Position numbers and translations under genes: made by a program. This document shows, in pieces, positions 1 to 64,000 of a DNA stretch of 64,000 nucleotides. The notes below the pieces were generated by a model, which worked only from the letters and a program-made list of their open reading frames with translations, made no database searches and was not told the origin of the DNA. Origin of the DNA: Corynebacterium freneyi (lineage in GTDB: Bacteria; Actinomycetota; Actinomycetes; Mycobacteriales; Mycobacteriaceae); NCBI RefSeq assembly GCF_030408835.1, contig NZ_CP047357.1, positions 310,001-374,000 of the forward strand, in the 5' to 3' direction. Every line of letters begins with the position of its first letter. Position 1 is the stretch's first letter.

Positions 1-623
1 AACCGCTGACCGGCCTGCACGTCGCGGCGGCGGTCGCGGACAGCCTCCGCACCGGCGAGCAGCTGGTGCTCGGTGCGTCGAACCCCGTGCGCGACGCGTC
101 GTGGGCCGGGCTGCCGTTCCCGGGCGTCGACGTCCACGCCGGGCGCGGTGCCGCAGGCATCGACGGCACCGTGGCCACCGCCATCGGCATCGCCCTGGCC
201 CGGGATCGCGCCCATGCCGACGAGATCCGCCCGCCGCGCACCATCGCGCTGATGGGCGACCTGACGTTCCTGCATGACGCGGGCGCGTTGCTCATCGGCC
301 CGGGCGAGCCGCGCCCCGAGTCGCTGACCATCGTCGTGGCAAACGATTCCGGCGGGGGCATCTTCGAAACCCTCGAGGCGGGTGCGCCGGCGTTGCGCGG
401 CAGCTTCGAGCGGATCTTCGGCACGCCGCAGGCGGTGGACATCGCGGCCCTGTGTGATGCCTACGGGGTGGAGCATCAGGAGGTCGCCGACCTGCGGGAC
501 CTGCTGGCCGTGCTGCATCCCGACACCGACGTCGACGGCATCCGGGTCGTCGAGGTCGCCACGTCCCGGGCGGGCCGCAGGGAGCTTCACGACGAGCTGG
601 CCCGGAAGGCGGCGCTGGGATAG
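1..623 (+). CDS. menD: MenD, SEPHCHC synthase (3' part only)
   Basis: The frame is open from base 3 to the TAG at 621-623, so only the C-terminal ~206 residues are in the window. MenD is the thiamine-diphosphate enzyme that joins 2-oxoglutarate to isochorismate in menaquinone synthesis in the cytosol. The ThDP/metal-binding block is visible as MGDLTFLHD followed by a glycine-rich [15 protein letters not shown] segment, both highly characteristic of MenD. Synteny (a DUF3592 gene, then mgtA and menG) matches the Mycobacterium Rv0555-Rv0558 order. The start and the N-terminal domains lie outside the window. The next gene begins on the base after the stop, so the two are probably co-transcribed. 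Confidence 0.95.
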
Positions 624-1157
624 ATGACGGGGCCGGATGCAGGAGGAGTGAAGCGGGAGCGCGGGGCGGCGCGCGGGATTCCCGGCGTGTACACGGGATG
701 GCCGCGGCGACTCCGGCAGCTGATCCTGTTCCTGCTCATCTGCCTGGCGGTCGTGTGCGCGGGAATGGTCTACGGCGCGTGGTCGGACGACCGGGCCATC
801 GAATCGGACACCGGCCGTGCCGTCGCGGCGGTGCGGCACGTCGGCGCGCTGCGCACGGCGGTCGACTTCATCGACGAAACCGGCGAGTTCCGGTCCCCGC
901 CGACGGGCCTGCTGTATCCGGTCGGTCTGGAGGAGGGGCAGCGGGTGCGCGTCGAGTACGACCGCGCCGATCCCGAGCGGGTGCGCGTCGAGGGGCGGCG
1001 GTGGACGCTGTCGATCATCCCGGCGCTGAGCATCTTCGTAGTCGGTCTGCTCGTGGCGGCGCCCCCGTGGTGGCTGAGCATCCGCGCCACCCGCCGTTTA
1101 CGTGAAAATTCCGAAACCGTTACCGGGCCGACACCGCGAGGTGAGGTGGGGATGTGA
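624..1157 (+). CDS. DUF3592-type two-helix membrane protein
   Basis: This 177-residue protein has one hydrophobic helix at about residues 32-51 (LILFLLICLAVVCAGMVYGA) and a second at about 130-152 (LSIIPALSIFVVGLLVAAP). Between them lies a ~75-residue beta-rich segment, expected to be extracytoplasmic. This is the architecture of DUF3592 proteins, and the position between menD and mgtA equals that of Rv0556 in M. tuberculosis. The function is unknown. The ATG directly follows the menD stop, and the stop overlaps the mgtA start, so translational coupling is likely. The exact start is uncertain: an in-frame GTG at 648 sits too close to the AGGAGG at 641-646 to use it, and an internal start nearer the first helix is possible. 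Confidence 0.8.
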   Translation: MTGPDAGGVKRERGAARGIPGVYTGWPRRLRQLILFLLICLAVVCAGMVYGAWSDDRAIESDTGRAVAAVRHVGALRTAVDFIDETGEFRSPPTGLLYPVGLEEGQRVRVEYDRADPERVRVEGRRWTLSIIPALSIFVVGLLVAAPPWWLSIRATRRLRENSETVTGPTPRGEVGM

Positions 1158-2323
1158 TGGTGGAACGCATGCGAGTTGCGATTGTCGCGGAAAGCTTTCT
1201 TCCGAACATCAACGGCGTGACCAATTCCGTCCTCCGGGTCCTGGAGCACCTGGACGATCACGGCCATGAGGCGCTGGTGATCGCCCCGGGGGCCAGGCCC
1301 TTCCAGGAGGAGCAGGAGACGTACCGGGGTTTCCGCATCGAGCGGGTGTCCACCGTCATGGTGCCGATGGTCGATTCCCTGCCCATCGGCGTCCCCGAGG
1401 CGCGCGTGGCGTCGCTGCTGGCCAAGTTCAAGCCCGACGTCGTCCATTTGGCGTCGCCCTTCGTCCTCGGTGCGGCGGGTGCCTTCACCGCGAAGACGCT
1501 GCGCATTCCGGCCGTCGCCGTCTACCAGACCGATGTCGCCGGTTTCGCCAAGAACTACAAGCTGGCGGGGCTGTCGTCGGCGGCGTGGGCCTGGACCCGC
1601 GTCATCCACAACGCCTGCGCCCGCACGCTGGCGCCGTCGTCGCCGACCATCGCCGACCTGGAACGCCACCGCATCCGCAACGTGCACAAGTGGGGCCGCG
1701 GCGTCGACGCGGTCCGCTTCCACCCGGCGAAGCGGTCCGAGGCGCTGCGCAGGATGTGGAGCCCGGAGGGCAAGCCGATCGTCGGCTACGTCGGCCGCCT
1801 GGCCGCGGAGAAGTCCGTCGAGCGTCTCACCGAGCTGTCGAAGCGCGGTGACGTGCAGGTGGTCATCGTCGGCGACGGCCCGGAACGCCCGGATCTGCAG
1901 AAGCGCATGCCCGACGCCGTGTTCACCGGCCAGCTCACCGGCGAGGATCTGCCGCAGGCGTTCGCCAGCCTGGACCTGTTCGTCCACACCGGCGATTTCG
2001 AGACGTTTTGCCAGGCGGTCCAGGAGGCCCACGCCTCGGGTGTGCCGGCCATCGCCCCGAACGCCGGCGGCCCCCGCGACCTGATCACCCCCGGCGTCAA
2101 CGGCGACCTGCTCGAGCCGGGGACGTTCGTCCGGGACCTGGGGGCGGCCGTGGACGGGCTCATTTTTCCGGGCGACCCGGAGGGCGCCGAGCGGATGCGG
2201 CGGGTGTGCCGCGACACCGTCCGCGAGCGCACGTGGTCTGCGCTGTGCGAGCAGCTCATGGGTCACTACGTGGCGGTGAGCGGCGCCCACCCCGGTTCGC
2301 TGCGCCGCCGCAACGCCGCGTAG
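1157..2323 (+). CDS. mgtA: GT4 alpha-mannosyltransferase MgtA
   Basis: This is a 388-residue GT-B fold glycosyltransferase of family GT4. The N-terminal acceptor domain opens with the typical VAESFLPNINGVTNSV segment. The C-terminal nucleotide-sugar domain has VGDGPER and the E-x7-E motif (E282 and E290 in the ETFCQAVQEA stretch), then a PNAGGPRDLI loop. By synteny with NCgl0452 of C. glutamicum and Rv0557 it is MgtA, which uses GDP-mannose to mannosylate a glucuronosyl-diacylglycerol anchor for lipomannan-like glycolipids at the inner face of the membrane. The ATG at 1157 overlaps the preceding TGA (TGATG) and has a GAGGTGGGG Shine-Dalgarno; an in-frame GTG at 1154 is the alternative. Substrate assignment rests on orthology, not on visible residues. 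Confidence 0.88.
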   Translation: MVERMRVAIVAESFLPNINGVTNSVLRVLEHLDDHGHEALVIAPGARPFQEEQETYRGFRIERVSTVMVPMVDSLPIGVPEARVASLLAKFKPDVVHLASPFVLGAAGAFTAKTLRIPAVAVYQTDVAGFAKNYKLAGLSSAAWAWTRVIHNACARTLAPSSPTIADLERHRIRNVHKWGRGVDAVRFHPAKRSEALRRMWSPEGKPIVGYVGRLAAEKSVERLTELSKRGDVQVVIVGDGPERPDLQKRMPDAVFTGQLTGEDLPQAFASLDLFVHTGDFETFCQAVQEAHASGVPAIAPNAGGPRDLITPGVNGDLLEPGTFVRDLGAAVDGLIFPGDPEGAERMRRVCRDTVRERTWSALCEQLMGHYVAVSGAHPGSLRRRNAA

Positions 2324-2332
2324 CCTGGCGGG

Positions 2333-3022
2333 GTGGCTAGGGCAGATCTGGGCAAGGACCCCCGCGACGTCGCGACGATGTTCGACGGCGTCGGCGAGAA
2401 CTACGACATCACCAACACGGTGCTCAGCGCCGGCATCGACGCGCATTGGCGTCGCGAGACCGGGCGCCGCCTCGATCTGGCCCCCGGCGAGCTGGTTCTC
2501 GACCTCGCCGCGGGCACGGCCGTGTCCACGGTGGAGCTGTCGAAGTCGGGTGCCACGGTCATCGCCTGCGATTTTTCGCGGGGCATGCTCAAGGCCGGCG
2601 CCCACCGCGATGTGCCGAAGGTGTGCGGCGACGGCATGAACCTGCCGTTTCCCGACGGGACCTTCGACGCGGTGACCATCAGCTTCGGTCTGCGCAACAT
2701 CCACGACTTCCGCGCCGGCCTGCGTGAAATGGCCCGCGTGACTCGCCCGGGCGGCCGCCTGACGGTGTGCGAGTTCTCCACGCCGACGGTGCCGGTGTTC
2801 AGCCAGCTGTACAAGGAGTACCTGATGCGCGCCCTGCCGGCGGTGGCGAAGGCGGTGTCATCCAACCCGGACGCCTACGTCTACCTGGCCGAGTCGATCC
2901 GCGCCTGGCCCGGGCAGGAGGAACTCGGCCGCGAGATCAACCGCAACGGGTGGGCTGAATGCGGTTGGCGGAACATGACCTTCGGCATCGCCGCGCTGCA
3001 TTCGGCGGTCAAACCGGCGTAG
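2333..3022 (+). CDS. menG: demethylmenaquinone methyltransferase MenG/UbiE
   Basis: This 229-residue class I SAM methyltransferase carries out the last step of menaquinone synthesis, C-methylation of demethylmenaquinone. Motif I ([16 protein letters not shown]), the acidic post-I residue in [11 protein letters not shown], and the UbiE signature stretches [12 protein letters not shown] and [11 protein letters not shown] are all visible. The start is a GTG ten bases after the mgtA stop. It ends the menD-mgtA-menG co-directional cluster and converges on menJ, so the menaquinone genes are grouped although mgtA serves another pathway. Length and motifs are normal for the family. Confidence 0.95.
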
Positions 3023-3028
3023 CTTTCC

Positions 3029-3039
3029 GCTTTACGACG
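3029..3039 (+). repeat. Copy 1 of dispersed 11-mer GCTTTACGACG
   Basis: This 11-mer lies in the convergent menG-menJ spacer. Exact copies occur at 54971-54981 and 60755-60765 (plus strand) and 49731-49741 (minus strand), each inside or at the foot of a terminator-like hairpin. Here it leads into an imperfect CCACC/GGTGG hairpin. Function unknown. Confidence 0.6.
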
Positions 3040-3145
3040 CCCACCTGCTCGGTGGCGCGTCCCCGGGTCGAGTTCGGCGTCGATCCCCCTGGGCGATGCC
3101 CCGCCCCCGGTTCGCCGGTGCCGATGCCGCCGATCTCGGCGAGCG

Positions 3146-4432
3146 TCAACTCCAGGGAGGCCGGGAGTCCACCGCGAGGGACGCCTTGCCCGCCGCGCGC
3201 CACACGCGGGCGGTGAGATCCCGGTCCTCCGGCGTGATCAGGTTGCCCATCAGGCGGGCGGCGGCGCCCATGACGGCATCGCCCCAGGGGGCGCCGAGCG
3301 TCAGCGGGCCGCCGGCGGGCAGCAGCCACGGCACCGTCAGGCCGGCGGCCAGACGGCGGGCGAGGGAGTATGCCTCGCCGTAATGGTCGCGCAGCATCGC
3401 CGGCCACGAATGAGTCAGCCCCGCCGGATCTCCGGCGACGTCGCGCAGCAGGCCCACGACGAGCCGCGCCGACTCCATGCCGTAGTCGATGCCCTCGCCG
3501 TTGAGCGGGTTGACCAGGGCCGCGGCATCGCCGAGCAACGCCCAGTTCGGGCCGGCGATGTGGCTGACCGCCCCGCCCATCGGCAGCAGGGCCGACGTCA
3601 CCGCCTCCGGTTGCCCCAGGCCCCATTCATCGCGGACCTGCCCGGCGTAATGGTGGAGAAGCTTCTTCACGTTGACCTTCGCCGGTCGCGACGACGTCGC
3701 CAACGCGCCGCAGCCCAGGTTCACCCGACCGCCGCCGAGCGGGAAAATCCAGCCGTACCCCGGCTGCACCGTGCCGTCTTCGTCGCGAAGCTCCAGGTGG
3801 GAGTGGATCCACTCCTCCTCGCGGGTCGTCGTGCAATAGGACCGGGCGGCGACGCCGAACACCGAGTCCCGGTGCCACGTCCGACCCAGCTGCTTGCCGA
3901 CCGGACTGCGCACGCCATCGGCGACCAAAAGCCAGCGGGTGGCGATGCGTTGCTGCGCGCCGTCGTCAAGCCGAACCGACACGGCCGCCACGCTGCGGCC
4001 CGGGCCCCGCTCCACCGACGTGACCGGAGTCCCGTCCAGCAACGTCGCGCCACGAGACACCGCATGGTCGACGACCATCGCATCGAACACCGTCCGGGGC
4101 ACCGCCGAACCGACCGCGGGAAACGCCCCCTCCGGCCACGGGGCGGTGATGGAACCACCGAAACCGTGGAGCTTCAGGCCGCGGTTGCGGGCGCGGGAGA
4201 GCACCTCGTCGGCAAGCCCCAAGCGCTCCAGCTCCGCGATCGCCCGCGGCGTGAGCCCATCTCCGCAGGTCTTGTCGCGCGGAAAGGTCTGGGCGTCGAT
4301 CAACAACACGTCCAACCCACGGTCCGCCGCATGCGCCGCCGCCGCGGCCCCCGTCGGGCCGGCGCCGACCACCACTACATCGGCGGAGGACGGGATGTGC
4401 TGCGGAATCGGCGACTGGGCGGTCATGGTCAT
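3146..4432 (-). CDS. menJ: menaquinone reductase MenJ-like (geranylgeranyl reductase family flavoprotein)
   Basis: This is a 428-residue FAD-dependent oxidoreductase of the geranylgeranyl reductase family. The Rossmann dinucleotide motif GAGPTG is at residues 23-28, followed by an acidic residue in LLIDAQ. The second FAD motif appears as LLGDAAALVNPLNGEGID, and CGDGLTPRA is typical of the family. The neighbour is a polyprenyl diphosphate synthase, as at Rv0561c-Rv0562, where Rv0561c (MenJ) saturates one isoprene unit of menaquinone. That would give the dihydromenaquinone common in corynebacteria. The start is ATG 4432 (MTMTAQ); the ATG at 4426 is an alternative. No clear Shine-Dalgarno is seen. 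It is divergent from the synthase gene. Confidence 0.85.
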   Translation of the reverse strand: MTMTAQSPIPQHIPSSADVVVVGAGPTGAAAAAHAADRGLDVLLIDAQTFPRDKTCGDGLTPRAIAELERLGLADEVLSRARNRGLKLHGFGGSITAPWPEGAFPAVGSAVPRTVFDAMVVDHAVSRGATLLDGTPVTSVERGPGRSVAAVSVRLDDGAQQRIATRWLLVADGVRSPVGKQLGRTWHRDSVFGVAARSYCTTTREEEWIHSHLELRDEDGTVQPGYGWIFPLGGGRVNLGCGALATSSRPAKVNVKKLLHHYAGQVRDEWGLGQPEAVTSALLPMGGAVSHIAGPNWALLGDAAALVNPLNGEGIDYGMESARLVVGLLRDVAGDPAGLTHSWPAMLRDHYGEAYSLARRLAAGLTVPWLLPAGGPLTLGAPWGDAVMGAAARLMGNLITPEDRDLTARVWRAAGKASLAVDSRPPWS

Positions 4433-4648
4433 CAAGGCTATACGGGCCGCGGGCACGGGAGGGGAGGGGGACGCCGTCGGGCGGGGCCTGATGATTGGGC
4501 ATGAGCCCCGGTGAATTACGGTATGTTCGGCATATCCACAGGTTCGCCGCGGCCACTCGTCGCGGGCGCGTGCCGCGGTCGGTCGCTTCCGGCGACGCCC
4601 GCGCGAACCGATGAACCGACGACGATTCGAATCAAAGGCGGGACCCGA

Positions 4649-5698
4649 ATGCGTAACGGCGCAACCAGCGTTTCCGACGCTCCGAGCATCCAGCGGACCG
4701 GCGGCGAGCGCGTCGCCAGCGTCGAACTCGGCGACCCCGAGCTGGAGCGCGTCGTCACCGAGGGCATGCGCGCCAGCGAGGAACTGCTCATCGGCGAGCT
4801 CAGCAAGGGCGAGGAATTCCTGGTCGAACGCGTGCGTCACCTGGCCGACGCCGGCGGCAAGCGGTTCCGCCCCATGTTCGCCATGCTCTCCGCGCAGTTC
4901 GGCCCCCGCCCCGACGCCGACGACGTGGTCACCGCCGCCACGGTCATCGAGATGACCCACCTGGCGACCCTGTACCACGACGACGTCATGGACGAGGCCG
5001 ACATGCGCCGCGGCGTCGAGTCCGCCAACTCCCGCTGGGGCAACTCGGTGGCCATCCTCTCCGGCGACTACCTCTTCGCCACCGCCTCCCGCCTGCTGGC
5101 GCGCCTGGGGGCGGAGACCGTCGCCCACTTCGCCCGCACCTTCGGGGATCTGGTCACCGGCCAGATGCGCGAATCCATCGGCGCCCCGGAAGGCGCCGAC
5201 CAGGTGGAGCACTACCTGCAGGTGATCCGGGAGAAGACCGGCGTGCTCATCGCTTCCTCCGGTTATCTCGGCGCGCTGCACGCGGGGGCGGACGAGAAGA
5301 CCGTCGAGGCCCTGTCCCGCTACGGTGGCCTGGTCGGCCTGGTTTTCCAGATCGTCGACGACATCATCGACATCTCCTCCGATTCGGAGCAGTCCGGCAA
5401 GACCCCGGGCACCGATCTGCGCGAGGGCGTGTTCACCCTGCCGGTGCTCTACGCGCTGCGCGAGGAGGGCCCGGTCGGCGACCGGCTGCGCGAAATCCTC
5501 GTCGGCCCCGTCACCGACGACGACCTGGTGGCGGAGGCCCTCGACCTGCTCGGCCGTTCCGCCGGACCGGAGCAGGCGCTGGCGCTCGTCCGCGAGCTCA
5601 TGGAGGAGGCGGAGGCCGTCATCGCCGATCTGCCCGAGATCCCGGCGAAGGACGCCCTGCGCCACGTCGCCGACTACACCATCGCCCGCGTCGGGTAG
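4649..5698 (+). CDS. ispB: long-chain trans-polyprenyl diphosphate synthase
   Basis: This is a 349-residue all-helical prenyl synthase. The first Asp-rich motif is DDVMD (111-115) and the second is DDIID (237-241), with the FLVERVRHLADAGGKRFRP lead-in typical of the family. Both motifs bind the Mg-diphosphate of allylic and homoallylic substrates. The small residues before the first motif suit a long product, consistent with making the menaquinone side chain (GrcC1/IspB-type; Rv0562 is the neighbour of menJ in M. tuberculosis). The ATG at 4649 was chosen because AAAGGCGGG precedes it and the frame upstream is low-complexity. Chain length cannot be read from the sequence. Confidence 0.88.
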   Translation: MRNGATSVSDAPSIQRTGGERVASVELGDPELERVVTEGMRASEELLIGELSKGEEFLVERVRHLADAGGKRFRPMFAMLSAQFGPRPDADDVVTAATVIEMTHLATLYHDDVMDEADMRRGVESANSRWGNSVAILSGDYLFATASRLLARLGAETVAHFARTFGDLVTGQMRESIGAPEGADQVEHYLQVIREKTGVLIASSGYLGALHAGADEKTVEALSRYGGLVGLVFQIVDDIIDISSDSEQSGKTPGTDLREGVFTLPVLYALREEGPVGDRLREILVGPVTDDDLVAEALDLLGRSAGPEQALALVRELMEEAEAVIADLPEIPAKDALRHVADYTIARVG

Positions 5699-5734
5699 CT
5701 CTTCCGCACCCGGTTCGCGACGGCGGACACGTGA

Positions 5735-5766
5735 AAGCCGGCCCCCGCTGTCCCGGGGGCCGGCTT
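5735..5766 (+). terminator. Intrinsic terminator after the polyprenyl synthase gene
   Basis: A near-perfect 13-bp GC stem (AAGCCGGCCCCCG) with a short loop is followed by TTCGTCGT rather than a full U tract. It lies 36 bases after the stop codon. Confidence 0.8.
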
Positions 5767-5918
5767 CGTCGTAGTTGCCGTCGCGGCCATCGCGGCCACC
5801 GTCGTCCGATGCGCCCCGTCAGCGGCCGTTTTGCCGATGACGAACGTCGCCGCCGCCAGCGGATTTGGTGCCCCGGGGAAGTTCTGGGTAGCATTCCTTT
5901 CGCACCCATGAGGTGCAC

Positions 5919-6003
5919 GCCAGATTGCCCGAGCGGCCAAAGGGAGCGGATTGTAAATCCGTCGGCATTGCCTTCGTTGGTTCGAATCCATCATCTGGCA
6001 CCA
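5919..6003 (+). tRNA. tRNA-Tyr (GTA)
   Basis: This is a class II tRNA with acceptor stem GCCAGAT/ATCTGGC, anticodon GTA in loop TTGTAAA, a long variable arm, and encoded CCA at 6001-6003. The T stem reads GTTGG/CCATC, leaving one T-T mismatch at the second pair, which is unusual. It stands alone, followed by its own terminator. Confidence 0.93.
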
Positions 6004-6007
6004 CACG

Positions 6008-6053
6008 GAACCGGGGCCCGGATCGCGACAGTGATCCGGGCCCCGGTTCTTTC
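6008..6053 (+). terminator. Terminator after tRNA-Tyr
   Basis: A perfect 17-bp stem (GAACCGGGGCCCGGATC and its complement) with an 8-base loop and a short TTT follows the tRNA by five bases. Confidence 0.88.
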
Positions 6054-6331
6054 GCGTGCGCACCCGGGCCCTGCTTTGCGACGTCGGGGACGTGCGTCGT
6101 CGTCACGCGAGAAAGGCCGGGAGGCGACGCGCGGAAAGGTGCCGACGAGACTCGGGGAAAGGGAACGCGGAAGCGGCCTGAATGTGCCGCCGCTATGCGC
6201 GAAAATCAGCCTCGATTCGTGGTCTGGCCTGCTGATTTGTGTATGCTGTCGAGGTCGGGTTAATCTTTCTCTCGGCTTCGCAGGGAGCGCCCGAGGGTCC
6301 ACAAGGCCGCAAGCGCGAACCTAGTTGCCAT

Positions 6332-6407
6332 GCCCCCTTAGCTCAGTCGGCAGAGCGTTTCCATGGTAAGGAAAAGGTCGACAGTTCGATTCTGTCAGGG
6401 GGCTCCA
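6332..6407 (+). tRNA. tRNA-Thr (GGT)
   Basis: Acceptor GCCCCCT/AGGGGGC, anticodon GGT in loop ATGGTAA, T arm GACAG-TTCGATT-CTGTC, and encoded CCA. It is the first of three tRNAs ahead of secE. A possible -10 (TATGCT, 6242-6247) lies upstream without a convincing -35. Confidence 0.95.
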
Positions 6408-6460
6408 TTCTTTTGTTCGGCAGTAGCCACCACGGCAGCGTCGGGCGAGTGAGAATGCGG

Positions 6461-6534
6461 GGCGATGTAGCTCAGATGGTGAGAGCGCACGACTCATAAT
6501 CGTGAGGTCGGGGGTTCGATCCCCCCCATCGCTA
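6461..6534 (+). tRNA. tRNA-Met (CAT), elongator type
   Basis: Acceptor GGCGATG/CATCGCT with a G-U first pair, CAT anticodon in loop CTCATAA, and T arm GGGGG-TTCGATC-CCCCC. CCA is not encoded. The paired position 1 argues against an initiator tRNA; a tRNA-Ile2 (lysidine-modified CAT) cannot be excluded from sequence alone, but the Thr-Met-Trp-secE order fits elongator Met. Confidence 0.9.
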
Positions 6535-6610
6535 CTGGTGACCACGTTCACCATCCCCGGCTAGCCCGCGTGCTAGGGTGGGACACCGTTGCACGGATTC
6601 CGTGCGACGA

Positions 6611-6683
<73 letters not shown>

Positions 6684-6722
6684 CAAATACCCCTTAAGCC
6701 GGAAACCCCCTCGAGGAGAGAC

Positions 6723-7034
6723 GTGGCCGAGGAAAAGAGCACCACCGCAGCAGCGCGCCCCACGGGCAAGCGCCAGGTTTCAGGTGCCACCCCCACCGTG
6801 GCCAGGGACAGCCGCCCGGTCAAGCGCAACGACGAAGAGCGCCTGGGCACCCGCAACCCCGTGACCTTCGTCAAGCAGGTCATCGCGGAAATGCGCAAGG
6901 TCATCTGGCCCACCGGCAAGCAGATGGTCGTCTCCACCATCGTCGTCCTGCTGTTCCTGGTGTTCATGGTCGCCCTGGTGTGGGGCGTCGACACCCTCGC
7001 CGGCATGGGCATTCAGGCGATCTTCAGCGGGTAA
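6723..7034 (+). CDS. secE: SecE, preprotein translocase subunit
   Basis: This 103-residue SecE clamps the SecY channel in the cytoplasmic membrane. It has a basic, low-complexity N-terminal half, the conserved amphipathic stretch FVKQVIAEMRKVIWPTGKQ, and a single transmembrane helix at about residues 72-95 (VVSTIVVLLFLVFMVALVWG). The GTG at 6723 was chosen because GAGGAGAG ends just upstream; extending further would run back into tRNA-Trp. It is followed by nusG, the usual pair. Confidence 0.95.
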   Translation: MAEEKSTTAAARPTGKRQVSGATPTVARDSRPVKRNDEERLGTRNPVTFVKQVIAEMRKVIWPTGKQMVVSTIVVLLFLVFMVALVWGVDTLAGMGIQAIFSG

Positions 7035-7193
7035 GGTATACTCGCCGACAACGATGTTTCATCCCGCCACCGCACCAAGCGGTAGGCGGGATTATCTTTT
7101 GCATTGTCCGCCGCGGCAACGGCCGAGCTGCCCCGCGGCGACGCACACGGACACGGCGCACTCGCTGCGCACAGACTGGAAGGGTCGCACCGA

Positions 7194-8084
7194 ATGAACG
7201 ACGGTCAGAACATCTTCTCCGACGCCGAAGGCCAGACCGGCCCCATCGGCGACGCGATCATCGACGCCGCGAAGGAGGCCGCCGAGGCCGACTCCGGCGA
7301 CGCCGCCACCGCCGCGGCCGAGGGCGCGGGCCAGGACGCCGCGGAGGGCCTCGAGGCGGCCGGCGCCGTCGACGCCGCCGAAGGCGCCGAGGGTGGCGAC
7401 GACGCCGCCGAGGCGCAGGAAGTCGACCCGGAGGCCGAGTACCGTCAGCGCCTGCGCGAGTTCCAGCGCGAGCTCAAGCGCCGCAAGGGCGACTGGTACA
7501 TCATCCAGTGCTACTCGGGCTACGAGAACAAGGTGAAGGCCAACCTGGAGATGCGCGCCCAGACCCTGGGCGTCGAGGAGCAGATCCACGAGGTCATCGT
7601 CCCCATCGAGGAGGTGCAGGAGCGCAAGGACGGCAAGCTCAAGACCGTCAAGCGCAAGCTGCTGCCCGGCTACGTGCTCGTCCGCATGTCCCTCGACGAC
7701 CCGTCGTGGTCCGTCGTCCGCGATACGCCGGGCGTGACGTCCTTCGTCGGCTCCGAGGGGCACCCGACCCAGGTGAAGATCCGCGAGGTCGCCAAGTTCC
7801 TCATGCCGAAGGAAACCGTCACCGCCGACGCCGCCGAGGGCGCCCAGGCCGGCGACGCCGCCGAGCTGTCCGTCGCCGCCGCCCCCAAGGCCGAGGACGA
7901 CAAGGTCGCCATCGACTACGAGGTCGGCGAGTCCGTCACCATCCTGTCCGGCCCGTTCGCCTCCGTGGCCGCCACCATCTCCGAGATCGACCCCGCCACG
8001 GGCCGCATCAAGGCGCTGGTGTCCATCTTCGGCCGCGAGACCCCGGTCGAGCTCGGCCTGGACGAGGTCGAGAAGCTCACGTAG
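7194..8084 (+). CDS. nusG: NusG, transcription elongation/termination factor
   Basis: This 296-residue NusG binds the RNA polymerase clamp and couples transcription to Rho or the ribosome. The NGN domain begins near residue 100 ([20 protein letters not shown]) and contains [10 protein letters not shown]. The KOW domain near the C terminus reads [20 protein letters not shown]. Two features lengthen it beyond the E. coli protein (~181 aa): an N-terminal ~95-residue Ala/Glu/Asp-rich acidic tail and a ~35-residue Ala-rich linker between NGN and KOW. Acidic N-terminal extensions are common in actinobacterial NusG. ATG 7194 has GGAAGG upstream; an in-frame start at 7104 would add a poor sequence. 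Confidence 0.95.
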
Positions 8085-8183
8085 CACGCCCCCCGGTCCG
8101 CCGCGGGGCCGCCCGGGCCTGCTCCGCGCCCGCCCCGCGCCCGCCGCGATTTTGGCGGCGGGCCGTAGCCGGGTAACGTCATC

Positions 8184-8219
8184 CGTCGCGCGCCAACCGG
8201 CGCGCGACGAATTTTTTTC
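8184..8219 (+). terminator. Terminator between nusG and rplK
   Basis: A perfect 11-bp stem (CGTCGCGCGCC) with loop AACC is followed by AATTTTTTTC, the best U tract in the window. A second hairpin without a U tract lies at 8139-8163. Together they separate secE-nusG from rplKA. Confidence 0.93.
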
Positions 8220-8320
8220 ATCCCCGGTGGCTGGCCGTGCGCGGTCGGCATCCGGACGGGTGGCCGCAGGCCCCGGCATCATGGCGGCGGCGAGCCCGGT
8301 AACAAGGAAGAAGGTCCCCG

Positions 8321-8755
8321 ATGCCCCCGAAGAAGAAGCTCCAGGCGATCATCAAGCTGCAGATCCAGGCCGGCCAGGCCAACCCGGCCCCGCCGGTCGG
8401 CCCGGCCCTGGGCGCCCACGGCGTCAACATCATGGAGTTCTGCAAGGCGTACAACGCCGCCACGGAGAACCAGCGCGGCAACGTCGTCCCGGTCGAGATC
8501 AGCGTCTACGAGGACCGCTCGTTCGACTTCACGCTGAAGACCCCGCCGGCCGCGAAGCTGCTGCTGAAGGCCGCCGGCCTGCAGAAGGGCTCCGGCGTCC
8601 CGCACACCGACAAGGTGGGCACCGTGACCATGGACCAGTGCCGCGAGATCGCCGAGCAGAAGAAGCCGGACCTCAACGCCAACGACATCGAGGCCGGTGC
8701 GAAGATCATCGCCGGCACCGCCCGCTCCATGGGCATCGTCGTCGAGGGCAAGTAA
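8321..8755 (+). CDS. rplK: Ribosomal protein L11
   Basis: This 144-residue L11 of the GTPase-associated centre binds 23S rRNA near the thiostrepton site. It begins [17 protein letters not shown] and contains the proline-rich [19 protein letters not shown] signature typical of the family. Length is standard. A GAAGGT Shine-Dalgarno precedes the ATG. It is the first gene of a two-gene rplKA unit that follows a strong terminator, so a promoter must lie within 8220-8320, though none stands out. Confidence 0.98.
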
Positions 8756-8855
8756 TCCCCCCCGCGCCGCCCCGCACCCCGGGGTGGCGTCCATTGACCG
8801 TGGCAGGGCCCGCTTCGGCCCGCACCACAACTCCAACGAGAAGATTGGAATCACC

Positions 8856-9572
8856 ATGAGCAAGCAGTCCAAGGCCTACAAGGCCGCCGCCGAGAAGATC
8901 GACGCCGGTCGTCTGTACTCGCCGATCGAGGCCACCAAGCTGGTCAAGGAGACCTCCTCGCAGAAGTACGACGCTTCCGTGGACGTCGCCATCCGCCTGG
9001 GCGTCGACCCGCGCAAGGCCGACCAGCTGGTCCGCGGCACCGTCTCCCTGCCGAACGGCACGGGCAAGACCGTCCGCGTCGCCGTTTTCGCCGCCGGCGA
9101 GAACGCCACCAAGGCGGAGGAGGCCGGAGCCGACTTCGTGGGCACCGACGAGCTGATCGAGAAGATCCAGGGCGGCTGGACCGACTTCGACGTCGCCATC
9201 GCCACCCCGGACCAGATGGCCAAGGTCGGTCGCGTCGCGCGCGTCCTGGGCCCCCGCGGCCTGATGCCGAACCCGAAGACCGGCACCGTGACCACCGACG
9301 TGGCCAAGGCCATCACCGAGGTCAAGGGCGGCAAGATCTCCTTCCGCGTGGACAAGGCGTCGAACCTGCACGCCCTGATCGGCAAGGCCTCCTTCACCGC
9401 CGAGCAGTTGGCCGAGAACTACGGCGCCCTGCTCGACGAGCTGCTGCGCCTGAAGCCGTCCGCGGCCAAGGGCAAGTACCTGAAGAAGATCACCCTGTCC
9501 TCCACCAACGGCCCGGGCATCCCGGTCGACTCCTCCGTGGTGAAGAACTACACGGGCGCCGAGGAGGCGTAA
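8856..9572 (+). CDS. rplA: Ribosomal protein L1
   Basis: This 238-residue L1 forms the L1 stalk that moves deacylated tRNA out of the E site. The conserved [15 protein letters not shown] segment and the preceding [17 protein letters not shown] are visible. The start is ATG 8856 ([15 protein letters not shown]); AGAAG lies upstream. It pairs with rplK and is followed by a strong terminator. L1 often represses its own operon by binding the leader, but no such site could be confirmed here. Confidence 0.98.
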
Positions 9573-9608
9573 GTCTCCTGCGGGGGTGATGCCCCGCTTC
9601 GGCTCCGG

Positions 9609-9644
9609 ACCCGGCCCGCGCTTTTTCGCGCGGGCCGGGTTTTT
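9609..9644 (+). terminator. Terminator after rplA
   Basis: A perfect 12-bp stem (ACCCGGCCCGCG) and an 8-base T-rich loop are followed by TTTTT. It closes the rplKA unit. Confidence 0.93.
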
Positions 9645-9691
9645 GCGTCATTCCGGCCCCCGCGGCCCCGTCGGGCGCATATGTTTTTCCC

Positions 9692-10450
9692 ATGCACACT
9701 AGTTCCGGCCGACCCGGGGGTCAGCCCCGAGGGGATCGAGAGGAGAGCGGGGCCCGCGAGGCGTCCGCGCTTCGGGCGATCCTTCGGTTGGCGGAGCTTG
9801 ACGACGGTTCGGGGTTCGTGCTCGAGGAGCTGGAAGCTACTCTCGCCGGACTCGACGACGATGTCCGGGATCTGCCGTCGGTTCGCGTGGCGGCCGAGCC
9901 TTTTCTCGCGGAAGTGCGGTTGGGCCTCGGCGACGACGGTCCGGTGGCGACGCTGCTGGAGGAGTCGGTCGACAGGGCCCTGGCGGGTGATGCGGCGTCG
10001 CGGGTGGTCGTGCTCCGGGTGCTGAGGGCACTGGTCCGGATGGACGCGGTGGAGTTGCGCGACGTCGTCAAGCATCTGCACAAACGGGTGGACGGAGCCG
10101 ACCGGGTGCTGGCCACCGGGCTGCAGCTCGCCGTGGCGGTGCTCGACGCGGTCGGGCCGGGCGCTCACCCCCTGGCGTTTCCCCGGCTGCCGGGACGGTT
10201 CGCCGACCGGGTGCTCATGGCCGGCGACCCCGAGTTGCTGTGCTTTTTCGCCGACGTCGAAATCGCCGTCCACGGTCGCGAAAAGGACGACCGGCGCATC
10301 GCGGAGGAATTGACCCGGGCAGCGGAACTGAACCGTGAGTCGGGGCGACAAGCGACGGGCGGGGCGGGTGCCACGTCGGGGCCCGGCTGCGGGGGAGACC
10401 GCAAGACCGGTCGCGCCGACGATTTTGGAGATGCGGACCCCGGCGTGTAA
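9692..10450 (+). CDS. Hypothetical helical protein between rplA and rplJ
   Basis: This 252-residue soluble protein is not recognised. Residues ~28-215 are strongly helical with amphipathic, Leu/Glu/Asp-rich segments (for example FVLEELEATLAGLDDDVRDLP and LRVLRALVRMDAVELRDVVK). The last ~35 residues are Gly-rich and probably disordered. It has no signal peptide or membrane segment. A TATGTT -10-like hexamer (9680-9685) ends seven bases before the ATG, suggesting leaderless transcription. Its stop overlaps the -10 of the rplJ promoter. A competing minus-strand ORF (9548-10351) is low-complexity and less likely. The gene could also be spurious; confidence is moderate. Confidence 0.55.
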   Translation: MHTSSGRPGGQPRGDREESGAREASALRAILRLAELDDGSGFVLEELEATLAGLDDDVRDLPSVRVAAEPFLAEVRLGLGDDGPVATLLEESVDRALAGDAASRVVVLRVLRALVRMDAVELRDVVKHLHKRVDGADRVLATGLQLAVAVLDAVGPGAHPLAFPRLPGRFADRVLMAGDPELLCFFADVEIAVHGREKDDRRIAEELTRAAELNRESGRQATGGAGATSGPGCGGDRKTGRADDFGDADPGV

Positions 10451-10453
10451 GGT
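10424..10453 (+). promoter_or_regulatory. Candidate rplJL promoter
   Basis: A -35 TTTGGA (10424-10429), an 18-base spacer and a -10 TAAGGT (10448-10453) lie directly before the L10 leader. Confidence 0.55.
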
Positions 10454-10459
10454 TCCGCA

Positions 10460-10712
10460 ATGAAGTTTGACCGGCTCCTTCGGGAAGTCGGAGACTCAAG
10501 TTTCACCGAAGACCGCCGGTTTCCTGGTTTCCAGGATGAAGGTTCAGCGCACACGCTGACGGCCCGCGCAGGATGACTTGGAGTCGTGAAACCGCGTCGG
10601 CATCGCCGCGCCTCTTTTCACGCCCCGGCCGTTTTGCGCCCGGGGCGTTCGTCGTTTCGCACCGAATCCGGCGTCGAACCCACGACACATCAGGAAGGAG
10701 GCGAGAGTACCC
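10460..10712 (+). ncRNA. L10 leader RNA candidate upstream of rplJ
   Basis: The ~250-base untranslated stretch before rplJ contains the ACCGAAGACCGCCGG and CCTGGTTTCCAGG blocks typical of L10 leaders, which bind L10-(L12)4 to feed back on rplJL expression. A later hairpin (CGCCCCGG, 10621-10628, with CCGGGGCG, 10640-10647) followed by TTCGTCGTTT could act as an attenuator. The identity is by pattern recall; a covariance-model search for the Rfam L10 leader would decide. Confidence 0.7.
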
Positions 10713-11228
10713 ATGGCAGTCAACGCCGTTAAGCAGGCGGCCGTCGCGGCCCTCAAGCAGGACGTCGACGAGTCGAACGCCATCGTTCTCACCGAGTACC
10801 GCGGCATGTCCGTCGCGGAGATCACCGAGCTGCGTCGCGCCCTCGGCGCCGACGTGAAGTACTCCGTCGCCAAGAACACCATGATCAAGCTCGCCGCCGC
10901 CGAGGCGGGCGTCGAGGGTCTTGACGAGCACCTCAACGGACCGACCGCCGTCGCCTTCATCAAGGGCGAGGCCGTGGACGCGGCCAAGGCGATCAAGAAG
11001 TTCGCCGAGGACAACAAGAACCTCGTGATCAAGGGCGGCTACATGGATGGCGCGGCCATGGACGCCGCGCAGTTCCAGGCCCTCGCGGACATGGACAACC
11101 GCGAGACCACTCTGGCCAAGCTGGCCGGTGCCTTCAATGGCGTTCTGGCGAACGTCGCCGGCCTGCTCGATGCCCCCACCTCCTCGGTCGCCCGCCTCGC
11201 CGCGGCGCTCGAGGAGAAGAAGCAGTAG
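10713..11228 (+). CDS. rplJ: Ribosomal protein L10
   Basis: This 171-residue L10 anchors the L7/L12 dimers at the base of the ribosomal stalk. The conserved LTEYRGMSVAEITELRRAL and SVAKNTMIKLA segments are present, and the C-terminal helix that docks L12 ends in ARLAAALEEKKQ. AAGGAGG lies 13 bases before the ATG. It is co-transcribed with rplL 90 bases downstream. Confidence 0.98.
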   Translation: MAVNAVKQAAVAALKQDVDESNAIVLTEYRGMSVAEITELRRALGADVKYSVAKNTMIKLAAAEAGVEGLDEHLNGPTAVAFIKGEAVDAAKAIKKFAEDNKNLVIKGGYMDGAAMDAAQFQALADMDNRETTLAKLAGAFNGVLANVAGLLDAPTSSVARLAAALEEKKQ

Positions 11229-11318
11229 AGCACCGGCACCACAGACCCCACACCGCGTGCCCCGACCGGGCCCGCACCCCGCGGTTCACGCCGCACTTGA
11301 CTTCACAGGAGACACATC

Positions 11319-11705
11319 ATGGCTAAGTACACCACCGAGGAGCTGCTCGAGGCGTTCAAGGAGATGACCCTCGTTGAGCTGACCGAGTTCAAGAAGGCGT
11401 TCGAGGAGGAGTTCGACGTCACCGCCGCCGCTCCGGTCGCCGTGGCCGCCGCCGGTGCCGGCGACGCCGGTGCCGCCGCCGCCGAGGAGAAGGACGAGTT
11501 CGACGTCGTGCTCGAGGACGCCGGCGCCAAGAAGATCGGCGTCATCAAGGCCGTCCGCGAGCTCGTCTCCGGCCTGGGCCTGAAGGAGGCCAAGGAGATG
11601 GTCGAGGGCGCCCCGAAGGCGATCCTCGAGGGTGCGTCCAAGGACGACGCCGAGGCCGCCAAGGCCAAGCTCGAGGAGGCCGGCGCCAAGGTTTCCCTCA
11701 AGTAA
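11319..11705 (+). CDS. rplL: Ribosomal protein L7/L12
   Basis: This is the 128-residue acidic stalk protein that recruits translational GTPases. The N-terminal dimerisation domain ([22 protein letters not shown]), an Ala/Gly-rich hinge and the globular C-terminal domain ([20 protein letters not shown] and [10 protein letters not shown]) are all present. CAGGAG precedes the ATG. It is the last gene of the rplJL unit. Confidence 0.98.
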
Positions 11706-11743
11706 GGAACCTGCGCCGCGGCATCCCCGCGCCAGCTTTTTCG

Positions 11744-11794
11744 CCGGACCCCGCCCGCATGCCAATCGCATGCCGGCGGGGTCCGGTCATTTTG
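11744..11794 (+). terminator. Terminator after rplL
   Basis: A long hairpin pairs CCGGACCCCGCC with GGCGGGGTCCGG, extended inward by self-complementary GCATGC on both arms, then TCATTTTG. In many bacteria this spacer attenuates read-through into rpoBC; here a DUF3068 gene intervenes. Confidence 0.85.
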
Positions 11795-11844
11795 CATGGG
11801 GTATTCGTGCGGTGGGGAAGTGACGGCTGAGTAGGATGGTGCGC

Positions 11845-12897
11845 ATGCTTCCCCGTTCGCGCATCATTGCCGTCCTGATCATCGGTCTCGGCGCGGCGAT
11901 GATCGCCGCCGGCGCTTTCCTGCCCCGCCTGATCTCCGATGATCCGAAGATCCCCCTGGATCTGCCGGACACCACATACACCCTGCGGGCGGAGGATGCG
12001 GTCTCCACGAAGCTGTCGCCGGACGGCGGCAGGGAAGACGCCGTCGGCCCGGTTCGGCGTCAGTTCCATGGCGAGCTGATCCAGCCCGCCGACGAGCAGC
12101 GGGTGTCGGTGCGCCTGGGCGCCGCGACGACCCGCGAGCTGCCGCCCGAGGTGATGGGCACCGACCCGATCCTCGAACTCGTCGACGCCTCGATCTGGAC
12201 GTTCACCATCGACCGTCTCGGTGGCGAATTCCTGGGTCCGGCGATGCTCACCGACCAGATGGCCGGCGTGCCCATCGAGGTGCCCGTCGAGGGGTACTGG
12301 GTGAAGTTCCCGGCCGGCGCCGGCGAGGAAACCTACCCGGTGTTCGACGATTTCCTGCGCCGCACCGTGCCCGCCGAGTACGCGGGCACCGAGGACATCG
12401 GCGGCAACGAGGTCATGCGCTACCGCCAGACCATCGAACCGACGAACCTGGCCGCGCTGTACCGGTCGAACATGTCGCAGATCTTCGCCGACGACAAGAC
12501 GGGCTTCCTCATGTACCAGGGCACCCGCGACTGGCTGGTCGAACCGGACAGCGGCATGGTCGTGGGCATCCACGAGGACCTGGACTTGCGCTGGGAGACC
12601 CGCGAGGGGGAGCGGCTGCGCACGCTGCTGCGCTTCGTCGGCGGCGTCGATGAACAGGCCTCGGCCCGACTGCTGCAGCAGGCGCTCGACGTCGCCGACA
12701 CGACGCCCGTGCGCCCGTGGTCGATTGCGCTTCTGGTGATCGGTGCTATCTTGGCGTTCGGCGGAACCGTCGGCGCCTTCCGGCCCGACGAACGCACCCG
12801 CGAAAACGACCGGAAACGGCGCGGCGGTGCAGCGGGCGAAAAGACCCGCGAACGGAAATGGACCCTCGAGGCCGGCGATCCAGCGCCCCGGCCCTGA
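11845..12897 (+). CDS. DUF3068 / PorA-like membrane-anchored protein
   Basis: This ~350-residue envelope protein has an N-terminal membrane helix (about residues 7-27, IAVLIIGLGAAMIAAGAFLP), a ~250-residue extracytoplasmic beta-rich domain, a second helix near the C terminus (WSIALLVIGAILAFGGTVGAF) and a short basic cytoplasmic tail. This is the DUF3068 (PorA-family) layout found in mycolic-acid bacteria, and a member sits ahead of rpoB in other corynebacteria. The function is unresolved; an envelope or lipid-related role is inferred. TAGGAT (11832-11837) is a good -10 eight bases before the ATG at 11845, arguing for a leaderless start there; ATG 11836 is the alternative. Confidence 0.82.
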   Translation: MLPRSRIIAVLIIGLGAAMIAAGAFLPRLISDDPKIPLDLPDTTYTLRAEDAVSTKLSPDGGREDAVGPVRRQFHGELIQPADEQRVSVRLGAATTRELPPEVMGTDPILELVDASIWTFTIDRLGGEFLGPAMLTDQMAGVPIEVPVEGYWVKFPAGAGEETYPVFDDFLRRTVPAEYAGTEDIGGNEVMRYRQTIEPTNLAALYRSNMSQIFADDKTGFLMYQGTRDWLVEPDSGMVVGIHEDLDLRWETREGERLRTLLRFVGGVDEQASARLLQQALDVADTTPVRPWSIALLVIGAILAFGGTVGAFRPDERTRENDRKRRGGAAGEKTRERKWTLEAGDPAPRP

Positions 12898-13292
12898 TCC
12901 GATCCGGCCGCTCACCCCGCCTCCGATCCGGCGGCCCCGGGTCCCGTCGAATACACCTCGCCGACATCGAACGCTCACCGTCCGGATGTCGGCCGGACAC
13001 GCGCACGCAATATCCGGTGGACTTGCGGCCTGTGATGGTATAGGCTGAGTCGTTGCGCTGGAATTAGGTGTGTCGTAGTGTCCCCACTTGACGTGCCGTC
13101 TGGAACCACGGTGGCGTCGCAAAGCCCATGAACTGGTGTTTTGCCACCCCCGCCCCGTTCCCGACGAGCATCGTCCGCAAGGCTCTGCCCGCCACCGTGT
13201 GATTCCTGCAAACCAAACGCTTAAAACCAAGCGGAAGGGCGCGCCACCGGTTGCCGGCGCCCCACCCGCGTGAGGTGCTGGAAGGACCCATC
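12898..13292 (+). promoter_or_regulatory. rpoBC upstream region with extended -10 promoter
   Basis: This 395-base spacer holds no convincing gene. The best promoter is the extended -10 TGGTATAGG (13036-13044); the matching -35 window is weak. That implies a ~240-base leader before rpoB. A Shine-Dalgarno GGAAGGA (13280-13286) lies just before the TTG start. Confidence 0.55.
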
Positions 13293-16763
<3,471 letters not shown>

Positions 16764-16877
16764 CCGCGGCATTCGGCGCGGGCGCGCCCCGCTCGCACGA
16801 AACAACCCAATTCAAGTACGCACATTCACGCACACTCACGAAACCCCGTGACCACGTCCGGGGGAAAGGGACAACAG

Positions 16878-20843
<3,966 letters not shown>

Positions 20844-20854
20844 GCGGCTGCTTC

Positions 20855-20912
20855 ACGACGACGAACCCCCGCCTCCCGGCGAAAATGCCGGGGATCGGGG
20901 GTTTCGTCGTCG
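20855..20912 (+). terminator. Terminator after rpoC
   Basis: A large two-step hairpin pairs ACGACGA-ACCCCCG outside and CCCGGC/GCCGGG inside with loop GAAAAT. There is no long U tract. It separates rpoBC from the convergent minus-strand gene. Confidence 0.85.
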
Positions 20913-20958
20913 CATGGGCCGGGAGACGCGGGGCCGGCGTAAGCGCAGCGCCCGTCGC

Positions 20959-21786
20959 TTACTCGAGTTCGAGTCCGCCCCGGCGGGGGACGCGGCGCAC
21001 CTCGACGCCGCCCATGATGGCGACGCCGGTGATCCGGACGCTCGGCGCGTCGGGTGGCAGATCGTGGCCGGCGATGACGACGTCGCGGGAGCGGGAGCTG
21101 TCGAAACCGCCCATGATGCCGGTTCCCTCGACGCTGACCCGCATGTCTTCGGGGACGATGACGTCGATGCCGCCCATGATGGCGACGGCCACGATTTCCG
21201 TGTGCCGGGATTCGAAGCGGGCGCGGCGCAGGTCGATGTCGATGCCGCCCATCACGGCCATGGAGACGTGGGTGGGAGGGCAGAGCCAGTCTCCGTTGCG
21301 GTCCGCGCCGAACATGACCGCGGCACTGAAGGCGGAGCCGCCCTTTTCGCCGGTGACGTGCTGCTTGGACACTGCGGCGAGGTCGCGTGACGACGGCCCG
21401 GCGACGTCGTGGAATGGCCCACGGGCGGGAGCGGCCGCGGGGCGGTACGGGGAGACGGCGCCGGCCGATGCGGAATCGGTGGTGCCGTCGATGATGGCGC
21501 GGGGATCGGCGACGAGGTCGGTCAGTGGGCCGGTGAGTTCGTCGCGGGTGCGGGCCGCCCAGACGCGGCTGGTGCGTTCGTCGAATTCCGTGACGTCGAT
21601 CTGGCCGCGGCCGAGCGCTTCGGAAAGTTCATCGGCGACTCGACGTCGTTCGTCGTCGGTGGCCCGCAGCGGGGGTACGGCGCCGTCGTGGGCGGCGTGC
21701 GGAGTCGCGGTGTGCTCCATGCCGGTGGCGTCGTCGTCACGCGGGTCGTCGTCTGCGCGGGTGTCGTCGGTGCCGTTCGCATCCAT
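20959..21786 (-). CDS. DUF1707 - LiaF-like envelope-stress protein
   Basis: This is a 275-residue soluble protein. After a ~40-residue acidic lead, residues ~42-98 form a DUF1707 (SHOCT-like) domain (ATDDERRRVADELSEALGRG, then TEFDERTSRVWAARTRDEL). The C-terminal ~110 residues form a LiaF/YvqF-like beta-solenoid with repeated VMGGIDIDLR, IMGGIDVIVP and IMGGFDSS units. LiaF-like domains modulate LiaRS-type sensing of cell-wall-active antibiotics in Firmicutes; a similar regulatory role here is inference. The ATG 21786 is preceded, seven bases upstream on the minus strand, by TACACT, a good -10, so transcription is probably leaderless. Confidence 0.85.
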   Translation of the reverse strand: MDANGTDDTRADDDPRDDDATGMEHTATPHAAHDGAVPPLRATDDERRRVADELSEALGRGQIDVTEFDERTSRVWAARTRDELTGPLTDLVADPRAIIDGTTDSASAGAVSPYRPAAAPARGPFHDVAGPSSRDLAAVSKQHVTGEKGGSAFSAAVMFGADRNGDWLCPPTHVSMAVMGGIDIDLRRARFESRHTEIVAVAIMGGIDVIVPEDMRVSVEGTGIMGGFDSSRSRDVVIAGHDLPPDAPSVRITGVAIMGGVEVRRVPRRGGLELE

Positions 21787-21956
21787 GTCGCCAGTGTAGG
21801 TTCGACTCGGCGGATTTGCGGGGCGAGCGGGGAGGGAAGAATCCGGAGTAGGGCTCGGGCGGGGCGGGAATGTCCCGGAGTTGGGCTCCGGAGTGCGGAG
21901 AGCGGGGCGGGCCGGATCGCGCGGCGCTGGGCCGGGGAGTTCCCGGCCCAGCGGCG

Positions 21957-22157
21957 TCAGGCGGCGCGCAGCTCGGCGCGTTCGGAGAACTCGGCGCGCA
22001 GCGTACGGCCGAATTCCCACCAGGAGCACTTTGCCCGCGACCAATCGTCGGGGAGCACCTGGAGCTGGGCGACGAACAGGGCGTGGCGCTGCTCGTCGGT
22101 GAGATCGGTCGGCGAGGCGCCGGACGGCTCGGAATTGTTGTAGTAGACGTCGAACAT
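21957..22157 (-). CDS. Small hypothetical protein (66 aa)
   Basis: This small protein is not recognised as a known family. It is aromatic-rich (MFDVYYNNSEPSG, WSRAKCSWWEFGRTLR) with a helical C-terminal half ending in EFSERAELRAA, and has no signal peptide or membrane helix. The ATG at 22157 has AGAGGTG upstream; a GTG at 22166 would add three residues. The balanced residue use and proper ribosome site suggest a real gene. It lies upstream of, and in the same direction as, the DUF1707/LiaF-like gene, 170 bases away, probably as a separate unit. Confidence 0.7.
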   Translation of the reverse strand: MFDVYYNNSEPSGASPTDLTDEQRHALFVAQLQVLPDDWSRAKCSWWEFGRTLRAEFSERAELRAA

Positions 22158-22284
22158 GGCGGTCACCTCTTGGTTTCAGATAGCGCATGCGATCGCGGCA
22201 TGCGATGGCGGTCACACCCGGTTATCCGGGTTAGCCGTCAAAGTTACACCGACCAAAAGGTAAACGCAAGGTTAATTCGCAGTA

Positions 22285-22315
22285 AACGCCCATCCGCGTG
22301 TCGCGGATGGGCGTT
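22285..22315. terminator. Bidirectional hairpin in the 22.2-22.4 kb spacer
   Basis: A perfect 14-bp stem (AACGCCCATCCGCG and complement) with a three-base loop TGT lies between minus-strand genes. The AT-rich stretch 22240-22284 next to it probably holds the promoter of the 66-residue protein gene. Confidence 0.75.
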
Positions 22316-22352
22316 GCATTGCTCGGGTTTCGGTCCCCCGGCGGGGATGTGC

Positions 22353-22379
22353 CCGCCCGCCGAATGGTGCGGCGGGCGG
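22353..22379 (-). terminator. Hairpin after the symporter/coiled-coil gene pair
   Basis: A 10-bp perfect stem CCGCCCGCCG/CGGCGGGCGG with a 7-base loop lies 13 bases beyond the stop of the coiled-coil gene. It lacks a U tract. Confidence 0.6.
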
Positions 22380-22391
22380 AGGATCGCCGCG

Positions 22392-22667
22392 CTACCGGTC
22401 GGCCTTGAGGGCCTTCTGCGTCTCGCGCTCTTCGCGGATGACGTCGCGAAGAATCTTGATGATGCTGCGCCAGCTGCCCTCGAACGTCGAGATGTCGTCC
22501 GGCAGCGCCTGAATCAGCTCGTGGCGCTGCTCGGCGCGGCGCTCGGCGAGCTCGGCGCGGATGGCGTGGATGCTGCTTTCGGCGTCCGCGAGCATCTTCT
22601 CCAGCTCGTCGATCGACGCGGTGTCGATGTCGGGGTGTTCCTCGTTCCGGATGGGGGCGTTCGTCAT
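22392..22667 (-). CDS. Small coiled-coil protein paired with the Na/Pi symporter
   Basis: This 91-residue soluble protein is mostly one long helix: IDELEKMLADAESSIHAIRA then ELAERRAEQRHELIQAL shows heptad spacing. A second amphipathic segment (SWRSIIKILRDVIREERETQ) follows. It is not recognised as a named family. The ATG at 22667 has AGGAG nine bases upstream, and the gene starts 29 bases after the symporter stop, so the two are probably co-transcribed. A PhoU-like regulatory helix for the transporter is an attractive guess, since PhoU-like helical domains accompany many NptA-type symporters, but there is no PhoU signature here. Confidence 0.75.
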   Translation of the reverse strand: MTNAPIRNEEHPDIDTASIDELEKMLADAESSIHAIRAELAERRAEQRHELIQALPDDISTFEGSWRSIIKILRDVIREERETQKALKADR

Positions 22668-22696
22668 GGTGTGCTCCTGATGCGTGGTCGGCGGAA

Positions 22697-23965
22697 TTAG
22701 GTGAACAGGACCTTGATGAGGATGGTCAGGGCCGGGATGATGATGAAGACCGTCAGCACCCAGGCGACCGCCAGGATCTTGCGCTCGGCCGCGACCCGGG
22801 CCAGCGTCTCGGCGCCGATCAGGGGGAGGCTGCGCAGGAACGGCAGCCCGTAGATGATGAGGATGCCGAAGATGTTGAACAGAGTGTGGACCAGGGCGAT
22901 GGTCAGGGCCAGCTTCGCGCCGTCGCCGGTGACGGCCATCGCGGCGATGAGCGCGGTGACGGTGGTGCCGACGTTCGCGCCCAGCGTCAGCGGGTAGATC
23001 TGGCGCGTGGTCAGGGCGCCGGAGCCGGCGAAGGGAACCATCACCGACGTGGTGACCGACGACGACTGGACGGCGACGGTGACCGCCAGGCCCGCGCCCA
23101 TGGCGGTGAGGGGGTGGCCGCCGACGGACTTCTCCAGGATGGTCTTGGCCTTGCCGACCATGATCAGCTGCAGGATCTTGCCCAGCCAGGAGACGGCGAA
23201 GAAGATCATGGCCACGCCGAGCAGGATGGTCACGGTGCCGGCGATGACGTCGGATCCCGGCAGCATGCCGGTCAGGCCGTCGAGCCCGATGACGTCGACG
23301 ACCGGGTCCGTCAACGTGCCGACGAGATCCGCCTGGCCAGGGTCCGGCAGAACGGTGCCGAAGAGCTGGTCGGAAACCCAGGAGGCGCTCTTCTGGATCG
23401 GGTGGAAGAAGATCTCCAGCGGCAGCAGGACGATCACCGCGAAGAGGTTGAAGAAGTCGTGGACCGTCGAAGCGGCGAAGGCGCGTCGGAACTCGTCCTT
23501 GTGGCCGGCGTGGCCGAAGGAGGCGAGCGTGTTCGTCACCGAGGTGCCGATGTTGGCGCCCATGATCATGGGCACCGCGACCTCGAGGGGCAACGCACCC
23601 GCGCCGACGGCGGTGACCACCAGCGTCGTCGTGGTCGACGACGACTGGATGATCGCGGTGGCCAGCACGCCGACGAACAGCGCGATGAACGGATTGGTGG
23701 CGAAGTCGAACAGTCCCTCGGCGGCGTCCTTGCCCAGGCCCTTGAATCCGTCGCCGATGACGCCGATGGCGACGATCAGCATGTACAAGGTGCCGATGGC
23801 AAGTAGCGTAAGAACCCACTTCGGCAAGCGCTGCAGCCCCTCGGGGACCTCGCTGGCGGCGACGTCCTCGCCGTGATCGGCGGTCATCGTCGCGGTGGCG
23901 CCTGCGGAAAGGGTGTCGTCGGCCGGAACCTGGGCGTCGTCGCCCGGGTGTCGGGAAGTCGTCAT
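22697..23965 (-). CDS. Na/phosphate cotransporter family protein (NptA type)
   Basis: This 422-residue polytopic membrane protein has two inverted Na_Pi_cotrans repeats, each with the diagnostic glutamine-serine motif: TAIIQSSSTTTTLVVTAVGA in the first and VAVQSSSVTTSVMVPFAGSG in the second. GANIGTSVT and GANVGTTVT follow each. The family takes up phosphate using the sodium gradient. The N-terminal ~45 residues are acidic and cytoplasmic. ATG 23965 was chosen as the first Met before the acidic lead; the ribosome site (AGGAATAGAGA) is weak. The 110-base leader and promoter are described separately. The substrate could differ in detail, but the family call is firm. Confidence 0.92.
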   Translation of the reverse strand: MTTSRHPGDDAQVPADDTLSAGATATMTADHGEDVAASEVPEGLQRLPKWVLTLLAIGTLYMLIVAIGVIGDGFKGLGKDAAEGLFDFATNPFIALFVGVLATAIIQSSSTTTTLVVTAVGAGALPLEVAVPMIMGANIGTSVTNTLASFGHAGHKDEFRRAFAASTVHDFFNLFAVIVLLPLEIFFHPIQKSASWVSDQLFGTVLPDPGQADLVGTLTDPVVDVIGLDGLTGMLPGSDVIAGTVTILLGVAMIFFAVSWLGKILQLIMVGKAKTILEKSVGGHPLTAMGAGLAVTVAVQSSSVTTSVMVPFAGSGALTTRQIYPLTLGANVGTTVTALIAAMAVTGDGAKLALTIALVHTLFNIFGILIIYGLPFLRSLPLIGAETLARVAAERKILAVAWVLTVFIIIPALTILIKVLFT

Positions 23966-24081
23966 CGTTTCTCTATTCCTGGTCTCGCGGGTGTCCCCGG
24001 TGGTTTCGGGGGAAAGCGTGCGGGTCCGTGCGTCGCCCTGGTCGTGCCCGGGCACACGTGGCCGAGAGTATCGCGCGACAA

Positions 24082-24121
24082 GGTATACCAATGACGGCAA
24101 ATAGTTGAACGGCAGGTTAAC
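24082..24121 (-). promoter_or_regulatory. Candidate promoter of the Na/Pi symporter, with 11-bp direct repeats
   Basis: Reading the minus strand, -35 TTCAAC (24109-24104), a 16-base spacer and -10 TATACC (24087-24082) form a promoter. Two adjacent 11-mers, GTTAACCTGCC (24121-24111) and GTTCAACTATT (24110-24100), resemble the 11-bp direct-repeat units of Streptomyces PhoP boxes and overlap the -35. Control by a PhoP/PhoR-type phosphate regulator is inference. Confidence 0.45.
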
Positions 24122-24165
24122 AAACACGGTTCTCCGGGGTGATGTGCGTCCCATCGGCACGAAGA

Positions 24166-24196
24166 AGCGGCGGAAGCCGTGATGGCTTCCGCCGCT
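24166..24196 (-). terminator. Terminator after thiC
   Basis: A perfect 13-bp stem (AGCGGCGGAAGCC) with a 5-base loop lies 35 bases beyond the thiC stop. On the minus strand it is followed by TTCTTCGTGCC, so the U tract is imperfect. Confidence 0.8.
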
Positions 24197-24231
24197 GAGG
24201 ATTTCGGCGTCGCCGGCGCCCCGCCGTTCGC

Positions 24232-26047
<1,816 letters not shown>

Positions 26048-26211
26048 ATTATTCGGTTGTGACGGTCGAGCGTACCCGATGAAATTCGAGGGGCGGCGCG
26101 ACGATCGGCTCGCCGCGGGCCCCGTGGGGAGGGGGTGAAACGGGGGTGGCGGCCGGGAATCGGCCGGAACAAACCGGGGGCTTGCCGCATCGGAAAAGTC
26201 GGGGGAAAGAG

Positions 26212-26241
26212 TTGCGGCCGAAGATATTGAGGCCTTACATA
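26212..26241 (+). promoter_or_regulatory. Candidate promoter of the FG/tubulin operon
   Basis: TTGCGG (26212-26217), an 18-base spacer and TACATA (26236-26241) form a plausible sigma-70-type promoter in the 241-base spacer between thiC and the first operon gene. The rest of the spacer shows nothing else recognisable. The leader would be ~40 bases. Confidence 0.5.
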
Positions 26242-26288
26242 GTCCAGAGAACAACTGACATTCGTGCGTCAATAGGAGCAGTGGAACA

Positions 26289-26999
26289 GTGGGCACACCC
26301 TTCGGGAATTCGGAAACGCCCCGGTCAGGTGGGTTCGGCGGAGCGTCGAATCCCGGATTCGGTGGCCCACCCTCCGGCTCGGGAGGAGGATTCGGCACCC
26401 CCGGCGGGGGTGGCTCCGGTTTCGGTGCGACCCCCGGCGGGGGTGGCTCCGGTTTCGGCGCGGCGCCTTCCGGCGGTGGCGGCGGGGGCTTCGGCACCGC
26501 ACCTTCGGGTGGCGGCGGCGGGGGCTTCGGCTCGGAATCCGGTTCGAGCTTCGGCGGCGGCGATGGATTCGGTTCCGGCGGGGGCGGTTTCGGCACCGGC
26601 GGCGCGTCCGGGGGAGCGGGCTTCGACCCCTCCGGCGCAGGTCCCGCCGACGGGGCCGCGACCACCTACCGGTCCGGCCCGTGGCCGTGGGTCATCGCGG
26701 CGACCGTGACCGCGGTGATCGGCCTGGTCCTCGGCATCGTCGCGTTCTTCACCGCCGAGCCGACCGACGGCGCTTATTCCGCGCTCGCGTTCGGCGGTTG
26801 GGCGTTGGCCGGGATCGTCACGTTCATCTTGCTGGGCGTGCACCTCACGGAGGACACGAAACGGCAGGCGTCCGGACCGTACATCGGCAACGCCGGACAA
26901 ATCGCCCTGTACCGCGCGGCGGCGGGCATCGGCCTGGTGGCCGTGATCGTCACCGCGATCGAAATCGCCCTCTGGGCGTCGAAGCTGGGAGTGGCCTGA
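26289..26999 (+). CDS. FG-repeat membrane protein (operon gene 1)
   Basis: This 236-residue protein has a ~130-residue disordered N-terminal half made of Gly/Ser/Pro with regularly spaced Phe-Gly pairs (units such as GGGGSGFGATP). Three membrane helices follow: WPWVIAATVTAVIGLVLGIV, LAFGGWALAGIVTFILLGVH and IGLVAVIVTAIEIALWA. The basic loop TEDTKRQ between helices 2 and 3 predicts an inside N terminus by the positive-inside rule, so the FG tail would be cytoplasmic. No family is recognised. The start is GTG 26289 with AGGAG ten bases upstream. The stop overlaps the next start as TGATG. It resembles the last operon gene (44145-44894) in layout, suggesting the pair bracket the operon. Confidence 0.85.
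   Translation: MGTPFGNSETPRSGGFGGASNPGFGGPPSGSGGGFGTPGGGGSGFGATPGGGGSGFGAAPSGGGGGGFGTAPSGGGGGGFGSESGSSFGGGDGFGSGGGGFGTGGASGGAGFDPSGAGPADGAATTYRSGPWPWVIAATVTAVIGLVLGIVAFFTAEPTDGAYSALAFGGWALAGIVTFILLGVHLTEDTKRQASGPYIGNAGQIALYRAAAGIGLVAVIVTAIEIALWASKLGVA
26397..26534 (+). repeat. In-gene tandem repeats coding FG units
   Basis: Two 33-bp units (26397-26429, 26430-26462) differing at one base are followed by two related 36-bp units (26463-26498, 26499-26534). Each codes one Gly-rich block ending in a single FG. Such arrays can vary in copy number. Confidence 0.9.
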
Positions 27000-29900
27000 T
27001 GCTCGACAACGCAACCACGATGGCGGGCCGCATCGCCCGCCGATTCACCGGCCGCCGCGTCATCGGCGCCGTCGGCGTCGCGGCGCTGGCCATGGTCGCC
27101 GGTTCCGCCGGCGCGCTCGCGCAGGGGCTCGGTTCCGGACAAGGCGGCGGCGATCGCGCCCTCAGCGAGTTCGCCGGCTGCATCGCCGGCTCGAAGTCCG
27201 GTGACATCCTCCTGGTCATGGACGAATCCGGCTCGCTTGCCGGCACCGACGCCATCACCGCCACGGACCCCGACGCCAAGCGCGTCGACGCCGCCCAGGC
27301 CTTCGTGAAGAAGATGGCCGACTACGCCGATGCCACCGGCAGCGACATCAACGTCCGTCTCGCCGGTTTCGGCGGAGACTACAACGCGGCCACGGACTGG
27401 ACGGCCCTCGAGTCCGACGATGACGGCACCAACGTCGACGACGACATCGAGGCCTTCGCCGACCGCGCCAACGAGAACTGGACCGATTACTCCGCCGGCC
27501 TGACCGGCGCGGCCGCGGCATTCCGGGACAGCGAAAGCCCGTGCCGCACGGTTTTGTTCTTCAGCGACGGCAAGCCGACCGCCGAGGGCACCGCGGACGA
27601 CTCGGCCATCATGGACCAGGTGTGCCACGCCGACGGTCCCGTCGGACGGCTGCGCGCGAGCGGAATCCAGGTCTTCACCATCGGACTGTCCAACGGCGAC
27701 GACGACCCCGCTGAGCACCTGCGCCGGATCTCCGAGGGCACCGACTGCTCCGCCCTCGCCCCCAACGGCGCGTACATCCCCGCCGCCGACGCGTCCGCGC
27801 TGACCGCCGCGTTCGAAAGGATGGCCCCCTCGTTGGGCCTGGGCTACGACGAATCCCGCGACATCGACGAGTCGGTCGAGTTCACGCTCGACGATTCCGT
27901 GACCCCGGTGCAGCTCAGCGTCACGCCCACCGGCCCCGGCCTCGACGACATCGGTGCCCTCATTCCGGTGCTGACCCCGCCGGGCGGAGAACCCATCGAC
28001 CTGACCGGGGACGTGTCCGACATCGCCGGCAACCCGATCACCGTCACCGAGGGCAACGAAGACGCGAAGGGCTCCGTGAAGGTGGACATGGAGCGCGGCG
28101 GCGACGAATGGGCCGGCAACTGGACCTTCGGCTACCGGGTCGAGGGCGGACAGTCCGACGACGCCGGCTACGAGTTCAAGTTGGACATCATCCCGGGGCT
28201 GAGCATCGTGGTCGCCGATTCCCAGCCCAACGTGCCCCTGGCCAAGTCCGACGACGACGTCATCGGCGTCTCCATCGTGGGGCCCGACGGCGACCAGCGC
28301 CGGTTCGACGGCGACGCTCGGTTCACCGCCCGCATCGAGCCGTCCAACGGCGACGCCCCCATCACCCTCGTCGACAACGAGGACATCCGGTCCGGATCCT
28401 TGGACGTTCCGCTGGACAAGGTCAACGGCGCGGTCGCCGGCAACCTGCGGATGGAGCTGGCGGTCACCACCGCCGGCGACGAGGGCCGGCCGGGAACGCA
28501 GCTCAAGCCCCTGCACTTCTCCAAGGACATTTCCGTCGCACCCGCGACCATGCCCAAGCTGCCCGGTTCGGTGAACCTGGACGTGCACGGCACCGACGGC
28601 ACCGCGACCATGCAGGTCGCCGGTCCGGGCACCGTGTGGGTCGACCCGGGTTCCTTCACCGTCGGCGACGCCACCGTCGAGTACACGGCCGATCACGACG
28701 AGTCGAACCCGCTGGAGCTCGAGCGCGGCGAAACCGGGGAAATCGTCCTGACCGCCACCACGGGCACCGCCATCGACCGGGCCATCGCCGACGCGTGGAT
28801 TCCGGTTACGGCGGTCGACGCGGAATCGGGACAGCAGGACACCGTCGACGTCCGCGTGGAGGGCGCTCTCACCGCCCCCATCGACAAGGCGACCTTCGGC
28901 GTCGCCCTGGTCCTCGCGCTCCTGCTGGCGCTGCTCATTCCGCTGGGCGTCCTGTACCTGATGAAGTACCTCACCGGACGGATCCCGTCGAGCCCCGGCA
29001 TTCATGCGGTCCGCGTCCCCGTCACCCTCGACGGCACGACCGTGGTGCGCACGGACAAGGGCGGTGAATTCGACCTGACCTACGAGGAGGTCATCGCCGC
29101 ACCCCGCGTCACGTCGAGCGGCCGCTCCGTGACGCTGGCGGGGGAGCAGGTCGTCGTGAAGACCGGCCTGAACCCCTTCGAACCTCCGAAGGCCGTGGCC
29201 GAAAGCCCCAACTCGATTTCCGATGCGGGCGAGCGTTCGGGTGGCTCCGCGCAGCTGCCGCTGGCGGTCCACGACCGCTGGTTCGCGATCGCGCAGACTC
29301 CGGCACCGTCGACGGGAATGCAGGACCCGATGGGGCAGCTGGGACAGATGCCGGGTGCCCCGGGCAAGGACGCGCCGATTCGGGCGTCGCTCATCGTGGC
29401 CGCCGACGAGGGCATCACCCGCGAGCGGCTCGCCGCCATCGTCGACGACATTCGTCGCAATGGCGCCGACCGGCTCGGCCGGCTGAGGGAAACCATGAGC
29501 ACGGAGGGGTCCGCCGACGGCGGTCCCGCAGAGTCGCCGACGACCGACAAGGAATCGAAGCGGGCCAAGGGCAAGCGCGGACGTCGCGCGGCGGGCGCCG
29601 GTGACGGGCGGAATCAGTCGCCGCAGCCGCAGCCGTCCCCGCAGAACGACTTCCCCTCCGACTTCGGTTCGGGAGATTCCTTCGGCGGCGGGTCCGCGGG
29701 GTCCGGATTCGGTTCGAATTCCGGATTCGGCGCCGGCCCGGGATCGACCCCGGACGCGAACCGGGATTCCGGCTTCGGCCAGGGCTCCGGTTTCGGTTCG
29801 GGCGGGGGCTCGGGCTTCGGCGGCAACGCCGGCTCCGGCTTCGGCACCGGCGGAGGCTCCGGCTTCGGTGGCAACCCCGGCTCCGGCTTCGGCGCCGGCG

Positions 29901-30106
29901 GGGACTCCGGCTTCGGTGCGAACCCCGGCTCCAGCTCCGGATTCGACGGGAGCTCCGGCTTCGGTGCGAACCGCGGCTCCGGATTCGGATGGCCGAACCA
30001 GGGAGGCTTTGGCCAGGGCCCCGACTCCGGCTCAGGAAGCGGCCGCGCCGAATGGGGGGTGCCGGACGACGGTGCCGGGAACCCCCCGGGCGATCTCGAC
30101 CGATAA
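26999..30106 (+). CDS. Secreted-domain VWA membrane protein with cytoplasmic FG-repeat tail
   Basis: This 1035-residue protein has four parts. (1) An N-terminal signal peptide with a twin-basic start and hydrophobic core, ending near ALAQG (residue ~43). (2) A von Willebrand A domain from ~68 with a complete MIDAS start DESGS (75-79) and VLFFSDGKPTAEG. (3) A ~350-residue beta-rich region, then one transmembrane helix at ~632-660 (FGVALVLALLLALLIPLGVL). (4) A ~380-residue cytoplasmic part, whose last ~140 residues are FG repeats (SGFG, GGNP units). The predicted topology puts the metal-dependent adhesion site outside and the FG tail inside. VWA proteins are recorded partners of FtsZl-1 tubulin-like proteins. 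ATG 26999 overlaps the previous stop (TGATG). Confidence 0.9.
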   Translation: MLDNATTMAGRIARRFTGRRVIGAVGVAALAMVAGSAGALAQGLGSGQGGGDRALSEFAGCIAGSKSGDILLVMDESGSLAGTDAITATDPDAKRVDAAQAFVKKMADYADATGSDINVRLAGFGGDYNAATDWTALESDDDGTNVDDDIEAFADRANENWTDYSAGLTGAAAAFRDSESPCRTVLFFSDGKPTAEGTADDSAIMDQVCHADGPVGRLRASGIQVFTIGLSNGDDDPAEHLRRISEGTDCSALAPNGAYIPAADASALTAAFERMAPSLGLGYDESRDIDESVEFTLDDSVTPVQLSVTPTGPGLDDIGALIPVLTPPGGEPIDLTGDVSDIAGNPITVTEGNEDAKGSVKVDMERGGDEWAGNWTFGYRVEGGQSDDAGYEFKLDIIPGLSIVVADSQPNVPLAKSDDDVIGVSIVGPDGDQRRFDGDARFTARIEPSNGDAPITLVDNEDIRSGSLDVPLDKVNGAVAGNLRMELAVTTAGDEGRPGTQLKPLHFSKDISVAPATMPKLPGSVNLDVHGTDGTATMQVAGPGTVWVDPGSFTVGDATVEYTADHDESNPLELERGETGEIVLTATTGTAIDRAIADAWIPVTAVDAESGQQDTVDVRVEGALTAPIDKATFGVALVLALLLALLIPLGVLYLMKYLTGRIPSSPGIHAVRVPVTLDGTTVVRTDKGGEFDLTYEEVIAAPRVTSSGRSVTLAGEQVVVKTGLNPFEPPKAVAESPNSISDAGERSGGSAQLPLAVHDRWFAIAQTPAPSTGMQDPMGQLGQMPGAPGKDAPIRASLIVAADEGITRERLAAIVDDIRRNGADRLGRLRETMSTEGSADGGPAESPTTDKESKRAKGKRGRRAAGAGDGRNQSPQPQPSPQNDFPSDFGSGDSFGGGSAGSGFGSNSGFGAGPGSTPDANRDSGFGQGSGFGSGGGSGFGGNAGSGFGTGGGSGFGGNPGSGFGAGGDSGFGANPGSSSGFDGSSGFGANRGSGFGWPNQGGFGQGPDSGSGSGRAEWGVPDDGAGNPPGDLDR
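29783..29926 (+). repeat. Three 48-bp tandem repeats in the FG tail
   Basis: Units 29783-29830, 29831-29878 and 29879-29926 each code a 16-residue block of the form GSGFGxGGxSGFGxNx. They differ by scattered substitutions, so the array is not newly duplicated, but length variation between strains is likely. Confidence 0.9.
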
Positions 30107-30155
30107 TCGAAGAACTGACGACTAACCCCGATACACCCCGGAAAGAGACTCGATC

Positions 30156-33100
30156 GTGGAGAAATTTCTCGTTGTCGGATGCGGAGGCTCCGGCGCCGTA
30201 ACGCAGGCCTACATCATCGACCAGCTGAAGGCCTACCTGCGCCAGGTCGATCCCGAGCGCACGGAGCTGCCCGCCGCGTGGCAGTTCGTCAGCGTCGATG
30301 CGCCGTTGACGGCCGAGCCCGGCCCGGCCGGGTTGGCCAACGTCCCGCAGGCGGGCGGTCAGTACGTCAGCGTGGGCAACAGCCTCCATTACAACCAGTT
30401 CGAGCAGGGGCTTTCCCAGCAGCTCGCCCGCACCGGTTCGCTCGGCGAGATCGCCACGTGGGCGACGCGGGAACCGGAGAACCTCAACCTCCCCATCGAC
30501 CGAGGCGCCGGCCAGCGCCGCGCGCTCGGCCGCATGCTCACCATCCAGAACCTGGAGAAGATCCACGACGGGCTGCGTTCGGCGATGGACCGCCTGAACC
30601 GGATGGAGACCAACGCCGAGCTCAACGAGCTCAATTACAAGATCACCGGTCGGCGTTCCGACGTCACCGACAGCGAGCCGATCGCCCTGGTCATCGGTTC
30701 CATGGCGGGCGGTTCCGGTGCGTCGATGGTGTTCGACGTCGCCCGCCTGATCTCGACGCTGCCCGGCAACATGCCGTCGCGCACCGCGATCTTCATGATG
30801 AGCCCCGAAGTCTTCGAGTCGCTTTCCGAAGACGACCGTCGCGGCATGTGGCCGAACTCGCTGGCCATGTTCGGCGAGGCCGTCGCCGCGCAGACCGGCG
30901 CCGCGGTCGCCCACGATCGGGCGATCTTCAAGGCGATGGGTCTGTCGGTCACCCCGAAGAACGCCTCCTTCGCCCGCCTGTTCCCGATCGGCGCGCGCAT
31001 GGGCGGCAACCGTTCGAAGTTCGGCGACGGTTCGCCCGCCGCCATCTACCGCGGTCTCGGCCGCGCCCTGGCCGCGCTGATGACGTCGCGCAAGGCGCTC
31101 GGCTCGTTCACCCAGTACACCCTGGGCAACTCCGGCGCGATCGAGGGCAGCCGTTCGATCCTCGGATGGGGATCGCCCACCAAGGTCAGCTGGAACGACA
31201 TCCCGTGGGGCTCGATGGGATACGCGCAGCTGTCCATGGGCCGCGACCGGTACGCCGAGTACGCGGCGCAGCGGCTCGCCCGGTCGTCGTTCGAGCGCCT
31301 GCTGGAGGGCCATCTGAGCCCCGACGACCCGTCGACCGGCAAGGAGCAGCTGGACAAGCGCCTGCGCGAACGGTTGCCGGATTTCCTCGCCGCATGCCAC
31401 CTGCCGGGTGCCATGGCCGGCCAGCTGCGCGCCGCAGACGTGTACCCGTGGCTGGGATCCGTGTTCGGGGGAAGCTTCTCGGCGCCGGCCGCCAACGAGG
31501 CGGTCCGCAACATCCGGCAGACGCTGCCCGCCGGCGACGGAATGAAGTCGCGGGAATGGGCCGACCTCGTCCGCGGGCGCCTCGAGCAGTGCCGCAGCGG
31601 CGTCGACGAGATGTTGTCCGCCAACGCCTACGCGGCGGTCCACGAATTCGCGGACTTCTTCGCCGATCGCGTCATCGCCGAGATCGAAGGGGATCTGTCC
31701 CGGTACGGCGTGCCCTTCGTGGAGGAGATCGTCGACCGGCTCATGGAGATGCTCCAGGAGCCGCTGATCCCGATGATCAAGAGCTTCGCGCAGTCGGCCG
31801 CCGGAATGGATCCGATGGCGCCGTCGCCGCAGTTGGAGACCCTGCTGCAGCCGCTCAACGGCCGCGGAACGGTGAACAACTCGGCGCAGATCGCCGACAA
31901 CATCGCCGCCAGCTACACCACGCAGCTGACGCAGTACCACATCGTGCAGGTGGCCGGCCTGCTCGCCGAGGTGCTCGACGATTTCCGCGGCTCGGTTCTG
32001 CTGCGCCTGAAGCGCTCGCTCGTCAGCGTCCACAAGGACCTCGACCACGACAACCAGCGCAAGGACGTCAGCCTCAATCTGGCCGACGTCGCCACCTCCG
32101 ACCCGGTCGCGTGGCCGCGCGACGGCGAGGAAAAGATCGACGATCGTTTCCGCAGCTCCGCCAACGAAATCCTGATCACGGAGACCGACAAGTTCCCGGC
32201 GGACTACGAGGCGCACATGCTGGGCACGATGCGCGCGACGGTTCCGGATCTGCGCACCTTCCCCGAGGCCGTGTCCGTGGCCACCCGCGAGATCATCATG
32301 GGCGAATGGGATACGCAGGGCGGCATCAAAGCGCCGAACGACACCTTGTGCCCGGCCACCGGCCCGGAGTCGGGTCCCGGCAACCGCGCGGGGTGGGTGT
32401 CCAAGCACCTGACCCGCCCGCCGTACGGCCGTGGCGAGAAGCGCGATTCGCGTGCGGCGTCCTTCGACCCGCGCCTGCGTCCGGCGGACCTCATCGAGCG
32501 CACGCGCCTGTGGATCGCCCGGCCGGCGAAGCCGTTCAGCGATTTCATCGGCGTCGATCTGCGTTCGTACCTGACCCGGGACGCCGCCTCGAACGACGCG
32601 GAGTACCACGGTCGGCTCAATCGCCTGCACGACGCCTTCTACAAGGCTCTGCACCAGGCCCGGCCTCTGGCCGCGGTGTCGTCGGAGATGCTCAACCGGG
32701 TCTACGGCGTCGGCCGCGAGCAGTACCACTTCAACTTCTCGGAGATTCCGCTCGACGGCCTGGAGGCCGGCTCCCGCCTGTCGGAGATCATCCAGAACGA
32801 CACGACCCGCGACGACGCGACGGTCACGACCTTCGAGTCGGCGTTCACCACGGATAACCGGGTGTTCAGCATCGACGTCTTCGGGTCGTACCCGAACTAC
32901 TCGCCGGTGGTGTTCTCGTCGCTGTTCCCGCACATCGCGGAGGATTGGAACGGCCGCGGCGGCAATTCGGAGAGCTTCTGGGAGCTGCGCCGCGCCCGCC
33001 CGCTGCCGGCGGCGCTGCCGCTGACCGACGATGAGCGTCGTGCGATGGTCGCGGGGTGGCACATCGGCGTGCTGACGGGGCGGATCTACATTTCGGGTCT

Positions 33101-33803
33101 GGGCACCGCGTCGGCGGCGGCGCACATCTTCGATGATGCGCAGGAAGAGTGGGTGCCGTTCCCGCAGAAGCTGCTGACGCCGCCGACGAAGTTCCGTGGC
33201 AACGAGGATTGGATGCCCGCGGTCATCGAGTCGGTTCTCCTGGCCTACGCGGACGTGCAGACCGCGCCGCCGGGTGGTCGCATCGGCGATTCGCTTCGTC
33301 CGTACCGCCTGCTCCGGGAGCTTTACGACGACGGTGCGGAAGGCCCCACGACCGGAGCGGTGGATCACTCCGTGGTCAAGGTGCTGGCGGAGTGGCTCGC
33401 CACGGGCAAGGACCCGCAGAGCGACACGGGCACCTCGCCCCACGGTTCGACTTTGGCCGAGCGCAAGGCCAAGGCGGAGGAGGTGCTGCGGACCGCCCGC
33501 GCGAAGGCGGCGAACTTCCTGTCGGCCACCGGCCGGGCGGCGCTGCCCGGGGCCCGTCCCACCGACCGCCCCTGGTCGTACGTGGTGGATCGACGCATCG
33601 CGGCCGAGATGCCGCTGTACCGTGACCTGGCCGACGACGTCGACTACATGGCCGCGGACCTGCTCAAGCGTCTCGAGGAGGCCGCGGTGGTCGCCGAGAA
33701 TTGGGGCCGTGAGCCGGTCGCGTCGCCTCAGCCGCTGATCACCGGTGCCGACGACCCGACTCTGACGTCGCGGCCGGAGGGCTTCGGCGGGGGTCTGATC
33801 TGA
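30156..33803 (+). CDS. Tubulin/FtsZ-like GTPase, Tubulin_2 (FtsZl-1) family
   Basis: This 1215-residue protein is large for the superfamily (FtsZ is ~400). The N terminus reads VVGCGGSG in a Rossmann-like first strand and loop. At residues 183-189 the motif MAGGSGA within VIGSMAGGSGASMVFDVA is the counterpart of the tubulin signature GGGTGTG, with altered residues. These are the hallmarks of the Tubulin_2 family. The remaining ~850 residues show no other recognised domain and look mainly helical. The protein ends in GFGGGLI, echoing the FG units of its neighbours. Makarova and Koonin (2010) proposed that FtsZl-1 proteins act with VWA and GTPase partners in membrane remodelling. GTG 30156 has GGAAAGAG upstream. 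GTPase or filament formation is unproven. Confidence 0.85.
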   Translation: MEKFLVVGCGGSGAVTQAYIIDQLKAYLRQVDPERTELPAAWQFVSVDAPLTAEPGPAGLANVPQAGGQYVSVGNSLHYNQFEQGLSQQLARTGSLGEIATWATREPENLNLPIDRGAGQRRALGRMLTIQNLEKIHDGLRSAMDRLNRMETNAELNELNYKITGRRSDVTDSEPIALVIGSMAGGSGASMVFDVARLISTLPGNMPSRTAIFMMSPEVFESLSEDDRRGMWPNSLAMFGEAVAAQTGAAVAHDRAIFKAMGLSVTPKNASFARLFPIGARMGGNRSKFGDGSPAAIYRGLGRALAALMTSRKALGSFTQYTLGNSGAIEGSRSILGWGSPTKVSWNDIPWGSMGYAQLSMGRDRYAEYAAQRLARSSFERLLEGHLSPDDPSTGKEQLDKRLRERLPDFLAACHLPGAMAGQLRAADVYPWLGSVFGGSFSAPAANEAVRNIRQTLPAGDGMKSREWADLVRGRLEQCRSGVDEMLSANAYAAVHEFADFFADRVIAEIEGDLSRYGVPFVEEIVDRLMEMLQEPLIPMIKSFAQSAAGMDPMAPSPQLETLLQPLNGRGTVNNSAQIADNIAASYTTQLTQYHIVQVAGLLAEVLDDFRGSVLLRLKRSLVSVHKDLDHDNQRKDVSLNLADVATSDPVAWPRDGEEKIDDRFRSSANEILITETDKFPADYEAHMLGTMRATVPDLRTFPEAVSVATREIIMGEWDTQGGIKAPNDTLCPATGPESGPGNRAGWVSKHLTRPPYGRGEKRDSRAASFDPRLRPADLIERTRLWIARPAKPFSDFIGVDLRSYLTRDAASNDAEYHGRLNRLHDAFYKALHQARPLAAVSSEMLNRVYGVGREQYHFNFSEIPLDGLEAGSRLSEIIQNDTTRDDATVTTFESAFTTDNRVFSIDVFGSYPNYSPVVFSSLFPHIAEDWNGRGGNSESFWELRRARPLPAALPLTDDERRAMVAGWHIGVLTGRIYISGLGTASAAAHIFDDAQEEWVPFPQKLLTPPTKFRGNEDWMPAVIESVLLAYADVQTAPPGGRIGDSLRPYRLLRELYDDGAEGPTTGAVDHSVVKVLAEWLATGKDPQSDTGTSPHGSTLAERKAKAEEVLRTARAKAANFLSATGRAALPGARPTDRPWSYVVDRRIAAEMPLYRDLADDVDYMAADLLKRLEEAAVVAENWGREPVASPQPLITGADDPTLTSRPEGFGGGLI

Positions 33804-36544
33804 TGCGGGACCTCATCATCTTCCTCGGCCACGGCGCCGGCCCGAACGCGATCCGCTCGAATCTCGTGGACCTGGCGAGCCTGGGGCTGGTGACCCGCTT
33901 CCATTGGATCGACACCGCGTCGTCGGGCAACGAGATCGAGGTCATCGAACACGACGAGGCCGACGGCGTGAGCATCGGCATGCAGCGGATCAGCGATGCG
34001 CTGCGCGTCGACGGTGGCCGCCGTGTTCTCCTCGTCGCGCTCGACGAACCCGATGACCGGGGATCGACCATCGACGTCGACGCCGTAATGAGGTGGACGA
34101 ACGCCGTCGACGGGATCCTGTCGTCGTCAAGCGAACGCGTCCACCTGGTGCTGCCCCGCCTGCCCCTGCCGCGAACCGCACCGGCGCGCCTGGTCGGCTG
34201 GACCACCCTGGTGCTGGCCCCCGAAGACTCCGATTCGCCCTCCGACGCGAAGGACCCGCAGCACCGCGCCGACGGCCCCGACGCGCTGGCCCGCTACGCG
34301 GCGCCGGCCGTGGCGGGACTGACCGGGCTGTGGACCGGCTCCACCGCAACCCCCGTCCTCGACGGCCCGCGTGGCGCGATGGCCTCCGGCGAGGGCGGCG
34401 TCGTGCGACTGACGCGCGTCTACCACCGCCGCATCGACACCACCGAGATGGAGGCCGGCATCCGCCGCCGCACCCTCGACGTCACCGAGCGCGTGCCCCA
34501 GCCCGTGCGCGAAGGCAACCGGCGCGTCATCATCGCCGACGACGACGCCGAAATCACCGGCAAGATGACCGCCGGCTTCTCCCGCGCCGCCGAGCCGTTC
34601 CTGCTCAACAAGATGCAGCCGTACCAGAACGCCACCGCGTCGCAGGTCGGGGCCTGGGAGACGCTGAAGCGGTTCTTCTCGTTCTTCTTCAAGGCGGTCA
34701 TCGGCACTCCCGGCGACTGGTTGGCCGCGGGCTCCGCGACCGTCCAGCGCGGTTTCGCCCGCATGGTGCAAAACACCCTGTACGGGCAGGATTCCGCCAT
34801 CGAGGTCGTCTGCGGCCGGCACTCCGGCGCGCGCCGCGGCGGATCCATCGACGAGGTGAGCGCGGCGAGCAGCCACCTCCGCGAGCGGCTCGACCGGGCC
34901 GACGCCCAGATCCGCATCGGTGAACCGCCGACGCTGACCCGGATGTGGCGCGCCTACGCCAACACCTGCCTGACCCTCGTCGACGGCGGCGAGCGCGAGC
35001 AGGATCTGCTTGCCGCGCCCCGCGATCACTACGGCAACGGCGTCGTCGTCGAGCGGCCCGGACTGGCCGTGCCCGATGCCGCCGACCGATTCGACGGCGA
35101 ACACCCCACGCTGCGGTCCATGCTCGGAGATTCCCTCGGCGCCACGACCATCGCCCCGTTCGACCCGCACGGGGCGGCGGCCTACGCCAACGCCCTGGAC
35201 TACGTCGCGAACAAGACCACCGACCGGTCGGTGCTCAACCTGCAGGCCCGCTTCGACGAGTGGCGTCGCCGCCATTCGACCAGCTTCGCGTGGCGCATCG
35301 GCGACATGCTGTCCGGATTCCTGGAAGAGGCCCGCTCGCGTGCCGCCGGCTGCGGCGAGCAACTGCGGGGATTCCAGGAGGAGCTCGAGGCGCTCGGCGC
35401 CGACGATGGCGAGGCGAGCCGCCGGCTGGCGCGCCGCCTGCGGATCCTCATGGCCGTGTGGGCGGTGCTGTCCCTGTGCGTCGGCTACCTGGTCTTCGCG
35501 CACTACGAGCCCCGGGTCCGGATCCCGGTCCTGGAGCCGTCCCTCGCGTGGAACTGGGGCCTGCTCGTGTTTCTGCTGGTGACGGTGGTCATCCTGGGCA
35601 TACAGATGCTCGTGTTCGCGAAGGCCCAGCGGGGCATCTTCGATCGGATCACCAGGCGCGCCCTTCTCGCGGAAAACGAGCGCATCGCCGCGGAGAACCT
35701 GGCCATGGCGATCGGCGACGTCGAGAAGTGCGCCCGTTCCTACTCTCAGCACCAGTCGTGGAGCGCGATCCTCGGTCGGGCGCTGTCGAGCCCGTTCGGG
35801 TCCGCGATCGGCGCGGACGCTCCGCTGCGGATCCCGCACGCCGGGCTGCCCCGGTCCACGGTCATCGCCGAGGCGGTCATCGACGATCGCCGGGCCCAGG
35901 AGGCCGTCCAGCGTCTGCGCGACCGGGTGTTCCCGGCCTCGTGGGCGCAGGATTCGCTGAACAACCTCATCGCCGCCGCACGCGTCGAGGTCCAGGCCAG
36001 CGGGGTCATGATCCCCGACGACTACGAGCTGTACGGGGCCATGGGCCGCGGATCGAAATCGCCGCTCGACCGCATCGCGCAGGTGGCGGTCGACGCGGAG
36101 CTGGATCGCAGCCATGAGGCCGATGAAGCGTGGGCGGAGGCCCTGGAGCGACTGTCGTCGTCCGGCGGCGCCGACGATCTCGTGCGCACGCTGCGCATGT
36201 GGGAGGACGGCAGGGAACGGGAGATTCCCGGCGACCGGCTTTTCGACGGCCTCGACGCGGGCTCCAGCATCGGATTCTCCGGTTCGGCCATGACTGCCGT
36301 GGGCCACAACCAGGGCGGCACCGAGATCGATGCCGAGGTCAGTTCGGTGCATCGCGAACCGTCGTCGGCCAACGACGGCGTGAAGACGCTGTCCAAGTCC
36401 GTCACGGTCGTGCAGTACGGCAGGACCGCGCAGGGCGACTGGATCACGTCCGGGGAGGCCCCGGCGACGTCGAAGGCGCCGGAGGGGGATCGAGGCCCGG
36501 GCGAGCATCGGCTGCCGTCGATCTTCGGCAACGACATCGTGTGA
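33803..36544 (+). CDS. Two-helix membrane protein of the tubulin-like operon
   Basis: This 913-residue protein is not recognised. A ~215-residue N-terminal domain opens with an alternating strand-helix pattern (MRDLIIFLGHGAGPNAIRSN, then RRVLLVALDEP and RVHLVLPRLPL), suggestive of an alpha/beta sandwich. A long helical middle region follows. Two transmembrane helices lie near residues 551-570 (RILMAVWAVLSLCVGYLVF) and 583-607 (WGLLVFLLVTVVILGIQMLVF), then a cytoplasmic helical and disordered tail. Both ends are predicted inside, so it could link the tubulin-like protein to the membrane. ATG 33803 overlaps the tubulin-like gene's stop (TGATG), implying coupled synthesis and perhaps fixed stoichiometry. 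Confidence 0.8.
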   Translation: MRDLIIFLGHGAGPNAIRSNLVDLASLGLVTRFHWIDTASSGNEIEVIEHDEADGVSIGMQRISDALRVDGGRRVLLVALDEPDDRGSTIDVDAVMRWTNAVDGILSSSSERVHLVLPRLPLPRTAPARLVGWTTLVLAPEDSDSPSDAKDPQHRADGPDALARYAAPAVAGLTGLWTGSTATPVLDGPRGAMASGEGGVVRLTRVYHRRIDTTEMEAGIRRRTLDVTERVPQPVREGNRRVIIADDDAEITGKMTAGFSRAAEPFLLNKMQPYQNATASQVGAWETLKRFFSFFFKAVIGTPGDWLAAGSATVQRGFARMVQNTLYGQDSAIEVVCGRHSGARRGGSIDEVSAASSHLRERLDRADAQIRIGEPPTLTRMWRAYANTCLTLVDGGEREQDLLAAPRDHYGNGVVVERPGLAVPDAADRFDGEHPTLRSMLGDSLGATTIAPFDPHGAAAYANALDYVANKTTDRSVLNLQARFDEWRRRHSTSFAWRIGDMLSGFLEEARSRAAGCGEQLRGFQEELEALGADDGEASRRLARRLRILMAVWAVLSLCVGYLVFAHYEPRVRIPVLEPSLAWNWGLLVFLLVTVVILGIQMLVFAKAQRGIFDRITRRALLAENERIAAENLAMAIGDVEKCARSYSQHQSWSAILGRALSSPFGSAIGADAPLRIPHAGLPRSTVIAEAVIDDRRAQEAVQRLRDRVFPASWAQDSLNNLIAAARVEVQASGVMIPDDYELYGAMGRGSKSPLDRIAQVAVDAELDRSHEADEAWAEALERLSSSGGADDLVRTLRMWEDGREREIPGDRLFDGLDAGSSIGFSGSAMTAVGHNQGGTEIDAEVSSVHREPSSANDGVKTLSKSVTVVQYGRTAQGDWITSGEAPATSKAPEGDRGPGEHRLPSIFGNDIV

Positions 36545-36612
36545 TGAACGAGTTCGATGAGCGCGAGCGGGGCAGTCGCCCGGTGAACGCCGACAGTGGA
36601 GGAAGCAAGTGA
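36544..36612 (+). CDS. Possible 22-codon coupling micro-ORF
   Basis: The 64-base gap between two operon genes is bridged exactly by a small ORF. Its ATG overlaps the upstream stop as TGATG, it encodes MNEFDERERGSRPVNADSGG plus two residues, and its TGA overlaps the downstream GTG start as GTGA. The Shine-Dalgarno of the next gene (GGAGGAAG) lies inside it. It may serve only to carry ribosomes across; no product function is claimed. Confidence 0.45.
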   Translation: MNEFDERERGSRPVNADSGGSK

Positions 36613-38990
36613 GCGAAAAGTCCGGGAACGACGACAAGTCCCGTGCTATTTCGGAAGTGCCCGAGTACATCCTCCGGGCGATCGTCCGCATGGGCGAGCC
36701 CTCCGTCCAGGCGATCGAGCGGATCCTGCCGGCGCAGCACAAGAAGCTGGCGCCGGAGATCCACGAGCGGTTGGTGGGAGACAAGCGTCGGGAAGCCGGG
36801 GACGCCCCCGCGGCGGCCGCCGCACCGACCCAGCCGGACGACTCCGGTCAGGCGGCGCCGTCTTCGGGGTGGATGCAGGACAAGCCTCCCGCCTGGTCCA
36901 CCCCGTCCGAGTCGCGCCCGTCCGGGGCCAACCCCGCCTGGGAATCCGCCCCACCGCAGGTTCCTCCGACGGGCGGCGCCCCCGCGTCGGCTGCGCCGTC
37001 GGGGCCGGGCCCCGTGCACCCCGGGCCCGAATCGACTCCGGCCGCACCCGCCGCGCCCGGGGCTCCCGGGGCTTCCGCTGCGTCCCGGGCTCCTGCGGCA
37101 CCCGCGGCAGACGCCCGTCCCGCTCCGACGGCCGAGGAACGGCAGGAGCCCGCGGAACCGGAGGTGACGGTCAACCCGCTCGTCGCGGGATTCGAGCGGT
37201 ACCTCGAAGGTGGCGCCGGAGTGGAATCCGTCATGAATCCGGGTGACCGCCTGGATCTGGACAACACCGTCTTCGACCAGTACGAATTCGGAGAATCCTC
37301 GAAGGTCGGCGCCGAAGGCATCAAGGTGCGGCACCGGGGCAGGGGAGACGCCGCGAAGATCGAGGTGACGTGGAAGCGTCCCTCCTGGGTGAACGACGGC
37401 GACATCGTCGTCTACCGCGTGATCGCCTCGGACCGGATCGTGGCGCCCTCACCGGAAGCCGGGGATCTCGTGCTGTGCACGGTGGGCCACGGCTTCGAGG
37501 AGCCGGTGCCCTCTCGCATCGCATTCCGCCACTACCAGGTGTGGGTCAACGTCGGCGAGGACCACGGCAGCGCCCTGCGGTCCCAGCCCCGGCTCGTCGG
37601 CGAGGACATCTGCGTTCTCCCGGTCCCCGGCGTCGACATCACGGTGTCGGCGGGCGTCGTCGAGGGCAAGTGGGATTTCCTCGACGGCTATTCGGAGATT
37701 CGCGTGTTCGCGAGCCCGGCGGACTCCCCGGAACCCGTGGACTCGCCCGCCAATCAGCTGTTCGAGGGCGTGACCAAGAAGGGGTTCGAACACAAGTCGC
37801 CCATCCGCGGTGACCGCATGCGCTTCGCCATCACCCCCGCCGTCGAGTTCCGGGGAACCAAGGAAGTGTGCACCCGCCCCGACGTCCACGAGATCTTCAT
37901 CACCGCGGAATTGGAGAAGGTCAGCCTGGAAATGGCCCGGGGCGTCAACGTCGGCGGCGACGAGCGCATCCACATCACGTTCTTCTCTCCGGCCGCGGGA
38001 CAGGTGAAGATCTACCTGAGCCCCAGCGCCCCTTCTCCGGGCCTGTCGTTCCAGGCCGTGCCCGTCGAGGCATTGGGGCGCGATCAGGCGTTGGCCGAGG
38101 GCCGCGTCGTCGCCGACGAGCAGAACCCGGAAGGCGAACAGATCGACGTCCAGCCGATGTGGCCTGCCGAATGGGACGAAGTCCACATCACGCCGGTGAC
38201 CATCGTCGACGACATGGCCGTCGTCGGCGACACCGAAGTGCTGCAGCGGGTCCGGCCGATCGAGCACGCGAAGCTGGTAGAGCGCACCGACAGCCAGCTG
38301 GTCACCTTCGAATGGCCGGCCGGAGCGTCCATGGTGAAGATCGAAACGGCTCCGACCGGTTCGACGGCGCCCGAGGACCGGACGGCGCACACGGAGTACG
38401 ACGAAAAGCGGTACCGCCGCGATGGCGGAGTCCGCCTCCACCTCAACTCCTACGGCGAAAACGTCCTGCTGACCCCGCGCAGCATGTACGCGGGCAGGGA
38501 AACCAGCGCCACCCCCACCGTGCTGGCGTACCGGGGGCTGCGCCAGTACCGGTACAGCCTGTCCAACGAGCATGGCGGCATCGTCCTTCGGCTGTGGTGC
38601 GAGGGCGGCGACGACCGCAACCCGCCGACCTTCACGCTCGTGCATCACCCGGTCCGATTCCCGCTGTCGCTGGAGGACGCCATGGAGCAGGGCGCCGGGG
38701 AGTGCCGCGTGGCGCAGATCCTGCCGGGGCAGACGACGACGTTCGGCGAACCCTCCCGGCTCATCCGGCCCGATCGTCTGCCCGACCAGAACGACCGGAC
38801 GGAGAGCGCGACCTGGTTCCTGCCTCCCGAGGAGATCATGCGCATGCGGCCGGGCCAGTGGTTCCGCCTGTTCATCGTGGACTCCGGGATGCCCGGCGGC
38901 GGCCACGACCCCGATGGTCCGCGGCGCATCGTCACCGATGTCGGCAACCCCATGCCCTTCGTCCATCCGAGCATGTGGGGCGCACGATGA
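36609..38990 (+). CDS. Multi-domain beta-sandwich protein of the operon
   Basis: This is a 793-residue soluble protein. Residues 1-57 form a helical domain (VPEYILRAIVRMGEPSVQAI and LPAQHKKLAPEIHERLVG). Residues ~60-185 form a Pro/Ala-rich linker. The rest is an array of about five beta-rich segments, each with a strand resembling fibronectin III B/C strands: KIEVTWKRPSWVNDGDIVVY, HITFFSPAAGQVKIYL and VTFEWPAGASMVKIE. The Fn3-like fold is inferred from pattern only. It has no signal peptide and no transmembrane segment. It could be a scaffold linking GTPase and VWA components. GTG 36609 follows GGAGGAAG; the stop overlaps the next start (ATGA). Confidence 0.75.
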   Translation: MSEKSGNDDKSRAISEVPEYILRAIVRMGEPSVQAIERILPAQHKKLAPEIHERLVGDKRREAGDAPAAAAAPTQPDDSGQAAPSSGWMQDKPPAWSTPSESRPSGANPAWESAPPQVPPTGGAPASAAPSGPGPVHPGPESTPAAPAAPGAPGASAASRAPAAPAADARPAPTAEERQEPAEPEVTVNPLVAGFERYLEGGAGVESVMNPGDRLDLDNTVFDQYEFGESSKVGAEGIKVRHRGRGDAAKIEVTWKRPSWVNDGDIVVYRVIASDRIVAPSPEAGDLVLCTVGHGFEEPVPSRIAFRHYQVWVNVGEDHGSALRSQPRLVGEDICVLPVPGVDITVSAGVVEGKWDFLDGYSEIRVFASPADSPEPVDSPANQLFEGVTKKGFEHKSPIRGDRMRFAITPAVEFRGTKEVCTRPDVHEIFITAELEKVSLEMARGVNVGGDERIHITFFSPAAGQVKIYLSPSAPSPGLSFQAVPVEALGRDQALAEGRVVADEQNPEGEQIDVQPMWPAEWDEVHITPVTIVDDMAVVGDTEVLQRVRPIEHAKLVERTDSQLVTFEWPAGASMVKIETAPTGSTAPEDRTAHTEYDEKRYRRDGGVRLHLNSYGENVLLTPRSMYAGRETSATPTVLAYRGLRQYRYSLSNEHGGIVLRLWCEGGDDRNPPTFTLVHHPVRFPLSLEDAMEQGAGECRVAQILPGQTTTFGEPSRLIRPDRLPDQNDRTESATWFLPPEEIMRMRPGQWFRLFIVDSGMPGGGHDPDGPRRIVTDVGNPMPFVHPSMWGAR

Positions 38991-41539
38991 GCGCGGTCGA
39001 GCTGCTGACGTACGCGTCGTTCGCGGTGCCCGGCGGACGGGGCGGTTGGGGCGTCGGGCAACGTGGCCGGGGCCTGACGGATGAAGAGGTGCGCAAGCTC
39101 ACCGAGCAGGTGCCGACCCGCATAGACGGGACGACGCCGGTGCCCCAGTACCCTTCGGCCGACGACATCAGCGGGTTGCAGCGGCGCATGGCGTGGACCC
39201 GCGCCCCGTGGCCGGGCGATGATCGGGTGTTCTGGTTTTCGTCCCCGGCCGGCGAGGACGCCACGGGACGGGCGGGCAACGTGTTCACGCAGGTTCACGT
39301 GTTCCGTGGCGGCGTCGGGGAATTCCCGGTGCTGTGGCCCAGCGACCTGATGTTTTCCCCGGCCCTCCGGTTCCCGTTCGGTGCCAGGGAGGTCAATTCG
39401 ACCACCGTGCCGGAGGGCGTTCCGCCGCTCGGCCCGCTCGCGGTTCCCGGCAAGCTGTGGCCGTGGATCTTCGCGGATTGCGAGGTCGATCGTCGTGCCG
39501 TGCTCGGCGCGATTCTCGACGGGTGCGCGGACGGTCGCCTCGTGGCGGTGGCGTGTCCTCCCGAGGATGCGGCGATGTGGGTTGCGGCGGTGTGCCAGGC
39601 GCAGTCGCCCGCGACCGCCCGCGATTTCTCGTGGTCGACGTTCGAGCGGGCCCGTTCCCTGGGCACCGCCCGGTCTCGCGGCGTGTCGCTTGCGTGCATT
39701 CCGTTGGAGGACGCGGCCGAGGCCGCCGAGGTGCCCGACGTCATCGTCGTCTCCACCGAGGAGACTCCGGAGATGGGGGTGTACGGCGGCGCCTCGACGA
39801 TGGTCGGCGGGACGCCGCTGACGGTGTCGGAGTGGTCGACGCTGTTGTCGTTCATGTTCCTGATGCCCGACGAGGCCATGCATTTCTCCCACTTGCTGCG
39901 TTCGGGGGAGGTGCCGGTCGCCGTCGGCGGTGATCCCGCCTGGCAGTTGGCCGCCGTGGCGGTGACGAACGAGGAGTTGAGGTCGGCTGCGCGGGACCCG
40001 TTGCTCGGTCTGCTGTCCCGGCCCGGGGATGCCCCGGAGAACATGGACGAGGTGTTTCCCGTCGGCGTCGCCGATGCCCTCGCCGATGAGTTGCTCGCCG
40101 ACGACGGGGCGGGGCCCGAGTCGCTGTCGGTGCTCGCGACGCTGGCTTCGGCCGGGCTTTTCGACGATCCCGACCGCCGGGAGGAAGCGTTCGCGTTCCT
40201 GGAGCGGCGTGGGCTCGGAGCCGCGGTCGTCCGCGGCGATGAGAGCGTGCTGGCCACGTCGATCGGGACGGACAATCCGTTGGTGAGCGTGCTGCGGGAG
40301 ATCACGGCGACGGATGGGGCGTTGCATGAGGCGATCGCCGGAGGCATCGGCTTGCCCGTGGCGGCGGCAGAGTGGTTGGGCGTGCCGCAGGTGGCGGAGC
40401 GTTTCCTGGCCACGATGCGCGGCACCGCCCCAGACGAGTTCAAGGCTCCCGTGTGGGAGGGAGACCTCATCGGTGCGTGGGTGCTGGGCGCGATGTCGGA
40501 TGTGGGCGGGCCCGCGGGCGACGTGTTCGGCGATGCCTCGGGTGCCGGCGATTGGCAGGCGGGGGATTGGTCCGCGCCGTCGTCCATGCCGTCGCCGGAG
40601 ATGACGGTGTTCGGGCTCAACTCCCTGGTGGAATCCCTGGGAGACCGGGCCACCGGTTTGACGCCGGTGGTGGAGCGGGAGCTGTCCCGCATGTCGGAGC
40701 CGGAGCGGCGGCTGTTGGCCGAGGGCCCCTGGCGCCCGGAGCTGGAGAAGGCAGTTACCGAGCGGGGAAACCGCACCACCACCGGTGAGTCCGAGGCATG
40801 GGGTCGCAACCCCGGGTGGGAAGCGGACGATGCGCAGACTGCGGCCATCCGGCCGGATCAGGCCCCGGTGCATCGACAGGACGAGGGGCAACGAGGCGAG
40901 GAACACGCCTCGGCCCGGACACCGCGTCAGCCGCGGAGGCATGAACTGGTCCCCGCCTTCGTCCGGTACTTCGACCCCCGCCAGATCGCGGAGATCGAGA
41001 ATTACGCGGGACCGGAGCTCGGCGAGAAGATTGGGCACGTGTTCGGCCTGAGGTCGAAACCGCCGGCCTGGTCCACTCTCGGTGAGGTCCTGCTCACCGC
41101 TCAGCGGGATGAACTTCCGGACATGGATCGGATCCGGCGCGTCGTGCTGGCGTCGGCGTTGTCGGAATCCCTGTTGCGCAAGTGGTATTCCGACACCCGG
41201 AATCTGCCGTGGTGGCTGCTCGACGACATGCGTGACGACGAACTGCGCGACGTGCTCGACATGGCGGTCGACATGGTGCGGCGCAGCGAAAGGTTCCGCG
41301 CGGGTGCCGTCGGCGAACTCAACGGCGACGACCCGCCGCCGGAGGCCCGCAAGCTGGTGGCGGAAGCCAAGGCCGTGCTCGACGGGGACCTTGCGGTACG
41401 GCACTCGACGCGGGGAAGAACCCCGCGCGACATCCCGGCGGGCGACGGGTTCGACGGTGGCCGCAGGCACCGGGACGGCGTGCCCGGAAACGGCCAACTT
41501 TTCGGCAAACTCCGTCGACGTTCCGATGACCACAGGTAG
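38987..41539 (+). CDS. GTPase-associated protein 1 (GAP1)-like protein
   Basis: This is an 850-residue soluble protein. The N-terminal ~130 residues read like the GAP1-N2 domain: ELLTYASFAVPGGRGGWGV with a Gly-rich turn, RRMAWTRAPW, and RVFWFSSPAGEDATGRAGNV leading into FTQVHVF. A middle region with VPGKLWPWIFADCE follows, then a long helical C-terminal half. Pfam GAP1 domains are named for association with double-GTPase proteins, and such a GTPase gene lies two genes downstream, which supports the call. The likely role is as a partner or adaptor of that GTPase; no enzymatic residues are evident. The ATG overlaps the previous stop as ATGA. The assignment is from memory of the family and needs a profile search. 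Confidence 0.72.
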   Translation: MSAVELLTYASFAVPGGRGGWGVGQRGRGLTDEEVRKLTEQVPTRIDGTTPVPQYPSADDISGLQRRMAWTRAPWPGDDRVFWFSSPAGEDATGRAGNVFTQVHVFRGGVGEFPVLWPSDLMFSPALRFPFGAREVNSTTVPEGVPPLGPLAVPGKLWPWIFADCEVDRRAVLGAILDGCADGRLVAVACPPEDAAMWVAAVCQAQSPATARDFSWSTFERARSLGTARSRGVSLACIPLEDAAEAAEVPDVIVVSTEETPEMGVYGGASTMVGGTPLTVSEWSTLLSFMFLMPDEAMHFSHLLRSGEVPVAVGGDPAWQLAAVAVTNEELRSAARDPLLGLLSRPGDAPENMDEVFPVGVADALADELLADDGAGPESLSVLATLASAGLFDDPDRREEAFAFLERRGLGAAVVRGDESVLATSIGTDNPLVSVLREITATDGALHEAIAGGIGLPVAAAEWLGVPQVAERFLATMRGTAPDEFKAPVWEGDLIGAWVLGAMSDVGGPAGDVFGDASGAGDWQAGDWSAPSSMPSPEMTVFGLNSLVESLGDRATGLTPVVERELSRMSEPERRLLAEGPWRPELEKAVTERGNRTTTGESEAWGRNPGWEADDAQTAAIRPDQAPVHRQDEGQRGEEHASARTPRQPRRHELVPAFVRYFDPRQIAEIENYAGPELGEKIGHVFGLRSKPPAWSTLGEVLLTAQRDELPDMDRIRRVVLASALSESLLRKWYSDTRNLPWWLLDDMRDDELRDVLDMAVDMVRRSERFRAGAVGELNGDDPPPEARKLVAEAKAVLDGDLAVRHSTRGRTPRDIPAGDGFDGGRRHRDGVPGNGQLFGKLRRRSDDHR

Positions 41540-41548
41540 GAGAAGAAC

Positions 41549-43135
41549 ATGTCAGTGAATTCCCTCGGAGAGGGCCAGGAGTTTCGCATGTCGGCCCGCG
41601 GCATGTTCCAGGTCCAGGCCCATTCGCTTGGTTCCCGGGAGCCCGTGCGGCTGGAGCTGCGCGGCGACGCCGACGCCAACCGCGTGGACGACTCGACCCT
41701 GAAGGTCATAGGGGCCGGTTCGTCGTCGCAGGTCGTGCTCAGGCCGGTCGCGGGCGGCGATTTCGGCCCGGGGCGGTCGGCGCAGGTCATCGTCACCCGC
41801 GGTCGCCCCGGAACGGATTCGGCGCAGAGCATCGAGTTTCCTCGCGTCACCCTCGACGGTCGTTCCGAGGTCGTCGTCGGCCTGATTCGGGCGGAGGGCG
41901 ATGATCTGCTGCTGCGTGCGGAGGGCCTCGTCGCCGAAGGCCGGTTGGACGGCCCGGCGGCCACGGTGCGCGCCGCCGTGCGTTCCGCACTCGACGCGGC
42001 GTCGGTGCACCCGGCCGAAGGGATGGCCATCCGCGTTCACGTCGACAGGTCGGCGTCGATGTCCGCGCCGTCGGTGCTGGCCCGCCTCGCTCCCGCCGTC
42101 GACGTCATCGTCGGCGCGGCCAGCGTCATTCCCGGCACGCCGCGCGTGACGGTCGTCGCGGACGGCGAAACCCGTGTCCTCGACTCCGTCGCCGACCTCG
42201 CGGGAGAGGTCCGGCAGCTCGTGCAGTCCGGGGCCGCCCGCATCGGCGGCGGCGAAACGGTGTCGGACGGCATGGATGACCTGACGTTCGTCATCTCCGA
42301 CGCGGTGCCCGCCGCCGTGGCCGACGGAGACTCGAATGCCGTGTCGCTGTTGCTGCGGGGTGCGTCCCGCCACGGTTCCTCCACCGTCGTCGCCGTCGAC
42401 GATCGTTTGATCGATGCCCTGGAATCGGGCCGGTCGGATGCCATCCGCAGCTCCGTGGAATCCGTGGTCATGGCCATGCGCCGGATCAACGACGGATCCC
42501 GAGGCGCCGCCGCGCCGGCTGCACCCGCTGCCTCCGAGCCCCCGCAGGCCCCGGCCCGGGACGCCGATCCCTTCGGCGGAACGCCCACGTTCGCGGACTC
42601 GTCTCCGTTCGGGCAGGCTCCGGCTTTCGGGGAATCGCAGTCCTTCGGCGAGGCCCCGCGGTTCGGCTCGCCCGAGGGCTTCGGCTCCGACTCCTCGTGG
42701 GGGAACCCTCCGACCTTCGGGGATGCGCCGGCTTCCGCACCCGCCTCCGACGGCACCGCGGAATCCGCCCCGGCGACAGACGACATCGTGGATGCCGACG
42801 CGCCCACCACCCACTTCGCCGCACCGACCGGAACCACGCCGACCGGAACCACGCCGACCGGAACCACGCCGACCGGCAACCGTCCGAGCGGAACCGGGTG
42901 GACCGGGACGTGGGCCGCGCAATCCCCGTCGACGGAAGCGGAATCGGCCGACACCGGTCGGGACACCCCCGGCCGCCACGCGCGGGACGCCGAAGCGGAA
43001 GACGATGGACGTCGTCAAGCACCCGTGTGGCCGACCAGCCCCACCACCCCGACGCAGCGTCCCGGAAACGACATCCGACCCCCCATGTTCGGCGCACCCG
43101 CCGACGACCGCTCCGACGAGGATGACCGCCGATGA
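41549..43135 (+). CDS. Cytoplasmic VWA-like protein with FG and TTPTG repeats
   Basis: This is a 528-residue protein without signal peptide or membrane helix. Residues ~1-125 are beta-rich. A VWA-like domain follows at ~160-310 with the MIDAS start DRSAS in IRVHVDRSASMSAPSV and a later LTFVISDAVP strand. Residues ~335-395 hold FG-type units (PFGGTPTF, SSPFGQAPAFGES, SFGEAPRFG), then a Thr/Pro region with three TTPTG units and an acidic tail. It is the internal counterpart of the exported VWA protein in the same operon. AGGAGAAG precedes ATG 41549, nine bases after the previous stop; the 3' end overlaps the GTPase start (ATGA). Confidence 0.82.
   Translation: MSVNSLGEGQEFRMSARGMFQVQAHSLGSREPVRLELRGDADANRVDDSTLKVIGAGSSSQVVLRPVAGGDFGPGRSAQVIVTRGRPGTDSAQSIEFPRVTLDGRSEVVVGLIRAEGDDLLLRAEGLVAEGRLDGPAATVRAAVRSALDAASVHPAEGMAIRVHVDRSASMSAPSVLARLAPAVDVIVGAASVIPGTPRVTVVADGETRVLDSVADLAGEVRQLVQSGAARIGGGETVSDGMDDLTFVISDAVPAAVADGDSNAVSLLLRGASRHGSSTVVAVDDRLIDALESGRSDAIRSSVESVVMAMRRINDGSRGAAAPAAPAASEPPQAPARDADPFGGTPTFADSSPFGQAPAFGESQSFGEAPRFGSPEGFGSDSSWGNPPTFGDAPASAPASDGTAESAPATDDIVDADAPTTHFAAPTGTTPTGTTPTGTTPTGNRPSGTGWTGTWAAQSPSTEAESADTGRDTPGRHARDAEAEDDGRRQAPVWPTSPTTPTQRPGNDIRPPMFGAPADDRSDEDDRR
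42826..42880 (+). repeat. 15-bp tandem repeat (TTPTG units)
   Basis: GACCGGAACCACGCC occurs three times exactly (42826-42840, 42841-42855, 42856-42870) followed by a partial GACCGGCAAC copy. The perfect identity suggests recent slippage; the copy number should vary among strains without shifting frame. Confidence 0.95.
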
Positions 43136-44148
43136 CCGTCCCCCAACTCCCGGCCACCCCCACCCGGTGCCCGTACACGTTCCGTCCCCTGCGCGACCCG
43201 CAGGCGACCCGCAGCGAGTACGTCGACCGTGAACTGCCCGCCGGATGGGCGGACTCCGGCACGCTGTGCATCGCGCTGGCCGGCGCCCGCGCCTCCGGCA
43301 AGAGCCTGTACATCGCCGTCCTGGTGAAGATGCTCGACCAGCTGGCCCAAAGCCACCGCAAGGTCATCCGCGGCGCCGACGAATCGACCCGCGAGCGATA
43401 CCGGGACAACTACGAAAAGCCCCTCTTCGAGGAAATGGGCCTCATGCCGCCCACGCCGCGCATGGCCGCAGAAGACGCCTACCAGCGCGACCCCCTGATC
43501 TTCGACCTGGGCACCTGGGACGTCGGGCAGGGGCCGCGGAAGTTCTTCCTGGTCATCCGCGACGTCGCCGGCGAGGACCTCGAAGTGCTGCCCGACGACC
43601 CGGACTCGCTCGGCTTCTTCCGCGAGGCCGACGAGATCATCTTCCTCTTCGACCCGCTGAAGGTCCCGCAGATCCGCAATTACCTGTCGGGCCTGGTCCC
43701 GGATCAGACGCTCGGCGGCGACCCCGTAGACGTCCTGCAGAACCTCCTCGACCTGCTCGGCCAGGCCCGCCCGCGACTGGCGGTGACCCTGTCCAAGTTC
43801 GACACCCTGCAGGAACTCGAACGCGTCCCCGACAGCGAGTGGGGCCGGATCATGGGCAACTATGGGGCGGCGTACCGCAGGGACACGGGGCTGCGCTTCG
43901 ACAACAACGATTCCCTCTACCTCGACGCGGAAATCCGCAGCATGTTGCTCAAGCTCGATGCCGGCCGACTCGTGCTCACCCTCGAGGACAGGTACCGGCC
44001 CGCCAACGGGTACGGTTTCCGATACTTTGCGACGTCCGCCCTGGGCGCGGCGCCCCAGGGGCAGCATCTCCACCGCAGCGGCATCGCGCCGTTCCGTTGC
44101 CTGGATCCGGTGCTGTGGCTGCTCACGGACAGGGGGCTGTTCCGATGA
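43132..44148 (+). CDS. P-loop GTPase, double-GTPase (DO-GTPase2)-like
   Basis: This is a 338-residue TRAFAC-like GTPase. The Walker A motif is AGARASGKS (G1, near residue 50). The G3/Walker B reads FFLVIRDVAGED with the D-x-x-G core; the base-recognition loop G4 is TLSKFDTL (NKxD-like, with SKFD); and G5 is ATSALG. A conserved-looking CPYTFRPL segment precedes the P loop. Layout and neighbours match the DO-GTPase2 family, which pairs with GAP1-like and VWA proteins. It is soluble and probably acts at the membrane with the adjacent FG membrane protein. The ATG overlaps the previous stop (ATGA) and its own stop overlaps the next start (ATGA). Confidence 0.85.
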   Translation: MTVPQLPATPTRCPYTFRPLRDPQATRSEYVDRELPAGWADSGTLCIALAGARASGKSLYIAVLVKMLDQLAQSHRKVIRGADESTRERYRDNYEKPLFEEMGLMPPTPRMAAEDAYQRDPLIFDLGTWDVGQGPRKFFLVIRDVAGEDLEVLPDDPDSLGFFREADEIIFLFDPLKVPQIRNYLSGLVPDQTLGGDPVDVLQNLLDLLGQARPRLAVTLSKFDTLQELERVPDSEWGRIMGNYGAAYRRDTGLRFDNNDSLYLDAEIRSMLLKLDAGRLVLTLEDRYRPANGYGFRYFATSALGAAPQGQHLHRSGIAPFRCLDPVLWLLTDRGLFR

Positions 44149-44894
44149 ACGGGAACGGAAACTTCGGAGGGCCCGGCTTCGGCCAGAGCGGGTTCGGCCA
44201 GGGCGGTTTCGGCGGAGGATCCGACCAGTCCGGGTTCGGCCACGGCGGCGGTTTCGGCGGATCCGGCCAAGCGGGCGGCTTCGGAAGCGGATTCGGCGGG
44301 ACGGGCGGATTCGGTGCAGGCGGAGGACAGCCGGCGACCCCGGACCGCTCCGGCTTCGGCGGGGGCTTCGCGCCCGGCGGCGACGACTACCGATTCGGCG
44401 GGCCCGCGCCGGGCGGCCACACCGGGCCCACGGGGCACAAGGCCCCGTTCGGGCAGCGGATGGCGTCGATGAAGTTCTTCAACGCTCCCGTCACGATCCT
44501 CATCGCCTTCGCGATGCAGCTGGTCACCGCGGGCGTGGTCATCTGGCGTCTGGTCGAGCGGTGGCAACTGCCCGAGCGACCCACCACCGGCGTCGGTCTG
44601 TTGGAAGGGTACGAGGATCGGATCGCCTCGGCGATCGGGGCGAACGACTCGTTCCGGCCCGAGAACATCCTGGAGACCACCATCTTCTGGGGGATCATCC
44701 TGGTGGTGCTGCTGCTGATGGCGTTCTTCACCGTGAAGGGGGAGAACTGGGCGCGCATCGTGCTCACGCTGCTGTGCATCGCCGGAGTGCTCCTCCTGGC
44801 CGTGTCCGGCTTCGCCATCGCCGGCCTGGCCTGCGTGATCACGCTGCCCCTGTTGTGGGTGCCGGTCAACAAATCATGGTTCGGTCAGGTGTGA
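44145..44894 (+). CDS. FG-repeat membrane protein (last operon gene)
   Basis: This is a 249-residue protein. Residues 1-105 are a Gly/Phe-rich disordered tail (FGGPGFGQSGFGQGGFGGG and similar) with about 20 Phe-Gly pairs. The C-terminal part has four membrane helices: VTILIAFAMQLVTAGVVIW, TTIFWGIILVVLLLMAFFTV, WARIVLTLLCIAGVLLLAVS and AGLACVITLPLLWVPV. Basic residues just before helix 1 (GQRMASMKFF) predict an inside N terminus, so the FG tail is cytoplasmic. No family is recognised. The start overlaps the GTPase stop by four bases, so the pair is probably made together. It ends before a strong convergent terminator. Confidence 0.85.
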   Translation: MNGNGNFGGPGFGQSGFGQGGFGGGSDQSGFGHGGGFGGSGQAGGFGSGFGGTGGFGAGGGQPATPDRSGFGGGFAPGGDDYRFGGPAPGGHTGPTGHKAPFGQRMASMKFFNAPVTILIAFAMQLVTAGVVIWRLVERWQLPERPTTGVGLLEGYEDRIASAIGANDSFRPENILETTIFWGIILVVLLLMAFFTVKGENWARIVLTLLCIAGVLLLAVSGFAIAGLACVITLPLLWVPVNKSWFGQV

Positions 44895-44919
44895 CCGGAC
44901 GGAGTTGACCGACGCGGCC

Positions 44920-44958
44920 GACCCCGGTCGGCGGGCATCGACCCCGCCGACCGGGGTC
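44920..44958. terminator. Bidirectional terminator closing the operon
   Basis: A perfect 16-bp stem (GACCCCGGTCGGCGGG and complement) with a 6-base-class loop lies between the last operon gene and the convergent helical-repeat gene. There is no U tract on either strand. Confidence 0.88.
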
Positions 44959-44981
44959 AGCTGCTCGGCACGGGCGGCCGG

Positions 44982-46823
44982 TCAGCGCGGCAGCTGGTCG
45001 ATCGTCTCGTTGGCTTCGCGAACGAGCAACTGAGCGCCGAGGCCGGCGAAAATGTCCCGGGCCTTGGTCACGCCGGCCCGCGCCTCGGTCAGTTCCGACT
45101 CCGACGCACCCGGGACGCGCGCGAGCGTCCGCCCCTTTTCCAGCAGAAGACGGGCGTACCCCACTCGGGCGCGGTCGTCGTCGAGTTCGCCCGGGGTGAC
45201 CTTGTCCAGGAGCGTGTCGTAGCACTTGACCGCGACCTCCGGTCGGCCGGCGAAGTTCCAGGAACGTCCCAGGTGCAGGAGCGACTCCGACAACAGGGCG
45301 GTGTCCTCCAGCTCCTCCGCCCGCTGGCTCAACCGCTGAAAATCTTCGTGGGCGCCCCTGAAGTCCCGCAGCTTCGCCTTGCACAGGGCGGCCTCGAGCA
45401 GGCACCGCACCGCGGCGTGCTCGTCGCCGACCTGGCTCCAATTGTCCGCTACACGCTCGAGCAGCCTCATCCGCAGCGTGGTCGCGTCGCCGACGTCGCG
45501 GAGCAGGTGGGCGAATCGTTCGCCGTAGCGGGCGCGGTCTCCGGTGTCGGGGAGCCTGCACACCGCGTTGGCGCCGGCGAGGGCGGACGCCCGGATGTCC
45601 TTCTGATCCCCGGAAATGACCGCCGCGCGGGTGCGGCCCACCAACGCCGCGCCCTGCTGCGCGGACGTCGCGTGAACGGTCTTCGAGCGGGAATCCAGCA
45701 CGAATTGGAAAGCGTCCCGGGCCGTCGCCGCATCGCCGGCCCGCAGGGCCTCGTCGCCGGTGGTCAGCGCGGACGTCCACACGGCGCGGGAACGCTCGGC
45801 CAGCTCGTCGCGCGTCGTCCCCTGGACTTTCAGATCGCCGATGGCGCACACCGCGTTGGCGGCCACCGTGATGTCGGAGGCGAAGGCGCTCGCATCGAAG
45901 CGGCCGGCGCCACCCATGCCGACGAGCAGGGGCGCGGCACGGCGGATCTGGTCGTCGTTCGGCCCATCGGCCTGGCCGGCGGAGTTGAGCAGCAGCCGGA
46001 GCAGAGCGTCCGCGCCGTCCTTCTTGGCATCGGACACCCCCGCGGATTCGACGCGGACGAGCGCCTTGCCCCAATCCACGCGAGAGCCGGTGCCGCCCTC
46101 GTCGGTGCCGGCGACCTCGCCGTCCACGACGTCGCCTCGACCCGAGGGGGCGTCGGCCCCGCCGTTCGTGCCCAGGGTTGCCAGGGCGCGGTTCATCAGA
46201 CGGTCGGCCAGTCCGCGCCGCCTCCTCGGGGCGTCGTTCGGGACGGTGCCGACGTTGGCGTTTGCACCGCTGCTCGAGCCGCCCCCGCCGCTCGCCTCCG
46301 CGCCTTCGCCGGCACCCGCGCCGACCCCGGTGGCCGAGGTGCGGCCGCTGCGCCGTTCCCGCAGCTCCCGGGCAGTCGCCCCGTCCCCGGCCGCGTCGAA
46401 GGCCAGTGCCGCAGTGGTCAGATCCTTGCGGGCCTCGGCGTAGTTGCCCGCGGAGATGCGCAGGTCGGCCACTTTGGCGAAGGCCCTGCCACGCATGAGG
46501 GGGTCGTCGACAAGCAAGGACATCACGGCCACCGCATACAGCGACTCGATGGCCTTCACCGGCTGGTCCGTCGCCGCGTACTGGTCGGCGAGCCCCTCAT
46601 GGGCCCGGGCGAGCGCCAGAGCGTCGGCGGGATCGCCCGGCAAGCGGGGGCCGGGGCGGAGCTTCGCGATGATCTCGCGGTACTTCGTCGTCGACGCCCG
46701 AGATCCATCGGGCCCGTCGATGGCGTCCCGGGCGGCGGCGAGCATTTCCTCGGCCGTCGGAGAGACCTGAACCTCCGGGGACTGCTGCTGCGGGGCCCCC
46801 TTCGAAGCGTTTCGGTAGATCAC
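44982..46823 (-). CDS. Helical-repeat (TPR-like) protein convergent to the operon
   Basis: This 613-residue soluble protein is almost wholly helical. Helix pairs with TPR-like spacing are visible, for example ALARAHEGLADQYAATDQPV with KAIESLYAVAV, then MRGRAFAKVADLRISAGNYA with EARKDLTTAALAFDAAGD. Further pairs lie near the C terminus (HAAVRCLLEAALCKAKLRDF, ESLLHLGRSWNFAGRPEVAV). A ~60-residue Gly/Ser-rich linker splits the two arrays. The specific family is not identified. The GTG start (MIYRNASKG) lies ten bases after TTAAGCT on the minus strand and may be leaderless. Its position suggests it could belong to the FG/tubulin system as an adaptor, but this is inference. Confidence 0.78.
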   Translation of the reverse strand: MIYRNASKGAPQQQSPEVQVSPTAEEMLAAARDAIDGPDGSRASTTKYREIIAKLRPGPRLPGDPADALALARAHEGLADQYAATDQPVKAIESLYAVAVMSLLVDDPLMRGRAFAKVADLRISAGNYAEARKDLTTAALAFDAAGDGATARELRERRSGRTSATGVGAGAGEGAEASGGGGSSSGANANVGTVPNDAPRRRRGLADRLMNRALATLGTNGGADAPSGRGDVVDGEVAGTDEGGTGSRVDWGKALVRVESAGVSDAKKDGADALLRLLLNSAGQADGPNDDQIRRAAPLLVGMGGAGRFDASAFASDITVAANAVCAIGDLKVQGTTRDELAERSRAVWTSALTTGDEALRAGDAATARDAFQFVLDSRSKTVHATSAQQGAALVGRTRAAVISGDQKDIRASALAGANAVCRLPDTGDRARYGERFAHLLRDVGDATTLRMRLLERVADNWSQVGDEHAAVRCLLEAALCKAKLRDFRGAHEDFQRLSQRAEELEDTALLSESLLHLGRSWNFAGRPEVAVKCYDTLLDKVTPGELDDDRARVGYARLLLEKGRTLARVPGASESELTEARAGVTKARDIFAGLGAQLLVREANETIDQLPR

Positions 46824-46985
46824 ACCCCGAGCTTAACGGGCGTTCGATGCCCGGGTTTCCCGGGGAGCGGCGCAGGTGGGGACGCCGCAGTGTCTATGAT
46901 GTTTCGGAAAGAAACTGATGTGGAGGCCGACGGGCGTGCGACGGGCGCGGTCGGGCCGCGACTGGACCGAGGGAGGGCGACGCCG

Positions 46986-47912
46986 ATGCCGCACAACCGG
47001 CCGCGCGACCGCGACCTGGCCAAGCAGCTCGTTCGCGAACTGCGCAGGGAGGCGGATCTGCCCGTCGTTTTCCTCGGCATCGGCGGTCAGGCCGGCGTGA
47101 CCATCGACGAAGGCGTCGGTCTGCGTCGCGACGGCGTCCGCGGAGTCAACGTCGTGCCGGGTGAGGGGCTCGGCGGCCGCGTCCTGCGGGATCGGCGCCC
47201 CGCAGTCGTCGCCGACTACGGAACCTCCCGCACCATCACCGACAGTTACCTGGACCAGGTGCGCAGCGAGGGGCTCGGCCCCGTCATGGCGGTGCCCGTC
47301 CTCTCCGGCATCGGCGAAACCCGGATGCTTCTCTATGGGGCGCATCGCGAGCGGTTCGAATTCGGGGATCGCATCCGCTCCGTGGCCATGCGCTTGGCGA
47401 CGAAGGCCGGCACCGAGCTGCGCATCCGGGATGAAGTCGACCGGCGCATCGCCATGGCGCAGCGCGGCACCGCCGGGATCCGCGAGGCGGGGGAGGGGCC
47501 GGGGTCGTCGGATCTGGAGCGACTGCGCGAGTTGCACGCCGACCTGCGGGCGATCGCCGCGACCACGGCCGACGCCGATGCGCGCGACCGGCTTCTGGCC
47601 GCCTCCGGCGGGCTCGCCGCGATGTTGTTTCCGGATGCCGGGGGCGACGGGACGCGCTCGGGCGATGCCGGGGGCGCGGAAACGGGGGTGGCGAGAGGTG
47701 GGCCGCATCCCGATGCACCGAAGCTGACGGCGCGCGAGCTCGACGTGCTGTCGCAGGTCGCGCTGGGCTGCACGAACGCCGAGGCGGCGGCGCGGTTGTC
47801 GCTGAGCATGGAGACCGTCAAGGCGTATCTGCGCAACACGAGCGCGAAGCTCGGCGTGAAGGGGCGCCATGCGGCGGTGAGCCGTGCCCGCGTCCTCGGC
47901 TTGATTCCCTGA
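46986..47912 (+). CDS. RamA-like LuxR-family regulator with GAF-type sensor
   Basis: This is a 308-residue transcription factor. Residues ~10-165 form a GAF-like sensor (VGLRRDGVRGVNVVPGEGLG, then RRPAVVADYGTSRTITDSYL). The C-terminal ~65 residues are a LuxR helix-turn-helix (LTARELDVLSQVALGCTNAE, then LSMETVKAYLRNTSAKLGVK). This arrangement and several phrases match C. glutamicum RamA, the activator of acetate metabolism genes, but orthology is not proven. ATG 46986 was chosen because GAGGGAGGG lies eight bases upstream. An upstream in-frame ATG at 46896 sits within TATGAT (46895-46900), which reads better as the -10, giving a ~80-base leader. It is divergent from the helical-repeat gene, so it could regulate that locus. 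Confidence 0.85.
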   Translation: MPHNRPRDRDLAKQLVRELRREADLPVVFLGIGGQAGVTIDEGVGLRRDGVRGVNVVPGEGLGGRVLRDRRPAVVADYGTSRTITDSYLDQVRSEGLGPVMAVPVLSGIGETRMLLYGAHRERFEFGDRIRSVAMRLATKAGTELRIRDEVDRRIAMAQRGTAGIREAGEGPGSSDLERLRELHADLRAIAATTADADARDRLLAASGGLAAMLFPDAGGDGTRSGDAGGAETGVARGGPHPDAPKLTARELDVLSQVALGCTNAEAAARLSLSMETVKAYLRNTSAKLGVKGRHAAVSRARVLGLIP

Positions 47913-48207
47913 GCGGGGCGTCATGGCGGCCCGTTGTGGAGGCCCGTTCGGCAAAGATTTTCGCGAAGTTTCGAACGGGGTCGGATGGCCGTCGAATGGT
48001 GTCCGTCACTGCATCGTGGCTGGTCGGGGCTCTTCTTGCCGGTGGAAAGTATCTGAATCGTGAATTAAATCGCTAGCCGCGATTAATCGTTGATTCCATA
48101 ACACCCTCTTTCGGGTATGTGAGACGTGGGTCACGCCCGCATATGTTCTGCGTCACATTGTTGAACGGGTGGTCCCCGGCGGGCCGCCCCCGAGACAGGA
48201 GACGCCC
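47913..48207. other. Regulatory spacer before the MHS transporter
   Basis: This 295-base spacer is unusually AT-rich around 48055-48100. It includes an imperfect palindrome ATTAAATCGC-tagcc-GCGATTAAT (about 48065-48088) that could be an operator for a local regulator. A second, spaced inverted repeat GTGA-gacgtggg-TCAC follows near 48120-48135; its 8-base spacing does not match the GlxR consensus (6 bases). No gene is seen. Confidence 0.4.
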
Positions 48208-49653
48208 ATGACCAACTCCATCGCGACGGATCGCGCATCCGTCGGCGTGACCGCACCGGCGCCCCACGTGCCGGCCGACGACGCAGCCAAAGGACCCTCC
48301 CTGCGCAGGGTCGCCACCGCGAGCCTCGTCGGCACGACCATCGAGTTCTACGACTTCTTCATCTACGGCACCGCCGCGGCGCTGGTGTTCCCCACCGTGT
48401 TCTTCCCGAGCATGACCCCGATGCTGTCGACCGTGGCCTCCTTCGCCACCTTCGGCGTCGCGTTCCTCGCCCGCCCGCTGGGCTCCGTCGTCTTCGGGCA
48501 CTTCGGCGACATCCTCGGCCGCAAGCGCACCCTGGTGTGGACGCTGCTGATGATGGGCATCGCGACCCTGTGCATCGGCCTGCTGCCGGGCTACGAAACC
48601 GGCGTCTTCGGTCTCTTCGAATCCGGCATCGGCGTGTGGGGTCCGATCCTCCTGGTGCTCATGCGCTTCCTGCAGGGCATGGCCGTCGGCGGCGAATGGG
48701 CCGGCGCGACGTTGCTCACGGCGGAATACGCGCCGCCGGGCAAGCGCGGCGCGTACGCGATGTTCCCGCAGCTCGGCGCCGCGGTCGCCTTCTTCCTGTC
48801 GTCCGGCACCTTCGTGCTCGTCTTCCTCGCCATCGGCGAAACGTCCGACGCCTTCATCGAATGGGCATGGCGCATTCCGTTCCTGCTGTCCATCGTGATG
48901 GTCTTCGTCGGCCTGTACGTTCGCCTGGCCATCCAGGAGACCCCGTCGTTCAAGAAGGAGCAGGAACGCCGTGCCCGGGAGCGGGCCGCCGGCGTGCGCC
49001 GCACCCTGCCGTTCATGGACACCCTGCGGCACCAGTGGCGTGAGGCCGTGACCGGCGGCGTCGCGCTGGCTTCCCTGTTCTCGCTGTTCTACATGGGCAC
49101 CTCGTACCTGACCTCCTACGGCACCGCCCAGCTGGGCCTGGCCCGCCGTGACATTCTGCTGGTCGGCATGGTCGCCGCCGTCGTCTTCGGCGGTGCCATC
49201 GCGGCCTCGGCGGCGATCTCCGACCGCATCGGCCGCACCAAGGTGATCCTGACTTCGACGGTGCTCGCGGTCCTGTGGACGCCGGTGCTGTTCTGGGTCC
49301 TGGACTTCGGCACCATCTGGCACTTCGGCATCGGCCTGACCGTGACCATGGTCGTCTTCGGCATCTCCTACGGTCCGGCCGGCGCGATGCTCCCCGAGAT
49401 GTTCCGCGTCGACCTGCGCTACACCGGCGCCGGCCTGGCCTACAACATCGCCGCGATCCTCGGCGGCGCCATCCCGCCGCTCATCGCCGCCCCGCTCGCC
49501 GAGGCCTACGGCGGCTTCGCGGTCGGCATCTTCCTCGCGGCCATCTCCCTGACCTCCTGCATCGCGGTGACCCGGATCCGCTCCAACCACGAGGACGACA
49601 TCGACGAGCACAACCAGCTCGTCCGCGAATCCGACGCCCTCGCCAAGCCGTAG
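48208..49653 (+). CDS. MHS-family MFS transporter (metabolite:H+ symporter)
   Basis: This is a 481-residue, 12-helix major facilitator. The MHS signature is clear: ASLVGTTIEFYDFFIYGTAA in helix 1, FLARPLGSVVFGHFGDILGR with the loop 2-3 motif GDxxGRKR, and LMRFLQGMAVGGEWAGATLL in helix 4. The family (ProP, KgtP, ShiA relatives) imports osmolytes or organic acids with protons; the substrate cannot be read here. ATG 48208 has CAGGAGA upstream. The hydrophilic N-terminal 30 residues are cytoplasmic. With a RamA-like regulator next door, a carboxylic-acid substrate is an inference. A terminator follows. Confidence 0.9.
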   Translation: MTNSIATDRASVGVTAPAPHVPADDAAKGPSLRRVATASLVGTTIEFYDFFIYGTAAALVFPTVFFPSMTPMLSTVASFATFGVAFLARPLGSVVFGHFGDILGRKRTLVWTLLMMGIATLCIGLLPGYETGVFGLFESGIGVWGPILLVLMRFLQGMAVGGEWAGATLLTAEYAPPGKRGAYAMFPQLGAAVAFFLSSGTFVLVFLAIGETSDAFIEWAWRIPFLLSIVMVFVGLYVRLAIQETPSFKKEQERRARERAAGVRRTLPFMDTLRHQWREAVTGGVALASLFSLFYMGTSYLTSYGTAQLGLARRDILLVGMVAAVVFGGAIAASAAISDRIGRTKVILTSTVLAVLWTPVLFWVLDFGTIWHFGIGLTVTMVVFGISYGPAGAMLPEMFRVDLRYTGAGLAYNIAAILGGAIPPLIAAPLAEAYGGFAVGIFLAAISLTSCIAVTRIRSNHEDDIDEHNQLVRESDALAKP

Positions 49654-49723
49654 TCCCGCGACCCGGCATCGCCCCCGCCTCGGGTGCAATCGGCTCGACC
49701 CGTGAACCGGCCCCGGGCCCGGG

Positions 49724-49771
49724 GAGGGGCCGTCGTAAAGCGAAAGCGGCTTTGCGACGGCCCCTCTTCCG
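49724..49771 (+). terminator. Terminator between the MHS transporter and rpsL
   Basis: A ~17-bp stem (GAGGGGCCGTCG extended through TAAAGC) pairs with GCTTTGCGACGGCCCCTC, followed by TTCCGTTTC. The 5' arm contains CGTCGTAAAGC, a minus-strand copy of the dispersed 11-mer. Confidence 0.88.
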
Positions 49772-49789
49772 TTTCATTACCTGGGTTTT

Positions 49790-49818
49790 TTGGCGATCGT
49801 CGCAGGTTGCACTACTGT
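49790..49818 (+). promoter_or_regulatory. Candidate rpsL-rpsG promoter
   Basis: -35 TTGGCG (49790-49795), a 17-base spacer and -10 TACTGT (49813-49818) give a leader of ~150 bases before rpsL. Confidence 0.7.
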
Positions 49819-49973
49819 CGGTGGACAGTCCCAAGATGTAATTGGGAGTTGACGACATCACCCGGTAGGCCAGCGAGAGCGGCTGACTGGGTTTCGCACG
49901 TTTAAAAACCGATCCTCCACCAGCGGCCGGACGGACGCCGCAGTGCGATCGGAACGAAAAAGAAAGAGGCTTC

Positions 49974-50345
49974 ATGCCCACTATCCAGCAGCTGGTCCGC
50001 AAGGGCCGCCACGACAAGAAGTCGGCCACGTCGACGGCCGCCCTGAAGGGCTCGCCGCAGCGCCGTGGCGTGTGCACCCGCGTGTACACCACCACCCCGA
50101 AGAAGCCGAACTCGGCGCTCCGCAAGGTCGCCCGTGTTCGCCTGACCTCCGGCATCGAGGTCTCCGCCTACATTCCGGGCGAGGGCCACAACCTGCAGGA
50201 GCACTCCATGGTGCTCGTCCGCGGTGGCCGAGTGAAGGACCTCCCGGGCGTCCGCTACAAGATCGTCCGCGGCTCCCTCGACACCCAGGGCGTCAAGGAC
50301 CGCAAGCAGGCCCGTTCCCGCTACGGCGCGAAGAAGGAGAAGTAA
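49974..50345 (+). CDS. rpsL: Ribosomal protein S12
   Basis: This 123-residue S12 of the decoding centre starts [16 protein letters not shown], with [20 protein letters not shown] in the middle. The two lysines whose substitution confers streptomycin resistance in mycobacteria, K43 and K88, are unchanged, so the gene predicts streptomycin sensitivity at this locus. AAAGAGG precedes the ATG. It is followed by rpsG after three bases. Confidence 0.98.
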
Positions 50346-50348
50346 GAC

Positions 50349-50819
50349 ATGCCTCGTAAGGGTCCCGCCCCCAAGCGTCCCGTCGTCAACGACCCGGTGT
50401 ACGGCTCGCCGCTGGTCACCCAGCTCATCAACAAGGTGCTGCAGGACGGCAAGAAGTCGACCGCCGAGCGCATCGTCTACGGTGCCCTCGAGGTCTGCCG
50501 CGAGAAGACCGGCACCGATCCCGTGCTGACCCTCAAGCGCGCCATCGAGAACGTCAAGCCCGCCCTCGAGGTCCGCTCCCGCCGCGTCGGCGGCGCCACC
50601 TACCAGGTTCCGGTCGAGGTCCGTCCCGGCCGCGGCAACACCCTGGCCCTGCGTTGGCTGCTCATGTTCTCGCGCCAGCGCCGCGAGAACACCATGATGG
50701 AGCGTCTCGCCAACGAGATCCTCGACGCCTCCAACGGCCTCGGCGCGTCCGTCAAGCGCCGCGAGGACACCCACAAGATGGCCGAGGCCAACCGCGCCTT
50801 CGCCCACTACCGCTGGTAG
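50349..50819 (+). CDS. rpsG: Ribosomal protein S7
   Basis: This 156-residue S7 organises the head of the 30S subunit and contacts the E site. Signature stretches [31 protein letters not shown] and [18 protein letters not shown] are present. A Shine-Dalgarno (GAAGGAG) lies in the 3' end of rpsL. Elsewhere S7 represses the str operon by binding the rpsL-rpsG junction; here that junction is only three bases, so an equivalent site is not obvious. Confidence 0.98.
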
Positions 50820-50838
50820 TGACCGCGAGCGCCGGACC

Positions 50839-50883
50839 AGGCCCCCAGGGGCCGGCTCCGGCGCCGGCGACCCGGGGGCCTTT
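50839..50883 (+). terminator. Hairpin between rpsG and fusA
   Basis: AGGCCCCC (50839-50846) pairs with GGGGGCCT (50874-50881), enclosing a second GC hairpin and followed by TTT. It suggests partial termination and a separate fusA promoter; TAGATC (50935-50940) is a weak -10 candidate. Confidence 0.65.
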
Positions 50884-51027
50884 GGGGTCCCGGGGGGAAT
50901 CACGGCGAGCCACCGGGCCGAATCGGTGGCAAGATAGATCGAGCAACCCGACCGCTGGCGGTCGAGGCGAAGACGTCGACAACGTCCTGAGCCCCCGCCA
51001 CACGATTTGAAACGAGTGGGGAATCAA

Positions 51028-53160
51028 GTGGCAGAAGGCGCACTTCCCGTCAAGAAGGACCTGAAGAAGGTCCGCAACATCGGCATCATGGCTCACATCG
51101 ACGCCGGTAAGACCACCACGACCGAGCGCATCCTGTACTACACGGGCATCAACCGCAAGGTCGGCGAGACGCACGACGGTGGCGCTACCACCGACTGGAT
51201 GGAGCAGGAGAAGGAGCGCGGCATCACCATTACGTCCGCCGCGGTCACCTGCTTCTGGAACGACAACCAGATCAACATCATCGACACCCCGGGCCACGTC
51301 GACTTCACCGTCGAGGTCGAGCGCTCCCTGCGCGTGCTCGATGGCGCCGTCGCCGTCTTCGACGGCAAGGAGGGCGTCGAGCCCCAGTCGGAGCAGGTCT
51401 GGCGTCAGGCCCAGAAGTACGACGTCCCCCGCATCTGCTTCGTCAACAAGATGGACAAGCTGGGCGCGGACTTCGAGTACACCGTCGGCACCATCGTCGA
51501 CCGCCTCGGCGCCAAGCCGCTGGTCATGCAGCTGCCGATCGGCGCGGAGGATGACTTCGACGGCGTCGTCGACCTGCTGCAGATGAAGGCCCTGACCTGG
51601 CGCGGCAAGACCGAGATCGGCACCGAGGCCACCGTCGAGGAGATCCCGGCCGACCTGGTCGACAAGGCCAACGAGTACCGCGAGAAGCTGCTCGAGGCCG
51701 TCGCCGAGTCCGACGAAGAGCTCATGGACAAGTACTTCGGCGGCGAAGAGCTGACCATGGACGAGATCAAGGGCGCCATCCGCAAGATGGTCATCAACTC
51801 CGAGATCTACCCGGTCTACTGCGGCACCGCCTACAAGAACAAGGGCATCCAGCCGCTGCTCGACGCTGTCGTCGACTTCCTGCCGACCCCGCTCGACGTG
51901 GGCGAGGTCCACGGCCACAAGGTCGGCGACGAGACCGTCGACATGGTCCGCAAGCCCTCCGCCGACGAGCCGTTCTCCGCGCTGGCGTTCAAGATCGCCG
52001 CGCACCCGTTCTTCGGCAAGCTGACCTTCGTCCGCGTCTACTCGGGCCGCGTGGAACCGGGCGCCCAGGTGCTCAACTCCACCAAGGAGAAGAAGGAGCG
52101 CGTCGGCAAGCTCTTCCAGATGCACGCCAACAAGGAGAACCCGGTCGACGAGGCCGTGGCCGGCAACATCTACGCGTTCATCGGCCTGAAGGACACCACC
52201 ACCGGTGACACCCTCTGCGCCCAGGACGCCCCGATCGTGCTCGAGTCCATGAGCTTCCCGGACCCGGTCATCTCCGTGGCCATCGAGCCGAAGTCGAAGG
52301 CCGACCAGGAGAAGCTGGGCACCGCGATCCAGCGCCTGGCCGAAGAGGACCCGACCTTCACCGTCCGCCTGGACGAGGAGACCGGCCAGACCGTCATCGG
52401 CGGCATGGGCGAGCTCCACCTCGACGTCCTGGTCGACCGCATGAAGCGCGAGTTCAAGGTCGAGGCCAACATCGGCAATCCGCAGGTCGCGTACCGCGAG
52501 ACCATCCGCAAGCCGGTCGAGAAGTACGAGTACACCCACAAGAAGCAGACCGGTGGTTCCGGTCAGTTCGCGAAGGTCATCGTGTCGCTGGAGCCCTACG
52601 CCCCGGCGCCCGAGGAGCTGGAGGAGGGCGAGTCGGCGACCTACAAGTTCGACAACGCCGTCACCGGCGGCCGCGTGCCGAAGGAGTACATCCCCTCCGT
52701 CGACGCCGGCATCCAGGACGCGATGCAGTACGGCACCCTGGCCGGCTTCCCGCTGGTCAACATCAAGGCCACCCTGCTCGACGGTCAGTACCACGAGGTC
52801 GACTCCTCCGAGATGGCCTTCAAGATCGCCGGCTCCATGGCCCTGAAGGAGGCCGTGCAGAAGGCGAAGCCGGTCCTGCTCGAGCCGATGATGGCCGTCG
52901 AGGTCATCACCCCCGAGGAGTACATGGGCGAGGTCATCGGCGACATCAACGCCCGCCGCGGCCAGGTCAACTCCATGGAGGACCGCACCGGCGTCAAGGC
53001 CGTCAAGGCCCTGGTCCCGCTGTCGGAGATGTTCGGCTACGTCGGCGACCTGCGCTCCAAGACGCAGGGTCGCGCCAACTACTCGATGATCTTCGACTCC
53101 TACGCCGAGGTTCCGTCCTCCGTCGCGCAGGAGATCATCGCCGAGCGCACCGGCAACTAA
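51028..53160 (+). CDS. fusA: Elongation factor G
   Basis: This 710-residue translocase GTPase shows G1 [15 protein letters not shown], the switch [12 protein letters not shown]3 DTPGHVD, G4 NKMD and the domain IV stretch [15 protein letters not shown]. All five domains are present at standard length. GTG 51028 follows GAGTGGGGA. It sits 208 bases after rpsG and 421 bases before tuf, the classical str-operon order with wide spacers. Confidence 0.98.
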
Positions 53161-53581
53161 GCCGGAGCCGGGTCCCGTCCGGACGACGTCCGCGGCGGGG
53201 TCCGGGCCCGTCGGCCGTTATCCGCACCGATTGCGGAAGCGTCCGGCGGAGCCGAAACTCCCTCCGATCCACCGTGTCGGGGATCGGGGGAGGGTAACGG
53301 CCCGCACTTTTCACCGCTGACCCGGCCTTCGTCGCCGGCGCCGGAGGTGGTGCGCGGTGCCGGCCGTTACCCCGTAATCGATCCGGGGGAGCCGAGTTTG
53401 ATATGGGCCCGGCATTCCCATTAGGATCGTGTAACTGGCACAGTGAAAATGCACTGTCCGCCCCCTTCTTTACTCCCGCACAAGGTCGTCTTTCGTCGGC
53501 TTGTGCAGTGGCGTGGGGGTGGGCGACCACAATCTGTGGCTACGAAAGTCGTGGCCACCATGACGTCCAGGAGGACTAACA
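53161..53581 (+). promoter_or_regulatory. fusA-tuf spacer with candidate tuf promoter
   Basis: This 421-base spacer holds no gene. The best promoter is -35 TTGATA (53398-53403), an 18-base spacer and -10 TAGGAT (53422-53427), giving a ~150-base leader to tuf. An imperfect hairpin near 53256-53296 (CTCCCTCCGATCC with GGATCGGGGGAG) may be the fusA terminator. Confidence 0.65.
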
Positions 53582-54772
<1,191 letters not shown>

Positions 54773-54847
54773 GTCTTGTTGCTCATGCGGAACGATGCCG
54801 CCGATCTGATCGTCTGATCCGACCGACGCATCGCCCGCGGCCTTGAG

Positions 54848-54885
54848 AAGGGCCCCGCTCCCACGTTCGGGAGCGGGGCCCTTTT
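54848..54885 (+). terminator. Terminator after tuf
   Basis: A perfect 15-bp stem (AAGGGCCCCGCTCCC) with a 6-base loop is followed by a TTTT run. Confidence 0.95.
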
Positions 54886-55577
54886 CGCATGTCCGAGTCG
54901 GCCGGGCTCGTCGTGCGCGAATCCGGGGTGGGGGTTGTTCGGTCCGGCGTGCGGTCGTCGTCAAGCATTTGCTTTACGACGGCCAGCCGTTGACGCCGGC
55001 CCGACACGCAGATGAACGGCGGTGCGATCCAGTGATGTTGCGCACATATCCGGAAGGGATTTGGGGGATGCCCCCGCAACGTGCTTTAATACACGGGTTG
55101 CTTTAACACGGCGTCATCGCCGCACACTCGCCAGGCCCGAGGGAACCGGCGCAGTTGCGGAGAGGCGTCGCTGGTGAAGTGAGCATGGCCACGAGAGCCG
55201 ACGTCGGGACACCGGCGAAGGCGACGTGCCCCGCAGTCGTCAAGAGGGCGACACGCCCGACCGCGGGGACCGGTGCTGGCATGGCAAATACACAGCGGCA
55301 GTAGGCGAAAGGCACCCACGCTTTCACGGGGGAGCCTCTCCTTCAACTGGGACATCGGTCGACGACCGTGCGCGAACGCGCGGGAAATCACCGTCCTCTC
55401 GGAATGCATCGGCGCTGTGCTGCGCCATGCCCGACGACGGTGACCACAAGACGACACAAGCGATACCCGGAATCGACACTCTGGCGCTGGCCATGACCAG
55501 CTGGGCACACCGGCGCAGAGAAGACAATGACAGGGTCGACGCCCCTCGAGGGCGCGCCGACCGAGGAGAGGACAAGC
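54886..55577 (+). promoter_or_regulatory. S10-operon upstream region and long leader
   Basis: This 692-base spacer holds no convincing gene. A hairpin at 54956-54981 carries a copy of GCTTTACGACG as its 3' arm. The promoter candidate is TTGGGG (55061-55066), an 18-base spacer and TTTAAT (55085-55090), implying a ~480-base leader with several GC hairpins. The leader's length suggests attenuation or r-protein feedback, but no known leader motif was recognised. Confidence 0.55.
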
Positions 55578-55883
55578 GTGGCGGGACAAAAGATCCGCAT
55601 CAGGCTGAAGGCCTACGACCACGAGGCGATCGACGCGTCTGCGCGCCGCATCGTCGAGACGGTGACCCGTACGGGCGCCCGAGTGGTCGGCCCCGTGCCG
55701 TTGCCCACCGAAAAGAACGTGTACTGCGTCATCCGCTCGCCGCACAAGTACAAGGACTCGCGCGAGCACTTCGAGATGCGCACCCATAAGCGCCTGATCG
55801 ACATTCTCGACCCGACCCCGAAGACCGTCGACGCTCTCATGCGCATCGACCTTCCGGCGTCCGTCGACGTCAACATTCAGTGA
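55578..55883 (+). CDS. rpsJ: Ribosomal protein S10 (NusE)
   Basis: This 101-residue S10 is also the NusE partner of NusG in antitermination. It begins [20 protein letters not shown] and contains [20 protein letters not shown] and the [15 protein letters not shown] core. GTG 55578 was chosen on the GAGGAGAGG Shine-Dalgarno; an in-frame ATG at 55527 would add 17 atypical residues. It is the first gene of the S10 operon. Confidence 0.98.
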
Positions 55884-55912
55884 GCCTGGACTACGGCAGC
55901 GGAGACTAGATA

Positions 55913-56569
55913 ATGAGTGAAAACGAGATCAAGGGCATCCTGGGCACCAAGCTCGGCATGACCCAGGTCTTCGACGAGGACAACCGGGTCGTCCCGGTGA
56001 CCGTCGTCGAGGCCGGGCCGTGCGTCGTGACCCAGGTGCGCACGAAGGACGTGGACGGCTACGACGCCGTCCAGATCGCCTACGGCGAGATCGACCCCCG
56101 TAAGGCCAACAAGCCGCAGGTCGGCCACTTCAAGAAGGCCGGCGTGACCCCGCGTCGCCACACCGTGGAGATCCGCACCCCGGACGCCTCCTCGTACGAG
56201 GTCGGCCAGGAGGTCGGCGTGGACGTGTTCGGCGACATCGAGTACGTCGACGTCACCGGCACCTCCAAGGGCAAGGGCTTCGCCGGCGCCATGAAGCGCC
56301 ACGGCTTCGCCGGCCAGGGCGCGGGCCACGGCAACCAGGCCTCGCACCGCCGAGTCGGCGGCATCGGCGCCTGCTCCACGCCCGCGCGCGTGTTCAAGGG
56401 CAAGCGCATGGCCGGCCGCATGGGCAACGACCGGGTCACGACCCAGAACCTGAAGATCCAGAAGATCGACGCCGACGCCAACCTGCTCCTCATCAAGGGT
56501 GCGGTTCCGGGCGTCCGCGGCGGCCTCCTGGTTGTCAAGACCGCTGTGAAGGGTGGTGCTCACGCATGA
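55913..56569 (+). CDS. rplC: Ribosomal protein L3
   Basis: This 218-residue L3 reaches toward the peptidyl-transferase centre. The family stretches [37 protein letters not shown] and [18 protein letters not shown] are intact. GGAGA lies ten bases before the ATG. The stop overlaps the rplD start (ATGA). Confidence 0.98.
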
Positions 56570-57216
56570 CGAACCTCAAGCTTGACGTCCACACCGCCGA
56601 CGGTGGCGTGAACGGCTCCGTGGAACTCCCGGCCGAGATCTTCGACGCCGAGGTGTCGACCGCCCTGATGCACCAGGTCGTCGTCGCCCAGCGCGCCGCG
56701 GCTCGCCAGGGCACCCACAAGACCAAGACCCGCGCCGAGGTGCGTGGCGGCGGCCGCAAGCCGTGGCGCCAGAAGGGCACCGGCCGCGCCCGCCAGGGCT
56801 CGATCCGTGCTCCGCACTGGACCGGCGGCGGCGTCGTCCACGGCCCGGTGCCGCGCGAGTACTCGCAGCGCACCCCCAAGAAGATGAAGGCGGCCGCCCT
56901 CCGCGGCGCCCTGACCGACCGAGTCCGCCACGACCGCATCCACGTGGTCGAGGAGCTCGTCGCCGGCCAGACCCCGTCGACCAAGTCGGCGCGCACCTTC
57001 ATCGAGCGTCTGACCGACCGCAAGTCCGTGCTGGTCGTCCTCCCGCGCGAGGACGTCACCGCGTGGAAGTCCGTCAACAACCTGCCGAACGTCCACACCC
57101 TGACGCAGGACCAGCTCAACACCTACGACGTGCTGAAGGCCGATGACGTCGTGTTCGCCGTCCAGGCGCTCAACGAGTTCATCGCCCGCAACACCGGTGC
57201 GGAGGAGGAGAAGTAA
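56566..57216 (+). CDS. rplD: Ribosomal protein L4
   Basis: This 216-residue L4 lines the exit tunnel; its extended loop ([20 protein letters not shown] then [13 protein letters not shown]) is intact. In E. coli L4 also represses the S10 operon; whether the long leader here responds to it is unknown. Start and stop both overlap neighbours (ATGA with rplC, TAATG with rplW). Confidence 0.98.
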
Positions 57217-57521
57217 TGGCCACCATCGCGGATCCCCGTGACATCATCATCGCCCCGGTCGTGTCGGAGAAGTCCTACGGACTGATGGAGCAGAACGTCT
57301 ACACGTTCCTGGTCCGTCCCGACGCCAACAAGACCCAGATCAAGATCGCGGTCCAGGAGATCTTCGGCGTGAAGGTCGCCAGCGTGAACACCGCCAACCG
57401 TGAGGGCAAGCGCAAGCGCTCCCGCACCGGTTACGGTCAGCGCAAGGCCACCAAGCGCGCTTACGTGACTCTCGCGGCCGGCAGCGATCCCATCGACATC
57501 TTCGGCGGTTCGGCCGCCTAA
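57216..57521 (+). CDS. rplW: Ribosomal protein L23
   Basis: This 101-residue L23 is the docking site for trigger factor and SRP at the tunnel exit. It contains [20 protein letters not shown], then [20 protein letters not shown]. The ATG overlaps the rplD stop, and AGGAGGAGAAG in the end of rplD is its Shine-Dalgarno. Confidence 0.97.
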
Positions 57522-57557
57522 GGCTGGTCGACGAGGAAGTTAAGGAAGAGCAAAAGT

Positions 57558-58400
57558 ATGGCTATTCGCAAGTACAAGCCGACTACGCCGGGTCGCCGCC
57601 AGAGCTCCGTCTCCGAGTTCAGCGAGATCACTCGCTCGACTCCCGAGAAGTCTCTGCTGCGCCCGCTGTCGAAGACCGGTGGCCGCAACGTGCACGGCCA
57701 CATCACCACCCGTCACAAGGGCGGTGGCCACAAGCGTCAGTACCGCGTCATCGATTTCCGCCGCAACGACAAGGACGGCGTGCCGGCCAAGGTCGCTCAC
57801 ATCGAGTACGACCCGAACCGCACCGCCAACATCGCGTTGCTGCACTACGTCGACGGCGAGAAGCGCTACATCATCGCGCCGAAGAACCTGAAGCAGGGTG
57901 CGGTCGTCGAGTCCGGCGCCAACGCCGACATCAAGGTCGGCAACAACCTGCCGCTGCGCAACATCCCGACGGGTACGACCATCCACTGCGTCGAGCTCAA
58001 GCCGGGCGCCGGCGCCCAGCTGGCCCGCTCGGCCGGCGCCTCCATCCAGCTGCTGGGCAAGGAAGGCAAGTACGCCGTCCTGCGCATGCCGTCTTCGGAG
58101 ATCCGCCGCGTCGACGCGCGCTGCCGCGCCACCGTGGGTGAGGTCGGCAACGCAGACCAGATCAACATCCGCTGGGGCAAGGCCGGCCGCATGCGCTGGA
58201 AGGGCTGGCGCCCGACCGTGCGCGGTGTCGTGATGAACCCGGTCGACCACCCGCACGGTGGTGGCGAGGGCAAGACCTCGGGTGGCCGCCACCCGGTGTC
58301 GCCGTGGGGCCAGAAGGAAGGCCGCACCCGCAAGCCCAACCGCCCGAGCGATCACCTGATCGTCCGTCGCCGTCGCAGCAACAAGAACAAGAAGCGCTAA
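57558..58400 (+). CDS. rplB: Ribosomal protein L2
   Basis: This 280-residue L2 supports subunit association and peptidyl transfer. Typical stretches are [40 protein letters not shown] and [20 protein letters not shown], the last carrying the conserved histidine. AAGGAAG precedes the ATG by nine bases. Confidence 0.98.
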
Positions 58401-58414
58401 GGAGGTAACAGAGA

Positions 58415-58693
58415 ATGCCACGCAGCCTCAAGAAGGGCCCGTTCGTCGATGAGCACCTCCTTGCGAAGGTGGACGCTCAGAACGAGAAGGGCACCAAGCA
58501 GGTCATTAAGACCTGGTCTCGCCGCTCCACGATTCTCCCCGACTTCATCGGCCACACCTTCGCCGTCCACGACGGTCGCAAGCATGTGCCGGTGTTCGTG
58601 GACGACTCGATGGTCGGCCACAAGCTGGGCGAGTTCGCCCCCACCAAGACCTTCAAGGGTCACGTCAAGGACGACAAGAAGGGACGTCGATAA
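58415..58693 (+). CDS. rpsS: Ribosomal protein S19
   Basis: This 92-residue S19 of the 30S head shows [19 protein letters not shown], then [27 protein letters not shown] lies eleven bases before the ATG. Three bases separate it from rplV. Confidence 0.98.
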
Positions 58694-58696
58694 GCC

Positions 58697-59059
58697 ATGA
58701 GCAACGACATCACCTCCGCCCGCGCCACCGCGCGCTTCGTCCGCGTCACCCCGATGAAGGCCCGTCGCGTGCTGGAGACGGTTCGCGGCAAGTCGGTCTC
58801 CGAGGCCCTCTCCATCCTGGAGTACGCCCCGCAGTCCGCGTCGCAGCCGATCGCGAAGCTGGTCGCCTCCGCGGCGGCCAACGCCGAGAACAACTTCGGC
58901 CTGGACCCCCGCACCCTCGTCATCGCCCAGGCCTGGGCCGATGAGGGACCGACCATGAAGCGCTTCCGCCCCCGTGCGCAGGGCCGTGCTTTCCACGTCC
59001 GCAAGCGCACGAGCCACATCACCGTGGTCGTCGAGAGCCAGAAGGGAAGTGCTCAGTAG
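58697..59059 (+). CDS. rplV: Ribosomal protein L22
   Basis: This 120-residue L22 contributes a beta-hairpin to the exit tunnel. [20 protein letters not shown] and the tail [19 protein letters not shown], with the macrolide-relevant loop region before it, are present. The ribosome site is weak, so coupling to rpsS translation is likely. The stop overlaps the rpsC start by one base. Confidence 0.98.
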
Positions 59060-59802
59060 TGGGACAGAAGATCCACCCCCACGGCCTCCGGCTGGGAATC
59101 TCCAGCGACTGGAAGTCCCGCTGGTACGCCGACAAGCAGTACGCCGACTACCTCGCCGAGGACATCAAGATCCGTGATCTGCTGTCCACCGGCCTGGAGC
59201 GCGCCGGCATCTCCGACGTCGTCATCGAGCGCACCCGTGACCGCGTTCGCGTCGACATCCACACCGCCCGACCGGGCATCGTCATCGGTCGTCGCGGCTC
59301 GGAGGCCGACCGCATCCGCGGTGAGCTGGAGAAGCTCACCGGCAAGCAGGTCCAGCTGAACATCCTCGAGGTCAAGAACATCGATGCGGATGCCAAGCTG
59401 GTCGCCCAGTCCATCGCCGAGCAGCTGACCAACCGCGTGGCGTTCCGCCGCGCGATGCGCAAGGCCATCCAGTCCTCCATGCGCCAGCCGCAGGTCAAGG
59501 GCATCAAGGTCGTGTGCTCCGGTCGTCTGGGCGGTGCCGAGATGGGCCGCACCGAGCGCTACCACGAGGGTCGCGTTCCGCTGCACACCCTGCGCGCGGA
59601 GATCGACTACGGCACCCACGAGGCCCACACCACCTTCGGACGCATCGGCGTCAAGGTGTGGATCTACAAGGGTGACGTCATCGGTGGCCGTCGCGAGTCC
59701 GAGATGAACGCCGGTCGTGACGGTCAGCGTCGCGACCGCCGTGAGCGCCCGCGTCGTGGTGGCCAGCGCCGCCAGCGGGCCTCCGAGAAGAAGGAGGGCT
59801 AA
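59059..59802 (+). CDS. rpsC: Ribosomal protein S3
   Basis: This 247-residue S3 has the type II KH domain ([20 protein letters not shown]) and the C-terminal domain with [20 protein letters not shown], part of the mRNA entry helicase. An Arg-rich tail ends the protein. The start is GTG 59059 ([13 protein letters not shown]), overlapping the rplV stop by one base; GAAGGGAAG upstream is its Shine-Dalgarno. Confidence 0.98.
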
Positions 59803-60219
59803 ATGCTCATCCCGAAGCGCGTCAAGTACCGCCGCCAGCACCGTCCGACCCGTTCCGGCGTCGCCAAGGGCGGCACCCAGGTGACGTTCGGCGACTACGG
59901 CCTGCAGGCCCTGGAGCCGGCGTACATCACGAACCGCCAGATCGAGGCCGCCCGTATCGCCATCAACCGCCACGTCAAGCGTGGTGGCAAGGTGTGGATC
60001 CAGATTTTCCCGGACCGTCCGCTGACCCAGAAGCCGCTCGGCGTGCGCATGGGTTCCGGTAAGGGCCCCGTGGAGAAGTGGGTCGCCAACGTCAAGCCGG
60101 GCCGCATCATGTTCGAGATGTCCTACCCGGACGAGAAGACCGCGGTCGAGGCGCTCAAGCGCGCCGGCGCGAAGCTTCCCTGCAAGACCCGAGTCGTCCG
60201 GAAGGAGGATCAGTACTGA
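59803..60219 (+). CDS. rplP: Ribosomal protein L16
   Basis: This 138-residue L16 sits at the A-site tRNA elbow. [40 protein letters not shown] and [20 protein letters not shown] are typical. The ATG follows the rpsC stop without a gap, and AAGGAGGG in the end of rpsC serves as Shine-Dalgarno. Confidence 0.98.
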
Positions 60220-60455
60220 TGTCTAACGGCATTCCCGCCCACGAGCTCCGCTCGCTGGATAACGATGGCCTGGTCGCCAAGCTCAAGGAGTCCAAGGAGG
60301 AGCTGTTCAACCTCCGATTCCAGATGGCGACCGGTCAGCTGACCAACAACCGTCGACTGAGCGCCGTCCGCAAGGACATCGCCCGCATCTACACCGTGAT
60401 GCGCGAGCGCGAGCTCGGCCTTTCCGCCGCCCCCACCGATGGTGATGCGGCATGA
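60219..60455 (+). CDS. rpmC: Ribosomal protein L29
   Basis: This 78-residue L29 is a helical hairpin near the tunnel exit. It contains [20 protein letters not shown] and [19 protein letters not shown], with a short Ala-rich tail. The ATG at 60219 overlaps the rplP stop by one base (TGATG) and follows GAAGGAGGA. The stop overlaps the rpsQ start by four bases. Confidence 0.97.
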
Positions 60456-60730
60456 GCGAGGAGAACATGAACCAGACCGAGTCCGGCGCCCGCAAGGTCC
60501 GCTCCGGTTACGTCGTGTCCGACAAGATGCAGAAGACCATCGTCGTCGAGCTCGAGGACCGCAAGCAGCACGCCCTGTACGGCAAGATCATGCGCACCAA
60601 CTCCAAGGTGAAGGCCCACGATGAGAACGAGGAAGCCGGCGTCGGCGACCGCGTTCGCATCGAGGAGTGCCGTCCGCTGTCGAAGGACAAGCACTTCCGC
60701 CTGATCGAGATCATCGAGAAGGCCCGCTAA
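60452..60730 (+). CDS. rpsQ: Ribosomal protein S17
   Basis: This 92-residue S17 has an OB fold: [20 protein letters not shown], then [20 protein letters not shown]. The first ~14 residues are an acidic extension. It is the last gene of the S10 unit here, and a terminator separates it from rplN, unlike the continuous S10-spc arrangement of E. coli. Confidence 0.98.
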
Positions 60731-60754
60731 GCGGCTTTTCGCGAAGTCTCTTTC

Positions 60755-60809
60755 GCTTTACGACGCCCCCGTCATCCCGGTTCGCCGGGGAGGCGGGGGC
60801 GTCGTCGTT
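60755..60809 (+). terminator. Terminator after rpsQ, with 11-mer copy
   Basis: ACGACGCCCCCG (60760-60771) pairs with CGGGGGCGTCGT (60794-60805); an inner CCCGG/CCGGG hairpin sits between. The foot contains GCTTTACGACG (60755-60765). TTT follows the CGTCGTCG. Confidence 0.88.
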
Positions 60810-60885
60810 TCCGGATCGCCGGAGTGGCCCGCCGGGTGAACGGGGTTGTCGCCGATCCGGGGTGAAGTGCGCAATACTTGATGTC

Positions 60886-61530
60886 ATGAACATGCACCGC
60901 ACCTGGTCCGAGATCGTCGCCGCCGACCCCGACCATTCGCGGCGTTATGCGCAGAGGTGGGAGAGTTTCGTGGCGCAGGGCCGCGACATCGAGGGGGAGG
61001 CCCGGTTGGTCGATGCGATGGCGCCGCGCGCCGCCCGGATCCTCGACGCCGGGTGCGGGCAGGGGCGGCTGGGCGGTTACCTGGCGACGCGTGGTCACAG
61101 GGTGTTGGGCGTGGACATCGACCCGTATCTGATTTCCGTCGCCCGCGACATCCAGCCCGGAGGCACGTGGAAGGTCGGGGACTTGGCCCGGCTGGGCGAG
61201 GTGCTCGCCGACTTTGACGCCGACCCGGCCGCGGACGAGGCGGGGGAGCACCCGACGGGGGACTTCGACGTCATCGCCGCCGCCGGCAACGTGCTGACCT
61301 TCATCGACCCCGCCGACCGGGGTGCGGTGCTGGAGGGTTTCCGCGACGCGCTCGCAGGCGGCGGTCGCGCGGTCATGGGCTTCGGTGCTGGACGCGGCTG
61401 GACGTTCGACGAATTCGAGGCCGACGCCTTCGAGGCGGGACTGCACGTCACCCACAGGTTCTCCACGTGGAATCTGCATGCCTTCGACGAGCGGGCGAAT
61501 TTTCTCGTCGCGATCGCCGAACGGGCCTGA
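60886..61530 (+). CDS. Class I SAM-dependent methyltransferase inside the S10/spc cluster
   Basis: This is a 214-residue protein with a Methyltransf_11/25-type fold. Motif I is ARILDAGCGQGRLGGYLATR, the post-I acidic residue is in VLGVDIDPYLI, and motif II/III is around GDFDVIAAAGNVLTFIDP. The substrate is unknown; a small molecule is as likely as a ribosomal target, and the location alone does not make it a ribosomal methylase. The ATG at 60886 follows TACTTG closely, so transcription may be leaderless; the next Met is two codons in. It stands alone between the rpsQ terminator and the rplN promoter. Confidence 0.85.
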   Translation: MNMHRTWSEIVAADPDHSRRYAQRWESFVAQGRDIEGEARLVDAMAPRAARILDAGCGQGRLGGYLATRGHRVLGVDIDPYLISVARDIQPGGTWKVGDLARLGEVLADFDADPAADEAGEHPTGDFDVIAAAGNVLTFIDPADRGAVLEGFRDALAGGGRAVMGFGAGRGWTFDEFEADAFEAGLHVTHRFSTWNLHAFDERANFLVAIAERA

Positions 61531-61623
61531 CTTCGTTCGCGGCCCTGCGGCAGGGGCGCGCCGGACGCCAGTCGATCGTGGCCCTCGGCACGTGGTCCGG
61601 GTGCCGGGGGAGCCGAGGGCGAT

Positions 61624-61653
61624 TTGGGGGCTCACCGGTGGGTATGCCATAAT
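61624..61653 (+). promoter_or_regulatory. Candidate rplN-rplX-rplE promoter
   Basis: TTGGGG (61624-61629), an 18-base spacer and CATAAT (61648-61653) mirror the candidate S10 promoter (TTGGGG-18-TTTAAT), suggesting matched control. The leader is ~155 bases. Confidence 0.6.
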
Positions 61654-61815
61654 TCACGGGTTGCGAGTGGTGGAGTGCGTCCACGCGGCGACGGTTTCCG
61701 GTTCATCCGGGCCCGTGCCGCGGCAGTGACCCCGCCGGCTCGCAGCCGAATCAGACCGCGTGCGCCCGGGACGGAAATCCGGCGCACACAGCAATCCAGG
61801 TCAAGGAGAACCGTA

Positions 61816-62184
61816 GTGATTCAGCAGGAATCGCGTCTGCGGGTCGCCGACAACACCGGTGCCAGGGAGATCCTGTGCATCCGCGTGCTCGGCGGCTCCA
61901 CCCGACGCTTCGCCGGCATCGGCGATGTCATCGTGGCCACCGTGAAGGAGGCCGCCCCGGGCGGCAACGTCAAGTCCGGTGACATCGTTCGCGCCGTCGT
62001 CGTTCGCGCCAAGAAGGAGACCCGTCGTCCGGACGGCTCCTACATCTCGTTCGACGAGAACGCCGCCGTCCTGATCAAGGCCGACAACGAGCCCCGCGGC
62101 ACCCGCATCTTCGGCCCGGTCGCGCGTGAGCTTCGCGACAAGAAGTTCATGAAGATCGTGTCGCTCGCACCGGAGGTGATTTAA
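61816..62184 (+). CDS. rplN: Ribosomal protein L14
   Basis: This 122-residue L14 forms an intersubunit bridge. [40 protein letters not shown] and [20 protein letters not shown] are diagnostic. GTG 61816 has AAGGAGAA upstream. It begins a second r-protein unit and abuts rplX. Confidence 0.98.
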
Positions 62185-62499
62185 GTGAAGATCCGCAAGG
62201 GCGATACCGTCCTGGTCATCTCGGGTCCGGACAAGGGCGCGCAGGGTGAGGTCATCGAGGCCTACCCGGCTCGCGACAAGGTCCTGGTCTCGGGCGTCAA
62301 CAAGATCAAGAAGCACGTCGCGAACTCCGCCCCGGAGCGCGGCGCCTCGTCCGGTGGCATCGTCACCCAGGAGGCCCCGATCCACGTGTCGAACGTCATG
62401 CTCGTCGACGAAGACGGCACCCCGACTCGCGTCGGCTACCGCTTCGATGAGAACGGCAAGAAGGTTCGCATCTCCCGTCGCACCGGGAAGGACATCTAA
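62185..62499 (+). CDS. rplX: Ribosomal protein L24
   Basis: This 104-residue L24 is an assembly initiator with a KOW motif ([20 protein letters not shown]). GTG 62185 directly follows the rplN stop, and CGGAGGTGA in the end of rplN is its Shine-Dalgarno. Confidence 0.98.
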
Positions 62500-62501
62500 G
62501 C

Positions 62502-63071
62502 ATGAGCGAGAACTACACCCCCCGCCTCAAGGCGCGCTACCGCGCCGAGATCCGCGAGAACCTGCAGAAGGAATTCTCCTTCGACAACGTCATGCAGATT
62601 CCGGGCATCACCAAGGTCGTCGTCAACATGGGCGTCGGCGAGGCCGCCCGCGACTCCAAGCAGATCAACGGTGCGCTCAACGACCTGACCCTCATCACGG
62701 GCCAGAAGCCGGAGCTGCGCCGCGCCAAGAAGTCGATCGCCAACTTCAAGCTGCGTGAGGGCATGCCCATCGGCGCCCGCGTCACGCTGCGCGGCGACCG
62801 CATGTGGGAGTTCCTGGACCGTCTGCTGACCGTGGCCCTGCCGCGAATCCGCGACTTCCGCGGTCTGTCCGACAAGCAGTTCGACGGCCACGGCAACTAC
62901 ACCTTCGGTCTCTCGGAGCAGTCCATGTTCTACGAGATCGACATCGACAAGATGGACCGCCCCCGCGGCATGGACATCACCGTCGTGACCACCGCCACGA
63001 ACAACGACGAGGGTCGCGCCCTGCTGCGCGAGCTCGGCTTCCCGTTCAAGACCGGCCAGCAGAAGGACTAG
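62502..63071 (+). CDS. rplE: Ribosomal protein L5
   Basis: This 189-residue L5 binds 5S rRNA and the P-site t[43 protein letters not shown] and [20 protein letters not shown] are characteristic. It starts two bases after rplX and ends before a terminator, so rpsH and the rest of the spc genes are not adjacent. Confidence 0.98.
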
Positions 63072-63109
63072 TATCCGGCTGCACTGCCGCCGGCTCGGTG
63101 GCTTCGTGA

Positions 63110-63140
63110 CCCCCGCGTCCCGATGAGGGAGGCGGGGGCT
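63110..63140 (+). terminator. Terminator after rplE
   Basis: CCCCCGC (63110-63116) pairs with GCGGGGG (63132-63138), with an inner TCCC/GGGA extension. No U tract follows. Confidence 0.75.
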
Positions 63141-63401
63141 TCGCGTTTCGGGTGAAGCCGCATAATGTGATGTGCGACACGTTGGCCGCCGTCGAAAAGC
63201 GATCGCGGACGGTTCAATGTCTCCCTCGGCGCCGGATTCGTCGCCTTTTTTCATCCCGTCAACCTGCGACTTGTAACAAAAAGGTCACGAACGTCGGCCG
63301 AAGAGGTAACATCCGTGACCCTGGGCATCGGATGAACATGCGGTAAGAACCGCAGGCCCACGACTTGACACCGCTCTCAAGAAACGGCACGGTTTCCACT
63401 C

Positions 63402-64000
63402 ATGAAGAAGTCTCTCTCCACCAAGGTCCGCTCCGCGGCCATCGCCGCCGTCACGGTTCTGGGCCTCGGCCTGGGCGCCGCCGGCGCCACCGCCCAGCCC
63501 GCCCTGCCCGCCATCCCGGAGATCCCGGCCATTCCGGGCGTCCCGAACCTGAACCCGGCGCCGCCCACCGGCCCGAAGCAGGTCGTCACCTTCGGCGACT
63601 CCTTCACCGCCAACGCCGGCAAGTCCGGCCCGCGCGGCCTCGAGCCGGGTCAGATGCCGGTCGTGGCCAACTGCGCCACCGACAAGGAGAACTGGCCGAA
63701 GATCGCCGCCAAGAACACCGGCAAGTCCCTCGGCGACTGGTCCTGCAACGGGATGGGCGGCGCCCCCGTCGTCCAGCTGGTCGGTTACGTCGAGGCCGCC
63801 ATCATGCATGGCGACCTGGGGCCGGGCACCGAGGACGTCGTCTTCATGTACGGCGGCATGGACGCCCTGCAGTGGGTCGACGTCGCCGGCAAGATGCAGA
63901 ACATCGGCGAGCTGAACAACACCCTGTACCAGCAGGAGCTCACCCACGTCGCCAACCGCATCCGCGAGGTTGCCCCGGGCGCCACGATCCACCTGGCCTC
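63402..64000 (+). CDS. Secreted SGNH/GDSL-type hydrolase (3' end cut by window)
   Basis: The frame is open from ATG 63402 to the window end (~199 residues). A Sec signal peptide (MKKSLSTKVRSAAIAAVTVL, then a Gly/Ala core ending ATAQP) precedes a Pro/Ile-rich spacer and the catalytic domain. Block I of SGNH hydrolases, VVTFGDSFTANAG, with the nucleophile Ser, is clear. The block II glycine could lie in CNGMGGAPVVQL. Block III, usually GxND, reads YGGMDALQW: the Asn is replaced by Met. Block V (DxxH) would lie beyond the window. The likely role is an extracellular esterase or lipase acting on envelope lipids or the environment. The upstream 261 bases contain the inverted repeat GGTCACG...CGTGACC (63283-63325). 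Confidence 0.82.
   Translation, partial: MKKSLSTKVRSAAIAAVTVLGLGLGAAGATAQPALPAIPEIPAIPGVPNLNPAPPTGPKQVVTFGDSFTANAGKSGPRGLEPGQMPVVANCATDKENWPKIAAKNTGKSLGDWSCNGMGGAPVVQLVGYVEAAIMHGDLGPGTEDVVFMYGGMDALQWVDVAGKMQNIGELNNTLYQQELTHVANRIREVAPGATIHLA

Follow-up and report, generated by a model that had tools for sequence, protein, structure and literature searches.

Proteins of the Tubulin_2 (FtsZl1) family have been in print since 2010, and the literature searched yielded neither an experimental study of an actinobacterial member nor one of its mechanism. The locus described here raises the question of what such a protein does together with the genes around it, and is relevant to the choice between defence and an envelope cytoskeleton as the role of this branch. 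The window, i.e. the whole stretch of 64,000 nucleotides analysed, comprises positions 310001-374000 of a single 2.88 Mb contig. Within it, nine genes (g1 to g9) run in one direction on the + strand (26289..44894), with intergenic gaps of -1, 49, -1, 64, -4, 9, -4 and -4 nt, i.e. with overlap at five of the eight junctions. A first-pass annotation of the DNA had read direction and predominant overlap in the same way; its count of eight genes did not stand, its own list summing to nine. On the side of rpoB/rpoC (13251-20843) the operon is accompanied by a LiaF-like gene, a Na/Pi cotransporter gene and thiC, and on the opposite flank by a sugar transporter gene, rpsL and fusA; the flanking window proteins tested are encoded by housekeeping genes. 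An NCBIfam search gave no significant match for the operon proteins (one match at E 0.065, below cut-off), and g4, g5 and g7 of the window have no Pfam match of their own.

Judged by Pfam and by a structure model, g3 (30156..33803, +; 1215 aa) is a tubulin-superfamily protein with a complete tubulin fold. Residues 5-378 match Tubulin_2 at E 2.2e-40, in line with the earlier assignment as FtsZl-1, and this is the one match of the family in the genome. Hereby, the loops GxGGxG and GGxGA are kept in 91 of 92 and in all 92 distinct sequences, respectively. In the model both tubulin domains are kept around a large helical insert, which would span about aa 385-840 and be followed by a tubulin-like C-terminal domain at about aa 843-1037, both with inferred limits. 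Makarova and Koonin (PMC2875224) describe FtsZl1, in the part of their paper available, as being without similarity to tubulin C-terminal domains, whereas our model places such a domain after the insert. Compared to CetZ, FtsZ, TubZ and tubulin, g3 is set apart by the insert of about 450 residues between its two domains (by the same limits), by divergent loops and by the companion GTPase and VWA proteins. Polymerisation of g3 is assumed here from the modelled fold.

Two VWA proteins, one exported and one cytoplasmic, had been proposed, and both were recovered. In g2 (26999..30106, +; 1035 aa) an N-terminal TM/signal segment precedes an exported VWA domain (aa 69-249, 27203-27745; Pfam VWA, E 4.9e-10), followed by a TM segment at aa 633, a cytoplasmic part and an FG-rich C-terminal tail from about aa 888. 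Its MIDAS motif, DESGS at aa 75, is kept in 88 of 89 distinct sequences. For g7 (41549..43135, +; 528 aa), a cytoplasmic VWA protein with an extra FG-rich C-terminal tail, no signal sequence was seen, and the family assignment comes from its relatives, three of the 44 aligned matching vWA-TerF-like, two VWA_2 and one VWA_3 at E 0.01. Of 84 distinct g7 sequences, 72 keep the MIDAS (here DRSAS at aa 166). By predicted topology, one VWA domain whose metal site is intact lies on the outer side (g2) and a second one on the inner side (g7). TM segments are predicted by hydropathy in g1, g2, g4 and g9, and also within the g7 VWA, where we take the segment to be the core strand of the domain. The membrane proteins hence comprise the exported VWA and three others (g1, g4 and g9), the number given in the first-pass annotation.

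A GTPase module is encoded by g5, g6 and g8. The g8 protein (43132..44148, +; 338 aa) matches Pfam DO-GTPase2 at E 8e-8 (32.7 bits, cut-off 27) and contains the P-loop GARASGKS together with DVAGE and SKFD; among distinct sequences the P-loop pattern is kept in 85/85, DxxGE in 83/85 and [TSN]KxD in 78/85. In g6 (38987..41539, +; 850 aa), matches to GAP1-N2 (aa 7-131, E 3.9e-10) and GAP1-M (aa 172-242, E 6.8e-6) are followed by a variable C-terminal part, and the protein ranges from 325 to 957 aa in 45 relatives. A DO-GTPase-like P-loop GTPase and a GAP1-like partner had both been predicted correctly. The beta-domain array read into g5 (36609..38990, +; 793 aa) is only weakly supported, since Pfam fn3 matches one of 45 members and FN3 chains are reached at a best E of 0.0016 in a PDB sequence search; Pfam gave no HRDC match in the window g5. 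In all three divergent loci found (L142, L143/L144 and L145), g5 and g8 form one fused protein with GAP1 next to it. Gene fusion is classical evidence for the joint action of two proteins, and the arrangement thus argues that g5 and g8 act together.

Beyond the first-pass annotation, FG-rich tails recur, g4 is possibly a tubulin relative, and the gene set is nearly invariant. The tails are N-terminal in g1 (26289..26999, +; 236 aa; tail aa 1-134, 26289-26690; three TM segments by hydropathy) and in g9 (44145..44894, +; 249 aa; tail aa 1-115; about four TM segments), which is a probable paralogue of g1; the g1 profile also matches g9 in L037 and L049. The best 100-residue window holds 11 FG dipeptides in g1, 12 in g2, 7 in g7 and 12 in g9, the maximum among 233 likely genes of a 400 kb sample (about 14% of the genome) being 5. 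A cytoplasmic location of the g1, g2 and g9 tails fits their sequences, the positive charges being consistent with it, and by charge and topology the FG tails of g1, g2, g7 and g9 should all face the cytoplasm. In other genera g1 and g2 keep tails with the related motifs NPFG, DPF and GWG; of the 91 distinct loci described below, 66 gave both tails, and in 65 of these 66 each tail has at least one [FW][GD]. The g1 and g2 tails of one genome resemble each other more than after shuffling within groups, both in Corynebacterium (n=19; p 0.0026 for aromatic context, 0.001 for composition) and in the pooled set (n=38; p 0.0018 and 0.0002, respectively); no such excess is seen in Mycobacterium, Rhodococcus/Nocardia or Gordonia/Williamsia taken singly. 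This matching is modest and only suggestive, since part of it may be due to composition and relatedness. A plausible reading of these sequences would be that the proteins share sticky tails, or that the tails have a common receptor.

For g4 (33803..36544, +; 913 aa) an alpha/beta N-domain (about aa 1-212), a helical region, a TM hairpin (aa 548-606, 35444-35620) and a C-domain (about aa 686-880) can be delineated; it is a possible, degenerate tubulin relative without a detectable tubulin sequence motif. The window g4 matches no Pfam family at E 1, and Tubulin_2 is absent among the 25 of 61 Pfam families listed for 50 g4 members. Identification as a tubulin by sequence was rejected, hhalign against g3 being no better than against column-shuffled decoys (N-domains: 13.5, where the best of 20 shuffles scored 21.2). 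Protein X, the product of the gene that follows the tubulin gene in relatives from the phylum (L148, L150, L155, L158 and L159; five sequences), was likewise tried as a bridge between g4 and tubulin and rejected. Pfam Tubulin_2 is found in two of the five, above cut-off in L150 (E 3.6e-9) and below it in L148 (E 5.7e-4), and in none of L155, L158 and L159; among the three with TM predictions, L148 and L155 have a g4-like hairpin and L150 a single segment. In L148, L155, L158 and L159 the X gene immediately follows that of the tubulin, the two are on separate contigs in L150, and in L154 a 739-aa protein without similarity to X takes its position. A search of 1521 ORFs with an extended g4 profile returned X of L148 as best non-g4 match at an E of only 0.075, and X aligns with the extended g4 alignment over just 22 columns (E 0.006); an E of 2.6e-4 in an earlier, smaller test among nine sequences came from a set too small to weigh. 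In a phylum sample of 396 genomes the g4 profile matches four (one weakly, over 72 positions), including three of the 17 with Tubulin_2, and two more of these 17 contain g4-like genes found with a separate profile built in this analysis (L152, L153). One distant g4 relative, L151, has a trypsin domain, which matches protease parts of PADLOC models and looks like an effector.

To what extent do these genes belong together? Among 121 sampled Corynebacterium genomes, Tubulin_2 occurs in 36 and GAP1-N2 in the identical 36, in one copy each (counts irrespective of genome relatedness), and the neighbourhood comparison within the genus proposed by the first-pass annotation gave the same order and strand of g1 to g8 in 20 out of 20 loci, drawn from these 36. 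A one-genome-per-species scan yielded 120 genomes encoding a tubulin relative, and the best 80 of the 120 loci were taken, representing Corynebacterium, Mycobacterium and its segregates, Rhodococcus, Gordonia, Williamsia, Nocardia, Propionibacteriaceae, Actinomyces, Nocardioides and one Solirubrobacterales MAG; the closest named relative among the matches listed is the Corynebacterium MAG L050 (tubulin 90% identical). Nine of the resulting 100 loci (20 + 80) repeat another from the same or a near-identical genome, leaving 91 distinct ones. All eight genes g1 to g8 stand in one order on one strand in 80 of the 91, in a sample that leans to uniform neighbourhoods because the named loci were picked by similarity to the g3 tubulin. 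The other 11 are ordered and incomplete, ten lacking only genes past a contig end and one, the Actinomyces locus L117, lacking a detectable g7. Recognition of g9 is confined to Corynebacterium (8 of the 20 and 18 of the 91 distinct loci). Flanks are kept within clades and differ between them, with rpoC-like sequence upstream in seven loci (two from one genome) and a gene read as groEL beside five others. In 397 genomes of the wider order, Tubulin_2 was found in 20, GAP1-N2 in 43 and both in 13; thus, each family also occurs without the other. The three divergent loci with both families keep the order g1-g2-g3-g4 and contain g5, g6 and g8, with a g7-like VWA on the opposite strand in two of them; L146 and L147 have the usual order, and other gene arrangements are present in the phylum sample. 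Since the same order recurs across Actinobacteria and the two sets of 36 genomes match, the grouping is not a chance one, and the actinobacterial system appears as a nearly fixed unit among relatives chosen by tubulin similarity. The outcomes named beforehand as speaking against the first-pass reading are absent: the Tubulin_2 and GTPase matches are significant, and the genes co-occur in other genomes.

Ten close pairs were compared, and dN/dS for g1 to g8 stays well below 1 wherever both sequences were available, g3 and g8 being mostly slowest and g6 (GAP1), g1 and g2 mostly fastest. The distance matrices of g2, g3, g4, g5, g6 and g8 (34 loci) correlate at 0.79-0.96, none of 500 permutations reaching any of these values, and the highest correlation is that of g3 with g4 (0.962). 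The parts therefore travel together and are not exchanged, which, along with the conserved flanks within clades, is unlike the expectation for a system with swappable effectors.

Actinobacterial GAP1-N2/DO-GTPase tubulin systems were already described computationally by Kaur et al. 2020 (PMC7159879), and Makarova and Koonin 2010 (PMC2875224) mention cgR_2627 of C. glutamicum as a member in the review section of their paper. The links drawn earlier to both lines of work were right; the accompanying remark that no corynebacterial version had been characterised holds, as far as the searched literature shows, for experiments only and fails on the computational side. In the available part of their paper, Kaur et al. 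list a DO-GTPase with P-loop and Walker B glutamate, a GAP1 protein with an N2-type N-domain, a single tubulin fused to a helical C-terminal domain, an FN3-repeat protein fused to HRDC, and a membrane-bound VWA with a beta-rich/FN3 part. The first two are found here with these features, as is a single tubulin with a helical part according to the model. The FN3-repeat protein may correspond to g5, for which the FN3 signals are weak, and the membrane VWA to g2, which combines VWA and TM segment and in which Pfam detected no FN3. In contrast, that part of the paper mentions neither g1 nor g4 nor the FG tails (the main text contains neither of the terms low complexity and glycine-rich) and assigns a second VWA to the firmicute form alone. 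No HRDC was seen in the present locus, and the parts are constant in the sampled actinobacterial relatives, the emphasis of the paper being on variable components. The firmicute GAP1-N2 systems, which according to the paper have two tubulin genes, are resembled in a possible second tubulin at the g4 position and in two VWA proteins, but g4 has no detectable tubulin sequence motif. With the FtsZl1 operons, as far as PMC2875224 describes them, the locus shares FtsZl1/Tubulin_2, VWA, a distinct GTPase and membrane proteins; their OmpA-like protein was not found in this operon.

The reading with the best support is a tubulin assembly anchored in the membrane, with a GTPase/GAP1/beta-array switch setting its timing and a VWA receptor connecting it to the outside; of this we infer the assembly, the ligand and the output. 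We tentatively propose that the operon builds one membrane-spanning machine of this kind. Hereby, the outer VWA of g2 would bind an envelope or cell-surface ligand, g8, g5 and g6 would form a GTP switch, g4 would act as membrane anchor and template for g3 assembly, and the FG tails would bring the parts together at the inner face of the membrane; the envelope would then be reshaped or organised by this assembly. Held with more reserve is a specific form with two tubulins, in which g4 might be a cryptic pseudo-tubulin whose GTP loops have been lost and which, having acquired a TM hairpin, serves the active g3 as template or anchor at the membrane, with an FG-rich cytoplasmic tail layer on neighbouring membrane proteins holding the assembly and the DO-GTPase/GAP1/FN3 module timing it. 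For the machine speak the constant gene order, the identical genome sets of Tubulin_2 and GAP1-N2, the g3-g4 correlation, the g5-g8 fusion, low dN/dS, conservation of both MIDAS motifs, the g3 fold, the FG density, the housekeeping neighbours and the lack of PADLOC matches; against it speak the patchy presence (36/121), the trypsin domain of L151, the bias of tubulin-selected loci towards uniformity, the other arrangements in the phylum sample and the g4 profile reaching only 4/396 genomes.

The main rival is the biological conflict (anti-invader) role proposed by Kaur et al., in which FN3-like parts would sense an invader, GTPase and GAP1 would set a threshold and tubulin would be the multimerising effector. 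As far as the paper describes that class, its core pair consists of the DO-GTPase and GAP1-N2, and the patchy distribution, a GAP1 that is among the fastest-evolving parts and very variable in length, and the protease-like trypsin fusion in L151 fit conflict. We nevertheless regard this role as rather unlikely for the present operon, given that none of ten window proteins matched PADLOC 2.0.0 at E 0.1, that Pfam revealed no toxin or nuclease domain in the window proteins, and that the sampled actinobacterial relatives keep one constant set of parts without swapping, under low dN/dS, in one copy per genome within the genus and between housekeeping flanks. Improbable in our view is a surface-attachment or secretion-linked scaffold, for which an adhesin-like exported VWA with its MIDAS would be merely positioned by tubulin and GTPases, by analogy to a cyanobacterial Tubulin_2. 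The one experimental study of a Tubulin_2 protein in the literature searched concerns Synechocystis sll0445, whose mutants are reported to be impaired in phototaxis and to show changed photosystem II fluorescence, and which is found in association with pilus proteins (PMC9880817, available part). However, the gene arrangement there differs, with FtsA- and DivIC-like neighbours, and pilus or secretion genes were recognised neither within the present operon nor among those flanking window proteins that were tested. For the membrane-spanning machine, the nearly fixed eight-part set, the GTPase-array fusion, the modelled complete tubulin fold and the candidate membrane-anchored pseudo-tubulin turn a gene list into a concrete, testable proposal, and Corynebacterium is an easily handled host.

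Directly 3' of the operon, a convergent gene (44982..46823, -) encodes a TPR-rich protein of 613 aa with weak TPR matches below cut-offs. Its membership is uncertain; homologues adjoin 1 of the 20 and 2 of the 80 loci, and with so few relatives having a neighbouring homologue the gene may lie outside the system.

The DO-GTPase and the beta-domain array protein, encoded in the window by the separate operon genes g8 and g5, are joined into a single fused protein in three divergent actinobacterial loci (L142:12410-15928, plus strand; L144:10320-13700 and L145:3245-6793, both minus strand). Within the genus, DO-GTPase2 matches above the cut-off also occur in genomes free of Tubulin_2 or, in G018 (C11:130856-131347), on a contig other than that of the tubulin; the genomes free of Tubulin_2 are G042, G045, G052, G078 and G091. 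These matches suggest that a second DO-GTPase context, without tubulin, may exist.

The operon itself is flanked by rpoBC on one side and rpsL-fusA on the other (window 13251-53160). On its upstream side rpoC is found in several further loci, and different sites are used in other clades. The last operon gene, g9 (44145-44894), looks like a duplicate of g1, which encodes the FG-tailed membrane protein; in the relatives' loci L037 and L049 the g9 protein is also matched by the g1 profile. Downstream of g9 a convergent TPR-rich gene is seen (44982-46823, minus strand; 613 aa). Of the 20 genus and 80 named relatives' loci, just L041, L042 and L043 have such a gene next to the operon.

In locus L151 (8590-11841, minus strand), a distant relative of g4, the two-TM protein directly following the tubulin, carries a C-terminal trypsin-like protease domain (PF13365, E 1.3e-28), which matches the protease parts of PADLOC models.
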